The translations under genes were made by a program, and so were the position numbers. From Asparagopsis taxiformis (taxonomy: Eukaryota; Rhodophyta; Florideophyceae; Bonnemaisoniales; Bonnemaisoniaceae), in the NCBI GenBank assembly GCA_030407315.1, contig JALQPE010001962.1:62001-126000 (forward strand): a stretch of DNA of 64,000 nt, in the 5' to 3' direction. The notes under the pieces were generated by a model that searched no databases, was not told the origin of the DNA, and saw only the letters and a program-made list of their open reading frames with translations. Of this stretch, positions 1 through 64,000 are shown in pieces. The first letter of the stretch is position 1. The number at the start of each line of letters is the position of its first letter.

Positions 1-1
1 A

Positions 2-229
2 GTGTCCGAGGATTGGATTCAATCGCATATTACGTCAAACCTCGGTGCTGTAATGGATTGTGTGGTTGCGCAAGGACTAATTGGCGCAGAACTTTTCGTC
101 GTTGACCCATATGCTGGACACCTGAGTGCAAACCTGAATGTCGAAATCAATGCCCCACAGTATGGGGGCATGGAGCGGCGCCATGCAGCCACTGCTGATA
201 ACGGTTTTGGCGTAATGGAGGATGGTTGA
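2..229 (+). CDS. C-terminal end of a coiled-coil protein of unknown function (X0 copy, cut by window edge)
   Basis: The 75 visible residues match the C-terminus of the protein read from 51013-53293 on the other strand almost residue for residue. One difference is an extra Ala in the run AATADNGF. The reading frame is already open at the window edge, so only the tail is seen, and the stop is at 227-229. It lies next to the X0 transposase, whose stop is at 307-309 on the opposite strand, so the two genes converge tail to tail as they do in X2. Function is unknown. The start belongs outside the window. Confidence 0.7.
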   Translation: MSEDWIQSHITSNLGAVMDCVVAQGLIGAELFVVDPYAGHLSANLNVEINAPQYGGMERRHAATADNGFGVMEDG

Positions 230-306
230 AATTAGTGCAGTAAATGTGACGTTGGCTAGAAGGCTTATCATGTAGTACATTATCAATGGAGTGCTGCGAT
301 TTAGAT

Positions 307-3300
307 TTATTCTTCTTCATTATCATCTGTGAACTGGTAATCAGTGTTGGTGTAGAAGCGGTTGAGATAGAAACGGTGGTCCGACCAGTGCATTTGTTTC
401 GTAAATGGCTTGACTGGAAAGTTACTTCGTACGATGTGCACGGTGCCAGATATAGTAGATGCAGGAATGAGGTCAAACCAAGGACCACCTGCACTGTGGG
501 ATGCAGTGTCATTGCTGTCAACGGATCCGTTGTCCGGGTCCCATGTGGACCACTTTAAACAAATGCACCCAAGTGATTTTTCCACAGCGGTTTTTGGGGC
601 AAAGCAGGTCATATACTGAACGAAAGCGAGTTCTACAGGTTGAAACAGGTTTGGAGACTGCAGGCGTACCAGTGCCAGGACGCGCCCTACCCATATGGTT
701 CTGTAGTCATCGGCAGTTCCGGAGATGACGACAAAGGAGTACTGCGATCTCTTTGCGGGGCCGAACGATGAAGTTGCAAAGACGCGCTGCTGCTTGTGCC
801 TCGACACGTTTGTGGGGCGAAGCATGCCACTGTGCGGGTCAAAGTCGTCGGCATCTGGGACGTACCCTCCCATGACGTAGGCGGACTTTACCACGGTGAC
901 GGAAATGTCCATGTCATGTATTGGAGGGCCTTCTGCCGTGGCGCGCAGTCTAGCGAGGGTGAGGAACGCTTGTGCAGCTGTGTCACCGAGTTGCTGGAAT
1001 AGCGTTATGGTGCCAGACGGGAACGAGGAGTTGTGCAGAGGCAAAAGAGTGGCAGGATCGGGCTGTCCGTCGATATCTGCAACGAGGAGGGTTGCATCGG
1101 GCAGCAGGGAGGCAAAGTCGTGCAGTGCAACGGTGAATCCGTCGCGAACGAGTACTGCACCGTCTGTGGGCGATATCATGCGTGGGTTTCCCAATGTGTT
1201 CGATGAGGTGTGACCAGTTAGAGTGGCCAAGGAGAATTCCATGTGGCGAATAGTCTCTTCCATGGCTGTGGAGCGCCTTCGAGAGGTTTTCCTATAACTC
1301 TGTTTGAACAGAAGATGCGAGTGTTCGTAGGGGCCTGCATCGATGTGTTCCAGGGCGCCATATCTCTGCAAGTCACCGGGAAGATGGTCAAGAAGATGGA
1401 ACTTGAAAGTTTTGAGACCTGTGGTGTGGAATGGGCCGAGGGTGGAGAGCATTGATTGTTTGAAATAGGAAATGGAGTTCTGGAGGCTTTCTAGTTCGGC
1501 GGCAGTCCAGTGCTTGATGCGACCGCGTTTCATGACCCATGCGACGAGGTCAGAGTATTGCGTGCAGATGGAAGTGAGGGGGCTGTATCTACTTCGTCAC
1601 AGCATGTGTCAATGAATGCTGCGATGAAAGGGAACACCATGTCGACATGGTGATAGTCTTTGGCTGCGAGCATGCCGCGTATGCCGTCCTCCGTGAAGAG
1701 GCTGTTCAAATTGGTGCCCTTCTCACCCTTGGAGAAGTCGACATGAAGACCGGTGATGTAGTAGTCGCGTTCGATAGCGGACAGAATGCTGTTTGAGCCG
1801 GCGAGGATGGATTTTTTCACCTTCTTGAAGGTGCGAGGTGTCCCGGAATGGGAGGCAGTGGTGGTGAGGTCTGGGGAGCTGAGGCGGTGGACAATGCACT
1901 GTTTGATGAGCTTTGAGATGCCGAGGTGGAGATTGTGCAGAGGCTCGAAGGAGAAAATGTTGTAGGGGTCTAGGGGACTGTTGGTGGGTAAAAGAGCGGT
2001 CGATTCGAGGACAGAGTGTTGTTCGAGGAGGGAGAGAGCTTCGAGCGGAGCAGTTGTATGCTCCTGAGCGCTCTCTTGGCGTGCAGAGCGTGTATCATCG
2101 AGGGAGCGGGGCTGGTGTGGCGCGCTGGATTCAAGTTGAGTGGCGGGGATGTAGCAGCGGTGGCAGGGATGTGTGGTGGTAGTGCTGTTGCGAGTGCATG
2201 ACAGCTCTTTGGCCTCTGGAAAGTCGCAGCAATAATTGGCTAGGATGGGAAAGCATTGGCGGGCAGTTGCAGTGGAGTCTGTGCAGGGAACCCGGAAGAG
2301 AACGCGGTGGATAGGGACGAAAACACTTTTTCGAGTGCTTTATGAAGAATATCAATTTTGCGAGCGCGACTAGCAGAACTAGAGGTTGTCGGCATTTCAT
2401 CACCGAACAAGGCGTTGGACGAAGGGTTAACAATGTACGGAAGATACCCGACGATGGTGAGGCCGGTACGGATGCAGTGGCGACGGAGGGGGGCGGAGAA
2501 GTTGAGCAGTGTGACGTGTATGGGGTATGCGACGATTGCGGAGCTCTTGAGGCTTGTGCTGCTCTTGTCGGAGTACACTTGGAGGAGGCCGGCAAAGGAG
2601 GAAGCGGTGGGATCAGTTCCCTCTGCCCATACGACCTGTGGATCTTCCGAGAGCTGCACGCGCTGTCTAGTAACCTGGTGCAGCGTTTTCGCGAATTCTG
2701 TGTGTAGGGGATGAGAAAATATTGCGGTGCCGTCTGGGGCGGTCTGTGGGGAGGGGTGGAAGAGAGTATTTTGGTCGTTAGCCAGTGCTAACTGCCTGCG
2801 GAGCATGTCGACTGGGTCGCGGAGGTACAGCTGTGCCGAGTACTTACCAGTTTTGTCTGGAATGATGTGGCTCTTGTAACCTTCGGTGCGGAAATGTGTT
2901 TCGACCATGGAAGCGGTAACGTGGCGACATTCTTCTACGGTGCGAACGGCGCTGTTGAACTTTTCTAGGGAGAATGCGGGGTCTTGTAGGATGGTGATGA
3001 CTTCGCTCACGCGGCCAGCGCCGGCCTTGTACTCGAGGGTTGTGAGACTGGCGGCGAGGGATTGCACGAGGAGGTCTGCGCGGGAGGGGGTTGAGGTTGG
3101 TGGCAGTGGAGCGTCATAGGGTGAGTCGCTGGAGGAAGCACGACCAGATTCTGGGTCTGGGGAGCTGGGTTGCGGGGAATCATGGTCGCTGTTTCGAGCA
3201 GGCTCATGGGTGACGGCAGGGACACGAGCGTTGTTGAAATGTTGGGGAGAGGGGTTGAAACGGTAGCGACACGTTCGCTCATGCAGCGCGAGCGCATAAG

Positions 3301-3343
3301 CATCTACGCAGTAGTAGAAGCACCCTTCATACTTGCATTCCAT
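307..3343 (-). pseudogene. CMC/Plavaka-like transposase, X0 copy, frameshifted
   Basis: Cut-and-paste transposase that would act on the ends of element X. It starts at the ATG at 3343. Residues 3-24 hold a C2HC-like finger (C-x4-C, then H-x3-C), followed by a Pro/Ser-rich linker. Family hallmarks are the stretch around YPIHVTLLNF...IVGYLP (about 2500), a PCHRC-type cysteine pair near 2160, PLHNLHLGI near 1925, and a C-terminal H-x-H/K-rich part ending with an acidic tail. Length would be about 1000 residues, usual for Plavaka-like transposases. Comparison with the X2 copy shows two one-base losses here: C3 instead of C4 near 2287, and C5 instead of C6 near 1582. The C-terminus is intact, whereas X2 has a stop there. 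Not functional as written. The superfamily is assigned from motifs recognised by eye. Confidence 0.75.
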
Positions 3344-3925
3344 GTCGAGTTTTGACGCAAAAGGGAGGATTGCGAGCTGAACAGGGGAGACTGTGCCGTC
3401 CAGATGCGACCAATTTTATTTTTGTGGTGCTTTCGAGACTTGGAATGTAACGTGTTCGTTCGTAGTTTTGTGGGTAGTAGTTTTGTGCTCACTCCAGCTG
3501 ACATCCCAACGGTGGAATTTAACCGAGAGTTCAATCATTTCCAACTGTTACATCACATTGCGTGCTGGCAACGTGTGCATGGAAGGACGAACGACTGCCC
3601 TGGGAGATGAATTTTCAATTAATTCATTTGTAATAATAAACTTTTTTATTTCCAAACTTCGTGGAATCTGAATGTGCTTTACAGCGGATATGCCACGGAT
3701 CATGTAAGGAAAGCAAATGGATTCTCATATATATGATTATATGTTTATATTGTTGTTCTCGATCCGGATCTCATTGTTCGGGGAATCAGAGACCATGGCT
3801 TGGGCCATACTCAATCTCACTGCCGGCGATGATTTCGAGTATGCACAGCAAGACTTAAGCGGACGCAGAAAGCTGTCCGGTCGACGCCGCAGGCTCCACT
3901 CCGCCCTCATCACCGACTGAGATTC
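3344..3925. other. Upstream region of the X0 transposase; no gene seen
   Basis: This 580-base AT-rich stretch separates the transposase start from the foldback at 3926. It carries an AT-only alternating run near 3725-3745 (tatatatgattatat type) that could be a core-promoter-like sequence for the transposase on the minus strand. The short open frames here are low complexity and unconvincing. Confidence 0.4.
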
Positions 3926-4049
3926 TTTGACCGCCTTTGCTTTGTTCAGTGTAGAGGATGGAATGAAGTTACGTGCGCGAATCTTGATCAAGATTTGCGC
4001 ACGTACCTTCGTTCCATCCTCTACACTAAACAAAGCAAAGGCGGTCAAA
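3926..4049. repeat. 124-bp foldback palindrome (X0 copy)
   Basis: Two arms of about 62 bases, each running from TTTGACCGCCTTTGC at the outside to ATCTTGAT at the centre, are inverted copies with about four mismatches. The same palindrome is at 47336-47459 in X2. It sits between the transposase promoter region and the minisatellite. It could be a MITE-like insertion or a structural or regulatory element of X. Confidence 0.85.
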
Positions 4050-4059
4050 GGGAAGCGTG

Positions 4060-4682
4060 GAGTTTGAGTCTGACTATTTCCGTTTATGCGATATTTTTCC
4101 TTGGAAGCATGTGACTCATGGTGTGTATTGAGCGGAGGATGGAAGAGAGGTACGTGAAGTTATGAAAGTATGCTGCGAGGGAAGGTTGGTTTAGAGTCTG
4201 ACTGTTGTGGTTGATTCCGATGTTTGTAGATGATGCAGGAATGTTGATGACGGAAGGTAAGTTTCACTGAGCACCAAGACTTGTTTTGCGAAGATATGGA
4301 CTGCTGACTTTGATTATTCATTGAAAGGTTTTTGGATCATGGTTTGTATTGTGTGTAGGATGGATGAGAGGTACATTCGCGAGTTCTCAGGGTATGTAGC
4401 AAGGGAAACGTTGCTTTTCAATCTGACTGTTGCGATTGATTCCGATGTTGCGTAGGTGATGGAGGAATAGTGATGACAGAAGGTAAGTCACACTGGGCGC
4501 CCAGTCCGGTTGTGCGAAGATGCGGAATGCTGACTAATTTTATTGGCTACACGATTACATGACTTATGGTTTGTATTGTGTGCAGGATGGAACGGGTAAG
4601 GTAAGTGTGCGAGTTTTGAAAGTAAGCAGCGAGGGAATGTTGGTTTTGAGTCTGACTGTTGCTGTTGATCCAATATTCATTC
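4060..4682 (-). repeat. 227-bp subterminal minisatellite of X (X0 copy, inverted)
   Basis: Reverse complement of the array at 46700-47330. Units of about 226-229 bases begin with a CAGTCAGACTC-like box (seen here as its complement near 4066, 4199, 4425 and 4655) and contain CATCCTACACACAATAC-like and ACATCGGAATCAA-like boxes. Arrays like this near transposon ends often bind transposase. That role is inferred. Confidence 0.7.
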
Positions 4683-4687
4683 ATTAG

Positions 4688-5175
4688 TGTTGAGACGAAT
4701 TGGTCGCTTACCGAGCGTTTATTGAATCTGCGAGCTCACTACATAATTTGTATTCTCGCCGAGGTGCGTCGGCGGTGCTAAGGACAGCCTGTTCATGGCT
4801 GCTCCAGACAGACTGTCACTGACAGTCTGTCCTAGCAAGCACCCGCTGCCAATCTGGTACACGTGGGCTTCTCAATCATATCACCCACACGTGTACACTT
4901 ATCATAACATTTTCCCTCTGCCATGATGGCAACCCATCCTGGCATTTCTAATTACTAATTGAAACTATGACAAACAAATTGAAACTTCAGACGCTATTAT
5001 CTCCATGAAGAAAGGTCGTAGAAGCTTCGGAGAAGTTGCTACCCGACTAATTCGGGCACGCTGAACACGATGAGATAGGTTTCGGAGCGCCTAGAGCACT
5101 CCTTCTAGGAGAAATCGAGGGTCAAAGTTTTCTCACGTAATTGAGCCCCTCAGGGCCAATTCCAGTGCTTCAACA
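4688..5175 (-). repeat. 3' LTR of copia A (488 bp)
   Basis: Begins TGTTGA and ends TCAACA on the plus strand, the same length as both LTRs of copia B, and appears identical to the 3' LTR of B. An AATAAA polyadenylation signal lies near the distal end. It also contains a perfect-type inverted repeat around GACAGACTGTC and two CACGTG boxes. Confidence 0.9.
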
Positions 5176-8100
5176 CTCCCCCTCTTTGACCTTCTCGATT
5201 AATGATTTGGTAGTTACCCCCATAAGTTCACGAAGCTTGACGAACTGAATCCTTTGCAGAGGCTTAGTGAGGACATCCGCTACCATATCGGATGTTGGAC
5301 AGTAGTCGATATCGAACATCCCTTCGAGGAGGCAATCGCGGACAAAGTGGTACCGAATGTCGATATGCTTTGTGCGGGTTCCAGAAGCATCGTTCCTAGC
5401 CATTTTGATAGATCCTTGATTATCCACATTGATGAGGATAGGATCTGCAGGATTTGTGCTGCTGCTGAAACCAACGATGTTTCTCAGCCAGATTGCCTCC
5501 TTCACTGCTGCACTGAGAGCCATGTATTCGGCTTCTGAGGAAGACTGGGCTACACAGCCTTGCTTACGAGACTTCCAGCTCACCGCTCCTCCAGCCATCT
5601 TGAAGACATAGCCACTGGTCGACTTCCGGTTGATAGTACAACCGCCCCAGTCCGAGTCGCTGTACCCGACTGGTGCAAGTGTTGCTGTAGCTCTGTACAT
5701 CACGCCAAAGTCCCGTGTACCAGCGATGTAGCGCAGGACACGTTTAACGGCTACCCACAGAGCTTTTGTCGGGGCCTCAACGAACTGTGCAAGTCTCCCA
5801 ACGGCAAATGCGATGTCAGGGCGAGTTCCCACCGCTAGGTACATCAGGCTACCAATTGCTCTGCGATAGAGCGTAGAGTCGATGGGCTCAGTTTCGGTAT
5901 CCGCGACGGAGATCTGAGCTTGCATTGGCGTAACAACGGGACTTGCGTTTTCCATTCCAAACCGTTCCAATACCTTCTCAGCGTAGCGGGACTGATTCAA
6001 GTGTAGCTGTCCTTTCGAGGTGTTGCGCGCAATCTCCAGGCCAAGACATACCCGAGCTCTACCACAATCCTTCATCTCGAAACGCTTACTGAAATCTGCT
6101 TTCAGCTCATCCAACATATCTCTACTGCTTGAAGCAAGAAGAATATCGTCGACGTATAGTGCAATGATGATCATAGAGTCGTCACAATACCTGACGTAGA
6201 AACATGGATCGTACGGAGAGCTCTGGAAGTCGAGCTGTGAAATGAGAAAGTCATCGATCTTAGCATGCCACTGCCTCGGAGCTTGTTTGAGTCCGTATAG
6301 AGCCTTTTGCAGTTTGCAGACATGGTCTGGATGCTTCGAGTCGATGAATCCCTCCGGCTGCTCCATGAAGATGTCCTGCTCGAGATCTCCGTAGAGAAAG
6401 GCTGTTTTGACGTCCATTTGATCGCAGTGCAAATCGTGGTGGACAGTGAGCGCAAAGAACATGCGAAGACTACAGAACTGGACAACGGGGGCATAAGTCT
6501 CGGAGTAGTCGATGCCGTACTTCTGCTGGAATCCTCGAGTTACGAGTCGAGCTTTGTGTTTGATCGAGTGCTCACCAGTTTCACTCACAACATCTTTGCG
6601 TTTGAAGACCCACTTCGAAGTGAGGAGGTTGAGAGCTTCACTGCGGGGGACCAGAATCCAGGTGCCATTTGCTTCGAGGGAATCCATCTCGGACTGAATG
6701 GCCTCAATCCAGAGATCTTTCTCCTCCCCCTTGGTCACCTCAGTGAAGGTAAGAAGATGTTCCGGAGTGGTATCAGCAGTAGTGGAGACAAGGGCAGTTG
6801 TTTTCCACCACTCACCCGGAGGTTTACGAGATCGAGAAGATTTACGCGGAGCGTTAAGGAGAGACTCATCAGTAGATGCTGAGGGAGTTGGTGGAGGAGA
6901 TTGAGGTTGTGGAGCGTTGGTGTCAGAGTCAGAGTCCGAATGGGATGAAGGAGGAGCATCCTGTTTGGTAGAGAGACCAGACTTGCTGTCTCCATCCCAT
7001 GGCTCAGTATTGGACTCAGGAGCAGCATCAACGCTGTTGTAGTCTGTATCAGAAGATGGTAAACGCTTCTTCTGCAGCTCGTCGAACACTACGTCTCGCG
7101 ACACAACGACCTTTTCATTTGCTGTGTCCCATAGTTTGTAGGCTTTCTGGGAGCTTGCGTATCCAAGCATAATTGCTTCCTTTGCCCGCAAATCAAGGGT
7201 CTGAAGAAGTTTATCAGGCGTTTTGTACCAGCATCTACTTCCGAACGTTCGCATATGAGCAATACTCGGTTTCCTACCATACCAGATCTCATACGGAGTA
7301 TTTCCAGTTGGCAGGGAGCGGCTGGTGACACGGTTACGAATGTAGGCAGCACAGGAGAGTGCTTCTGCCCAGAACTCGAATGGGGTGTTGCTGTGATGGA
7401 GCATGGCACGAATTTGATCTTTGAGGGTTCTGTTCATTCTCTCTGCCACACCATTCTGTTGCGGAGTGTATGCACAGGTGGTCTGACGTTTGATTCCTTT
7501 GCTGTCGAGGAAGGAGGTAAAGTCGTTTGAGAAGAACTCTCCCCCTCCATCCGAGCGTAGTTGGCGGAGTTTACAACCAGTTTGCGTTTCAGCAATGCGC
7601 AGGAATCTCTGGAAGGAGTCGAAGCAGTCGGACTTACGGTGAAGAGGGTATACCGTTAGCCATCGGGACTTGTCATCGATGAATGTCACAAAGTATCGAG
7701 CTCCCCCTTTCGAGAGTACTTCCATCGGCCCTGCCAGATCTGTGTGAACCAACTCGAGTAGCTCAGATGCTCTCGTTTCGGAGAGCTTTGGAATAGCTGC
7801 TCGGGGCATTTTGCCGGTTATGCATCCTTCACATGGGGCACCTGCATCTGATTTCTGAGATTTGATTCGGAGGCCCTTCACGGCAGATAGCTGTTCCATT
7901 CGTGAGATACCGGACTTGTTGACATGCCCGAGCCGCTCGTGCCAGAGCTGTAGCGAGGCCACACAGGCTGTTTGCTGCACATGGTCTTTTGGGGCCTCTG
8001 ACGAGAAGAGATCAATGGCATAGAGTCCCTTGCTTCTCCGTCCAGTGGCTATCGGTTTGTTGTTCTGAGTCAGGATGACTGTATTGTTATTGAACTGCAC

Positions 8101-9251
8101 CGATATGCCTCGAGTAGTGAGGGTGCTGACGGAGATGAGAGAAAATACAAAAGAGGGAACGTGGAGGACGTCACGAAGTATGCACTGTTTTATTTCCCCA
8201 TATAGAGAGATCATTAAACGAACATCACCACGGCCGACTGCCATTGAGGTAGACTTATCTCCCAGAGTTACGGAGAACGGTGTTATTTCCTTATAGGAAA
8301 CAAACATGGAGCGATCGAAGGTCATGTGAGAGGTGGCAGCAGAGTCTATGTACCAAGTTGATGTATGAAGAGATCCAGGAGTATTTGACATGAGGCAAAC
8401 ATACTCTTTCTCTTCATCATTATGGAAAGTAGACGCGGAAACAGAGTTTGATGGATGATTGCCTTCTGAATCGGTGAGAGTAACCATGGCAGAAGGTTTA
8501 GACCGTGCAGGCCGAGAGCGGGATGGACGGCCATACTTTTGCCAACAATACGGTTCAGTGTGGTTGGTACGACCGCAATGAGTGCATTTCTTTCGGTTAC
8601 TGCCGGGCTGTTTCCCAGACCTGGATAATAATGCAGCCGAGTCAGAAGAAGAGCTTCCAGGTTTCAGAATAGAAGCTCTACGTTCCTCCTGAAGAAGGAG
8701 ACTTCGGACTTTGTCGAAGGTGAATGTAGGATCCTCATCACCTATAGCATCAAGAGCAGTAATGAGTGTCTGGAAGGAAGAAGGAAGGCCATTGAGGACG
8801 GCCATAGCCATTTCCTTGTCGTCGATGATCACGCCCATAGAGCTGAGGACCGAGGCCATCTGTCGAACACGATTAATGTAGACGAGCATCTGTTCACCGG
8901 GCTTCATAGTGGCAGTATAGAAATCACGCCTTGCAGCTAGTTTGTTTAGGAGAGTGTGCCTTTGGTGCACGTTACAGATCTCCTGCCACATTTCCAGAGC
9001 AGTAGTGGTGTGTGAGATGTTCTTGAGCATCTCATCAGACAACGTGATCCCAATGGTCATCCGAGCAGTCTTATCTTTGCGAAGCCACTTGGACAGTGCT
9101 TCCTGGTCTGCAGGGCGTGGAGGACGTAGGTCAGGTCGATCATTTCGTCCACCTCGCGGTGTCCGAGGATGAGCTCCATCTTTTGCTTCCATGAGTGGAA
9201 GTTGGAGTAGTCCAGCTTTTCAATGCGAATGCCGGATGAAATGCTCTCCAT
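5170..9251 (-). pseudogene. Copia A gag-pol polyprotein, one frameshift in gag
   Basis: Polyprotein for particle assembly, integration and reverse transcription. It starts at the ATG at 9251 and shifts frame near 9135, where one C is missing compared with copia C. The long frame then runs 9192-5170. Order is the copia order: Gag, zinc knuckle C-x2-C-x4-H-x4-C (near 8585), protease with YIDSAATSHM (near 8350), GAG-pre-integrase HHCC, integrase D-D-E (HTDLAGP, RSDGGGEF, NGVAERMNRTL), reverse transcriptase with MDVKTAFL (first catalytic Asp intact, 6412-6414) and YVDDILLAS, and RNase H ending in HIDIRYHFVRD. The stop lies just inside the 3' LTR. The same gag frameshift is in copia B, so it predates the duplication of X and is unlikely to be a read error. 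Confidence 0.88.
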
Positions 9252-9401
9252 GGTTCTGTATTATGTCTTACCTGTTCGACCCTTCCCAAGTGGACAACCG
9301 ATAGTCGTCTAGGACCAAGCTGGGATCTATAGGATAAAGACTTTTAGCTCAGAGCTAGATGAGTGCAGAACAAGAAACAAGGTTTATCAAAGAGAAATCA
9401 G

Positions 9402-9853
9402 CTAGATTTCTATTGTGTCTAGAGAAGAGGAGTACAACTTATCGGAGGAGGAGGAAGCCCTAGAGGCTTTACCGGCTTTGAGAGTCTTCTCGATGCCACG
9501 GTGGCGACTACCGCGGAGGTGGTTGTCGAACTCGCTCTGGGTGCGAACGATGACACCGCAGGGCTTGCAGACCTTGAGATCACCTTCCTTGAGGCGTTCG
9601 ATAGTCTTCTTATGTCTAGAGCCGCTGAAGTGTGCGACTCTAGACTCGGCGGAGTTGAGAAAGACGTTGCAGTGATGGCACCTCGAGCGGTTTGCCTTCT
9701 TGTGAGCGGCGTACTTCTTCTTGTTATCCCTTCTTTCGGCGATGCTATAGGCTTTGCGGAAGACCCGGTCTTGAAGAGACTCCCCCTCGCGACGAAGCCT
9801 GGGAGGCTGCTCGTCGGTGCGCGGTTCCACGCGGTCTTCGTCACTGCTAGACA
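9402..9853 (-). CDS. Accessory protein with two U1/JAZ-type zinc fingers, exon 2 (copia A)
   Basis: About 150 residues. The N-terminus is acidic then basic (SSSDEDRVEP). Two C2H2 fingers of the long-spacer U1/JAZ/matrin type, usually RNA-binding, follow: C-H-H-C...H-F-S-G-S-R-H and C-K-P-C...H-L-R-G-S-R-H. The tail is Lys/Ser-rich. There is no ATG in this exon. The start codon forms when exon 1, ending in A at 9951, joins TG at 9853-9852. The ORF precedes gag by about 150 bases. The same protein is encoded in copia B and C, and a diverged version in element D. Nucleocapsid-like or RNA-chaperone roles are possible. None is shown by sequence alone. Confidence 0.75.
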
Positions 9854-9950
9854 CTGCAGAGAGAAGAGAACAAGAGAGTTAGAAGTTATACCGATCAATA
9901 CTAAGGTCTAAACCTTGAAATAGACCGAAAGGTGAAAGGTATAAACTTAC
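9854..9950 (-). other. 97-bp spliceosomal intron that splits the start codon (copia A)
   Basis: On the minus strand: donor CACAA|GTAAGT, branch-like TTCTAAC, pyrimidine tract, acceptor CTCTGCAG|TG. Joining the exons makes ATG from A plus TG. Same structure as in copies B and C. Confidence 0.75.
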
Positions 9951-10023
9951 TTGTGGATAGAGTTGATGAGAAAACCAAAGGTCCGATGAGTTTATTCGGT
10001 GATATGTAAAGGCTATAACGCTA

Positions 10024-10769
10024 CGTCTGTGTTTTCGGAAGTGGACGCGGACGTCCAGTCTCTCTAGTACGGGTCCTAGTCGGCCCCGAGATTTACTAGA
10101 ACAAATGAACGTCCGCGTCCAAAAAAGAATAAAAATTTTTTGGATGCGGACGTCCACTTTCTCTAGTACATATGGCGGAATACTAGGGCCCGACATCCAC
10201 TTTCTCTAGTACATATGGCGGAATACTAGGACCCGACATCCAGTATACAATATATCAGCGAAAACTGGGAGGGAAGAAATTACAGCGGATGGTAAATTCA
10301 GGGCCCATATCGGACCGTATTTTATTCTCTCATATACGAAACTGCTGGTATACAATACGTCTCTCCAGAATAGGAAATACATATCTGGTCAGAATAGGAA
10401 ATAAATACCCGGTTAGAATAGGAAATACGTATCCAGCCAGAATACGGAATACGTATCCAGCCAGAATACGAAATACGTATCCAGTCAGAATACGGAATAT
10501 GTATCCAGCCAGAATACAACATACGTATCCAGCCTGAATACAAAATACCTGTCAGCATATCGTCGATCACCCATTTCCCTCACTATCGCGTTCTCCCTAC
10601 CATCCGAACGCCATGCACCACCATCCGCACATACTTCAAGAACCCTCACGACGTAGATTACAAAAAATCCGCTCCTTCCCAATACCATTCCCGCTTTCCT
10701 CGACACCACCCCAGCCCATTAAATCATCAACACATCAAACACAAACATGGTCAGCAAAATCTTACACCA
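10024..10769 (+). mobile_element. X1: left-end fragment of element X, plus strand, cut by copia C
   Basis: Begins CGTCTGTGTTTTCGG exactly where copia A breaks off and matches 39094-39788, the left end of X2. It carries subterminal repeats: GGACGTCC boxes and a roughly 42-bp motif (CTCTAGTACATATGGCGG) present twice at 10150-10240. Copia C interrupts it after CTTACACCA. The terminal repeat and target duplication cannot be verified because the other end is not in view. Confidence 0.65.
10367..10556 (+). repeat. 24-bp tandem repeat, about 8 units (X1)
   Basis: Units start AGAATA(C/G)GGAAATACGTAT and end CCAGCC or similar. Homologous array in X2 (39436-39579) has about 6 units, so copy number has changed since the copies separated. 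The array is open in one frame (RNTYPARI-like), which follows from the 24-base period and is not evidence of a gene. Confidence 0.85.
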
Positions 10770-11315
10770 TGGAGTCCTCTAAGAGCCTTGAAATATGGCT
10801 CATCGTGTTCCTCGTTGAAAAACGGTTGAAGCACTCACTGGAATAGGCCCTGAGGGGCTCAATTACGTGAGAAAACTTTGACCCTCGATTTCTCCTAGAA
10901 GGAGTGCTCTAGGCGCTCCGAAACCTATCTCATCATGTTCAGCGTGCCCGAAGTAGTCGGGTGGCAACTTCTCCGAAGCTTCTACGACCTTTCTTCACGG
11001 AGATAACAGCGTCTGAAGTTTTAATTTGTTTGTCATAGTTTCAATTAGTAATTAGAAATGCCAGGATGGGTTGCCATCATGGCAGAGGGAAAATGTTATG
11101 ATTAGTGTACACGTGTGGACGATATGATAGAGAAGCCCACGTGTACCAGATTGGCAGCGGGTGCTTACCAGGACAGACTGTCAGTGACAGACTGCCTGGA
11201 GCAGCTATTAACAGGCTGTCCTTAGCACCGCCGGCGCACCTCGGCGAGAATACAAATAATGTAGTGAGCTCGCAGATTCAATAAACGCTCGGCAAGCGAC
11301 CATTTCGTTCCAACA
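10770..11315 (+). repeat. 5' LTR of copia C (546 bp visible)
   Basis: Runs from TGGAGTCCTC to TTCCAACA. Beyond the 488-bp portion shared with A/B it has about 45 extra bases at the left, and these also occur in the 616-bp solo LTR at 53613-54228. C may lack the first 70 or so bases of that longer LTR type. It carries an AATAAA near its end and a minimal ATG-TAG upstream ORF at about 11260. Confidence 0.75.
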
Positions 11316-11335
11316 GGTTATGGGCCTAGCGCGCT
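11316..11335 (+). promoter_or_regulatory. Primer-binding site for a half initiator-tRNA-Met (copia C)
   Basis: Directly after the LTR the sequence reads GGTTATGGGCCTAGCGCGCT. This is complementary to the anticodon stem-loop side of initiator tRNA-Met (…GGGCCCATAACC), not to a tRNA 3' end. Drosophila copia is known to prime with a 5' half of initiator tRNA-Met; the same is inferred here. Confidence 0.8.
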
Positions 11336-11727
11336 CGTAGGTCGTTTCAATATCTCTCGCGCTTCGGTAAGTGCGTCGTTTGCGTCGGCGTTCTCTTACC
11401 TATTTCGTCTCGTTCTCGCCTCGTTTTCTCTTCTCTTCGTTTGCGCGCTCTTCTTCCGTTCTGCGCCTTCCCACGCTTCCGCGGTCTTGCTGAGCGTCTC
11501 CTCCACGCTCCCGCGGCCATCACCCCCTTCTTCCTCGGCCACCGCGCACCTCTGTCGCCGCGCCGCACCGATACTGTGTCATCCTGTCACTGACACTGAC
11601 ATCCTGTCATCCACGCTGTGTCACACTGACACTCTGTCATCTTGCCATCCGTCTCTGGGTCATCGTCATCAGGTGACATCATTCTTTATCTGGGGTTCGC
11701 GTGCGAAGGAAAAAGTTTGGCCAGCGT

Positions 11728-11796
11728 CGCTGCTGGGACTCGAACCAAGGTTCGGTACATCTCCGTGGACCGTCCAACCGACTCGGCTACCGGGCC
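11728..11796 (-). other. Antisense tRNA-like sequence with Pol III A and B boxes (copia C leader)
   Basis: Read on the minus strand it contains TAGCCGAGTCGG, a full match to the A-box consensus TRGCNNAGYNGG, and GGTTCGAGTCC, a full match to the B-box consensus GGTTCGANTCC, about 34 bases apart as in tRNA genes. The acceptor stem does not pair, so it is not an intact tRNA. The copy in B (41183-41251) is the same. Possible antisense Pol III promoter or a tRNA-derived relic. Confidence 0.55.
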
Positions 11797-11976
11797 ACTC
11801 AAGGCCCAATTAGTGGAATCGACCTTTGCTTTTATATTGGCTAGTCTATACCTTTCTCAACTCGGTCCTGCTCTTGTAAGACAGTGACCTTGTCCTGATC
11901 GGTATAGCGTTATAGCCTTTACATATCACCGAATAAACTCATCGGACCTTGGTTTTCTCATCAACTCTATCCACAA

Positions 11977-12073
11977 GTAAGTTTATACCTTTCACCTTTC
12001 GGTCTATTTCAAGGTTTAGACCTTAGTATTGATCGGTATAACTTCTAACTCTCTTGTTCTCTTCTCTCTGCAG
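11977..12073 (+). other. 97-bp intron that splits the start codon (copia C)
   Basis: Donor CACAA|GTAAGT at 11976/11977, branch-like CTTCTAACT at about 12042-12050, T/C tract, acceptor CTGCAG|TGTCTAGC at 12073/12074. Splicing joins A(11976) to TG(12074-12075), giving the only start codon of the zinc-finger ORF. Confidence 0.78.
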
Positions 12074-12492
12074 TGTCTAGCAGTGACGAAGACCGCGTGG
12101 AACCGCGCACCGACGAGCAGCCTCCCAGGCTTCGTCGCGAGGGAGAGTCTCTTCAAGACCGGGTCTTCCGCAAAGCCTACAGCATCGGCGAAAGGAGGGA
12201 TAACAAGAAGAAGTACGCCGCTCACAAGAAGGCAAACCGCTCGAGGTGTCACCACTGCAACGTCTTCCTCAACTCCGCCGAGTCTAGAGTCGCACACTTC
12301 AGCGGCTCTAGACATAAGAAGACTATCGAACGCCTCAAGGAAGGTGGTCTTAAGGTCTGCAAACCCTGCGGTGTCATCGTTCGCACTCAGAGCGAGTTCG
12401 ACAACCACCTCCGCGGTAGTCGCCACCGTGGCATCGAAAAGACTCTCAAAGCCGCTAAGGCCTCTAAGGCTTCCTCGTCCTCCGATAAGTAG
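12074..12492 (+). CDS. Accessory two-zinc-finger protein, exon 2 (copia C)
   Basis: About 140 residues, the same domain plan as the copia A and B copies: acidic/basic N-terminus, two U1/JAZ-type C2H2 fingers (around 12246 and 12357), and a Lys/Ser tail ending at TAG 12490-12492. The exon has no ATG in any frame, and neither does the 180 bases to the gag ATG at 12676. It is nearly identical to A/B while the downstream gag-pol is not, so this ORF and the leader moved together or are under tight constraint. Likely RNA-binding, by family. The function for the retrotransposon is unknown. Confidence 0.78.
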
Positions 12493-12675
12493 TACTCCCC
12501 TTCTCCAGACACACTAGAAATCTAGCTGATTTCTCTTTGATAAACCTTGTTTCTTGTTCTCCACTCATCTAGCTCTTAGCTAAAAGTCTTTATCCTATAG
12601 ATCCCAGCTTGGTCCTAGACGACTATCGGTTGTCCACTTGGGAAGGGTCGAACAGATAAGACTTACTGCAGAGCC

Positions 12676-14786
12676 ATGGAGAGCACTTCATCCGGCATTC
12701 GCATTGAAAAGCTGGATTACTCCAACTTCCACTCATGGAAGCAAAAGATGGAGCTCATCCTCGGCCACCGCGAGGTGGACGACATGATCGATCCCATTCT
12801 ATGCCGCCCTCCTCCAGAGGATCCAGAGGCATTGTCTAAATGGACTCGTAAAGACAAGACTGCTCGCATGGCAATCGGCATCAGTCTGTCAGACGAAATG
12901 CTGAAGAACGTTCGCCACACTACTACCGCCCTAGAAATGTGGCAAGAGATCTGTAACGTCCATCAACGTCACACTATTCTGAACAAGCTTGCTGCTCGTC
13001 GTGACTTCTACACTGCAACAATGAAGCAGGGGGAGCAAATGCTTGTATACATCAATCGTGTACGTCAAATGGCTTCCCATCTCGAGTCAATGGACGTCAA
13101 GATTGACGAAAAGGAAATGGCCATGGCTGTACTCAACGGCCTACCATCATCCTTCCGAACGTTGATCACGGCACTCGATGCAATTGGAGATGACGACCCT
13201 TCGTTCGCCTTTGACAAGGTGCGCAGCCGCTTACTACAGGAAGAAAGAAGAACTAGCATGCTACGAAACTCTTCACACACATCTCAACAAGCATCAGCAT
13301 TAGTCAACTTATCTGGGAAACAACCACGTCGTGCCAATCGAAAATACTGCTCTCACTGCCACAGAACCAACCATACCGAACCCTATTGCTGGGAAAAGCA
13401 TGGTCGTCCCAATCATTCTCGGAGTAACAAGCCTCGAGGATCTACATCTCCAGCAACCAGCATTCCAATGCAAACCGCTACAGTAGCAACGGAACCATCC
13501 GAGGAAGAAGCCGACTACGTATGTTTACTAAGCAGTGCTATCGAGGCGTGCAACAGTTCTCATGAACGCAAGGCAACAGTCTGGCATATTGACTCTGCGG
13601 CCAACTCACATATCACCTTCGACCGATCCATGTTCAAAACGTATACGTCAGAGATCACTTTCAACGTTACCATGGGCGACAAGTCCTCCTCTATAGCCAT
13701 CGGTCGAGGAGATATCCACCTACCTATAATAGTAAAAGGTGTCGCTTCAACGTGCATACTCCGCAACGTGCTGCACGTACCCTCATTCGTTTTCTCCCTT
13801 ACCTCAGTTTCCACCCTCACCAGTCGTGGTCTCTCCCTCTCCTTCATAAATGACACTGTCGAAATCAAAAAGAACAACTCCATAGTTGCTTTAGGGACTC
13901 GTCGACATGGACTCTATACTCTACACACTACTCCTCACGAACATAACGTAGAGGTAGCATGTGTGGCCAGCCTGGAACTCTGGCATCGTCGCCTCGGACA
14001 CGTACACCATGCAGCAATCTCGCATATGACAAAACACTCCCTCGTTAAAGGTCTCCAAATTGCCGGTGGGACGACAACCCAGCAACCGTGCAAAGGCTGC
14101 CTGGCCGGTAAAATGGCTCGAGCACCAATCCCCCATGCATCCGATACTCGAGCAACCGGTTTACTTGACCTTGTCCACACTGATGTAGCCGGACCTATGG
14201 AAACATCTTCAAAAGGGGGAGCACGTTACTTCGTTACCTTTATCGACGACAAGTCCCGTTGGCTTTCCGTCTATCCTATCGCACTTAAATCAGACAGCTT
14301 CAGCTCTTTCCAGCACTTTCGAAATACTGCAGAGACACACACAGGACGAAAAATCCGCCAACTTCGCTCGGATGGTGGCGGTGAATATTTCTCAAACGAG
14401 TTTAGCGAGTTCCTCATAACTCACGGAATCACTCGCCAAACTACCGCTCCCTATACCCCGCAGCAAAACGGTGTATCGGAACGGATGAACCGGACTCTAA
14501 AAGACCTCATTCGTGCCATGCTCCATCACAATTCTGTCCCTGCAGACTTCTGGGCGGAAGCCCTTGACTGTGCAGCATACGTCCGAAATCGTGTCACAAG
14601 CCGTGGGATACCCTCAGATAAAACTCCGTTCGAGTTATGGATGGGTCGTAAACCTGATATCTCCCATCTAAAAGTATTCGGTAGTCAGTGTTGGTACAAG
14701 GTCCCACAAATACGCCTAACATCTCTAAACAGTCGCTCATCTCCTGCCATGATGATCGGTTACTCCAAAACCCAGAAAGCGTACAA
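12676..14786 (+). pseudogene. Copia C gag-pol, first part (Gag, protease, integrase)
   Basis: Starts at ATG 12676 with no gag frameshift, unlike A and B. In order: Gag; zinc knuckle CSHCHRTNHTEPYC (about 13350); protease WHIDSAANSHI (about 13583); GAG-pre-integrase with HHCC (LWHRRLGH … CKGC); integrase with HTDVAGP, RSDGGGEY and NGVSERMNRTL; then the integrase C-terminal region to GYSKTQKAY. At 14785-14786 (AA) E1 is inserted between the Tyr and Lys codons of a conserved AYKLWD-type motif. The remainder is at 37416-39093. The separation and the further damage there make the gene non-functional. Confidence 0.88.
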
Positions 14787-14800
14787 CACAGGATAAGCAA
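14787..14800 (+). repeat. Left terminal inverted repeat of E1
   Basis: CACAGGATAAGCAA; perfect inverse of 37402-37415. Preceded by AA (14785-14786), the target duplication. Confidence 0.88.
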
Positions 14801-15749
14801 TTTTTTGAAAACCAGCAAATTTCATGGTCTGGACCTTTAGAAATTAGTGGAATGACAAACCATCAAAAAATCCCAGAAATTACCGGCGCCGTGCCATAGA
14901 TAAGTAGTGGAAATACCGTAAAGAATATAGTGGAATGAAACTGCGCCGTGGGAGTGGGTATAAGCACCGTGACATGGTGGAATTTTCCAGTACTGTACGG
15001 AAAAATAACAATGGAAAGGACAAGGACACGTCGCGTTGGTCATGACAGTGACCGGAGGTGGCATATTCCACGATTTTTATAATTTCCATGCTGGAATGAC
15101 GAAACGAGGGAACCATATGTGTGACAGTACCATGTTGGACTCGAACCATGAACTTGGATGGTTACGCCGGTCTGTAGTACAGATGGCATTCGTAGCAGTG
15201 TAGTGAGGCTAGAGTGGTGGACTGGTACTGACTGTTCCAACGCGCCATACCCTTCGATAGCGTCACGTTTTGGGCGTCCATGAGGAATAATATATCATAT
15301 GGAAGAGGCGAAATGCAGAGTGTATGACGTTAACTAGCTAATCTCGATATGGCCATTGTTGTACCATAGGTAGGGTACGGTCGAAAGAGTAGATAATTGT
15401 ACTTGAGTTTAGTTTCTGTAGTATTACTTAGTAAAGAATGGCACCATCTATGTTGATTTTTAGCACAGATACTACGGCATAGTTACTGTCGAAGTCGCTA
15501 AATTTTGTAATAAAGTCACTCCCGCATACACAAGATTGACCTGAATAGTGAGTTCCGGCCTGGCTTTAAGCGTGACTAGTATCTTGAACGCAGTAGTAGA
15601 GTGTTTGACAACTTGTATGGCAGTAGGGAACATGGTAGTGATTTCGTATCATACTATAAAAATGAAAAAATTGGACGTTACAGACATGGGTGAAGTAGTA
15701 TCTAGTGAAGAAGTCGACGAAGACTTGTCCTAAACAAAATTGCAGATAG
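14801..15749. other. Left subterminal region of E1; no gene seen
   Basis: Rich in short TGGAA/TTCCA boxes (TAGTGGAATGA at about 14850 and 14930, GGTGGAATTTTCC at about 14975) and a CACCGTGAC box (about 14967) that recurs inverted near the right end. These are candidate transposase-binding motifs. A weak frame at 15548-15733 could be a 5' exon of the next gene but is not supported by clear splice sites. Confidence 0.5.
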
Positions 15750-15800
15750 TGCGTTGTAGTATCTTTATTTCGTGGAGCAACTATAACTAGGCGTGAATCA

Positions 15801-17045
15801 TTGCGAATTAGGCGACAGAGCGAAAAAGCGAAAGCTGGCCGTGAGCGTGAGCGAGCAGCGGCCGTAGATGCACTTCCCTGTGTCGGCTCGCAAATAGACG
15901 TATGGTTCCAAGTGGGTGATGACGCAATATGGTGGAAGGCTACTGTTGTGGAAATCAAACTTCCTGAGCAGTATCCTGTCTGCAGTGGTAAGCCGTCAGT
16001 GGGAGACCGCATCGATGTAGACAGAGGAGATGGCGTGTACACGCCTGGTGTGGTGGAGCACAATGGACAGGATGTGGGTGATGCAATTGTGAGGTTGACG
16101 ACGGAGGAAAAGGATATTGCAGTGATGGAAGTATCAAAGTGGCGGTACTCGGATGCTGTGAAGCCAAGGCACGATGAAATGGTGGTTGCGGAAGGCAGAT
16201 TGTTATATGATGCTATCCCTGAAAGGAATTACCCTTGTGTTTCCTACGAACATGTAAAATTTCTGATGGGAAGTAAGTTAATGTCCGGGGGTCAGCCACC
16301 GACACAGTGGCGAAGGAGCAACAGAGAGGTTGTGGACTACGAAGCGGTGGGAGTAGAATTTCATGAACAATCAGATGGAGAATCTGAAGCGATATCACCG
16401 CATAGGAAGAAGCAAAAAGTGGAATCAGCACTTGACGCCAACACATACGGTAGTATGGAGACAAGGCTGAGAACACTAGAAAATATAATGCTTTCTGGAA
16501 ATGGTAGCGAGTGTCGGCTTGGTTGGAGCGGAATGGTTCGAAATTGTGGATCAACAGTATCAGCTGGTAAGGTTTTATTGATGCTCTTACAGCGTGCGGT
16601 AGAGAAAGTTGTGGAACAGGTTAATCGAAGCACTTTGTCAAACTCAGGTGGCGGCTACCCACATAGTGAGATTGACGGTGCATGTACAAGTGGAACGGCT
16701 ATTAGCGGACCGGTGCAGATTCCCATCTCATTGAGCACTGAGTTATTCCGGGAAATGCTAAAGGGAACAGCAGAAATCTATGGAGGGGGGTATTACAAAG
16801 TGTACCCAGGGCTTCACGCGGCAGTGGCTGGAACTGGTGGGGAAGCTTTGAACATTACGTGTTCCAGTTTTGCAACACTATCAGATCTGCTAGGATTAGG
16901 GCACCGATGGCGAACCGAGTGTCTGGTTCAAAGGCGTAACATCAGCAACTCGGAAGTGGAGGACAATGAAGAGTGTAGTTACATGAACGGTTCGGCGAGG
17001 TCATGTGTTTGCGGTTGTTTGGTACGATATTGTGCTCGGGAATGA
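15801..17045 (+). CDS. Unknown protein with a possible Tudor-like domain (E1 cargo)
   Basis: The frame is open from 15750 and has no ATG near its start, so a 5' exon or an upstream shift is likely. I start it at the first strongly coding stretch. The N-terminus is basic (RIRRQSEKAKAG). Residues about 28-60 read GSQIDVWFQVGDDAIWWKAT and resemble an SH3-fold Tudor/Agenet module, and VGDRIDVDRGDGVY follows as a possible second one. Then come a KKQK-type nuclear signal (about 16410), a short coiled coil and an unrecognised C-terminal part. Around 17000 all three frames are open and coding seems to continue one frame back at 17003-17476, so a one-base loss or small intron is likely. Chromatin reading is a guess from the domain look only. 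Confidence 0.45.
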   Translation: MRIRRQSEKAKAGRERERAAAVDALPCVGSQIDVWFQVGDDAIWWKATVVEIKLPEQYPVCSGKPSVGDRIDVDRGDGVYTPGVVEHNGQDVGDAIVRLTTEEKDIAVMEVSKWRYSDAVKPRHDEMVVAEGRLLYDAIPERNYPCVSYEHVKFLMGSKLMSGGQPPTQWRRSNREVVDYEAVGVEFHEQSDGESEAISPHRKKQKVESALDANTYGSMETRLRTLENIMLSGNGSECRLGWSGMVRNCGSTVSAGKVLLMLLQRAVEKVVEQVNRSTLSNSGGGYPHSEIDGACTSGTAISGPVQIPISLSTELFREMLKGTAEIYGGGYYKVYPGLHAAVAGTGGEALNITCSSFATLSDLLGLGHRWRTECLVQRRNISNSEVEDNEECSYMNGSARSCVCGCLVRYCARE

Positions 17046-17476
17046 TGGAAGCACAGTCGACATCTGTTGCAATTGGCAGTAGCTCATTCTGCAGTGCGGA
17101 AACAACATCAAACGTGTGGTGTCTAATTCGAAAAAGTAGTGCTGTGGTCCAAGGTGAATACGTGCACGGAATGGAGCTGCAGAAATGTCCTTTGACATGT
17201 GATGTGCACGGGAGGAGCGACGGTGAAGGGAGTCTGGAAGGGTGGAAAAGCGAAGGAAAGAAATGTTTCCGTATAGAATGGGAGCCTGCGATGCAAAGAA
17301 AGCGAGGAAAGGCGGGGGATGTACTGTGGGGATCTCTGAGAGTTCATATGCCGTACGTCGTATTCCGTGGTGTGGAAGAACCTTGTCGTATAGACAAGTT
17401 GATAACAGAAGATGTAGTGAACGACGTGGTAGGGTATAGTGCGTCAGAGAAAAAGGCAGAGGAGTACATTAAATGA
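17003..17476 (+). CDS. Likely C-terminal continuation of the 15.8-kb gene in the -1 frame
   Basis: Open frame of about 157 codons overlapping the end of the preceding one in the next frame, with coding-like composition (…CFRIEWEP…, …HMPYVVFRGVEEPCRIDK…). It ends at TGA 17474-17476, just before the convergent gene whose stop is at 17614. No domain recognised. Relation to the upstream frame (frameshift or intron) is undecided. Confidence 0.35.
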   Translation: MCLRLFGTILCSGMMEAQSTSVAIGSSSFCSAETTSNVWCLIRKSSAVVQGEYVHGMELQKCPLTCDVHGRSDGEGSLEGWKSEGKKCFRIEWEPAMQRKRGKAGDVLWGSLRVHMPYVVFRGVEEPCRIDKLITEDVVNDVVGYSASEKKAEEYIK

Positions 17477-17613
17477 TGCCAGCAGTTGGATGAATCAGAA
17501 ATACTTTAATGCAGATGATGCATGCATTGCAAAGCAGAACTAGTTGAGCGTTGGGACTTTTCCTAGAACTACTAATGAACCATACCGATATAAAGTTTCT
17601 AATCAAAGCAGTA

Positions 17614-19296
17614 CTACACATCAATTAGAGAAATACCAAGCTCGTCATCCTCCTGTAGAGGGACGCAATCAGGATTGGAAACGCGCCTGTCTGCCGTGTT
17701 TTCAAAGGAAAGTTCGGTTTGTACGATGCTTGAATCGAAACGTACAGACTCATATTCTTCAGCAGTGAGATTTCTCTTCTTTCTGATGATTCCGAACAGG
17801 CAATCACCTCCCATGAGGTAGTCCCGCAGCTCTAGATGCCCCCATGCAACTCGCAAAGGGAATCCATCTTTCCCGAATTGAGGTGTAGGTAACTTGCTGA
17901 GGGCCGCATTGAATAAACCTTGGAGACATATTGCTATCTGATAACAAGCTTGAATGGCATGGGGCTCATGACAAAGCATCTCCAGTTGTGTGCATTGACA
18001 GAAACTGCATAACAATATCATAGCTAAAGTAAGAAAAGAGAATGAACATACAGCCAATTTCTCCACCGGATTCTGCGCAGTTGTAATGTTTCCATTAGCG
18101 ATACCGCCGCTTACCTGAACTTTGTAAGTAACCTGAACGTGGAGCTCGGGACGGCTGAGAATGAAATTTGAGAAGATGGAATCATTTTTTGAATACACTT
18201 TCAGAGCGTCTTCTCCTGTTCCGTAAGCTTTCGACGTTGTCGGAATCGAGTCAGGTGGACACATGTCCGACGTTGACACATCAGAGTCGAGTGGAACAGC
18301 AATAGTTGCCTTCATATCTCGGTGGATGAGGAAGAATGCTTGCTTGACCAATTCCATTTTCATTTGCTTACGGGAACTGTTGAAGAACTGGGTGAGCTGC
18401 CGTAGAGCAGAGGTAATGATCGGAATGGATTGTATATCAGACGGTGACAGGTTGGGCATAGCGGAAGACGAAGAGGAGGACGTAGATGCACGGCGTGCTT
18501 CTCCTTTTGAACCAGACAGTCGCCGACGCTTCGAAGATCCAACCTGCAAACTCGTGGTCTGTTCTATGTTGCGTTCCGCCTCCGTGGGCATCGAAATATC
18601 CATAGCATGCAAAAGAGCGCGCTGCGAAATGTGCAGCCAAGATGGTTTATCGATGGGCACAATTGTTGCATTCCGTAGTGCATAATCTCTCGAGATAGTA
18701 TTGCTGTTCAAGTCCTCTTCTTCGCCGGGGTCCAGGATGCCGGCATTCCTGGTGGCCGAGTCCTTCCATCGTACAATTCTGTCATTCGCCATCGAAATAA
18801 ATGCTGTTCCGACAATAGAGCGTTTTAAGAATATATGCCGTTTCCCAACCGCAGTGCCAATTAGAGATTTCTTGGATTGTCTTACCTCTGCATTAGAACT
18901 GGAAGTCTGCGAAAACGACAATGCAGCAAGTAGCAATGTTGTACAGGACTTCACTTGCGCGGTTTCGTCAGACCTTGCATTCAAGTTCCTGAACAAACTG
19001 GGATCCACTGAAGTTTTGGTAAGCTCTGCAACGGTTCGGAAAGCGACGAATCTAGATGTCACATGCCTATTGTTGAACAAAGAGGACACTAGAGTGGTAA
19101 TTTGACCTGATCTTCTTGATCTCTCCTCGAGAACTACTGAAGGTACAGTGTTTGTCCCTGCAGCAGCCGAGGTCATGTACCGAATGCAAGCAAGCTCCAT
19201 TTCAATGGACGAAAGGGAGTCGCGCATATACTGTTCGAGGGATGCAAACTGTTCCTCAAACTTTGCAGACCTTGACAATGATAATTCATCTCGCAT
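17614..19296 (-). CDS. Unknown nuclear-type protein, about 560 residues (E1 cargo)
   Basis: Starts at ATG 19296. N-terminal residues 1-45 are charged and heptad-like (FEEQFASLEQYMRDSLSSIE), a probable coiled coil. A KRRRLSGSKGEARR signal with a Ser run (about 18470-18540) suggests nuclear location. A hydrophobic stretch at about 18000-18050 (FLTLAMILLCSF) is bounded by GTATGTTC and TTATGCAG and may be a 57-base in-frame intron instead of a membrane segment. The C-terminus, around WGHLELRDYLMGGDCLFGI, is well formed but unrecognised. It converges on the 15.8-kb gene and diverges from the methyltransferase gene. Not obviously related to the X coiled-coil protein. Confidence 0.55.
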   Translation of the reverse strand: MRDELSLSRSAKFEEQFASLEQYMRDSLSSIEMELACIRYMTSAAAGTNTVPSVVLEERSRRSGQITTLVSSLFNNRHVTSRFVAFRTVAELTKTSVDPSLFRNLNARSDETAQVKSCTTLLLAALSFSQTSSSNAEVRQSKKSLIGTAVGKRHIFLKRSIVGTAFISMANDRIVRWKDSATRNAGILDPGEEEDLNSNTISRDYALRNATIVPIDKPSWLHISQRALLHAMDISMPTEAERNIEQTTSLQVGSSKRRRLSGSKGEARRASTSSSSSSAMPNLSPSDIQSIPIITSALRQLTQFFNSSRKQMKMELVKQAFFLIHRDMKATIAVPLDSDVSTSDMCPPDSIPTTSKAYGTGEDALKVYSKNDSIFSNFILSRPELHVQVTYKVQVSGGIANGNITTAQNPVEKLAVCSFSFLTLAMILLCSFCQCTQLEMLCHEPHAIQACYQIAICLQGLFNAALSKLPTPQFGKDGFPLRVAWGHLELRDYLMGGDCLFGIIRKKRNLTAEEYESVRFDSSIVQTELSFENTADRRVSNPDCVPLQEDDELGISLIDV

Positions 19297-19525
19297 TTCA
19301 GCTCAAAATGATGGGATGTTCCACGTCCGGGAGAGGAGAATTGAGGTGCACGAGCAAATTGATTATCTAACGGGAAAGATAAATAGAAAGACTCGAGGGA
19401 AATGTCTGTCGTAAGCAGACCAATCATGTAACGGACAAGTGCAATGGTAGTGCCGTTACGAAATATGAGGGCTGTAACGGTCCTCGGCATACTGAGAAGC
19501 AGTGAAACCAGCAATGTAGGCTCGA

Positions 19526-19649
19526 GTTGAAATTTGGTAATTTTTATGGTCTGAAATTGCTGCAGTAAAAAGCGATCTACCATTGTGCACTTTGCTAGAT
19601 CGCTTTTTACTGCAGTAATTTCAGGCCGTAAAAATTACCAAATTTCAAC
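19526..19649. repeat. Hairpin H1 of the E1 family
   Basis: Inverted arms of about 53 bases running from GTTGAAATTTGG to a stem with CTGCAGTAAAAAGCGATC. The loop contains GTGCAC. Arms differ at about three positions. Confidence 0.88.
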
Positions 19650-20192
19650 TGTACAAACCATGACGGCCAACAATACATGACGTAGTATTTTACCACCGCT
19701 TATTCTGCTCAGAGACTGTGAAGGTGCGGCACTGGGAAACTCGGTGAGCTATTCGGCCGTATACTTTGGTAATACACGACCGGGAATTTGTACGTAGCAG
19801 AGCACATTGGTGCCCCGCAATGTTAACGACAGCAAAGCTAACTTTTTTGCTCTGTGCATTCCAATATGCGCAGAGTGCAATAAGCAGAGCAAGTGATAGC
19901 CCCCTTACTCTGCAGCACACATGTATAACATTGCGCAATTTTACACACTAGTGCACTTGTCAGCATGCTGAACAGCAGTACGACGCCATCATCATGCGCT
20001 GGAATGTATCGTAGGACGTCCGCGAAGTTAGTTAAAAGTCTAGACTAGTTTAACGATCGATATCCAAAACTAGGAATTCCCAGCAAGATTTATTCGTAAA
20101 AGAAGAATCTGATGATTATCGTTCCATAAACTAGTCAGACGTTTCAGTTGGTTAGTTCTGGAATAAAGCATGAACGATTAGAGCGGTGCTTT

Positions 20193-20310
20193 AAATTTGG
20201 AAATTTTTCATTCTGAAATTACTGCAGCAAAAAGTGATCTAGCCAAGTGCACTTTGCTAGATCACTTTTTACTGCAGTAATTTCAGAGCGAAAAAAATTA
20301 CCAAATTTCA
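20193..20310. repeat. Hairpin H2 of the E1 family
   Basis: Same design as H1 with AAATTTGGAAATTTTT outside, AGTGATCTAGC inside and GTGCAC in the loop. It lies about 360 bases upstream of the methyltransferase start. Confidence 0.85.
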
Positions 20311-20667
20311 ATTGTGAATCGAGAACGAGTCTTGCTACTATTATTTCTCTACTATCTCCTTGCCATTCGCGCTCGTTGAAGTTAGTTTACTGGCACAGAG
20401 TGCAAGCGACTTACGCACCCCTTCCAAACTAGTACAAACCCCTACTCTAATCCCTGCAATACAACTCTGGCTTCTGTCGCCATCCTCACGTCCCCTCGCG
20501 AGATATCGGCGGCGTGTCGGTTCCAGAATTTCCGATTTCGAATTTATTGGCGCCGCGTGGACTTTGGAGGGCGTGGACTTCCAGTCCGCCCTTTGATCGT
20601 CGAAAACTTTCCCCACTCATCTTTTTCCATTCTCCCTGCTCTCCCTTTTCTCTTCACCTCACAAGTA

Positions 20668-23600
20668 ATGGCGGAAGTACGACGGCGACATGGGCTCGTC
20701 GTAACACGCAGCGAAAATGGACCAACAGAACCGCATGATTTGTACGGAGACGGAACAATTCTCTGGGTGGATCCGGCGCGCGTTGTTTCAATTCCAGCGA
20801 TTGAAGGGGCTGCCACTCCTGCCTCTGATATTCCCCGCGGAACGCACCTAAACTTCGATGCTCTCTATCTGTACGGTACCATAGCGGAAAACGGGGACGT
20901 TACCCTGGTTGGAGGTATGGACGTGTGCGAAGAGGTATTGTCACGCCCCCGAACCAAGACTTCAAGGTATTTACTCCGCATGTGCTATGAGTCTATTTCC
21001 ACGAAACCGCATACGCTTGCCTTGATTCTGTATCACATTCTGGAGAGCGAAAGGACAATTCCGTTCTACGAAAGTGTGTCAATTGTAGCTTACATGCGGG
21101 ACTGCTGGCATAATAGAGAGAAGGACGAAGATAACGTTCCACTCGAAGAACGTTCACTCTCAGCGTTCCGAAGGGCTGTGGGCAGTCTGTACAGATTCAA
21201 TCTACCATCTCTAGAAGCCATCGTAATCGTTGACAGGTGGTTTTCATATGCGTACCACCGCCACACGTTTAACATTGTGCAATCAGTGCGGAACTTCACG
21301 AGTACTGGTGATGATGGCAATACAGAGCTTGATACTAGAGTATGGGATCTGTTTCTTACCAGCTGTGGGATGCAGGATTTGTCGGTATCGTTCTTTATTC
21401 CGGTGTACATCAATGAGCGTGATGAGCCAAGGGGTGTAGAAATTTCAACGAAAACCTCCCAGAGTCCTCGTCCCTCAGGTCCAGTGTTCTATGAATACCA
21501 AAACCATAACACACAGGAAAGGACAGCTATTGGACGAGATGCGTACTCCAGGCAAACTCTGGCTTGTCAATTCTTTGTTTCACACGTTCAGGAAAGGGCT
21601 ACAGATCATGGTAACTGGGCAACTCCAAGATATTCCCCGTCTTTCCGGAAAGTTGTATTTCTCATGGGATTGATTCAGATGGATCGAGACTGGAAGTTGC
21701 GAGTAGAAACGCGCCCACGACAACGGACAAGAACCAGGTCTGCGGCTAGATTGACAGCGCTAATCAAAAAGGACAGTCCTTTTACGGCACAGCGTCTGGG
21801 ATATGGGGTTCATCAGGTTCTGGCAGCATGGGATGAGTTGGCAAAATCCTTGGGGTCAGGCGGTGCAGAAGAGCTCCTACAACCTTACCTTCTTTACGAC
21901 CAGAGACTGTTTACGTACCACGTCCTGGACTCGGAAAATAGGGGCTTTTCACCGCTTCGAGAGCTGAAGACCTTGTTGCATGGCAGAGGAGCTGTTCGAA
22001 GAGTGCAACACTCGGCAAGCATTTCAAGTGCTGCTGTCCATCGTACGCTGCTGCAAGACGCTCAGATGCGCCTCTGTGCAAAGTCATTCTGGGAACACTT
22101 AATGGCAATATGTCGCAATGACAAATTGTTCGACCTATCTGTCTCGGCTCCGCAAGATATACCGTTCATACAGAGCTTCCAGCCGTCCCCCGGTTCCCCG
22201 GTTTCCGGGAGGTTCACGACTATTCCGGCACTGGCGATGGTGGAAAGGCAGCTCACAGCGTTCAGCCTCACAGAAGAGCCGCAATCAACGCCCGACCCAA
22301 ATGAGGAGCTGTTCAGAGAAATGGAGACGACAGCTTCTCCAGTGCGGGAATCTTCGGTAACCCGACAGGTGTCGGAAGCCGTGGCCGCGAACCCGACTAA
22401 GCGTAGGCGTCTAGAGGTCAGTACGATCGGTGCAGCAAGCTCAGGGGCTAACCCGGCTAGCAGCAGCACCGGTCCAAACGAAGCTGATGTGAACTCCATG
22501 CGGGTCGAAGAGGAAGTGTTAATTCCTGCGGAACTGGAGAACATGAAAGGATGTTTCCTACATACATTCAACTGTAGTTTCCGAGACCTTCTGAAAAACT
22601 ACGACGCCGTTGACAATCCTGGTAAGCCGCAAATCCGGGAAGGTGCTCAGTTGGTCCTCACTGACCCGCCGTACAATACTAGGCGTATGTCCGGCAGAGG
22701 AAACTCTGGTTACGATGTCCTCCGTCAGGAAGAAATCGAAGACACGGTAGCTGAAATTTCCAAGGTGACGCGCAAGGGTGGTCATGTTCTCATATTCACA
22801 TCTGCTGCTCTGTTCTACAATTGGGTTTACGAGCTCCGCAAAGTGAAGTACTCTGCCGGCTATCCTATGTTTGCCGTTGATTCGCAGCCTATTGTGTGTA
22901 CTCGGAGTCCGACACATTTCACATCCCCCCGTATCGTATCACGACAAGTTTGTTGAATATGGTGGAGTTGGTCGTACATGCCACCAAGCTCGGCAAGGGG
23001 AGAGAAGGCTGGGGGATGGTTAATTACCGAAATGCCGGATACATACCTTCTAGATTCAAGGCTTGGACAAATGTCATCGACAACATCCCGCGGATCACTG
23101 CGTCGGAGACGGTGAAATATATGGACAAGGACAAGAAGAAGGTTACGTTGCGCCCCGAGCAGAAGACCGTCGCTCTCATGCAAGAGCTCATTGGGCGTTT
23201 CTCAAACCAGGGCGACCTGGTTGTTGACATGTTTGCTGGAACTTTCTCCACTGCTGTTGCATGCCTGACAATGCACCATGGTCAGTACAGGAGGTTTGTC
23301 GGGTGTGAGAAGTTCAAGGATTGCTACGAACTGTCTCTTCCTAGAGTCAACGTCGCATTTCTCCACCAGGTCTCTATTGGGAACTTTGCCCAGCAGTCCA
23401 CGACTGCCCTACAGCAGCTGGCTTCTGCTCGTCTGGGAACTTCGGAAGAGAGTTCATCATTGAAGACAACCTCAAAAGTGCCCATTTCAACCAAACTTCC
23501 GCCCCACCTCATCAGCTTTCTTACTGGCATCTGGTGCATTCCGGACCAGCACAAGGAGTTGACAGACCAACCCATTGATAAGTGGCCACAATCGCTGCTG

Positions 23601-24152
23601 GGTTTGTTGTCTACCGTGGATATTAAAACCCTGCTGTCAATAGACGCGATGGCACACAATGTATACGTCGCAGCGTCAACGATTCCTTCGGCTGGTGACG
23701 GTCTGTTTGCAAGAGTGGATATTGATCCTGGAGATATCGTAGGGTACTATTTCGGGTCTGTGGTTTACAAGGATTTGTACAAGGCGAAGTTGAAGACTTT
23801 CGGTACTGGACCTACTTCCTTCTCGATTGAGCGTTTCCAGAAGTACGCTGTTCAAATTAAGGATGCAAATGTGAAATGTCTGATGCCATCCACGTCTGCA
23901 AGTCCAATCTTCATTGTTCCATTCGAGTATTGTGCGGCATCGAAAATCAACGACCCAACGTTTGTGGACCCAGCGGAGGGAACTGAGCGTCCGTCGCGTT
24001 CTGCTAATGTTAGTTTCTCTTCCCCCATACAAGAAGTTCTTGATGAGACCTCTGTATCAACCTATCAAGTTGTATGCGTCACTGCCAATGTGCCCATTTC
24101 AGCTGGCTCAGAGTTATTCATCGAGTACGGACACGAATACTTTTCCGTATAA
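20668..24152 (+). CDS. Amino-DNA methyltransferase fused to a SET domain (E1 copy; one frameshift)
   Basis: Start chosen at ATG 20668 (CAAGTAATGG). The frame upstream has no ATG. About 1160 residues once one frameshift is allowed. The N-terminal 600 residues are unrecognised, followed by a KRRR-type signal (about 22400). Methyltransferase motif IV is LTDPPYNTRR at about residue 666, and motif I, VDMFAGTFSTA, lies downstream at about 852. That DPPY-before-FxGT order is the beta-type N6-adenine/N4-cytosine class. The last 160 residues form a SET domain: AGDGLFA, GYYFGSVVY, KINDP…SANVSF, GSELFIEYG; the usual NHSC is INDP here. The frame changes inside a C6 run at 22913-22918, consistent with one lost C. 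A homolog is at 54574-57777. It would mark DNA and histones together; substrate bases and lysine are unknown. Confidence 0.75.
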
Positions 24153-24299
24153 CCAGTACCCTGTCTGGAGAAATGTTGAGAAGTAAATGTTTTCCCATCT
24201 TCCTTTAAACTCTGTTCATAGAATTGTAGTTCAAGTACGTGTATGTGAGCCAGGAGGGAAATCCTTGCACAGGTCCCCTAAACGACGTAAAATACGAGC

Positions 24300-24422
24300 G
24301 TAAAATTTGGTAATTTTTTTGGCTGTGAAATTACTGCAGTAAAAAGCGATCTAGCTTGTGCACTTAGGTAGATCGCTTTTTACTGCAGTAATTTCAGAGC
24401 CAAAAAAATTACCAAATTTTAC
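24300..24422. repeat. Hairpin H3 of the E1 family
   Basis: Near-perfect arms GTAAAATTTGG…CCAAATTTTAC with GCGATCTAGC and the CTGCAG core; loop TTGTGCACTTA. About 150 bases after the methyltransferase stop. Confidence 0.9.
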
Positions 24423-24891
24423 AGTATAGCTTGTGGCGCCTGTGGTGCCTTTTCGGCGACTGCTCTAGTCTGAGCTCTAGTCTGCACTCAACACGACCGT
24501 TGCTTCAATGATGTCATTAAGCAAAATGGTATGGCTTACGTTTACTTTCTACAATAAACGGTCTTTGACGCAGCTCGACTGTGTATGATGGTTCTGTACC
24601 ACACCTTGTGGGTGTCACGATTGTTTGCTCGCAAGCGCAAGTAGCTCCACTAAGGGAGGGACAGACCAGAACATGTATTCGTGGTCATGCTTCGTGCATT
24701 ACCATACGGTGCATTTAGATTAGTTCATGTACATCCGGGTGAATATAGCGATGGAAAAGTAGAGGAACAACTACATTGCATTGCTCGCTGGCTTCCGTTC
24801 CGATGGTTGAGATGCCCGAAACAGAGGGTATTGGTCCGCGGTATGAGGGGAGATGTGCAAGGCAAGTGCCACAGGCGCCACAAGCTAGACT

Positions 24892-25014
24892 GTAAAATTT
24901 GGTAATTTTTTTGGCTCTGAAATTACTGCAGTAAAAAGCGATCTACCTAAGTGCACAAGCTAGATCGCTTTTTACTGCAGTAATTTCACAGCCAAAAAAA
25001 TTACCAAATTTTAC
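24892..25014. repeat. Hairpin H4 of the E1 family
   Basis: Inverted copy of H3: its loop reads TAAGTGCACAA, the complement of the H3 loop, and it begins GTAAAATTTGG. H3 and H4 are the facing ends of a local inverted duplication. Confidence 0.9.
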
Positions 25015-25390
25015 GCTCGTATTTTACGTCGTTTAGGGGACCTGTGCAAGGATTTACATCCTGTCTCGCATACACTTATTTGAATTCTATGAACAGGGTG
25101 TAAAGGAAGATGGGAAAACATTTACTTCTCAACATTTCTCCTGACAGGGTGCTGGTTACACAGAAAAGTATTTCGTGTCCGTACTCGATGAATTACTCTG
25201 AGCCAGCTGAAATGGGCACATTGGCAGTGACGCATACAACTTGATAGACACAGTCAAGCTGCGTCAAAGACCGTTTATTGTAGAAAGTAAACGTAAGCCA
25301 TTCTGTTTTGCTCAATAAAATCATCGAAGCAACGGTCGCGTTTAGTGCAGGCTAGAGCAGTCGCCGAAAAGGCGCCACGGGTCAGCTCAA
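24892..25390 (-). repeat. Rearranged inverted duplicate of the methyltransferase-SET 3' end
   Basis: 25015-25250 is the reverse complement of about 24060-24300, including the SET C-terminal codons and 3' UTR. 25252-25390 is the reverse complement of about 24435-24590. The two pieces come in the order expected if they were not adjacent in the source, so the duplicate was rearranged. Only non-functional gene remnants result. Confidence 0.75.
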
Positions 25391-25398
25391 GATGCGCT

Positions 25399-25519
25399 TA
25401 AAATTTGGAAATTTTTTTCGCTCTGAAATTACTGCAGTAAAAAGTGATCTACCTAAGTGCACAAAGCTAGATCACTTTTTACTGCAGTAATTTCAGAGCG
25501 AAAAAAATTACCAAATTTA
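25399..25519. repeat. Hairpin H5 of the E1 family
   Basis: Arms TAAAATTTGGAAATTTTTTTC…CCAAATTTA with AGTGATCTACC; loop TAAGTGCACAAAG. About 490 bases before the ParB-like start. Confidence 0.88.
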
Positions 25520-26009
25520 ATGCCCATCCTCCATTCTCTCCATGACCGTTCAATATGAGTTCTGATTGATTAGGACGCAACCGGCGGATATTATGCGCAT
25601 TAGTTGTTATATTGCGCTGTCCCACGGTCCTGTTTGGACAACCTTCAAGTGCATACCTTACACGACCATCCACTTCTTCTTTCTCGGCTCCTACTCATCT
25701 GCTACTCTCTCTGCTTCTTCTGCACCTGAAAAGCAATCCCGATCGAGGACTTCCCCCTACGAGACGCACTGTTCCGCTCTCTCTCTCTCACTCCCTACAC
25801 CAATCTCTCCACCTCTACCTACCTCTCTCTGCCAACCTTTCAGGGATCCTCTCTACCACTTCATTGCCAATCTCTCTGGCACTATCCACCACACTCTCCC
25901 TCCCACTGTCTCTCTAAAGCGACAGTCTATCTCTCCTCAACCATCTCTATTCTCCTATCCCCCTCTCTTTCTCACTACACTTCCGCGCTACCCACTCGGC
26001 AAAAACAAC

Positions 26010-28085
26010 ATGCCTCCGCGTACTATCCCTCTGTCGACCACCAGTGCAGCTCGAGAGCTCACCATCCCTGCCATGTCCCGCACTGGCACCTCGCTTTCGA
26101 ACTACCTGTTCAGGGAAACGAAACTTCCGATCGCTGACATTCATGTCACGGAAGAAACATCCCGCGAGGTTGATGTCTCTCATGTTGAAGTGCTGTTCCA
26201 GAAGATGGTTCTCGAAGGCTTTCAGACCTCTTCTGTGGGCTCCATGACTGTGGTAAATCTACCATTTGGGCCCGATGGAACACGCTACTACATAGCGGAC
26301 GGTCTTCATCGTCGTGGAGCTCTGGTGCGGGCGAAGGAGGAACAGGTTGAGCGTTTAGCTTCCGTTGTGGACAACGTTCCTGTCCAGGAAGCCTTGAGGC
26401 CGGATGGTGCGCCAATGACTATGGAGGATGTCCTTTACCTCAGTCAGCGGTTGAATGAGCTTGTTCACACTGTTTTGCCAACCACCATCCGGGATCGTAT
26501 ACATGCTATCATTAGCATATACAATTGCAACCTCAAGTACGCTCAACCTGGGGATAGGAATCTGGCCAACATGACGGCTTCGCAGCTGTCTAATTGGTTC
26601 TTCCAACGTCATTTTTCTGGCATCCTCCGGAAGAGTACCGTGACGTCCATCGTCAATGTGGCTATGAATATGCGACGTTCGCCTCGCACGTACGCAGCCT
26701 ACAAGATGGCTTCCGGGAGGAAGGAGAACGAGGTCGGCATCAGCCTTCTGGTCCTAAAAGACACAGCATTCACGAAGGCTGAAGACCGTGCTAGTGAATT
26801 GATGGTCAAATGCCTTCACTACCGGTCTGTGCTGCTGATGCATTCGTTTGGACGTATCCCAGGTCTCCAGCTCCGTACATATCTCAATTACGTTAGAGAT
26901 TTCTACGAGGTCATCCGTGAACTAGCACCCATGGTTGACCTCAGTACGGAGCAATTGGCAGACCTGGAAGACCTTGAACCGGATGGAAAGGAAATGATCC
27001 CGACCTGGAAATCCGTGTTCAAGCGTATGGTTCAGTACGAGGAGGAGCCGGTGCCGAAGAGAACGGAGAACCAAGATCTTCGTATCGAAGATTTCCGTTC
27101 GGTCATCCAGCATCGTTTCAATGTTGCACCGAAGCAACAGACTCCTCCTCGTACTGAGCCGTTGGACTCTGCTGCGAATACCACTCCCGCCAATGACGTG
27201 GTAATGGAGGAGGGTGCGAGGGCTTCAACGAGTGCTCCTCCTGCACCTGTCCCTCCGCCAGGATCACCATCGCAAGTGCCTGGCAAGGATCGTTCTCCGA
27301 CACAGTTCGGAGAAACTATCATCGAGCCTCTCCCTGTCCCCCTTCCCTCTGAGCCCCTCCCAGAGGATGAAACTGGTCCCTTGGACATTTCTGCTGCTGT
27401 TCCACCTGAACAAACGCAGCAGAATGCTCCCGGGTCCTCAGGCAATCCCACCACCCCTCCTGCCAAACCCACCACCCCTTCTCCTCATCCCTCTCCTGCT
27501 CAGTCTCCCATGGCTGTCTCAACCCCCTCCGCTGCCCGGGTTCCATCTTCTCCCCCCAAGTCTCCTATGGCTGTGTCACCACCCTCCCCTGCTCCAGTTC
27601 CCCCCACTCCTATGGGGGAACAGCAGAACCCCGAAACTGCGGAAGTCTCTGAACCGCTGGGGGGTGGTGCGGAGTATCCCGTTTCGCGTGCCATTCGCAT
27701 TCCGGCCGACGAAACTACTCCACGCCCCTTCCCTTGCTCTCTTGGACCGCACTGTCGCTTTCCCGGCTCTGCCGCTGTGCACAAATGCACAGCGTGCAAC
27801 TCTAAGCCAGTTCACAACTTGTGCGACTATCCCCGCGTCCACCATCTCATCCCCATCAAGTACCTGAACCAAGGTGAGCGAGACATGGTCTTCGTCTGCT
27901 CCCGTCGGTGCTATGATGGTCGTCAACCCAATGACCCCCTTCTTGGACCCCTCCTGCAGGGGTCACGTTACAAGAAGCGTGGGATGGCGATGAGTTTAAT
28001 CCTTTTCGCAAAGGAGGCTCAACGACCGAGTCGGTGGAACAGGACAAGGGTGAAGCGGGTGTCAAGGACAAGAGGAGCACCGTAG
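26010..28085 (+). CDS. ParB-like protein with C-terminal Cys/His zinc cluster (E1 cargo)
   Basis: Starts at ATG 26010 after a C/T-rich leader. Residues about 35-115 look like a ParB/Srx N-terminal domain: LPIADIHV at its start and YYIADGLHRRGAL at about 93-105, in the place of the ParB box (DGhhR). That fold binds nucleotides, and some members cut DNA. Residues 116-370 are helical and unrecognised. A Pro-rich acidic linker (27120-27650) leads to a cluster at about residues 575-650 with C-x4-C, C-x2-C, H-x2-C and C-x3-C spacing, PHD- or RING-like. From about 27960 (a G4 run) coding seems to pass to the -1 frame, which reads on into the dioxygenase at 28034-29551, so the last 40 residues here are probably not real. 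Eukaryotic ParB-domain proteins are unusual. Confidence 0.62.
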   Translation: MPPRTIPLSTTSAARELTIPAMSRTGTSLSNYLFRETKLPIADIHVTEETSREVDVSHVEVLFQKMVLEGFQTSSVGSMTVVNLPFGPDGTRYYIADGLHRRGALVRAKEEQVERLASVVDNVPVQEALRPDGAPMTMEDVLYLSQRLNELVHTVLPTTIRDRIHAIISIYNCNLKYAQPGDRNLANMTASQLSNWFFQRHFSGILRKSTVTSIVNVAMNMRRSPRTYAAYKMASGRKENEVGISLLVLKDTAFTKAEDRASELMVKCLHYRSVLLMHSFGRIPGLQLRTYLNYVRDFYEVIRELAPMVDLSTEQLADLEDLEPDGKEMIPTWKSVFKRMVQYEEEPVPKRTENQDLRIEDFRSVIQHRFNVAPKQQTPPRTEPLDSAANTTPANDVVMEEGARASTSAPPAPVPPPGSPSQVPGKDRSPTQFGETIIEPLPVPLPSEPLPEDETGPLDISAAVPPEQTQQNAPGSSGNPTTPPAKPTTPSPHPSPAQSPMAVSTPSAARVPSSPPKSPMAVSPPSPAPVPPTPMGEQQNPETAEVSEPLGGGAEYPVSRAIRIPADETTPRPFPCSLGPHCRFPGSAAVHKCTACNSKPVHNLCDYPRVHHLIPIKYLNQGERDMVFVCSRRCYDGRQPNDPLLGPLLQGSRYKKRGMAMSLILFAKEAQRPSRWNRTRVKRVSRTRGAP

Positions 28086-29551
28086 GAGAGAAGACTCCCA
28101 TATCTCTGGGCAAGGTCAAGAAGCCCTCCAAGAGTACCCGCCGAGGGGAAAAGAGGAAAAGGGACGATACCTTTAGTCCGCTTCCGGCCCGGGTTACTCG
28201 GTCGAAGACCAGAAGTGCTGCCGTTGCAGAGCAGCTCATCGCTCTTGGCAGCACTTCTTCCCCTCCTCCCTCCCTTCCGCTTCCTGGTCAACCCCCGTCT
28301 TCGGGTGAGAAGGAGCGTGACAATGAAGGTGAGAGTGAGGAGGAGGAAGAAACCCCCACGAAATCGAAGGTGACTTCGAAGGGGTTTCTGGTCCACCGGT
28401 ACGAGGACGAACAGCCGAGTCCACCTCCCCACCTCCTCGAGAATACTTCCGTGGCCGAAGCTGAATCGTTCGTCCGTTCAGTTTCGAGCCTACTTCATCC
28501 TGAACACCGCTCTGGGTTCTACTTGACGGAAGGGGAGGTGGAGGAACTGAGGGAGGATATTGACTCCATGGCTGGTTCTTCGTCCATCGAGAGGGCTGTG
28601 TATTTCGAGCGGGCAAGGGCTAGTATTGATTCTGATGGATATGTTGTCCTGGAGAACATACTAGGAGCTAAGGAAGTGCGGTCTAGTATCCACGACCTTC
28701 TGGCAGCCTTTGCGAAGAAGTTCTCGGAAGACGAGGAAGGTGCGTGGATTTCGATTCTGAATTCCGGTTCTCGAGGTAAGGATGCAGAAGGGGGGCCGTC
28801 TCGGCAGCGGTACATGACCCCCTGCAAGGCCGTTGTCGAAGACCTGGACACGCTTGCGTCTGGTCCAATCGCTCACGATAAGGTTTCTGTGGATGTTCTG
28901 CTCGCTATTATAGCAGAAAAGCTCCACTTAGAAGATTCCGTTTCGTCATTGAAGGGATTCAAGGAAGGCTCCAAGCTCAGGTTCGGTAGAACAGGTCTTC
29001 GGATGCTGCTCACAGGGTCGGGCTGTGATCGTCAGATACCTCATCTGGACTTCACATACCCCGGTCCACCGCCAGGGGAACCCAACCGATACTACGGTAA
29101 ACCTGCACCAGATCCTGACTATGCATTCATTGCAACTGGTGCAGTGGGTTCCCCGATTCTGGTACGACCTCGCAGCCATACCTTCCTCAACTCCCCACGC
29201 AAGGCCTTCCTGGACGTCTGGCCCCACCTCGTTCCCAAGTTGGTCTGGATACCTCCCTTCTCTGTTTTTGTCTCTCGTGGAGACTTGGAACATGCAGGTC
29301 CAGGATGGCAGGACCACGATTTCGTGAAGACCAGGCTTTCCAACACTGGAATGCCGTATGGTCACCATATTCGAGTCCACACAATGGCTGCGCGTGTCTC
29401 CTCCGAGCTCGTCAACGACCTAGTTTATGCGCCAGGGCTGGGTGACGACCCCAATGCTCTGCCGGAGCCCTACGATTTCGATCACGACTACGTGTCGGAT
29501 AGTGATAAGGAAGAGGAAAGTAGTAGCGAAGAGTATATTACAGTTGAATAG
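28034..29551 (+). CDS. 2-oxoglutarate/Fe(II) dioxygenase-like protein, probably fused to the ParB-like gene
   Basis: The frame is open from about 27962 without a start codon. Its first ATG is 28568, but the basic region before it (KRKRDD, RVTRSKTRS) also looks coding. The C-terminal domain has the iron ligands of the cupin-type family: PHLDF (H-x-D) at about 29040, the distal His in GDLEHAGPGW at about 29285, about 84 residues later, and then an Arg in HHIRVH at about 29365 for 2-oxoglutarate. This is compatible with the AlkB/TET-JBP/PhyH superfamily; I cannot say which. The tail is acidic (SDSDKEEESSSEE). Overlap with the ParB frame and a -1 shift suggest one protein of about 1180 residues, ParB - zinc - dioxygenase. 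DNA or histone demethylation or base oxidation is inferred, not shown. Confidence 0.6.
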   Translation: MEQDKGEAGVKDKRSTVGEKTPISLGKVKKPSKSTRRGEKRKRDDTFSPLPARVTRSKTRSAAVAEQLIALGSTSSPPPSLPLPGQPPSSGEKERDNEGESEEEEETPTKSKVTSKGFLVHRYEDEQPSPPPHLLENTSVAEAESFVRSVSSLLHPEHRSGFYLTEGEVEELREDIDSMAGSSSIERAVYFERARASIDSDGYVVLENILGAKEVRSSIHDLLAAFAKKFSEDEEGAWISILNSGSRGKDAEGGPSRQRYMTPCKAVVEDLDTLASGPIAHDKVSVDVLLAIIAEKLHLEDSVSSLKGFKEGSKLRFGRTGLRMLLTGSGCDRQIPHLDFTYPGPPPGEPNRYYGKPAPDPDYAFIATGAVGSPILVRPRSHTFLNSPRKAFLDVWPHLVPKLVWIPPFSVFVSRGDLEHAGPGWQDHDFVKTRLSNTGMPYGHHIRVHTMAARVSSELVNDLVYAPGLGDDPNALPEPYDFDHDYVSDSDKEEESSSEEYITVE

Positions 29552-29775
29552 ATAGCATATGAACTATAACTTGCTCTAAACTGATATTTCTCTTGTTTCC
29601 ATGTTCTCCCACATTCCTATAGTCTACTTGTAGTTTGTCAGAATCTCCTTCCGTTGATAGTCCTCTGCCCTCTCCCCTTCTGGTGCATGGCAAGGTAAAG
29701 AATGGTAGTATACTAGTTGCAACCAGTGTGCCTTCGCAAGTCGCGAAGGGCGCTGGACCCCTGGCGTTGAGGTCC

Positions 29776-29899
29776 TAAAATTTGGTAATTTTTTTCGCTC
29801 CGAAATTACTGCAGTAAAAAGCGATCTAGCAAAGTGCACCAACCTAGATCACTTTTTACTGCAGTAATTTCGGAGCGAAAAAAATTACCAATTTTTTAC
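29776..29899. repeat. Hairpin H6 of the E1 family
   Basis: Arms TAAAATTTGGTAATTTTTTTC with CGCTCCGAAATTACTGCAG; loop AAAGTGCACCAACC. The stem is slightly mismatched (GCGATC versus AGTGATC on the two sides). Confidence 0.88.
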
Positions 29900-30660
29900 A
29901 TCTCCCGTTCCATGGACACCGCGTTTACAGACGTGCTCAAACCAGGGAACCTGGCCACGTAAGCACGGTTGAGCTATCACTGTTTCAACAAAGTTAGTCA
30001 TGTTGCAGCACTTCACAGAGCACAACATTATTTTGAAATCACTAGTTTGTACAACATTCCCATAGGTAAACGACCCATTCCGAATTCTGACTAGACATAG
30101 CAGCCACTAAACATACGTGTAAGACTTTTGAATTCCTGCTGCGGCTGGAATGCAATATGCACTATCCAAGTCTTTCCAAATAGGGGCTATCCCATACGTA
30201 GGGTACATGAAGTGAAGCTTTAAAGAAGTTTGGTCTATTTTACCTGGTAGTTTGTCTCGTCGACTTCACTTCCTAGATCATCTATATATAGACATGTAGT
30301 ATACCGCGGAATGGGTCCTATGACAATAATACTCCTAATGACCTATTGAGATTACCCTGTACGTACCTTCCCCTCTCGATATAACACATTAGAGTCGTAT
30401 ACGACTAAAGCTACAACTATGATTACAGAAAAGGATAAATGATGCCCACTGAGTACAAAGTACAGCATACACCTTGATGTTAACGCGTTCAATGTGCTCG
30501 CATAACTTCCTCTCCAAGGTTGGGAAGTGAACGTGCGTGTATAACAGCCTCCGAGGAGGTGATGTCCCGAGCGCCCCAGGGAACTCAAGCGCTGCATATG
30601 GGGCTAATTCCGGTGCAGGTTGTTGGAAAAGCCCAAGTTCGGCGCCCGGAAGCTCAGGGA

Positions 30661-30792
30661 GATGTTGAAATTTGGTAATTTTTTTCACTCCGAAATTACT
30701 GCAGTAAAAAGTGATCTAGCAAAGTGCACCAACCTAGATCACTTTTTACTGCAGTAATTTCGGAGCGAAAAAAATTATCAAATTTCAACATC
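30661..30792. repeat. Hairpin H7 of the E1 family
   Basis: Arms GATGTTGAAATTTGG…CAAATTTCAACATC, the longest stem of the set; loop AAAGTGCACCAACC identical to H6. Confidence 0.88.
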
Positions 30793-31011
30793 TCCCGTTC
30801 CATGAATGATTGCTGTTTATGGGTAGTATAGTCGTATGTGCAACTGAGCAAGGTCATAGTTAAACTATTAGACTGTAACGGTCGACTTATTCATGTTCTC
30901 CCTTTCTACAGCTTTACATCTGTGTGTTTCGTTTCTATGCTCACTACAGCAAGGCCTACACGCGGTCCCTCACACACATATCAGAGCCTGCAAATTGTCT
31001 GTCATCGAGAC

Positions 31012-34000
31012 ATGGCAAGACCGAGAAAGTCTAGGACTGGCCTACGACTACGATACAACAATGTATACCCTGGTCGTAATCGGGCTCGGCGTTCGACTAC
31101 CAGAACAGTTTCTGACCCTTTCTCCGTCCATCACATGGGCTGGAGACCAATGCAAAACCCTCTTCCTCCCCCACAAATAGACCATGACAGCACTTTGAAC
31201 ATTCCCCAGAATCCAAATGCTATCAACCACCGGCTCCCAGATGCAACACCCCCTTCCTCCCCTGTCCTGGATACGTCTACAACTGGGAACAATAGCTTGC
31301 ATGCTATTGCTCTGGTACCCATGGATACCACTGTCTCTCTGGAGTACGCAAAAAGCGAAGAGGGAAACACCCTGCCACCTCCAGCAGTTGAAAACCTATC
31401 CACCATTCCCGACCATTGTGATATGATACTTCCTTCTAGGAGTGAACCTGCTTCTGCTGTTGCGACAGTTCCTACTGAATTCCATCACGATAGTTCTGAC
31501 GAACCCGATGATGTATTCTCAGAACATGATACCGTGTCGAATGATAAAGACCTGCTACTACAGGAGGAGATAGAGCGAAACTTCTCATCTCTTCTCCTTT
31601 CATCTTCAATACGTCCAATCCAGACAAAGCTCGCAATTACATGACACAATGGACTACGCTGTATACTGTCGCAAAGCTGACAGGCTCCACAAAAAGTACT
31701 GCCGCTAGCTTGCAGGAAGATCGTGTTTTGTTCGATTTCGCGAGAAAAGGCTCAACGAATAAACATGTTCAGCAAGGTCTGCCTCATTATTCGACAATAG
31801 TGCGTAAGGTGAGACCGTGGCTATTCTACAATGCATGGTTGCGTTCAGAAACCGTTTATTTTCCTGTAAACGTAGAGCGCAGTGCAGCCCGTGTAGCTTC
31901 CTCCGCAATTCTACGAAGAAGCCGGGTCGAACGAGCAACAACAGGCCAATCAGCACCTGTACTTATCGTTCCACCAAGCGAATATGCACGAGCAGACATT
32001 ACTACGCCACAAATATTCGACCTTGCGTGGCGTGATAACACACAATTGGATGCTTCCGACTCGGATGAGTTACTAAGTTTCCATGGTAATGTGTGTACAT
32101 CCAGGATAGGAAAATTCAGAGAGTACTCTCTGAAAGGACAAAACTATACTCTGAGGGCAGAGGAGGATAAGGATGGCTCTCCGGTTCCTGCTTTCGGGGG
32201 TAGTATTGTGGAGCTTCGAGTGATATCAGGGCGGCACGCCTCTCCTCTAGATCCTACTCTCAGTTCCCTTTTCCAACAGGAATCACTATCTTCCAGCCAT
32301 GAGTCGTTCAAAGCTCTCACATCTTCTTCGTGGATTAACTCTGGTGCCGCATTTCATAGCAGGCTTTCGGTCTCCCCGCATTCATATGGGTCCGCCTTCA
32401 TCCTTCAGAAAGAGTCGTTCCGGGAATATGCTCGGCCGGGTGATCACCTGACAGTTTTATCACCCAGTCCTGAGTGCAACCCTACTCAAAATTGTGGTAT
32501 ACAGTTCTTCATTGGGCTTGTCGTCAGCTCTCCCGGACCGCCAGGCCCATCACAAAAACTGCTCTTTCTCGTCAACTCTGAAGGGCATTACAAAGTTGTC
32601 GGCGGAACTCGTGCAATCAATAATGTCAAGTTATTGAAACCAGGCACGAGCTCCAGCCCCTTTCATCCTACACATCTCCGTGGGGTTCTCAGCTGCGGTA
32701 CCACATACTACGTCTATCCATTTCTTTTATACTGCGATGACTTCAATGAAGCCTCTGGTAAGAAAGGGAGTGCTGGAGGATGCTATATGCTCCCAATGGG
32801 TCTTCCGCTGGACTGTCGCCGGAACAGTTCTGCTGTGCGCGTTATCGGTGTCACAGGTCCTGGTGTTAGTACAAACCATATCCTTCGACATATCTCTAGA
32901 GACATTATTCAAGGATGTACGTCGGGGTTTCGTGATGTCGATCCAGACGGCAATGAATGTCTAATTTTCCTGGACTTTATTGGTTTCGTATCGGATTATC
33001 CTGCCTGTTCTCATGTGCTGGATGTCATGGGGCACAACGCAGACTGCCCATGCCATTTGTGTTTCTTTGTAAGAGGGGGGAAATATGGGAAGAACTCGCA
33101 GTTTGGCTACGACACCCGTTTACATTCGAGCTCTGATACACACTTTCGCACATCCGAGCGAACAGCTGCTGTTCAGTCATCGGAAAGTTCTGCAAACATC
33201 TTGAAGTATCTGGGTTTGAGAACAGTGCAAAATATCACAGACACTCCATTGCATCTCATTGAAAGACTACTTCATGAAGCTAGGTCCAAAGGGCTGGTTC
33301 CAACCGGGACACCACTCGGAAACGATGGTCTACGAATCCCTGTCGTGCCTGCTATTCTGGACCCATACCGTTCGACGTTTGTTGGAATTGACCATCTCCT
33401 CCATGGACTGGCAAAGGATGCTCTGGACAATGCTTTTCCAAGCTTGCCTAATGATGGTGTGGGAAGGCTGGCCGACAGGTTCATGGTGGATGCCCTCCGT
33501 GTATTGGGTCTCGCAAATCAGAACAAGATATATAACTTCAACGCAGGTGAAACTCATACAATGGGAATCTCGGACAGATTTGCAGTTCTCCTCGTCGCCG
33601 AACACTGCTTCAGGTCTTCTCTGAAATTCCAATCGCAGACTACGAGGTCATCCGAAGGTAGCGGTTCAAGGTCACTCCAGGCTTCTGAAGAGCAACGCCA
33701 TCTGTCTCTCGAACTTGTTCGTCTCCTTTCCTCTATTTCTGCAGCTTCATAACTCCTACCACGAAACAATATCGACGGTTCTGAGGCAGTACAGAGAGCT
33801 ACAGGAAATTCTGCGCACAACAGTCTCCGTCGTCTGCAGCAGCTATCGAAAGAATATGCTACTCTAGTGGATGACCTGCTCAAGACTGTTCGTACCAGAC
33901 AGCGGAGCACAGCGGTCTCGAAGAAACGGAAGATGCAGACAGAAGGTATAGTAACGAATGATAATGACCACATTGAGATGGAAAACAAGACTGCTGGATT

Positions 34001-35056
34001 CCGGGCAAGGAAGATGCTTGACAATAAGCCAAACTTGCACCGTCTCATTGAGGCATTTGAACACACTGTTCCTCTGCTCGGACACGCTCGCCAGGTAGCT
34101 GAGCTATCATTCGAAGCAACACATCAACAAATGAAACGAGGTCTAGAGCATTCCGGAGGTGCTGACAGACAGTTGGATGCTATGTTAGCGGCACTCGGAA
34201 ACTATTGGAAAGGAAGCCTCCATCTTGCTTTGAAAAGTTTCTCCAATTCTACTCCAGCATCTGTGGAGAGACAATGTTCTAAACGGTTTCTCCTTCGTGT
34301 TCTATTCGGACGGGAGCACTGTAAATCCATGGAGAACCTCCCGGCTAGTACGCTGCATGACCTCTGTCAAGAACCCCTTCTCGAACATTTGAATAGATCT
34401 TCTTTACCATTCTTCTCTTCTCCATATTCATATTACTCGTGGACAGGAGTTCCCTCTTCATTACCACAGCAGGATTTTTCCTGTGGCAGAATTCGGATGC
34501 AGTCATGCTTCGTGGAAAACCTTGCAAGGGAGCACGTCTCAGTTCTGCCCACCCTGCCTGTGCAGCTTCGCCCTCTGCTGCGTCTCGGGACTTTTCAAAG
34601 CCACAAGAAATAGCTTCTGGCTGTGTAGTACAAGCTTGCTACTCAGCTTCCCCGTCTTCTAGAATTCTACAGAAGACCTGTTCACCTTCTTTTTGGGCTG
34701 TTACCACCGTATTTGACCTGATTTTTGATGGAAAAATTGCTTCACCTGGAAACGTTTGCATAGACGAATCTCACCAGGAAAACCTGTCTCCACCTCACGC
34801 TATTGTTTTTCCAGTTATCAAGCAGAAGTCCTCCCCCACTACGTTTGCTCCGAACACCGATTCCGGCTCCTGGTTTCTCCCTCTCACTTCAGGGGTTCGT
34901 AAGGTTGGTCTCCTCCACAATTGTAGCCCTTCATTATGTTCTGTGGAGCAAGGCACTTCGAATGGAGGAATTACGCATGGAGGTCCTTCGTTTATGGATG
35001 GTGGTTCCTTCTCTATTTTTGCAAGAGCAGATGGATATCCGCCAAGGACTGCATGA
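31012..35056 (+). pseudogene. CMC/Plavaka-like transposase of E1, disrupted
   Basis: Presumed to recognise the CACAGG ends and move E1. Start taken at ATG 31012 (MARPRKSRTG); 30937 is an in-frame alternative. Family features: PFLLYCDDFNEASGKKG (about 32715), a LPLDCRR segment, LIFLDFIGFVSDYP then CHLCFF (about 32960-33070), DHLLHGLAKD (about 33390), and SFEATHQQMKRG (about 34110), matching the E-x2-H…K region of the group. Breaks: a -1 shift near 31575-31600, where the first frame ends at 31644; a single in-frame TAA at 33750-33752, with the same frame open on both sides; and another -1 shift near 34480-34600, after which the C-terminus continues to 35056. Homologous to, but clearly diverged from, the X transposase. 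This copy seems unable to make the full protein. Confidence 0.7.
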
Positions 35057-35324
35057 TACTCTAGGGTCTAGTACATACGCTTTTATACCATATTCCTTCC
35101 CGTAAACAAACTTCCTCATATTGTAGCGTTTCCGTCACATACATCCACCTTGACATTGGCCATACTTATGTCCCTTGTCCCAAAACCTGTGAGACACTAT
35201 GTTCTATTCTATGTAACCATCTCTAATTCCTCGTCTATACCATTCATGCTTCTTCCAGAGCTTATCCTTTCCTTGAACTGGCTCAAGCCTGAACCAGCTT
35301 CCTCAGGGCGGAACGTACCACAAT

Positions 35325-35440
35325 AAAATTAAAGTAAAATTAGGTTTCTTTTACTGCAGTAAAAACTGATCTACCAAATGCATCTTCCTAGATCACTTTT
35401 TACTGCAGTAACTAGTCATTTTTTTCTAATTTTTCATCAT
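35325..35440. repeat. Hairpin H8, diverged member of the E1 family
   Basis: Core arms TTACTGCAGTAAAAACTGATC and its near-inverse are kept; the loop has ATGCAT in place of GTGCAC and the outer arms are largely degraded. Downstream of the transposase. Confidence 0.7.
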
Positions 35441-35499
35441 TGGCTCCTCAGCCTGCAATACACGTTTCCGCTCACAAGCGTGCAGCTCCACGCCAGCTG

Positions 35500-35537
35500 T
35501 AATGAAATAGAACACTACCTAGTTTTCTATTTCATTA
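35500..35537. repeat. Small hairpin followed by short tandem repeats
   Basis: TAATGAAATAG … CTATTTCATTA is a stem unrelated to H1-H8. It is followed by four or five imperfect repeats of GTCCATGACGTG up to about 35590. Confidence 0.75.
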
Positions 35538-37401
35538 CGTGTTCATGACGAGTCCATCTCGAGTCCATGACGTGTCCATGACGTGTTCATAGATCATCGA
35601 TGATTTGTTTCTGATTTGTCAGTACGAAAAGCGCGCGCTTTATCACTACGCAAGTGAAATACGCGACCTCTGGGCTCACTCTGCAGCAGTATTTAAGCCT
35701 TGCGTCACGCCGGGCAACATCACCAGCACCTGTCGCTCGGAGCACACCACCTACGCAGGATGGGGCGGCGGAGTGCAACCACATCCCTACGGATGTGATT
35801 GTGCCCCGCCGCCTCCATCCTACGATAAGGTTTTCCAGCTCATTTAGTCTTTTAGCCATTCCTCCCATTGTCTTTTTCTGCGGTTCTTCGTTGTTCTTCT
35901 GCTAACAGACTTTTCTTCCTTTCCTACTTTCTGTTTCGTCTTTCTCCAGGGCTACTGTCATTACTACGTTTTCTCACTTCTAATTGAGCTTTTGGCATAC
36001 CGTTTCTAGCACTAACCACTGTGTCATCCACTTCTTTCCATCTATGTGCCAGCAGAAGTTTCTGGGTTCTCTACAATCCGCTTACTCAAGCTCTGGCTCC
36101 ACTATCAACGGTATGTTCTCTCGCTTCTAATCATGCTTCAAGCGTTAATGAAATTACATTCCTAGCACTAACCATTGATTCATCTATTCTTTTCCTTCCA
36201 GGTGCCAACAGAAATTTCTGGCTTCCCCTCATCTATCTTTTCGTGCCTATATGTATTTGTAGTTACTTTATGTACAGCTAGTGTTTTGCCGTTTAGTATC
36301 TGCCATGGTGGCATAGTTCAAAGTTCCGTAGTGCAGTGTACAGATGATCTTCATGTCGTTAAACTTTTGGCGTTAGCTGCCCATTTACCTATTCCATATC
36401 CACTACACCATATCGTAAATCTTGCGTACCCGCTACTGGCTGCAACCTAGTCTAATTCATCGTCCCTATGCCGATTTCCATTCTACCTAGATATCGTTTC
36501 AGTCAGACCTATCCGTCCTGCAGTTTCTCCGCAAAAGTGTGATGTGCCGCCCATTCTACCTTTCAGTTTCTACCCAGAGCGCCCACCGGTACAACTACTC
36601 TACCCAGTGAACATGGTCCACGCCAACCCGACGGTACAACCACTATATCCAGTGGAAGTGAACCGTACCCATTACAGTGCTCCACGGTGGAATAATACCA
36701 GTGTCACGAGCAGGTGTTATAATAGAATATATCCGGGCTTTACACAGTACTGTAGTTTGGAAACTAACCGCGCTTTGCCTTGGGCCGTACATGCCCAGTC
36801 AATGGTCCCTTTCCAGATTATCGTTTGGCCAGTTCCACAAGTCAGCTTGGTCACGTCACATAAGCAAAAAGTCACCTACTCTGGAATTATTCCAATGAAT
36901 ACAATAATCATATTTTGGTCACCATCCATTCAGCGAGTGCTGCTTACGCCTGGTTTCAGACACCGGAGTGTCACGGTGTGCCCATTATATTTTATAGTTT
37001 ATTTCTACGAATCGCTCTGCACCTTCCACCACATATCGCAGTCACGGTGCACCCCATATCTAACTATACCCATATACAGTACTGGTTCCATTCCAACCAT
37101 CCGCTCCTGCGTGACTTGGCCCGTTCTAGTCAACCCGCCGTCCTGCTCATATATGGACGTGGTTCATTTCCATCCCTACGTGTCCTTCCGTACATGGTTC
37201 AGCCATCACCTCACGGCCACACCATAGTTCTGCTTGGTTCCTGCCTACTGTAAAACAAAATCGCCGTGCTGGTCTCAGCCCATGATTTTTTACATTTTTT
37301 TCGATGGGCCTTATCCAAACGTTGGGGATGGGCGTTCCGCTAAAATATGGTGACTAGTTCTACTGTACGATACGGCATTTTCCATGGAATATTCTCTATT
37401 T

Positions 37402-37415
37402 TTGCTTATCCTGTG
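37402..37415 (-). repeat. Right terminal inverted repeat of E1
   Basis: TTGCTTATCCTGTG; inverse of 14787-14800. Followed by AA (37416-37417), the second copy of the target duplication. Confidence 0.88.
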
Positions 37416-39093
37416 AAGCTGTGGGACGAGCAAACGTGGTAATCTCAAGGGACGTCGTTTTCGACGAATCGGCATCGGATGAAACCACTCAACCTCGCTC
37501 TGTTAAAGACTCTACATATATTGATGACGACAACACCTTGAACTACATACCGGACCATCCTCAACCCCGCATGCAAAAATCGGATGACGAGTCGCCCACG
37601 CCTCCACAGTCTCCCACCATCTCCGGGGGAGAATCGAGCCCCATTGCTTCTCCAAGCAGTCCTGCTCATCCTACTATACCGGCTTCCCCGAGCAACCTCT
37701 CCATTCCATCTGCTCCTCGGAAGTCTTCAAGACCTCGAAAGCCCCCGACTCAATGGTGGAAACCGACTGCACTCGTTAGCATTGCTCCGGAACTCCTCAC
37801 CTTCACTACCGCGACAGAGGGGGAGGATAGCAAGCTCTGGCTCAAAGCAATAGACTCCGAAATGGAATCTCTCTACACCACCCAGACCTGGATTCTTGTC
37901 CCTCCCAGTGAAGCCCGCAATCTTCTCTCCTGCAAATGGCTTTTCAAAATCAAGGATATTGTCAACGACGACGGAACGAACGGTGTGAAGTACAAAGCAC
38001 GACTTGTCACTCGTGGTTTTGAACAACAATACGGTGTTGACTACGAAGAAACATACGCTCCGGTTGTAAAACTATGCACTCTCCGCACGTTCCTCGCTAT
38101 TGTTGCTCACAAATCCCTCCATTGCGACCAAATGGATGTCAAGACAGCCTTCCTATACGGTGATCTCGATCAGGATATCTTCATGGAACAACCAGAAGGG
38201 TTCGTTCATCCGCAATACCCGAACCATGTGTGTAAACTGCAAAGAGCACTCTACGGTCTAAAACAAGCTCCGAGACAGTGGCACGCAAAGATCGACGAAT
38301 TCGTGATCGGTTAGGGGAGTTCAATAAAAGGTTCTCAATGAAAGACTGCGGAGAAGCCAAGGTCTGTCTTGGACTCGAGATCGTTCGCAGCTCGTCAAGA
38401 GGAACTCTGCACCTCAGCCAGAGTCGTTATGTCCACAAGGTGCTAGAACGCTTCGGGATGCTTGACTCGAGTCCCGTAGTCACCCCAATGGAATCGCAGA
38501 TAAGTCCTGCAGACCTCGAAGGGGAACCTATAGACTCTACACTATATCGAAGCGCTGTTGGTAGCCTCATGTATCTCTCGGTCGGGACTCGCCCCGACGT
38601 ATCCTTCGCTGTGGGACGGCTTGCCCAACATGTGGAACATCCGACAACAAGACTGTGGACAGCAGTTAAGCGCGTACTCCGCTATGTCAATGGAACAAGG
38701 AATCTGGGCTTGCTCTATCAAGCCGATAAACCGTTTCACCCGATCGCGTACAGTGACTCCGACTGGGGTGGCTGCACGATCAATCGAAAATCCACCAGTG
38801 GTTACGTTTTCCTAATGGCGGGAGGGGCCGTCAGCTGGAAGTCACGCAAACAAGGTTGCGTTGCTCTTTCCTCCTCCGAAGCGGAGTACATGGCTCTGTG
38901 TGCAGCTGTAAAAGAATCAATCTGGCTTAGCAATATTTTCCGCTCAATCACAGCAAGCGAAGAATACGAGCCGATCGGCATCAACGTCGATAACCAAGGA
39001 TCTATCAATATGGCTCGAAATGATGTGTCCGGAACTAGAACAAAGCACATTGACATTCATTACAACTTCGTACGCGATAGCCTCGACAAAAAC
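37416..39093 (+). pseudogene. Copia C pol, second part; YVDD lost and RNase H truncated
   Basis: Resumes at AAGCTGTGGG, the second half of the AYKLWD motif. One base is missing at about 37430, before VVISRDVVFDE, so the frame shifts immediately. The RT part has WILVPPSEA, MDVKTAFLYGDL (first catalytic Asp intact) and YGLKQAPRQWH. At about 38310 roughly 55 codons are deleted compared with A/B, removing the YVDD catalytic motif, and the frame moves on to EFNKRFSMKDCG. RNase H follows with YSDSDWGGCTI, SSSEAEYMAL and HIDIHYNFVRD. At about 39093 X2 cuts it. The RT cannot be active. Confidence 0.85.
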
Positions 39094-39435
39094 CGTCTGT
39101 GTTTTCGGAAGTGGACGCGGACGTCCAATCTCTCTAGTACGGGTCCTAGTCGGCCCCGAGATTTACTAGAACAAATGAACGTCCGCGTCCAAAAAAAATA
39201 AAAATTTTTTGGATGCGGACGTCCACTTTCTCTAGTACATATGGCGGAATACTAGGGCCCGACATCCACTTTCTCTAGTACATATGGCGGAATACTAGGA
39301 CCCGACATCCAGTATACAATATATCAGCAAAAACCGGGAGGGAAGAAATTACAGCGGATGGTAAATTCAGGGCCCATATCGGACCGTATTTTATTCTCTC
39401 ATATACGAAACTGCTCGTATACAATACGTCTCTCT

Positions 39436-39579
39436 AGAATAGGAAATACATATCTGGTCAGAATAGGAAATAAATACCTGGTTAGAATAGGAAATACGTA
39501 TCCAGCCAGAATACGGAATATGTATCCTGCCAGAATACGAAATACGTATCCAGCCGGAATACAAAATACCTGTCAGCAT
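39436..39579 (+). repeat. 24-bp tandem repeat, about 6 units (X2)
   Basis: Same unit as at 10367-10556, two units shorter. Confidence 0.85.
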
Positions 39580-39952
39580 ATCGTCGATCACCCATCTCCC
39601 TCACTATCGCGTACTCCCTACCATCCGAACGCCATGCACCACCATCCGCACATACTTCAAGAACCCTCACGACCTAGATTACAAAAAATCCGCTCCTTCC
39701 CAATTCCATCCCGCTTTCCTCGACACCACCCCAGCCCATTAAATCATCAAGACATCAAACACGAACATGGTCAGCAAAATCTTACACCACTTGAAACCCA
39801 CTCTCACTTCTATCGTATGCCCCAAAATATACACATACCAGAAACACCTCACAGCTTCATTCCCCATCTTCCTACATCCCTTCTTCACTCTCCTTCAGTC
39901 CTGCCGTTCCTGCTTCACCACTCCTGCATCACATACACAACATCAACCCCAA

Positions 39953-40281
39953 CAGTCAGATTCAAAACCAACGCTTACCACGACAGATATCCTAGGAAAC
40001 TCCCTTACTTACCTCTCATCCATCCTACACACAATACAAACCATGATCCAAAAACCTTGCAATGAATAATCAAAGTCAGCATTCCATATCTTCGCTAAAC
40101 ACATCCTGGCGCTCAATGAAACTTACCTTCCATCATCACCATTCCTGCATCACCTACACAATATCGGAATCAACCACAACAGTCAGACTCAAAACCAACC
40201 TTCCCTCGCTGCTTACTTTCAAAACTCGCACACTTACCTTCGCTCCACACAATACACACCATGACTCAATAGGCTTCTAAT
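39953..40281 (+). repeat. 227-bp minisatellite of X2, part left of copia B
   Basis: CAGTCAG boxes at 39953 and 40180 (227 apart). The array is interrupted by copia B at 40281 after target CTAAT. Confidence 0.75.
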
Positions 40282-40769
40282 TGTTGAAGCACTGGAATTG
40301 GCCCTGAGGGGCTCAATTACGTGAGAAAACTTTGACCCTCGATTTCTCCTAGAAGGAGTGCTCTAGGCGCTCCGAAACCTATCTCATCGTGTTCAGCGTG
40401 CCCGAATTAGTCGGGTAGCAACTTCTCCGAAGCTTCTACGACCTTTCTTCATGGAGATAATAGCGTCTGAAGTTTCAATTTGTTTGTCATAGTTTCAATT
40501 AGTAATTAGAAATGCCAGGATGGGTTGCCATCATGGCAGAGGGAAAATGTTATAATAAGTGTACACGTGTGGGTGATATGATTGAGAAGCCCACGTGTAC
40601 CAGATTGGCAGCGGGTGTTTGCTAGGACAGACTGTCAGTGACAGTCTGTCTGGAGCAGCCATGAACAGGCTGTCCTTAGCACCGCCGACGCACCTCGGCG
40701 AGAATACAAATTATGTAGTGAGCTCGCAGATTCAATAAACGCTCGGTAAGCGACCAATTCGTCTCAACA
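40282..40769 (+). repeat. 5' LTR of copia B
   Basis: 488 bp. Shares with the 3' LTR a GTACACGTGTGGG…CCCACGTGTAC stem with CACGTG boxes, the GACAGACTGTC inverted repeat, and AATAAA near the end. Confidence 0.93.
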
Positions 40770-40789
40770 GGTTATGGGCCCAGTGCGCT
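40770..40789 (+). promoter_or_regulatory. Half initiator-tRNA-Met primer-binding site (copia B)
   Basis: GGTTATGGGCCCAGTGCGCT directly follows the LTR and complements the initiator tRNA-Met anticodon arm, as described for Drosophila copia. Confidence 0.82.
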
Positions 40790-41182
40790 CGCTCGGGTCG
40801 TTTCTTATTCTCTAGCGCTTCGGTAAGTGCGTCGTTTGCGTCGGCGTTCTCTTACCTATTTCGTCTCGTTCTCGCTTCGTTCTCTCTTCTCTTCGTCTAC
40901 TCGCTTTTCTTCCGTTCTGCGCCTTCCCGCGCTTCCGCGGTCTTGCTGAGCGTCTCCTCCACGCTCCCCCGACGCCGCCGCGCACCTCTGTCGCCGCGCC
41001 GCACCTCTGTCGCCGCGCCGCGCCGACACTGTGTCATCCTGTCACTGACACTGACATCCTGTCATTCACACCGTGTCACACTGACACTCTGTCATCTTGC
41101 CATCCGTCTCTGGGTCATCGTCATCAGGTGACATCATTCTTTATCTGGGGTTCGCGTGCGAAGGAAAAAGTTTGGCCAGCGT

Positions 41183-41251
41183 CGCTGCTGGGACTCGAAC
41201 CAAGGTTCGGTACATCTCCGTGGACCGTCCAACCGACTCGGCTACCGGGCC
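41183..41251 (-). other. Antisense tRNA-like sequence with A and B boxes (copia B leader)
   Basis: Same sequence as 11728-11796: TAGCCGAGTCGG and GGTTCGAGTCC on the minus strand, about 34 bases apart. Acceptor stem not formed. Confidence 0.55.
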
Positions 41252-41432
41252 ACTCAAGGCCCAATTAGTGGAATCGACCTTTGCTTTTATATTGGCTAGT
41301 CTATACCTTTCTCAACTCGGTCCTGCTCTTGTAAGACAGTGACCTTGTCCTGATCGGTATAGCGTTATAGCCTTTACATATCACCGAATAAACTCATCGG
41401 ACCTTTGGTTTTCTCATCAACTCTATCCACAA

Positions 41433-41529
41433 GTAAGTTTATACCTTTCACCTTTCGGTCTATTTCAAGGTTTAGACCTTAGTATTGATCGGTATAACTT
41501 CTAACTCTCTTGTTCTCTTCTCTCTGCAG
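41433..41529 (+). other. 97-bp intron that splits the start codon (copia B)
   Basis: Donor CACAA|GTAAGT at 41432/41433, branch-like TTCTAAC, acceptor CTGCAG|TGTCTAGC at 41529/41530. A(41432) plus TG(41530-41531) form ATG on splicing. Confidence 0.78.
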
Positions 41530-41981
41530 TGTCTAGCAGTGACGAAGACCGCGTGGAACCGCGCACCGACGAGCAGCCTCCCAGGCTTCGTCGCGAGAGA
41601 GAGTCTCTTCAAGACCGGGTCTTCCGCAAAGCCTACAGCATCGGCGAAAGGAGGGATAACAAGAAGAAGTACGCCGCTCACAAGAAGGCAAACCGCTCGA
41701 GGTGCCATCACTGCAACGTCTTTCTCAACTCCGCCGAGTCTAGAGTCGCACACTTCAGCGGCTCTAGACATAAGAAGACTATCGAACGCCTCAAGGAAGG
41801 TGATCTCAAGGTCTGCAAGCCCTGCGGTGTCATCGTTCGCACCCAGAGCGAGTTCGACAACCACCTCCGCGGTAGTCGCCACCGTGGCATCGAGAAGACT
41901 CTCAAAGCCGGTAAAGCCTCTAGGGCTTCCTCCTCCTCCGATAAGTTGTACTCCTCTTCTCTAGACACAATAGAAATCTAG
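41530..41981 (+). CDS. Accessory two-zinc-finger protein, exon 2 (copia B)
   Basis: 150 residues, intact. Two U1/JAZ-type C2H2 fingers at about 41702-41770 and 41815-41885; Lys/Arg-rich between and Ser-rich at the end. No internal Met codon. The start comes from splicing. Sits 150 bases before gag ATG 42132. Essentially identical to copia A apart from a few substitutions. Likely RNA- or dsRNA-binding by family; role in the element unknown. Confidence 0.78.
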
Positions 41982-42131
41982 CTGATTTCTCTTTGATAAA
42001 CCTTGTTTCTTGTTCTGCACTCATCTAGCTCTGAGCTAAAAGTCTTTATCCTATAGATCCCAGCTTGGTCCTAGACGACTATCGGTTGTCCACTTGGGAA
42101 GGGTCGAACAGGTAAGACATAATACAGAACC

Positions 42132-45100
42132 ATGGAGAGCATTTCATCCGGCATTCGCATTGAAAAGCTGGACTACTCCAACTTCCACTCATGGAAGCAA
42201 AAGATGGAGCTCATCCTCGGACACCGCGAGGTGGACGAAATGATCGACCTGACCTACGTCCTCCACGCCCTGCAGACCAGGAAGCACTGTCCAAGTGGCT
42301 TCGCAAAGATAAGACTGCTCGGATGACCATTGGGATCACGTTGTCTGATGAGATGCTCAAGAACATCTCACACACCACTACTGCTCTGGAAATGTGGCAG
42401 GAGATCTGTAACGTGCACCAAAGGCACACTCTCCTAAACAAACTAGCTGCAAGGCGTGATTTCTATACTGCCACTATGAAGCCCGGTGAACAGATGCTCG
42501 TCTACATTAATCGTGTTCGACAGATGGCCTCGGTCCTCAGCTCTATGGGCGTGATCATCGACGACAAGGAAATGGCTATGGCCGTCCTCAATGGCCTTCC
42601 TTCTTCCTTCCAGACACTCATTACTGCTCTTGATGCTATAGGTGATGAGGATCCTACATTCACCTTCGACAAAGTCCGAAGTCTCCTTCTTCAGGAGGAA
42701 CGTAGAGCTTCTATTCTGAAACCTGGAAGCTCTTCTTCTGACTCGGCTGCATTATTATCCAGGTCTGGGAAACAGCCCGGCAGTAACCGAAAGAAATGCA
42801 CTCATTGCGGTCGTACCAACCACACTGAACCGTATTGTTGGCAAAAGTATGGCCGTCCATCCCGCTCTCGGCCTGCACGGTCTAAACCTTCTGCCATGGT
42901 TACTCTCACCGATTCAGAAGGCAATCATCCATCAAACTCTGTTTCCGCGTCTACTTTCCATAATGATGAAGAGAAAGAGTATGTTTGCCTCATGTCAAAT
43001 ACTCCTGGATCTCTTCATACATCAACTTGGTACATAGACTCTGCTGCCACCTCTCACATGACCTTCGATCGCTCCATGTTTGTTTCCTATAAGGAAATAA
43101 CACCGTTCTCCGTAACTCTGGGAGATAAGTCTACCTCAATGGCAGTCGGCCGTGGTGATGTTCGTTTAATGATCTCTCTATATGGGGAAATAAAACAGTG
43201 CATACTTCGTGACGTCCTCCACGTTCCCTCTTTTGTATTTTCTCTCATCTCCGTCAGCACCCTCACTACTCGAGGCATATCGGTGCAGTTCAATAACAAT
43301 ACAGTCATCCTGACTCAGAACAACAAACCGATAGCCACTGGACGGAGAAGCAAGGGACTCTATGCCATTGATCTCTTCTCGTCAGAGGCCCCAAAAGACC
43401 ATGTGCAGCAAACAGCCTGTGTGGCCTCGCTACAGCTCTGGCACGAGCGGCTCGGGCATGTCAACAAGTCCGGTATCTCACGAATGGAACAGCTATCTGC
43501 CGTGAAGGGCCTCCGAATCAAATCTCAGAAATCAGATGCAGGTGCCCCATGTGAAGGATGCATAACCGGCAAAATGCCCCGAGCAGCTATTCCAAAGCTC
43601 TCCGAAACGAGAGCATCTGAGCTACTCGAGTTGGTTCACACAGATCTGGCAGGGCCGATGGAAGTACTCTCGAAAGGGGGAGCTCGATACTTTGTGACAT
43701 TCATCGATGACAAGTCCCGATGGCTAACGGTATACCCTCTTCACCGTAAGTCCGACTGCTTCGACTCCTTCCAGAGATTCCTGCGCATTGCTGAAACGCA
43801 AACTGGTTGTAAACTCCGCCAACTACGCTCGGATGGAGGGGGAGAGTTCTTCTCAAACGACTTTACCTCCTTCCTCGACAGCAAAGGAATCAAACGTCAG
43901 ACCACCTGTGCATACACTCCGCAACAGAATGGTGTGGCAGAGAGAATGAACAGAACCCTCAAAGATCAAATTCGTGCCATGCTCCATCACAGCAACACCC
44001 CATTCGAGTTCTGGGCAGAAGCACTCTCCTGTGCTGCCTACATTCGTAACCGTGTCACCAGCCGCTCCCTGCCAACTGGAAATACTCCGTATGAGATCTG
44101 GTATGGTAGGAAACCGAGTATTGCTCATATGCGAACGTTCGGAAGTAGATGCTGGTACAAAACGCCTGATAAACTTCTTCAGACCCTTGATTTGCGGGCA
44201 AAGGAAGCAATTATGCTTGGATACGCAAGCTCCCAGAAAGCCTACAAACTATGGGACACAGCAAATGAAAAGGTCGTTGTGTCGCGAGACGTAGTGTTCG
44301 ACGAGCTGCAGAAGAAGCGTTTACCATCTTCTGATACAGACTACAACAGCGTTGATGCTGCTCCTGAGTCCAATACTGAGCCATGGGATGGAGACAGCAA
44401 GTCTGGTCTCTCTACCAAACAGGATACTCCTCCTTCATCCCATTCGGACTCTGACTCTGACACCAACGCTCCACAACCTCAATCTCCTCCACCAACTCCC
44501 TCAGCATCTACTGATGAGTCTCTCCTTAACGCTCCGCGTAAATCTTCTCGATCTCGTAAACCTCCGGGTGAGTGGTGGAAAACAACTGCCCTTGTCTCCA
44601 CTACTGCTGATACCACTCCGGAACATCTTCTTACCTTCACTGAGGTGACCAAGGGGGAGGAGAAAGATCTCTGGATTGAGGCCATTCAGTCCGAGATGGA
44701 TTCCCTCGAAGCAAATGGCACCTGGATTCTGGTCCCCCGCAGTGAAGCTCTCAACCTCCTCACTTCGAAGTGGGTCTTCAAACGCAAAGATGTTGTGAGT
44801 GAAACTGGTGAGCACTCGATCAAACACAAAGCTCGACTCGTAACTCGAGGATTCCAGCAGAAGTACGGCATCGACTACTCCGAGACTTATGCCCCCGTTG
44901 TCCAGTTCTGTAGTCTTCGCATGTTCTTTGCGCTCACTGTCCACCACGATTTGCACTGCGACCAAATGGAGGTCAAAACAGCCTTTCTCTACGGAGATCT
45001 CGAGCAGGACATCTTCATGGAGCAGCCGGAGGGATTCATCGACTCGAAGCATCCAGACCATGTCTGCAAACTGCAAAAGGCTCTATACGGACTCAAACAA

Positions 45101-46213
45101 GCTCCGAGGCAGTGGCATGCTAAGATCGATGACTTTCTCATTTCACAGCTCGACTTCCAGAGCTCTCCGTACGATCCATGTTTCTACGTCAGGTATTGTG
45201 ACGACTCTATGATCATCATTGCACTATACGTCGACGATATTCTTCTTGCTTCAAGCAGTAGAGATATGTTGGATGAGCTGAAAGCAGATTTCAGTAAGCG
45301 TTTCGAGATGAAGGATTGTGGTAGAGCTCGGGTATGTCTTGGCCTGGAGATTGCGCGCAACACCTCGAAAGGACAGCTACACTTGAATCAGTCCCGCTAC
45401 GCTGAGAAGGTATTGGAACGGTTTGGAATGGAAAACGCAAGTCCCGTTGTTACGCCAATGCAAGCTCAGATCTCCGTCGCGGATACCGAAACTGAGCCCA
45501 TCGACTCTACGCTCTATCGCAGAGCAATTGGCAGCCTGATGTACCTAGCGGTGGGAACTCGCCCTGACATCGCATTTGCCGTTGGGAGACTTGCACAGTT
45601 CGTTGAGGCCCCGACAAAAGCTCTGTGGGTAGCCGTTAAACGTGTCCTGCGCTACATCGCTGGTACACGGGACTTTGGCGTGATGTACAGAGCTACAGCA
45701 ACACTTGCACCAGTCGGGTACAGCGACTCGGACTGGGGCGGTTGTACTATCAACCGGAAGTCGACCAGTGGCTATGTCTTCAAGATGGCTGGAGGAGCGG
45801 TGAGCTGGAAGTCTCGTAAGCAAGGCTGTGTAGCCCAGTCTTCCTCAGAAGCCGAATACATGGCTCTCAGTGCAGCAGTGAAGGAGGCAATCTGGCTGAG
45901 AAACATCGTTGGTTTCAGCAGCAGCACAAATCCTGCAGATCCTATCCTCATCAATGTGGATAATCAAGGATCTATCAAAATGGCTAGGAACGATGCTTCT
46001 GGAACCCGCACAAAGCATATCGACATTCGGTACCACTTTGTCCGCGATTGCCTCCTCGAAGGGATGTTCGATATCGACTACTGTCCAACATCCGATATGG
46101 TAGCGGATGTCCTCACTAAGCCTCTGCAAAGGATTCAGTTCGTCAAGCTTCGTGAACTTATGGGGGTAACTACCAAATCATTAATCGAGAAGGTCAAAGA
46201 GGGGGAGTGTTGA
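42132..46213 (+). pseudogene. Copia B gag-pol; gag frameshift and RT catalytic Asp replaced
   Basis: Starts at ATG 42132 (MESISSGIRIEKLDYSNF). It changes frame near 42246, where copia C has one more base, and then runs open from 42191 to 46213 (1340 codons). In that long frame: zinc knuckle at about residue 203; protease YIDSAATSHM at about 280; integrase HHCC and D-D-E core at about 480-600; RT from about 850; YVDDILLAS at about 1013; RNase H at the end. At 44969-44971 the motif is MEVKTAFL, Glu in place of the first catalytic Asp (Asp in A and C), expected to cripple the RT. The stop falls in the 3' LTR. Confidence 0.9.
46196..46207 (+). promoter_or_regulatory. Polypurine tract (copia B)
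   Basis: AAAGAGGGGGAG immediately before the 3' LTR: the expected plus-strand primer. Confidence 0.85.
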
Positions 46214-46695
46214 AGCACTGGAATTGGCCCTGAGGGGCTCAATTACGTGAGAAAACTTTGACCCTCGATTTCTCCTAGAAGGAGTGCTCTAGGCGCTCCG
46301 AAACCTATCTCATCGTGTTCAGCGTGCCCGAATTAGTCGGGTAGCAACTTCTCCGAAGCTTCTACGACCTTTCTTCATGGAGATAATAGCGTCTGAAGTT
46401 TCAATTTGTTTGTCATAGTTTCAATTAGTAATTAGAAATGCCAGGATGGGTTGCCATCATGGCAGAGGGAAAATGTTATGATAAGTGTACACGTGTGGGT
46501 GATATGATTGAGAAGCCCACGTGTACCAGATTGGCAGCGGGTGCTTGCTAGGACAGACTGTCAGTGACAGTCTGTCTGGAGCAGCCATGAACAGGCTGTC
46601 CTTAGCACCGCCGACGCACCTCGGCGAGAATACAAATTATGTAGTGAGCTCGCAGATTCAATAAACGCTCGGTAAGCGACCAATTCGTCTCAACA
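46208..46695 (+). repeat. 3' LTR of copia B
   Basis: 488 bp, ends CTCAACA, followed by CTAAT. AATAAA near 46660. Confidence 0.93.
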
Positions 46696-46724
46696 CTAAT
46701 GAATGAATATTGGATCAACAGCAA

Positions 46725-47330
46725 CAGTCAGACTCAAAACCAACATTCCCTCGCTGCTTACTTTCAAAACTCGCACACTTACCTTACCCGTTCCATCCTG
46801 CACACAATACAAACCATAAGTCATGTAATCGTGTAGCCAATAAAATTAGTCAGCATTCCGCATCTTCGCACAACCGGACTGGGCGCCCAGTGTGACTTAC
46901 CTTCTGTCATCACTATTCCTCCATCACCTACGCAACATCGGAATCAATCGCAACAGTCAGATTGAAAAGCAACGTTTCCCTTGCTACATACCCTGAGAAC
47001 TCGCGAATGTACCTCTCATCCATCCTACACACAATACAAACCATGATCCAAAAACCTTTCAATGAATAATCAAAGTCAGCAGTCCATATCTTCGCAAAAC
47101 AAGTCTTGGTGCTCAGTGAAACTTACCTTCCGTCATCAACATTCCTGCATCATCTACACAACATCGGAATCAACCACAACAGTCAGACTCTAAACCAACC
47201 TTCCCTCGCAGCATACTTTCATAACTTCACGTACCTCTCTTCCATCCTCCGCTCAATACACACCATGAGTCAACATGCTTCCAAGGAAAAATATCGCATA
47301 AACGGAAATAGTCAGACTCAAACTCCACGC
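46725..47330 (+). repeat. 227-bp minisatellite of X2, part right of copia B
   Basis: CAGTCAG boxes at about 46725, 46954, 47180 and 47310, spaced 226-229 with a short last unit. Inverted copy at 4060-4682. Confidence 0.75.
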
Positions 47331-47335
47331 TTCCC

Positions 47336-47459
47336 TTTGACCGCCTTTGCTTTGTTTAGTGTAGAGGATGGAACGAAGGTACGTGCGCAAATCTTGATCA
47401 AGATTCGCGCACGTAACTTCATTCCATCCTCTACACTGAACAAAGCAAAGGCGGTCAAA
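47336..47459. repeat. 124-bp foldback palindrome (X2 copy)
   Basis: Arms TTTGACCGCCTTTGC … GCAAAGGCGGTCAAA meeting at ATCTTGATCAAGAT; about four mismatches. Inverted copy at 3926-4049. Confidence 0.87.
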
Positions 47460-47989
47460 GAATCTCAGTCGGTGATGAGGGCGGAGTGGAGCCTGCGGCG
47501 TCGACCGGACAGCTTTCTGCGTCCGCTTAAGTCTTGCTGTGCATACTCGAAATCATCGCCGGCAGTGAGATTGAGTATGGCCCAAGCCATGGTCTCTGAT
47601 TCCCCGAACAATGAGATCCGGATCGAGAACAACGAATATAAACATATAATCATATATATGAGAATCCATTTGCTTTCCTTACATGATCTGTGGCATATCC
47701 GCTGTAAAGCACATTCAGATTCCACGAAGTTTGGAAATAAAAAAGTTTATTATTACAAATGAATTAATTGAAAATTCATCTCCCAGGGCAGTCGTTCGTC
47801 CTTCCATGCACACGTTGCCAGCACGCAATGTGATGTAACAGTTGGAAATGATTGAACTCTCGGTTAAATTCCACCGTTGGGATGTCAGCTGGAGTGAGCA
47901 CAAAACTACTACCCACAAAACTACGAACGAACACGTTACATTCCAAGTCTCGAAAGCACCACAAAAATAAAATTGGTCGCATCTGGACG
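47460..47989. other. Upstream region of the X2 transposase; no gene seen
   Basis: Mirror of 3400-3925, with the AT-only run near 47650. No plausible gene. Confidence 0.4.
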
Positions 47990-48028
47990 GCACAGTCTCC
48001 CCTGTTCAGCTCGCAGCGTCAAAACTCG

Positions 48029-50935
48029 ACATGCGACCATGATTCCCGCGCTGCATGAGCGAACCCTACCGCTCCCCAGACCCAGAGCCTCTGGTCGTGC
48101 TTCCTCCAGCGACTCACCCTATGACGCTCCACTGCCACCAACCTCAACCCCCTCCCGCGCAGACCTCCTCGTGCAATCCCTCGCCGCCAGTCTCACAACC
48201 CTCGAGTACAAGGCCGGCGCTGGCCGCGTGAGCGAAGTCATCACCATCCTACAAGACCCCGCATTCTCCCTAGAAAAGTTCAACAGCGCCGTTCGCACCG
48301 TAGAAGAATGTCGCCACGTTACCGCTTCCATGGTCGAAACACATTTCCGCACCGAAGGTTACAAGAGCCACATCATTCCAGACAAAACTGGTAAGTACTC
48401 GGCACAGCTGTACCTCCGCGACCCAGTCGACATGCTCCGCAGGCAGTTAGCACTGGCTAACGACCAAAATACTCTCTTCCACCCCTCCCCACAGACCGCC
48501 CCAGACGGCACCGCAATATTTTCTCATCCCCTACACACAGAATTCGCGAAAACGCTGCACCAGGTTACTAGACAGCGCGTGCAGCTCTCGGAAGATCCAC
48601 AGGTCGTATGGGCAGAGGGAACTGATCCCACCCTTCCTCCTTTGCCGGCCTCCTCCAAGTGTACTCCGACAAGAGCAGCACAAGCCTCAAGAGCTCCGCA
48701 ATCGTCGCATACCCCATACACGTCACACTGCTCAACTTCTCCGCCCCCCTCCGTCGCCACTGCATCCGTACCGGCCTCACCATCGTCGGGTATCTTCCGT
48801 ACATTGTTAACCCTTCGTCCAACGCCTTGTTCGGTGATGAAATGCCGACAACCTCTAGTTCTGCTAGTCGCGCTCGCAAAATTGATATTCTTCATAAAGC
48901 ACTCGAAAAAGTGTTTTCGTCCCTATCCACCGCGTTCTCTTCCGGGTTCCCCTGCACAGACTCCACTGCAACTGCCCGCCAATGCTTTCCCATCCTAGCC
49001 AATTATTGCTGCGACTTTCCAGAGGCCAAAGAGCTGTCATGCACTCGCAACAGCACTACCACCACACATCCCTGCCACCGCTGCTACATCCCCGCCACTC
49101 AACTTGAATCCAGCGCGCCACACCAGCCCCGCTCCCTCGATGATACACGCTCTGCACGCCAAGAGAGCGCTCAGGAGCATACAACTGCTCCGCTCGAAGC
49201 TCTCTCCCTCCTCGAACAACACTCTGTCCTCGAATCGACCGCTCTTTTACCCACCAACAGTCCCCTAGACCCCTACAACATTTTCTCCTTCGAGCCTCTG
49301 CACAATCTCCACCTCGGCATCTCAAAGCTCATCAAACAGTGCATTGTCCACCGCCTCAGCTCCCCAGACCTCACCACCACCACTGCCTCCCATTCCGGGA
49401 CACCTCGCACCTTCAAGAAGGTGAAAAAATCCATCCTCGCCGGCTCAAACAGCATTCTGTCCGCTATCGAACGCGACTACTACATCACCGGTCTTCATGT
49501 CGACTTCTCCAAGGGTGAGAAGGGCACCAATTTGAACAGCCTCTTCACGGAGGACGGCATACGCGGCATGCTCGCAGCCAAAGACTATCACCATGTCGAC
49601 ATGGTGTTCCCTTTCATCGCAGCATTCATTGACACATGCTGTGACGAAGTAGATACAGCCCCCCTCACTTCCATCTGCACGCAATACTCTGACCTCGTCG
49701 CATGGGTCATGAAAAGCGGTCGCATCAAGCACTGGACTGCCGCCGAACTAGAAAGCCTCCAAAACTCCATTTCCTATTTCAAACAATCAATGCTCTCCAC
49801 CCTCGGCCCATTCCACACCACAGGTCTCAAAACTTTCAAGTTCCATCTCCTTGACCATCTTCCCGGTGACTTGCAGAGATATGGCGCCCTGGAACACATT
49901 GATGCAGGCCCCTACGAACACTCGCATCTTCTGTTCAAACAGAGTTATAGGAAAACCTCTCGAAGGCGCTCCACAGCCATGGAAGAGACTATTCGCCACA
50001 TGGAATTCTCCTTGGCCACTCCAACTGGTCATACCCCATCGAACACATTGGGAAACGCACGCATGATATCGCCCACAGACGGTGCAGTACTCGTTCGCGA
50101 CGGATTCACCGTTGCACTGCACGACTTTGCCTCCCTGCTGCCCGATGCAACCCTCCTCGTTGCAGATATCGACGGACAGCCCGATCCTGCCACTCTTTTG
50201 CCCCTGCACAACTCCTCGTTCCCGTCTGGCACCATAACGCTATTCCAGCAACTCGGTGACACAGCTGCACAAGCGTTCCTCACCCTCGCTAGACTGCGCG
50301 CCACGGCAGAAGGCGCTCCAATACATGACATGGACATTTCCGTCACCGTGGTAAAGACCGCCTACGTCATGGGAGGGTACGTCCCAGATGCCGACGACTT
50401 TGACCCGCACAGTGGCATGCTTCGCCCCACAAACGTGTCGAGGCACAAGCAGCAGCGCGTCTTTGCAACTTCATCATTCGGCCCCGCAAAGAGATCGCAG
50501 TACTCCTTTGTCGTCATCTCCGGAACTGCCGATGACTACAGAACCATATGGGTAGGGCGCGTCCTGGCACTGGTACGCCTGCAGTCTCCAAACCTTTTTC
50601 AACCTGTAGAACTCGCTTTCGTTCAGTATATGACCTGCTTTGCCCCAAAAACCGCTGTGGAAAAATCACTTGGGTGCATTTGTTTAAAGTGGTCCACATG
50701 GGACCCGGACAACGGATCCGTTGACAGCAATGACACTGCATCCCACAGTGCAGGTGGTCCTTGATTTGACCTCATTCCTGCATCTACTATATCTGGCACC
50801 GTGCACATCGTACGAAGTAACTTTCCAGTCAAGCCATTTACGAAACAAATGCACTGGTCGGACCACCGTTTCTATCTCAACCGCTTCTACACCAACACTG
50901 ATTACCAGTTCACAGATGATAATGAAGAAGAATAA
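48029..50935 (+). pseudogene. CMC/Plavaka-like transposase, X2 copy, N-terminus scrambled
   Basis: Same protein as 307-3343. The N-terminal C2HC finger is lost: between 48020 and 48090 short pieces of the X0-type sequence occur in changed order (GCGACCATGATTCCC before GCGCTGCATGAGCGAAC), with a net loss of about 147 bases. A one-base loss near 48630 (ACCC versus ACCGC in X0) shifts the frame before the YSDKSSTS segment. The rest reads through PIHVTLLNF, GYLPYI, PCHRCYIP (about 49075), PLHNLHLGI (about 49300), LKTFKFHLLDHLPGD (about 49830) and YEHSHLLFKQSYRK. A TGA at 50762-50764 replaces a Trp codon kept in X0. The final stop is at 50933-50935. Lesions differ from those of X0, so each copy shows what the other lost. 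Confidence 0.75.
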
Positions 50936-51012
50936 ATCTAAATCGCAGCACTCCATTGATAATGTACTACATGATAAGCCTTCTAGCCAACGTCACATTT
51001 ACTGCACTAATT

Positions 51013-53293
51013 TCAACCATCCTCCATTACGCCAAAACCGTTATCAGTGGCTGCATGGCGCCGCTCCATGCCCCCATACTGTGGGGCATTGATTTCGACA
51101 TTCAGGTTTGCACTCAGGTGTCCAGCATATGGGTCAACGACGAAAAGTTCTGCGCCAATTAGTCCTTGCGCAATCACACAATCCATTACAGCACCGAGGT
51201 TTGACGTAATATGCGATTGAATCCAATCCTCGGACACTAGAACAAGTGATGAGCAGCGGTTTACATCATCAACGACATGAACAATTCCAGACCCCTCTCC
51301 GCTTTGCCACACTTCAACAGCCTCTCTCGTCACAGTACGGCTTGCAAACACATGCCGTGACTGTGCACTAGTCCGCTGTTCGCTCTCGACAACGTCCGTT
51401 TCTTCCCTTGCTTGCGAGCCTTGGAGACAAGACATGCAGTACACCACCATACCAACTAATTGCTGAAAAGCTACCCCCACATATTGACTGTACCGCCTTG
51501 TAAACTCCTTCTGCCGTGCACCTCCTTTCCCCTTCGGTTCATCCAAACACTCCACAGTAGTCACTAGCCAAGCATCCAGGCGCGCCAGCGTTAGTATGCT
51601 CGTCTCTATATCCATTACTTGTTCTGGTCGTATCGAATAACCCCTGAAGATGTACAGCACATTCACAGCTACTCGGTTGTTAAACCATGCATCACCATTC
51701 ACTTCCATTTCGAAGCTGTCAGGAACCATGCCTTTGCTATATCGCAGCTCTGAGAACGGTGCCGTTCGCCACCTCCCCATATCCAAATCACCGTTGCTTT
51801 CCCGTTTCAAAAGCTTCTCAGACGCTTCGCACTTTTGATCCTCTCGCTCGTCCATCTCAGCTCGCGTCGTCAGCATCGTGCATCTAGACATTAATTTCGT
51901 GTACCCCAGCGAACCGAACAATCTGTCCCTCGCATTACGCTTCCGTGCACTCATCACGTCGGACAGTTTCTGCGTCACCTTCACTTTCAATTCCTTGCTC
52001 CCCGCCACAGCCTCTTGACAGCACACACGCTGCTCCTCATCGGAAAACACATCACACCACGGACTTTGACGCAGTACGTGTCGCACCAAGTCATTCAGCA
52101 GATCACTCTCGTCCCTGTACGAAGGTGTATACCACTGCAGATTCTTGATGATATAGCCCGGAGGGGTAGCAATATATCCTACACCGTTTTCGCTCCAAAG
52201 TGTCCCTTCTACCGGCTCTACCTCGATGGTACGTCCAGTCCAACGTCTCTGCGTTTGTTCCGCTATAGGGTCCAGCTCCATAGTCTCGTTCTTGCACCAC
52301 TTTGTCAGGTTTTCCTCAACCGCCCTAAGAACTCCAAGGTATTTCACAGGAATGGCTTTCTGTATTTTCGACATACCGCCACCGTGATCACTGATTCTAC
52401 CTGTTCTCGCAATTGCAGTAAGGATGGCATTTTCCGCCTGCAGAGTCTTCACCTTAGCCTCCAACGCAACTATCTCCGTGGTGAGCGCCTTGTTTGCTAT
52501 GTCCTGGCTAAACACTTTTTTCCAGCTCCGCGATCTTCTTCTTCTGCGCATTGATGCGACTCGCCATTAAATCGATGGATTCCGGCGGATGCAACCTCTC
52601 TGCCCTCACCGTCCCCCCATCTCGCACGCTATCGGGATTATGATGTCCTCCATCGGCAATAGCCTGACGTCGCGGGGGCGTTACGCGCATATTTGGCACC
52701 AATGACAGTCTGTTGTGACGAGGCCCGCACTCCGGCTGCTCTCTCCCCTCAGTACCACCTGACCGCCGATGATAGTTGGCATCCTGTGAACGTTGCTCAG
52801 AAACAACATCCCTTGCCGCTATCCTCGGGTCCCTGACTGCATTACCTGCTGGGGCTGATGTACTCGGCATAGTTGGCGCAGTGGGGGTCACAGCCTCCAG
52901 TGTCTCGCGAACCCCCGGCTGGGACTCCGTCTGCAGCACCTCCGCATCTGCCAACCCGGGAGGAACTACCTTTGCCATAGCACTCTGCCGCAATTCCAAC
53001 ATGTTTTGAGCCACTATCATGTCATCATCATGATGTTCACTGTCCCTGCGAGCACGCTTGCCTCGGTCAAGCCCCATCTCTCTCCGCGCCGTTCCTCCTT
53101 CCTCACTTTCTCGCTGCAGATCCCCAGTTCTGTGCCGGTCCGTCTTGCGGCTACCGGTCCGCGGTTCAATGCTTCCGGTAGGCCCAGGCCGCTTCTTCGC
53201 ACGGGATTGTCGGGCACTCGATACAGCAGCTGCTGACCGGGTTTTCTGGAGGCCCGGAGGCTTTGGAGCTTTCTTCGCAATACGCGGCGGCAT
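51013..53293 (-). pseudogene. Coiled-coil protein of unknown function (X2), one frameshift
   Basis: Starts at ATG 53293; about 760 residues after one frame change. The N-terminus is basic and Pro-rich (PPRIAKKAPKPPG, SRAKKRPGPTG), like a DNA-binding or nuclear tail, then low complexity. A coiled coil runs across the break: the first frame ends …INAQKKKIAELEK and the second continues FSQDIANKALTTEIVALEAK. An A6 run at about 52515-52520 fits one inserted A, and removing it in thought restores the heptads. The C-terminal 450 residues (WFNNRVAVNVLYIFRGYSI, VGVAFQQLVGMVVYCM) are unrecognised. Converges with the transposase, with stops about 80 bases apart. Its C-terminus recurs at 2-229. It may be a second transposition protein, as CACTA-type elements often have one; that is a guess. 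Confidence 0.6.
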
Positions 53294-53476
53294 AATGAAG
53301 CTTTCTCCGAAGCGATGGAACGATTGAGTTGCACGAGATACAAAAAAGATTGCTGTATAGTGTCGGTAACCACAACGTTCTGCGATGAACGTTCAGGTCA
53401 AGTCAAGTACCGGAGAATACGCCAACAGTCCAGATTGTATACGGTACGTAGTCATCAACAGTATTTAATGAGGTAC

Positions 53477-54326
53477 AATTACAGCTGTCGAGCTAGGCTG
53501 CGAGCACCCCTATGTCCGGAAGACGTCCTGATTTGAATTAAAATTTGGGCTATTCTCAAAAACATGCACATGTGAACATGTTTTTGAGATGGGGGTGTGC
53601 CGTACGGCACAATGTTGCGAATAATTGAGTCGCAGCAACAGAAGCACTCAATCTCGAGAATATCCTGTGAAAATCTCGATGAAGGAGTCCTCTAGGAGCC
53701 TTGAAATATGGCTCATCGTGTTCCTCGTTGAAAAACGGTTGAAGCACTCACTGTAATAGGCCCTGAGGGGCTCAGTTACGTGAGAAAACTTTAACCCTCG
53801 ATTTCTCCTAGAAGGAGTGCTCTAGGCGCTCCGAAACCTATCTCATCATGTTCAGCGTGCCCGAAGTAGTCGGGTAGCAACTTCTCCGAAGCTTCTATGA
53901 CCTTTCTTCACGGAGATAACAGCGTCTGAAGTTTCAATTTGTTTGTCATAGTTTCAATTAGTAATTAGAAATGCCAGGATGGGTTGCCATCATGGCAGAG
54001 GGAAAATGTTATGATAAGTGTACACGTGTGGGTGATATGATTGAGAAGCCCACGTGTACCAGATTGGCAGCGGGTGCTTGCTAGGACAGACTGTCAGTGA
54101 CAGTCTGTCTGGAGCAGCCATGAACAGGCTGTCCTTAGCACCGCCGACGCACCTCGGCGAGAATACAAATAATGTAGTGAGCTCGCAGATTCAATAAACG
54201 CTCGGTAAGCGACAATTTCGTTCCAACACACAATCGACCCACTGAAATCGATGTTTTTTGCAATATCTTTTCTGCCCTGAATTGTATAATTTCTGGGCTG
54301 GACAGCAATGCAACTGAGCTGGACAT
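53477..54326 (-). repeat. Inverted repeat L left of the methyltransferase module (split by a solo LTR)
   Basis: 53477-53612 plus 54234-54326 is the inverse of 59428-59664 (R) and, over most of its length, of 58107-58290 (M). Contains a CTCAAAAACATG…CATGTTTTTGAG stem and the perfect palindrome GTGCCGTACGGCAC, into which the LTR inserted. Confidence 0.85.
53613..54228 (+). repeat. Solo LTR, 616 bp, with CACAA target duplication
   Basis: TGTTGCGAAT…TTCCAACA flanked by CACAA (53608-53612 and 54229-54233), so it is complete. The right 490 bases match the copia B/C LTR. The left 120 bases resemble the start of the same LTR in diverged form (GAAGGAGTCCTCTAGGAGCC versus GAAGGAGTGCTCTAGGCGCT), so the LTR carries a partial internal duplication. 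No internal retrotransposon sequence remains. Confidence 0.9.
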
Positions 54327-54573
54327 CCACCGGGCGTCCATTTCAACTTGGTCGTGTATTTTGCATCTGCACGCATAACAGCATGCAAGCAGTCAGGTTC
54401 ACTGCTCGGACGAAGTGCACCTGGAGTGTGAACGATTGGTTTTTGACAGGTGAGTACTGCCGAATAGGTTTCACCCTGGACTAATGGTGGCTGGACATGC
54501 TGCATTATATGATATACTTCAACTCTGGAACGCAGCTTTATTTGTAGTCGAAATGAAAACATCTTTCGTGAAC

Positions 54574-57500
54574 CTAATTCCATGCTCTAAACGCTGTCCC
54601 ATAATGAACGTAGAGCTCCTGCCCTGGACGGATATCGCGGATTGCACGTACTACGATGATCTTCGGATTTTCTAGGTCCTTCGCCTTGAGCTTCTTCCCC
54701 GTCGAACCGCTGCTGTAGTTCTCGACAAACTCGACGTTGGCCATCCGCCTGGTGTCTTCCGCCGGAGTGTCCTCACCTCGCAAATACCGCGGGTCGTTGA
54801 TGAACTGCGCCGAACAGAACGGAGCCGGAACAATCCAAATTGGATGCTCGATGTTTTCGTCGTCCTCCGCTGTTGCATACAGCTTGATGGCATACATCAA
54901 GAATGTTTCCTTCGTTATCGCCATGTGACCCTCTCCGTACGCGAACCTCATCGACTCCTTGCTCATATCAGAGTACACAACAGTTCCGTAGTATGCACAT
55001 ACTTCGTCGCCAACATTAAATGTCTGTTCAGCGAAGAGCCCTCTTCCTGCATTTGGATGCTTAATCAGCGATGGTCGAACGCTCAATTTTTTCGCAACAC
55101 AATCGTGTGCCCGCATCACGCGAGGGTTTTCAGTTTGCAACCAGCGGCGCAGGGAAGGTGGCCAATAATGTACCGGTTTTTCCATGTGCTCGTGCGACGC
55201 AATCGACTCTGGGCACAGCTGCCAGAGGTACTGGCGAATATATTTCGGGAACCTCTGGTACAGGGGAAGGCCAGGTGGGGGTTCGATGATCCTGCGTTCC
55301 CTCTGTGTACGCATCGTGACAGAGGGGGACGCCAAGAACTTCTCAGCACTCTGTTTCGCTTCTGTCGTGACCCTCATGTCAGTGTTGTTTGAAAGAATTA
55401 CACGTGACATGAGAGCACACAGCTTTGGAAGCGATCGTGCCACACACAATTTGTCCATGTCACTGCCGACTAAAACACGGTGCTCAGGCAAGCTCATAGC
55501 TGCTTTTCCCGTTGCGAAAGTGCCAGAGAATGGATCGACAACAATATCACCAGGCTGTGAATGCTGGCTGATCAACTCCATCATGATAGCGACGCTCTTC
55601 TGCTCTACACGAACTCTGACCGTAGCACCAGTTGTGCTCCTTGTTCGCCACACCATCTCATTCGAATCGATGGCGGGCATATTGATGGTGACGTTGCACC
55701 ACGCCGGGTACGTGCCGTCCATGTATCCGTGGTTCCTATAGGCCACCATCTCGCTTCCAGTCCTGAACGGAACACCTCGCTTCCAGAAGTGGATAGCGAC
55801 CTCTGCCATGTTCATGCGTTGGTACCTCTTCCGCCCCGGCATTTGATAGAGGTGCCCAGGTAGTCGGACAAACAACAGAGGTACCTCGTCAACGAAGAAA
55901 ACTGAATTCCGAACGACGTCCTCCTCCTCCTCGTCCTCCTCCTCCTCCTCATCCGCACTTTCTTCGCCACTGTGCTGCGATGCTTCGGAGTCCGAATTCA
56001 TGGACGTAACCTCTTCTTCATCCGACCCGTCATCACTGGCAGCAGCATCGGTTGGGCCTTCTGACTGCGGTCCTTTGTACGTTTCCAAGTAATGGAACCA
56101 TTCGTAGAACTGCAAAACGGAGCAGAACACGATGCCGTGGCCACCGGGGCGCAACAGCTCGTCAAACACTTCGATGCTAGCCTGCATATCTTCTGCAGTT
56201 AGCCTGTCGTACGAAGAGTTGGAATCGTTCCTCTTACGACGAACATTGTAGGGCGGATCAGTCAGAATGAGCTGAACGTTGCCCGTGATGGGCACGTGTT
56301 CTCGGCTCTCGTCGGCACTGACCAAATCTTCGAAAGGGACGTCGTACACCCGGCAATACTGACTCATTTTCGAAAGAAAGTCCTTTGCGAGAGCCTGCCC
56401 TTCACTTTCCTGCTCTTCTGTCGCATGGGGTGACGGTGACGGGGGAGACGGCCCTTGGGCAGTAAGACTGGTCCTCCCAGGTCCAAGTTGAAGCCTGGTT
56501 GTGTGTCTTGTCGACGGAACCAAACCTCTCTCTCCTGTGTTGCGACGAGTGGGAGTGTCATCAACCGGCTTGGGGACCTTTTCTGCGTCCGCGACTTGTG
56601 GTGCCGGGCGGAGGACAGCCATAACGTCTTCGTCGAGGGTGTCAAAGTACGCTGGCAGCTTGTCCGGATTTCCGCTTGACAAGTATATTTCCAGCGCCCC
56701 CCAGCGGTCGGACTCCGGCCAGGTGTACAGGTTCGGGTTGACGATAAGAAACTGCAACCGGTCGAAGAACTTCCTCACAAGGTCCCTAAATGCACTGTGC
56801 TGCGCACTGGTTCTTGTCTCTACTTTTCCACCATATCCATCAGGATGAGATAGGGGAGCTTTGTCGTGGTAGAGATCTAGCTTCTGCTCCATCGGTGCGA
56901 ATAGACCTTCATCGAGCACGTCAAACCAATGCTCACTGCTGTCGAAAATGATGTACGGCGCCATCAACTCTTCGAAGCTGGAAAACTTTGCGGCGAAGGC
57001 CACATCGGTCCAAGCATGGTATAAAACTTGAACCACGTAACAAGCTCGATTAGTGCTTTTCCGATGGGCTGGGACGCGTGCGGCTTCGTTCCCCTCTTCG
57101 GCCGCGTCGCCTATTCGGCGACGCGGCAGGTTCTTGTTGTGATTTCGGATGATAGACAACGCTTGGAAATACATCAATACCTCGAACGTTTCCGGTGGAG
57201 CAAGAACGAAGGCGCTTGGTTCCCCGCGCTGCGGCGCCTGTAGTGGCGAAGGAAGCATGTTACATCCAATAAGGAAGGTCTGCGGCACGATCCCAGAAAG
57301 GATGCAGTGCTCAACCCATTGCCCGATACGCTCATCCTGTCTTGAAAACTCGGCAATGGGTAATGCCAGACGAACAATCTGCTTGGCTCGCTCAACGTTC
57401 ATCTCTGCCATGACGATTTCGGCAACATCCGCCTCGACTCCAGCATTCTTCGAACGACCGCTGAAGGCCATGCTGAGTCGACCTTGCAGCGCCGCAAATT

Positions 57501-57777
57501 GTTCTTCCGTGCCATGCGCAACCCAAGCGCCAAGGTCCGCGTATGTGAAACCTCCCGGCTTGTCCGTCAAGTCTGCGAAACTTGAGTGGGCGAATAAATC
57601 CAGCAAGAGGCGGAGGAAGTCTTTGCCAGCGAGAGTAGTTTCGCGGGCGGCGCGACCTACGTTTCGACGTGTACCCATGTCACTAGAATCCTCCCAAGGG
57701 CTAGCGGGTTCGCGCAGAATTGGCACGGTTGCGTCGTCAACGATCGGATTACTGTTGCGCCTGCGCTTATTCGTCAT
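54574..57777 (-). CDS. Amino-DNA methyltransferase fused to a SET domain (intact copy)
   Basis: 1067 residues from ATG 57777 without interruption, the better copy of the family also found at 20668-24152. The N-terminus has KRRRNSN (nuclear signal). Residues 60-450 are unrecognised but shared with the E1 copy in layout. Motif IV, LTDPPYNVRR, is at about residue 505; a Glu/Asp-rich insert (about 55910-56000) follows; motif I, VDPFSGTFATG, is at about 748. This is the DPPY-then-FxGT order of beta-type N6A/N4C methyltransferases (M.RsrI-like). The SET domain occupies about 905-1067: NAGRGLFA, CAYYGTVVY, FINDPRYL…MANVEFVE, GQELYVHYG. The first MTase motif, methionine-binding FSGT and SET motifs all look usable. 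Flanked by inverted repeats L and M/R. Substrates unknown. Confidence 0.82.
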   Translation of the reverse strand: MTNKRRRNSNPIVDDATVPILREPASPWEDSSDMGTRRNVGRAARETTLAGKDFLRLLLDLFAHSSFADLTDKPGGFTYADLGAWVAHGTEEQFAALQGRLSMAFSGRSKNAGVEADVAEIVMAEMNVERAKQIVRLALPIAEFSRQDERIGQWVEHCILSGIVPQTFLIGCNMLPSPLQAPQRGEPSAFVLAPPETFEVLMYFQALSIIRNHNKNLPRRRIGDAAEEGNEAARVPAHRKSTNRACYVVQVLYHAWTDVAFAAKFSSFEELMAPYIIFDSSEHWFDVLDEGLFAPMEQKLDLYHDKAPLSHPDGYGGKVETRTSAQHSAFRDLVRKFFDRLQFLIVNPNLYTWPESDRWGALEIYLSSGNPDKLPAYFDTLDEDVMAVLRPAPQVADAEKVPKPVDDTPTRRNTGERGLVPSTRHTTRLQLGPGRTSLTAQGPSPPSPSPHATEEQESEGQALAKDFLSKMSQYCRVYDVPFEDLVSADESREHVPITGNVQLILTDPPYNVRRKRNDSNSSYDRLTAEDMQASIEVFDELLRPGGHGIVFCSVLQFYEWFHYLETYKGPQSEGPTDAAASDDGSDEEEVTSMNSDSEASQHSGEESADEEEEEDEEEEDVVRNSVFFVDEVPLLFVRLPGHLYQMPGRKRYQRMNMAEVAIHFWKRGVPFRTGSEMVAYRNHGYMDGTYPAWCNVTINMPAIDSNEMVWRTRSTTGATVRVRVEQKSVAIMMELISQHSQPGDIVVDPFSGTFATGKAAMSLPEHRVLVGSDMDKLCVARSLPKLCALMSRVILSNNTDMRVTTEAKQSAEKFLASPSVTMRTQRERRIIEPPPGLPLYQRFPKYIRQYLWQLCPESIASHEHMEKPVHYWPPSLRRWLQTENPRVMRAHDCVAKKLSVRPSLIKHPNAGRGLFAEQTFNVGDEVCAYYGTVVYSDMSKESMRFAYGEGHMAITKETFLMYAIKLYATAEDDENIEHPIWIVPAPFCSAQFINDPRYLRGEDTPAEDTRRMANVEFVENYSSGSTGKKLKAKDLENPKIIVVRAIRDIRPGQELYVHYGTAFRAWN

Positions 57778-58106
57778 AATGGAATGAGTGGAAATTCGGT
57801 ACAGGATGGCGACCGCTCGGCGAGACAGTCAAATTTGACGACGTATCTCGTGACGTTTGCACTCTTTCGTGAGGAACACTGGTTGATATCGAACGGAACA
57901 GAGTATACGGGTACACAGCACTGGAAAGGTCTTGAAACCCGTAACCGGTGTAGGTAATAAGTTGTGACGGGTACGTGGTAGAGAAAAAATTTTAAAAAGA
58001 TTGTGATTCCCTGCCTTTGAGTGTTGTACTGCACGGTCGCCAGTCACATAGGTTGTCACAGGTGCATCACGCTTACCAGGTGAGCGACATCCGGACGGCC
58101 ACTGGA
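57778..58106. other. Upstream region of the methyltransferase-SET gene; no gene seen
   Basis: About 330 bases between the start codon and repeat M. The promoter for the minus-strand gene is expected here; no specific motif stands out. Confidence 0.35.
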
Positions 58107-58290
58107 CATGGGGATGTCCAGCTCAGATGCATTGCTGGCCAGACCAGAAATTCTACAATTTCGGGCAGAAAAAATATTGCAAAAAACATCGATTTCGGCG
58201 GTCGATTGTGCCGTACGGCACATCCCCATCTCAAAAACATGTTCACATGTGCATGTTTTTGAGAATAGCCCAAATTTTAATTCAAATCAG
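58107..58290 (+). repeat. Inverted repeat M right of the methyltransferase gene
   Basis: Inverse of L: GGGCAGAAAAAATATTGCAAA, GTGCCGTACGGCAC (58208-58221), ACATGTTCACATGTGCATGT, CAAATTTTAATTCAAATCAGG. Stops after AATCAGG, whereas L and R share about 70 more bases. Confidence 0.85.
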
Positions 58291-58317
58291 GATGCAGATA
58301 TTCGTCTTCTAGCATTG

Positions 58318-58911
58318 TCAGAACACATTCGTATAACCACATTTGGAGAACCTGAGCCCAGAGCTATCGGTTTTGGCGGGAGCTAAGCCATATCTCATAT
58401 AATCAGTAACTACTTCCCGCCAGCTGAGTGGTGGAACCCCTGCTATTTCTACCAACGAGACATACGGGGTGTCAACTCGGCAATCGTATATGATTCGGGT
58501 GCTAAATTTATTCAAGAGACGAATGGGCTTCGAAAAGGAGCCCAACAACGTCTTCTTGTGATCCATGGGTATAGGACTACTCTATTCTTCTCCAGGCTTC
58601 CACCATAGCCTCCTCCACCACCTCCGTTAATAGATCGAATATCCGAACCGCACCTCAACATGCTTTTCTTCTCATCCATGGGTACTGACATCTCCGAGAT
58701 GTGAGTCACATGTTCTCCAGGCTTGCACCGTAGCCGCCTCCTCCGCCTCCGTTAATGGCAACAATATCCGAACCGGACCTGAACATGTTTTTCTTCTCAT
58801 CCATGGGTACTGACATCTCACATGTTCAACATGTGAGATGTCAGTACCGGAAAAGTTCTCCAGGCTTCCTCCGTAGCCACCTCCTCCACCTCCGTCTGTG
58901 GGAATCAACAC
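58318..58911 (-). repeat. Three diverged repeats encoding Gly-rich segments; possible gene relic
   Basis: Units of about 120-190 bases share CCATGGGTA, TTCTCCAGGCTTCC and (TCC)n-type Gly codons. On the minus strand they read (M)DxKK … GGGGGGYGGSLE in more than one frame. A perfect 43-base palindrome (21-base arms GGTACTGACATCTC…) at 58806-58848 sits inside one unit. Stops and frame changes argue against one intact gene; a Gly-rich protein fragment or non-coding repeat are both possible. Confidence 0.45.
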
Positions 58912-59107
58912 AACATCACCACTGCGTCTTACCTCACATCCACATCTCTCCGGGATGAAAACGGACGGACGACATAGGGTTTGTAGACGTTTAGAATCTT
59001 GTTAGAAAAAAGTAAACGAAAGAGAAGTTCTCTTTCATTGAATGATATCTCGTCCCTGTCGCAATATGTTCCATTTTCAATTTCTCGGGTTGCACACCCA
59101 TCATGGG

Positions 59108-59199
59108 TGATCAAGGCCTGGATCGAACCCTCCGAGGGTCTTCGATGGATAGGACAGATAGTGGAAGGCTTTTAAGCCTGTGACCAAGCGGCTATTGAT
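59108..59199 (-). tRNA. tRNA-like relic, possibly tRNA-Leu type; doubtful
   Basis: On the minus strand: AGCCGCTTGGTCACAGGC like a D arm, AGGCTTAAAAGCCT like an anticodon arm with TAA in the loop, a long variable region, GGAGGGTTCGATCC like a T arm, and weakly pairing ends (AATCAA with TTGATC). Length about 90 and the long variable part would suit a class II tRNA. The B box lacks one consensus base. Low confidence; could be a pseudogene. Confidence 0.28.
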
Positions 59200-59427
59200 T
59201 GGTTGGAGGAAGGAAATTACAGAGGAAATATAGCTGAGTACGGTGCTCGCGATAGCTGTTAGGTTAAAGTCAAATATGTTTTTCGATTATTTTTCGTACG
59301 GAAATGCCTTGGAAAATACGATGCTTTGTCGTTCTCTTGGAGGGAGTCCGTTGCATTGCACTCAATTCGAGAGCATCGCCATGAAGGAGAGGATTTTTTC
59401 TGCTTGTTAGAACCGGTTTAGAGCAGA
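59200..59427. other. No gene seen
   Basis: Short AT-rich spacer between the tRNA-like stretch and repeat R; nothing recognised. Confidence 0.4.
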
Positions 59428-59664
59428 TAGCTAATGCATTACTGGCCAGCCCAGAAATTCTAAAATTTCGGGCACAAAAAATCTTGCAAAAATCAACGAT
59501 TTCGGCGGGTCGATTGTGCCGTACGGCACACCCCCATCTCAAAAACATGTTCACATGTGCATGTTTTTTAGAATAGCCCAAATTTTAACTCAAATCAGGG
59601 TGTCCCCCGGATAAAGGGGTGCTCGCAGCCGCCCCAAAAGCCGCCTAGCTTGACAGCTGTAATT
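59428..59664 (+). repeat. Inverted repeat R, third copy of the L/M repeat
   Basis: Full-length inverse of L (with the LTR removed), direct relative to M. Has GTGCCGTACGGCAC and the CATGT-rich stem. L and R together could be the ends of a 6-kb methyltransferase-carrying element; no clear target duplication was found at their outer edges. Confidence 0.8.
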
Positions 59665-60470
59665 TTAACACATTACACATCAAGGACACTGCCTGCTTCA
59701 CGCCACCTCGTCAGGTTTCGAGAGCCCGACTCGGGCCCGTTCCGAACGGACACTCACATCTCGATTGCCTCTCTTGCATTCCAGCGGTCACGATAGGTGT
59801 GTACCTAACAAAATTTCGGTTGTATTGTGTTATTATTTCCAGCGATTGGCGTTCACGACCATTCTTCAACTTAACGTGAAACCTACCATCCACATCACTC
59901 CAATACGTCAACAACACTGGTTTTTGTCTGTACAGAACGTACTTTCGAAATCAGAATCGGGTTTTTTCATAATGATTGAATAGGGGATATGACAAGTGTC
60001 ATATTGATTGAAGCTATGTCAAGTTGATTGAATTTTATTTTGTCTTAGTGGTTACCTCAGCATTGATGCTAGCCCAGCTCGGATTTCTTTTTCTACTCCT
60101 ACTCTAATTCTTTTGTTCGTGAGTGACGCGAATTCAGCAATGACGGTGTCGACTGAAATAGTACTCTCCCATGGTACCGCCCTATTACGCTTTCGTATCA
60201 CTGCAGGTGTTCGTAGGCTACACTTGTTCGTAGGCTACACTATGTAGCCCACACTATTCAATCTACATAAAAGGTAGGCTACAATATGAATCAATTTGTA
60301 GGTAACACTATATTCCGTTTTTGGTCACTCAGACGGAAGTTCCTACACTATGCTACCTATGTTTTGAATTCGCTAGCCACCTAGGATTGTAGTTGTAGAA
60401 GCTAGAACTAGAATAAATAGGCGACTTGCTCCGGAGCCGAGGCAAGATCATCCACCATCTTTACCATCAA
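59665..60470. other. Probable LTR/leader region of element D, limits not determined
   Basis: Contains a tandem repeat of a 17-base word TGTTCGTAGGCTACACT (about 60210-60240) and related GTAGGCTACA words to 60340, an AATAAATAGG TATA-like box at about 60411, and a possible LTR end CCATCAACA at about 60472. I could not find the LTR start or a primer site with confidence. Confidence 0.35.
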
Positions 60471-60707
60471 CAACCACCTCATCAACACGATCATCCCCCA
60501 GCGCGAGTATTCGCGATACACCGGCGTACCGTGCGCCAATCAAAACCGAACACTTGTCATTTTTAATTTCGGGAATCGTTTTTCCCATCACTTGCAAGTC
60601 CGGGGAAACTTCTTTCCCAAAATCAAAATAATCTGAAAAAAAGGCAAAAAGGCAAAAAAAAAAAAGAAAGAAAGAAAAAAGCCAAAAGCTCATAAAAAAG
60701 CCAAAAG

Positions 60708-60710
<3 letters not shown>

Positions 60711-60750
<40 letters not shown>
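60711..60750 (+). repeat. A40 run in the element D leader
   Basis: Forty consecutive A, preceded by about 60 bases of A-rich sequence with AAAAAGCC words. Length is likely unstable. Confidence 0.9.
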
Positions 60751-60753
<3 letters not shown>

Positions 60754-60893
60754 ACACGTGTGCAAAGGACTAATTTCACCCTGCGGTCATTATCCTATCA
60801 GATAATATCACTTTGTGGACATTTTTCCCCTGAATTTTCAAATTCTTGTATACTTCGGTATATTTTCACTCGCTGCAAATAATCGAAAGAAAA

Positions 60894-60963
60894 GTAAGTT
60901 GAAAAAAAAAAAAAAAACCAAAAGAAAAACATTTCAAAAAGGAGATTGCTAACCTACTTACAG
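60894..60963 (+). other. 70-bp intron that splits the start codon (element D)
   Basis: Donor AAAA|GTAAGT, branch-like TTGCTAACC at about 60946, acceptor CTTACAG|TGGCTCG. A(60893) plus TG(60964-60965) make ATG, as in copia A-C, although the sequence is otherwise unrelated. Confidence 0.72.
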
Positions 60964-61387
60964 TGGCTCGTTGCAAGAGGCCCGAAAACGACCCCGCGGT
61001 CCTTCGCGAAAGGGCCCTCCGCAGCCGACCAGCCAATCGGGCTTCCGCTTCCTCAGCCAATCAGGCATCTTCCTCGACAGGTGGCCTCCAAGTATTGGAC
61101 GACCGCGCATCTCGACACATTCACCGCGTCGCAACCGACAGGATCGAAAAACGCACTGTAAAGCCAGCGAAGTGTAAGCTCTGTGACCGCACCTTCACCT
61201 CTCGCAAGCAGTTGCTTATTCATAGGGGATCTAAGGGTCACAAAAACAAATTAGAGAAGACCGAGTTAGAGAAAAAACCCTCCGCTGCGATATTTGCGAC
61301 ATAGACTTCAACAGCGTGCACAACTTCGACAACCACCAATTTGGTGACAAGCATCGCAACGCTAGGCGCAAAGCAGAGAATAAGTAG
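60964..61387 (+). pseudogene. Two-zinc-finger accessory ORF of element D, one frameshift
   Basis: After the spliced start: ARCKRPENDP…, then finger 1, CKLCDRTFTSRKQLLIHRGS ending in KGH (about 61172-61240). At an A6 run (61272-61277) one A seems lost. The next frame then reads finger 2, CDICDIDFNSVHNFDNHQFG ending in DKH (about 61286-61355), and ends with a Lys/Arg tail at TAG 61385-61387. Both fingers are U1/JAZ type with H-x5-H spacing, like copia A-C. No ATG in any frame from the intron to gag. The protein is diverged in sequence, so the arrangement is conserved beyond one family. Confidence 0.7.
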
Positions 61388-61462
61388 TACAATTAAAGGG
61401 TAATTCATACGATCAATTGAAACAGATCTGAATTAATTGTTCCCTTGTACCAACTGTACATA

Positions 61463-64000
61463 ATGGCGACCCCATACGATGACAATCCTACTTGGGTCGC
61501 TCTTGGAAATCTCAATACGTGCAACGACATACAAAAATCGATGACAGGAGCTGCCGCTGCCCTTATCACACTAGAACCACCTGAAGACGAGTTCGCCACC
61601 ACCTTTTGCGAATTATTCCCCCCGCAATTCCTGTTCCATAGGGACTGCTTACCCAACACAGCTCTCTTCTCCCACATAAGAGCTATCTGCGACAGCAATG
61701 GTCACCGAATCCCGAGACGATCTGGCCTAATGATCGCAAAAGCTATAGCAGAGAAGATGTACCCTGATGACCTCAAGCGAGAAGCATTACAACTAATCTC
61801 AGATTCTCGAAAGGACACTAGTCAGCCCGTCATTGTCACTTCCACAGATCGTGAGCCGGCACCACCGCAACATACTTATAATACGCCGGACATATCGCGT
61901 AAGGTTGACGATACCGCTCGTCACTTCTCAGAGAAACAGAAGTACAGTGGTATCCTTGGCGAGAATCCTAGTCTCCCAGAAACAAAAAACGCCTACCTGA
62001 CATACTGTCATGACAAAAGTTTTTCTCCATCAGAGAAAGTACAACTTGTCCATTATGCCTTACGTGGACCGGCTTGGACGTTCTGGTCCAGTCACATCCG
62101 AGATAACCCTGCTATCACTCAAATAGGCTCCGTATTCGATTCTCTCACGAACAAATTCGATACTGCGACTCACCAGAAGCAGATTGACCATATCATATCG
62201 TCACTGTCGATGAAAGAAACTGCCCATAAGTTACAATGCGGAACTGTCCAAGCACTCGGACACATATACAACGAAATAGACCGGCTCAACCCCCAAGGGA
62301 CAAAATCTAAACGTGGTGAAGTTTTCAAAACTGAACAACTCCTCCACGTAGTAGATAACTTCGAGTGGGCCCAGAATGCTAAGAAACGAACTCTTGGAGA
62401 GAACTTATCATTCGCACAGATATACTCCGAGCTATCTAGTTCAGCTTTACTCTGGGAAGAGTCCCAGCGAAAGAAGGGTTTAGATACGTCTATCACTAGT
62501 GACCACAGTCACTTTGCCGACCATATGACTTCCATTCACTACGGTGCTAGGTATGCCAACCCGCACCATAAGCGTCACACCCGAAACTCAAGTTTCAAAA
62601 ATCGCAACAAATCAGAAGTCACGTGCTACCGCTGTTATAAGAAGGGGCACTACGCATTCAACTGTCGAGAACAGAAACGCATGACTATGAACGACGCCGT
62701 GCGCAGCAGAATCCGAAACCAACATGAACATCCCGTCCAAGCTGCTGCCAAAATCCTCTTCGAGCTGACTGAACAATACGATGAGCATGAAGCAACCGAG
62801 GAACACAATAAGGATGACATAGCAGATGACACCTTCAATGACTTCTTGTCAAGCTGTATATCGGACGAGAACAATGATGCACCGTTACCGTTTGGAGATA
62901 TAATTCCAGAACACGAACAGAACTATCTATCCAAAATCTTCCATGTTCAAATACCAATTCAGAATCTCAAACGATATCTCAACAATTCTATCCATGCATT
63001 CAAGGGAGCATTATTTGACACTGGAGCAGAAAAGACGGTCATTGGCGTAAACCAAGCCCGTGCCTATTGTAATGAAGCAGGGATACCCTTCGAACCCTTC
63101 AAATCAAAATCAAAATTCTCTTTTGGAAACTACTCCACTTCCTCCATCGGATGGATGAACATTATACTTCCCACACCATCTGGATTCAGTACCATTAGAA
63201 CTGACATCATCCCTCAAGATATACCACTTCTAATAGGCCTCGATTCACTGGATAAAAACAAATGGAACGTTCTTACTGTCGAGAATTCCCTTCAATCCGT
63301 CCCTGAAGGTTGGAATATACCTCTCTCACGTAAACTCGGACACATCTACATGACTTGGAAAATACAGTTTAAGAATTTTTTCTCCAAAGCCCAGTTGACA
63401 CGAATTCATAAACACATGTTCCACCCCAGCTCCAAGAAGCTATATGAGTTTCTAAACAAAGCATCTCCAGAACAAATGACGACCGAAACAAAATCGCTTA
63501 TCGAAGATATCACAAAAAGTTGCCACCCTTGTCAATCTTTCGCACCGAAAGCCATCACTTTTCAAATCAGAGACAACGACAATGTCAGATTCAACCAGGA
63601 AATCAAATTAGACCTGATGTTTCTGGACAGCAAGCCCGTATTACACATAATCGACTCTGCAACCAACTTCAGCGCGGCAAGGTTCATCCCGAAACAAGAC
63701 ACAACCACAGTTTGGAACACTTTTCTACAAGCATGGGCTAACTGTTACATTGGATTCCCAGAAAGCATGCTCACGGACCAAGGATCAGTCTTCGTATCCA
63801 AAGAATGGACAACGTCATGTCATTCATCAAACATAGACCTTCGTCACACAGGGACAGAATCCCACAACTCACTAGGGAATGGAGAAACTTATCATGCTAT
63901 GCTACGACGCATTTACAACAAAGTCAGACTTGAACACCCAGATTTCTCTCCCGAACTCGTACTCTCGCTATCAACAAAAGCAATGAACGACACTGCAGGT
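61463..64000 (+). CDS. Element D gag-protease-integrase polyprotein (partial, open to the window end)
   Basis: Open for 846 codons from ATG 61463 (TACATAATGG), still open at 64000. Gag has a central globular part (residues about 150-350) and a zinc knuckle CYRCYKKGHYAFNC at about 388. An acidic linker is followed by the aspartic protease, LFDTGAEKTVIG, at about 519 and PLLIGLDSL near 590. The integrase zinc region is H-x3-H/CHPC (about 650-690). The D-D-E core has LDLMFLDSKPVLHIIDSATN and MLTDQGSVFV with a later Glu in NGETYHAMLR. No frameshift seen, so this copy may be recent. RT and RNase H should follow. Confidence 0.82.
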   Translation, partial: MATPYDDNPTWVALGNLNTCNDIQKSMTGAAAALITLEPPEDEFATTFCELFPPQFLFHRDCLPNTALFSHIRAICDSNGHRIPRRSGLMIAKAIAEKMYPDDLKREALQLISDSRKDTSQPVIVTSTDREPAPPQHTYNTPDISRKVDDTARHFSEKQKYSGILGENPSLPETKNAYLTYCHDKSFSPSEKVQLVHYALRGPAWTFWSSHIRDNPAITQIGSVFDSLTNKFDTATHQKQIDHIISSLSMKETAHKLQCGTVQALGHIYNEIDRLNPQGTKSKRGEVFKTEQLLHVVDNFEWAQNAKKRTLGENLSFAQIYSELSSSALLWEESQRKKGLDTSITSDHSHFADHMTSIHYGARYANPHHKRHTRNSSFKNRNKSEVTCYRCYKKGHYAFNCREQKRMTMNDAVRSRIRNQHEHPVQAAAKILFELTEQYDEHEATEEHNKDDIADDTFNDFLSSCISDENNDAPLPFGDIIPEHEQNYLSKIFHVQIPIQNLKRYLNNSIHAFKGALFDTGAEKTVIGVNQARAYCNEAGIPFEPFKSKSKFSFGNYSTSSIGWMNIILPTPSGFSTIRTDIIPQDIPLLIGLDSLDKNKWNVLTVENSLQSVPEGWNIPLSRKLGHIYMTWKIQFKNFFSKAQLTRIHKHMFHPSSKKLYEFLNKASPEQMTTETKSLIEDITKSCHPCQSFAPKAITFQIRDNDNVRFNQEIKLDLMFLDSKPVLHIIDSATNFSAARFIPKQDTTTVWNTFLQAWANCYIGFPESMLTDQGSVFVSKEWTTSCHSSNIDLRHTGTESHNSLGNGETYHAMLRRIYNKVRLEHPDFSPELVLSLSTKAMNDTAG

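What the first reader, a model, noticed from the sequence alone, without database searches (positions are those of the whole stretch)
14787..37415. A 22.6-kb DNA transposon carrying a DNA methyltransferase-SET, a ParB-like and a 2OG-dioxygenase-like gene
Seen: exact ends (14-bp CACAGGATAAGCAA inverted repeat, AA duplication) that restore a conserved copia motif when removed, and cargo genes between the ends. Known: CMC elements use CAC ends and short duplications; TET/JBP genes have been linked to fungal KDZ transposons. Inference: E1 carries both a writer of DNA/histone marks and a possible eraser, perhaps to mask itself, time its own movement or act on host chromatin. I do not know a described element with this set.
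Basis: partly seen in the sequence, partly recalled or inferred. Interest (0 to 1): 0.93.

Follow-up and report, generated by a model that had tools for sequence, protein, structure and literature searches.

The report
Large jumping gene carrying DNA-methylation enzymes
This is one worn copy of a large jumping DNA element, present in many copies in one fungus-like genome, that carries its own DNA- and histone-modifying enzymes and has long mirror-image DNA repeats between its genes, which suggests that the element may mark its own chromatin.

Summary
E1 (14787-37415) has 14-bp inverted ends and an AA duplication, and interrupts a copia element whose empty site occurs 48 times in the genome. 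The exact end occurs 225 times, control 0.

Related copies carry the same genes: a beta-class (adenine-type) DNA methyltransferase fused to SET, a ParB-like protein with a dioxygenase-like C-terminus, two unknown genes, and a transposase whose model matches RAG1/Transib. Three of the genes were tested for selection and evolve under constraint. So the cargo is core, not chance. E1 itself is worn; long open frames exist elsewhere.

Two gene cassettes differ in orientation among the three lineages read, with order unchanged. The palindrome core is lineage-specific (CTGCAG or CTCGAG). A second, 26%-identical MTase-SET gene in this window is also flanked by hairpins, of unrelated sequence.

Best reading: a CACTA/RAG-like DNA transposon encoding a DNA/chromatin-marking system that acts on its own palindromes. 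The transposon and conserved cargo are shown; self-marking is inferred. New variant of a known kind (transposons carrying epigenetic enzymes).

The parts
14785..14786 (.). target-site duplication, left copy (AA)
   Evidence: the empty copia site with a single AA occurs 48 times
14787..14800 (+). left terminal inverted repeat CACAGGATAAGCAA
15750..17045 (+). gene g5 (tudor-like by eye only); E1 copy shortened, common full form 575 aa
   Evidence: 97 scored matches in 3 identity classes in own genome
17614..19302 (-). gene g4, 562 aa, function unknown
   Evidence: E1 vs E2 dN/dS 0.14; present in C438; its whole-genome search did not complete
19525..19650 (.). palindrome P1
20204..20295 (.). palindrome P2
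20386..24152 (+). MTase-SET gene: unknown N-terminal region, beta-class DNA methyltransferase (DPPY), SET; frame broken in E1
   Evidence: 99 scored matches in own genome
24300..24422 (.). palindrome P3
24892..25014 (.). palindrome P4 (inverted copy of the P3 region), followed by a short inverted remnant of the MTase-SET 3' end
25391..25528 (.). palindrome P5
25566..29551 (+). ParB-like / Cys-His-rich / 2OG-dioxygenase-like gene; frame split in E1
29777..29896 (.). palindrome P6
30657..30796 (.). palindrome P7
30832..35056 (+). transposase gene (RAG1/Transib/CMC-type DDE; possible C-terminal BAH-like domain in the E2 copy); frame split in E1, about 1400 aa in open copies
35351..35411 (.). palindrome P8 (core only)
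37402..37415 (-). right terminal inverted repeat
37416..37417 (.). target-site duplication, right copy (AA)

Best explanation
E1 is a decayed copy of a large (about 21-26 kb without large nested inserts) cut-and-paste DNA transposon of the RAG1/Transib/CACTA type. SHOWN: many copies with the same ends; the same gene order (g5, g4, MTase-SET, ParB-2OG, transposase) in the elements read from three lineages (in the third, C438, only the 5' part of the transposase is left); evolutionary constraint on MTase-SET, ParB-2OG and g4 between E1- and E2-type elements; long palindromes at many gene boundaries, with a lineage-specific core. INFERRED: the element encodes a private marking system. The MTase-SET protein methylates adenines in element DNA, most likely at or near the palindromes, and methylates a histone at the same place. 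The ParB-like protein loads at or spreads from the palindromes and carries an oxidising domain that trims or converts marks. The transposase may read the resulting chromatin through a BAH-like domain. The net effect would be to keep the element transcribable and its ends accessible despite host silencing, and to tell own copies from other elements. Because a palindrome is the same in both directions, recombination between two of them can flip the gene between them without damage, which would explain cassette inversion with conserved order.
Confidence: 0.46

Rival explanations
1. The modification enzymes are an anti-silencing kit for the whole element, but the palindromes have nothing to do with them: they are bidirectional terminators, insulators or promoter elements for the transcription units.
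For: Palindromes lie just outside most internal genes in the elements read. The second MTase-SET gene in the window has flanking hairpins of quite different sequence, as expected if hairpin shape rather than a recognised sequence matters.
Against: The inner core is kept in E1 and E2 and changes as a set in C438 (CTGCAG to CTCGAG), which suggests sequence recognition. No transcript data.
Confidence: 0.32
2. The cargo acts outward: MTase-SET modifies host or rival-transposon chromatin, for example to silence competitors or host defence genes.
For: The same genome holds other elements with DNA methyltransferases: a second MTase-SET at window 54577-57828, and a methyltransferase next to a DUF7869 gene in the insert inside E3's MTase-SET. 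This would fit an arms race.
Against: The palindromes sit in the elements themselves, where a self-target is simplest. No evidence on targets.
Confidence: 0.12
3. The genes are passengers trapped by chance.
For: E1's own copies are frame-broken.
Against: The genes recur in three lineages, with long open frames, and MTase-SET, ParB-2OG and g4 evolve under constraint at dS about 0.7-1.2.
Confidence: 0.02
4. The palindromes are small foldback or MITE-like elements that spread secondarily into the transposons and were merely carried along; cassette flips are ordinary ectopic recombination between such repeats.
For: Palindromes within one element resemble each other. E1 has an extra inverted P3/P4 pair with a remnant of the MTase-SET 3' end, and C438 has runs of four and three. 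In the capped listings, 4 of 19 contigs and 5 of 24 show no other part of the element in the listings (compared by eye), so some may stand alone.
Against: They stand between genes in E1, E2 and C438, while most spacers between them have diverged beyond alignment. 15 of 19 and 19 of 24 listed contigs do carry other parts (same calls).
Confidence: 0.14

Closest known systems
TET/JBP-carrying fungal DNA transposons (Kojima 2025, PMC12730594; outline, sections 18 and 26 and passages read)
   Same: DNA transposons in fungal genomes carrying a chromatin or DNA-modifying enzyme, thought to counter silencing; CMC-type members (EnSpm, Plavaka) included.
   Different: There the cargo is a TET/JBP dioxygenase. 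A word search of the text found no ParB and one mention each of SET domain and palindrome; in the parts I read, no transposon carrying a DNA methyltransferase is described. Here the dioxygenase-like part is fused to a ParB-like domain, and the transposase gives no Plavaka hit.
CACTA/EnSpm-Mirage-Chapaev-Transib (CMCT) and RAG-like transposons
   Same: CAC ends, short duplication, transposase model matching RAG1, BbRAGL and HzTransib.
   Different: 2-bp duplication rather than the 5 bp of Transib/RAG (recalled); no Pfam transposase hit; about 1400-aa transposase with a possible BAH-like C-terminus; about 21-26 kb with five genes.
Bdelloid N4CMT (Rodriguez et al. 2022, PMC8885841; passages read, one from the abstract; authors recalled)
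   Same: A bacterial-type N6_N4 DNA methyltransferase fused to a chromatin domain in a eukaryote, linked to transposons.
   Different: N4CMT is a host gene with a chromodomain making 4mC, tied to silencing of transposons. Here the enzyme has DPPY (adenine type), is fused to SET, and is carried by the transposon.
SET-carrying HarbingerS and MuDR transposons of oomycetes (only as cited in PMC12730594)
   Same: Transposons that carry a SET histone methyltransferase.
   Different: Other superfamilies; no fused DNA methyltransferase mentioned there.
KorB/ParB operator systems of plasmids
   Same: ParB-type fold; several dispersed palindromic sites across one element (plasmid side recalled).
   Different: Works-like analogy only: no binding test, no ParA found among the genes scanned, and a DGLHRR motif rather than GERR (motif labels recalled).

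Membership tests
CMC/RAG-type DDE transposons | transposase with the RAG1/Transib RNase-H-type fold | tested here: met
CMC/RAG-type DDE transposons | terminal inverted repeats beginning CAC | tested here: met
   one end of C438
CACTA-like CMC | 2-3-bp target-site duplication | tested here: met
   AA in E1, TG in E2; E3 GT/GC does not match (2 of 3)
Transib/RAG proper | 5-bp target-site duplication (recalled) | tested here: not met
   the empty site shows 2 bp only
Plavaka | match to PF18759 | tested here: not met
   no hit with the E3 transposase or 5 homologs, although the same genome has 123 PF18759 matches; hhalign E 0.076 over 67 columns
Plavaka | ends TGT..ACA or CATCA..TGATG (PMC12730594 section 18) | tested here: not met
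   ends are CACAGG..CCTGTG
TET/JBP-carrying transposons | recognisable TET/JBP dioxygenase domain | tested here: inconclusive
   HLD...H...R by eye; no Pfam hit, PDB profile search no dioxygenase, model too poor there
beta-class DNA adenine methyltransferases | PF01555 with DPPY before the FxGxx motif | tested here: met
   motif order read by eye
beta-class DNA adenine methyltransferases | adenine methylation activity | not testable with these tools
   no modification data or assay
ParB/sulfiredoxin superfamily | ParB N-terminal fold | tested here: met
ParABS/KorB systems | specific binding to palindromic operators | not testable with these tools
   none
Starship giant transposons | DUF3435 tyrosine recombinase captain (recalled) | tested here: not met
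   no such Pfam hit among the ORFs of E1, E2 and E3 scanned; transposase matches RAG1 instead

The most novel reading that the evidence does not exclude
A eukaryotic transposon-borne self-identity system: each lineage carries a private palindrome code (CTGCAG-type or CTCGAG-type core) written by its own adenine methyltransferase-SET enzyme and bound by its own ParB-like protein, so that the element builds and inherits its own chromatin domain, much as plasmids use KorB/ParB with dispersed operators. Genes sit in orientation-neutral, palindrome-bounded cassettes that can flip without breaking the element, and another element with the same enzyme class, using unrelated hairpins, has arrived at the same layout.
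Probability: 0.2. Interest if true: 0.95.

Novelty: new variant of a known kind. Interest (0 to 1): 0.82.

Why it matters
Transposons that carry chromatin enzymes are known, mostly with a single eraser (TET/JBP) or SET enzyme in what I read. This family carries a DNA-methyltransferase-SET fusion together with a ParB-fold protein and a RAG1-like transposase, with long palindromes between the genes. It makes a concrete question testable in one organism: whether a eukaryotic transposon marks its own DNA with adenine methylation. It also bears on where bacterial-type methyltransferases in eukaryotes come from, since relatives of the enzyme occur in the red alga Pyropia and in many environmental sequences.

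Tried and rejected
Tried, with little result: the transposase gave no Pfam hit, no PDB sequence hit of note (41; profile 109: none) and no Foldseek match of note; only the VIA second look found RAG1. The 2OG part stayed unconfirmed. A viral-contig scan with the MTase alignment kept 80 loci, 22-52% identical over part of the domain; tblastn against phages gave 25-28% in the 20 rows listed of 380 records. Rfam: no hit. g5 as a tudor protein: by eye only, PDB search no support. A first, stricter palindrome pattern found 18 places. Literature searches: 16, 64, 65, 68, 97, 98, 123, 125; no title or abstract start listed showed a transposon with this gene set, but only open-licence PMC papers are searched.

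Considered and dropped: chimeric A/C elements at C77 and C1897 (rather a C-type element nested next to an A-type MTase; 113, 128). An intron in E1's MTase-SET (rather a frameshift, since a 99.5%-identical copy reads through; 58). Active phase switching of cassettes (orientation fixed within lineages; 113).

Not answered: the whole-genome search with the ParB-2OG protein (11, 71, 75, 83, 87, 94, 96, 101, 103, 107, 112, 114, 116, 119, 126, 136, 140), with g4 (72) and with the second MTase-SET (137); the machine was busy each time. So their copy numbers are unknown; ParB-2OG and g4 were seen in the elements read. Copy counts may be inflated by allelic or duplicated contigs; the 9 ends read in the first 8 end-loci have 9 different flanks (27).
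Full report
OBSERVATION. The element runs exactly from 14787 to 37415 (22,629 bp). Both ends read CACAGGATAAGCAA inwards and AA stands on both sides. The host genome (G000, 141.5 Mb, 3156 contigs; window = C1837:62001-126000) holds 96+129 exact copies of this 14-mer and none of its reversed control. The joined flanks with one AA occur 48 times with 1-3 mismatches, control 0, so the target is a repeated copia element and the duplication is 2 bp. The flanking ORFs have copia domains. That it is a fungus is my inference from 123 Plavaka matches, a family described there from fungi (PMC12730594, section 18).

COPIES. I read three more elements. E2 (C1000:38370-64223, 25,854 bp) has TG on both sides. 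E3 (C384:1979-38178, 36.2 kb) is E1 at 97-99% with a 13.7-kb insert inside MTase-SET, and its flanks do not match (GT/GC). C438:11001-37000 belongs to a third lineage with the end CACAGCATAAGCAA, of which I read one end; that variant occurs 46+49 times, control 0. MTase-SET gave 99 scored matches of 3083 candidates, which I sort into lineages A/B/C as 43/34/22; 42 of 99 lie in open frames of 1162-1255 aa without stops by my count. The transposase gave 61 scored matches of 1679 candidates, 27 of 61 in frames of 1390-1415 aa without stops by my count; all 61 are 92-100% identical to E1's, so lineage-C transposases are not among them. g5 gave 97 scored of 390. The ParB-2OG and g4 genome searches did not complete. 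Some contigs look allelic or duplicated, so these counts are not counts of independent insertions; the 9 ends read in the first 8 end-loci have 9 different flanks.

SELECTION AND MOSAICISM. E1 vs E2: dN/dS 0.216 (MTase N-terminal part), 0.084 (MTase-SET C-terminal part), 0.141 (g4); E3 vs E2: 0.174 and 0.269 (two ParB-2OG fragments); dS 0.68-1.21, one pair each. g5 was not tested. The transposase differs by dS 0.03 only (dN/dS 0.35). So the cargo is old and constrained, and the transposase part was probably exchanged between lineages. E1 itself is worn: MTase-SET is frameshifted against a 99.5%-identical copy, 35 of the 99 matches (E1 included) align from residue 1 of the shifted frame and so probably share it, and the ParB-2OG and transposase frames are split.

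PALINDROMES. E1 has seven near-perfect palindromes of 92-140 bp and one core-only copy; MTase-SET, ParB-2OG and the transposase each lie between two of them. Four that I folded (three from E1, one from C438) give long hairpins with z -16 to -23. E2 has five: MTase-SET and the transposase lie between two, while ParB-2OG has one close by and the next about 5 kb away, past 4.6 kb without an E1 counterpart. C438 has seven: four between the transposase piece and ParB-2OG, three between ParB-2OG and MTase-SET; none was found between MTase-SET and g4. A 22-base arm motif (<=1 mismatch) occurs 739+718 times in the genome, control 0. In C438 the inner core TTACTGCAGTAA is TTACTCGAGTAA in all seven; that version occurs 145+153 times, control 0. 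Of the listed contigs, 15 of 19 and 19 of 24 also carry other parts of the element in the listings, 16 of the 24 a C-lineage part (compared by eye, listings capped). Arms agree with their own partner (mean 0.87, 13 palindromes) more than with arms of other palindromes (0.80; 61 of 312 comparisons reach the within-mean). Of the four E1 spacers between palindromes, three match nothing in E2 or C438 and one only by about 90 bp of MTase-SET 3' end; pieces beside genes and parts of E2's extra 4.6 kb (in C438) do match. CTGCAG is 26 vs 5.1 expected in E1, 24 vs 5.7 in E2 and 9 vs 5.9 in C438; CTCGAG is 8, 7 and 20; GATC is below expectation in each.

CASSETTE FLIPS. With the g5 end on the left: E1 = g5+ g4- MT+ PB+ TN+; E2 = g5+ g4- MT- PB- TN+; C438 = g5+ g4- MT- PB+ TN+ (TN only its 5' part). 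Order is the same; two cassettes differ independently. 51 of 99 MT matches have a g5 on the same contig within 9.5 kb: same strand in 21 of 21 A pairs, opposite in 16 of 16 B and 12 of 12 C pairs; the other two (C77, C1897) are C-type g5 copies next to an A-type MTase, best read as nesting. MT against transposase: 8 of 8 A same, 10 of 10 B opposite; one C case (C207, same) involves a transposase beyond that element's end. So flips are rare events, not a running switch. E1 keeps an inverted P3/P4 pair and a short inverted remnant of the MTase-SET 3' end beside P4, a plausible scar.

GENERALITY. A second MTase-SET gene lies in the same window at 54577-57828 (-), 26% identical to E2's over 865 columns. 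It is flanked on both sides by copies of an unrelated hairpin repeat (53554-53589; 58229-58264; a third near 59537). No other gene of E1 was found near it by tblastn. The insert in E3 carries a methyltransferase (8.7e-12) next to a DUF7869 protein (2e-49), with a DG-H-R motif by eye and no ParB family hit; no palindrome of E1 type was seen in it.

MECHANISM. Shown: a mobile family with a shared gene set, palindrome placement, lineage-specific cores. Inferred: the enzymes act on the element itself and the palindromes are their address. The closest functional analogy is KorB/ParB with dispersed operators. Rivals are given separately. Literature was judged from PMC12730594 (outline, two sections, passages) and PMC8885841 (passages); other papers only as search listings.

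Noticed in passing
window 54577-57828 (-), hairpins 53554-53589, 58229-58264, about 59537-59572, 58806-58848: A second MTase-SET gene in one open 1084-aa frame (26% identical) flanked on both sides by copies of an unrelated hairpin repeat; its element ends were not found.
   Followed up: partly
C384, insert between E3 positions 15172 and 28905 (L045:3077-6157 and 6420-8930): A 13.7-kb element with an apparent 8-bp duplication nested in E3's MTase-SET; it carries a DNA methyltransferase (with a DG-H-R motif by eye) and a DUF7869 protein, so possibly a second transposon type with a DNA methyltransferase.
   Followed up: partly
C438, positions 3312-3884 of L133 (C438:14312-14884): A second stretch 30% identical to the dioxygenase-like part of ParB-2OG (E 1e-17), without the ParB-like part.
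   Followed up: no
window 1-10023 and 41360-51238: A block of about 10 kb with a copia element and Plavaka-like sequence lies in inverted copies, mostly 99-100% identical, on both sides of E1; origin, or possible assembly artefact, not tested.
   Followed up: no
P0056, P0062: MTase relatives in the red alga Pyropia; P0056 shows a SET-like C-terminus by eye. Whether they sit in transposons is unknown.
   Followed up: no
C1897:54047 and C77:14569: A C-lineage element appears nested just beyond an A-lineage MTase-SET gene.
   Followed up: no
C86:15061-15629, C730:15639-16207: Two ends back to back about 555 bp apart, at two loci.
   Followed up: no
P0067: The distant ParB-2OG relative has H-F-A where the others have H-L-D, so its iron site may be lost or altered.
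   Followed up: no
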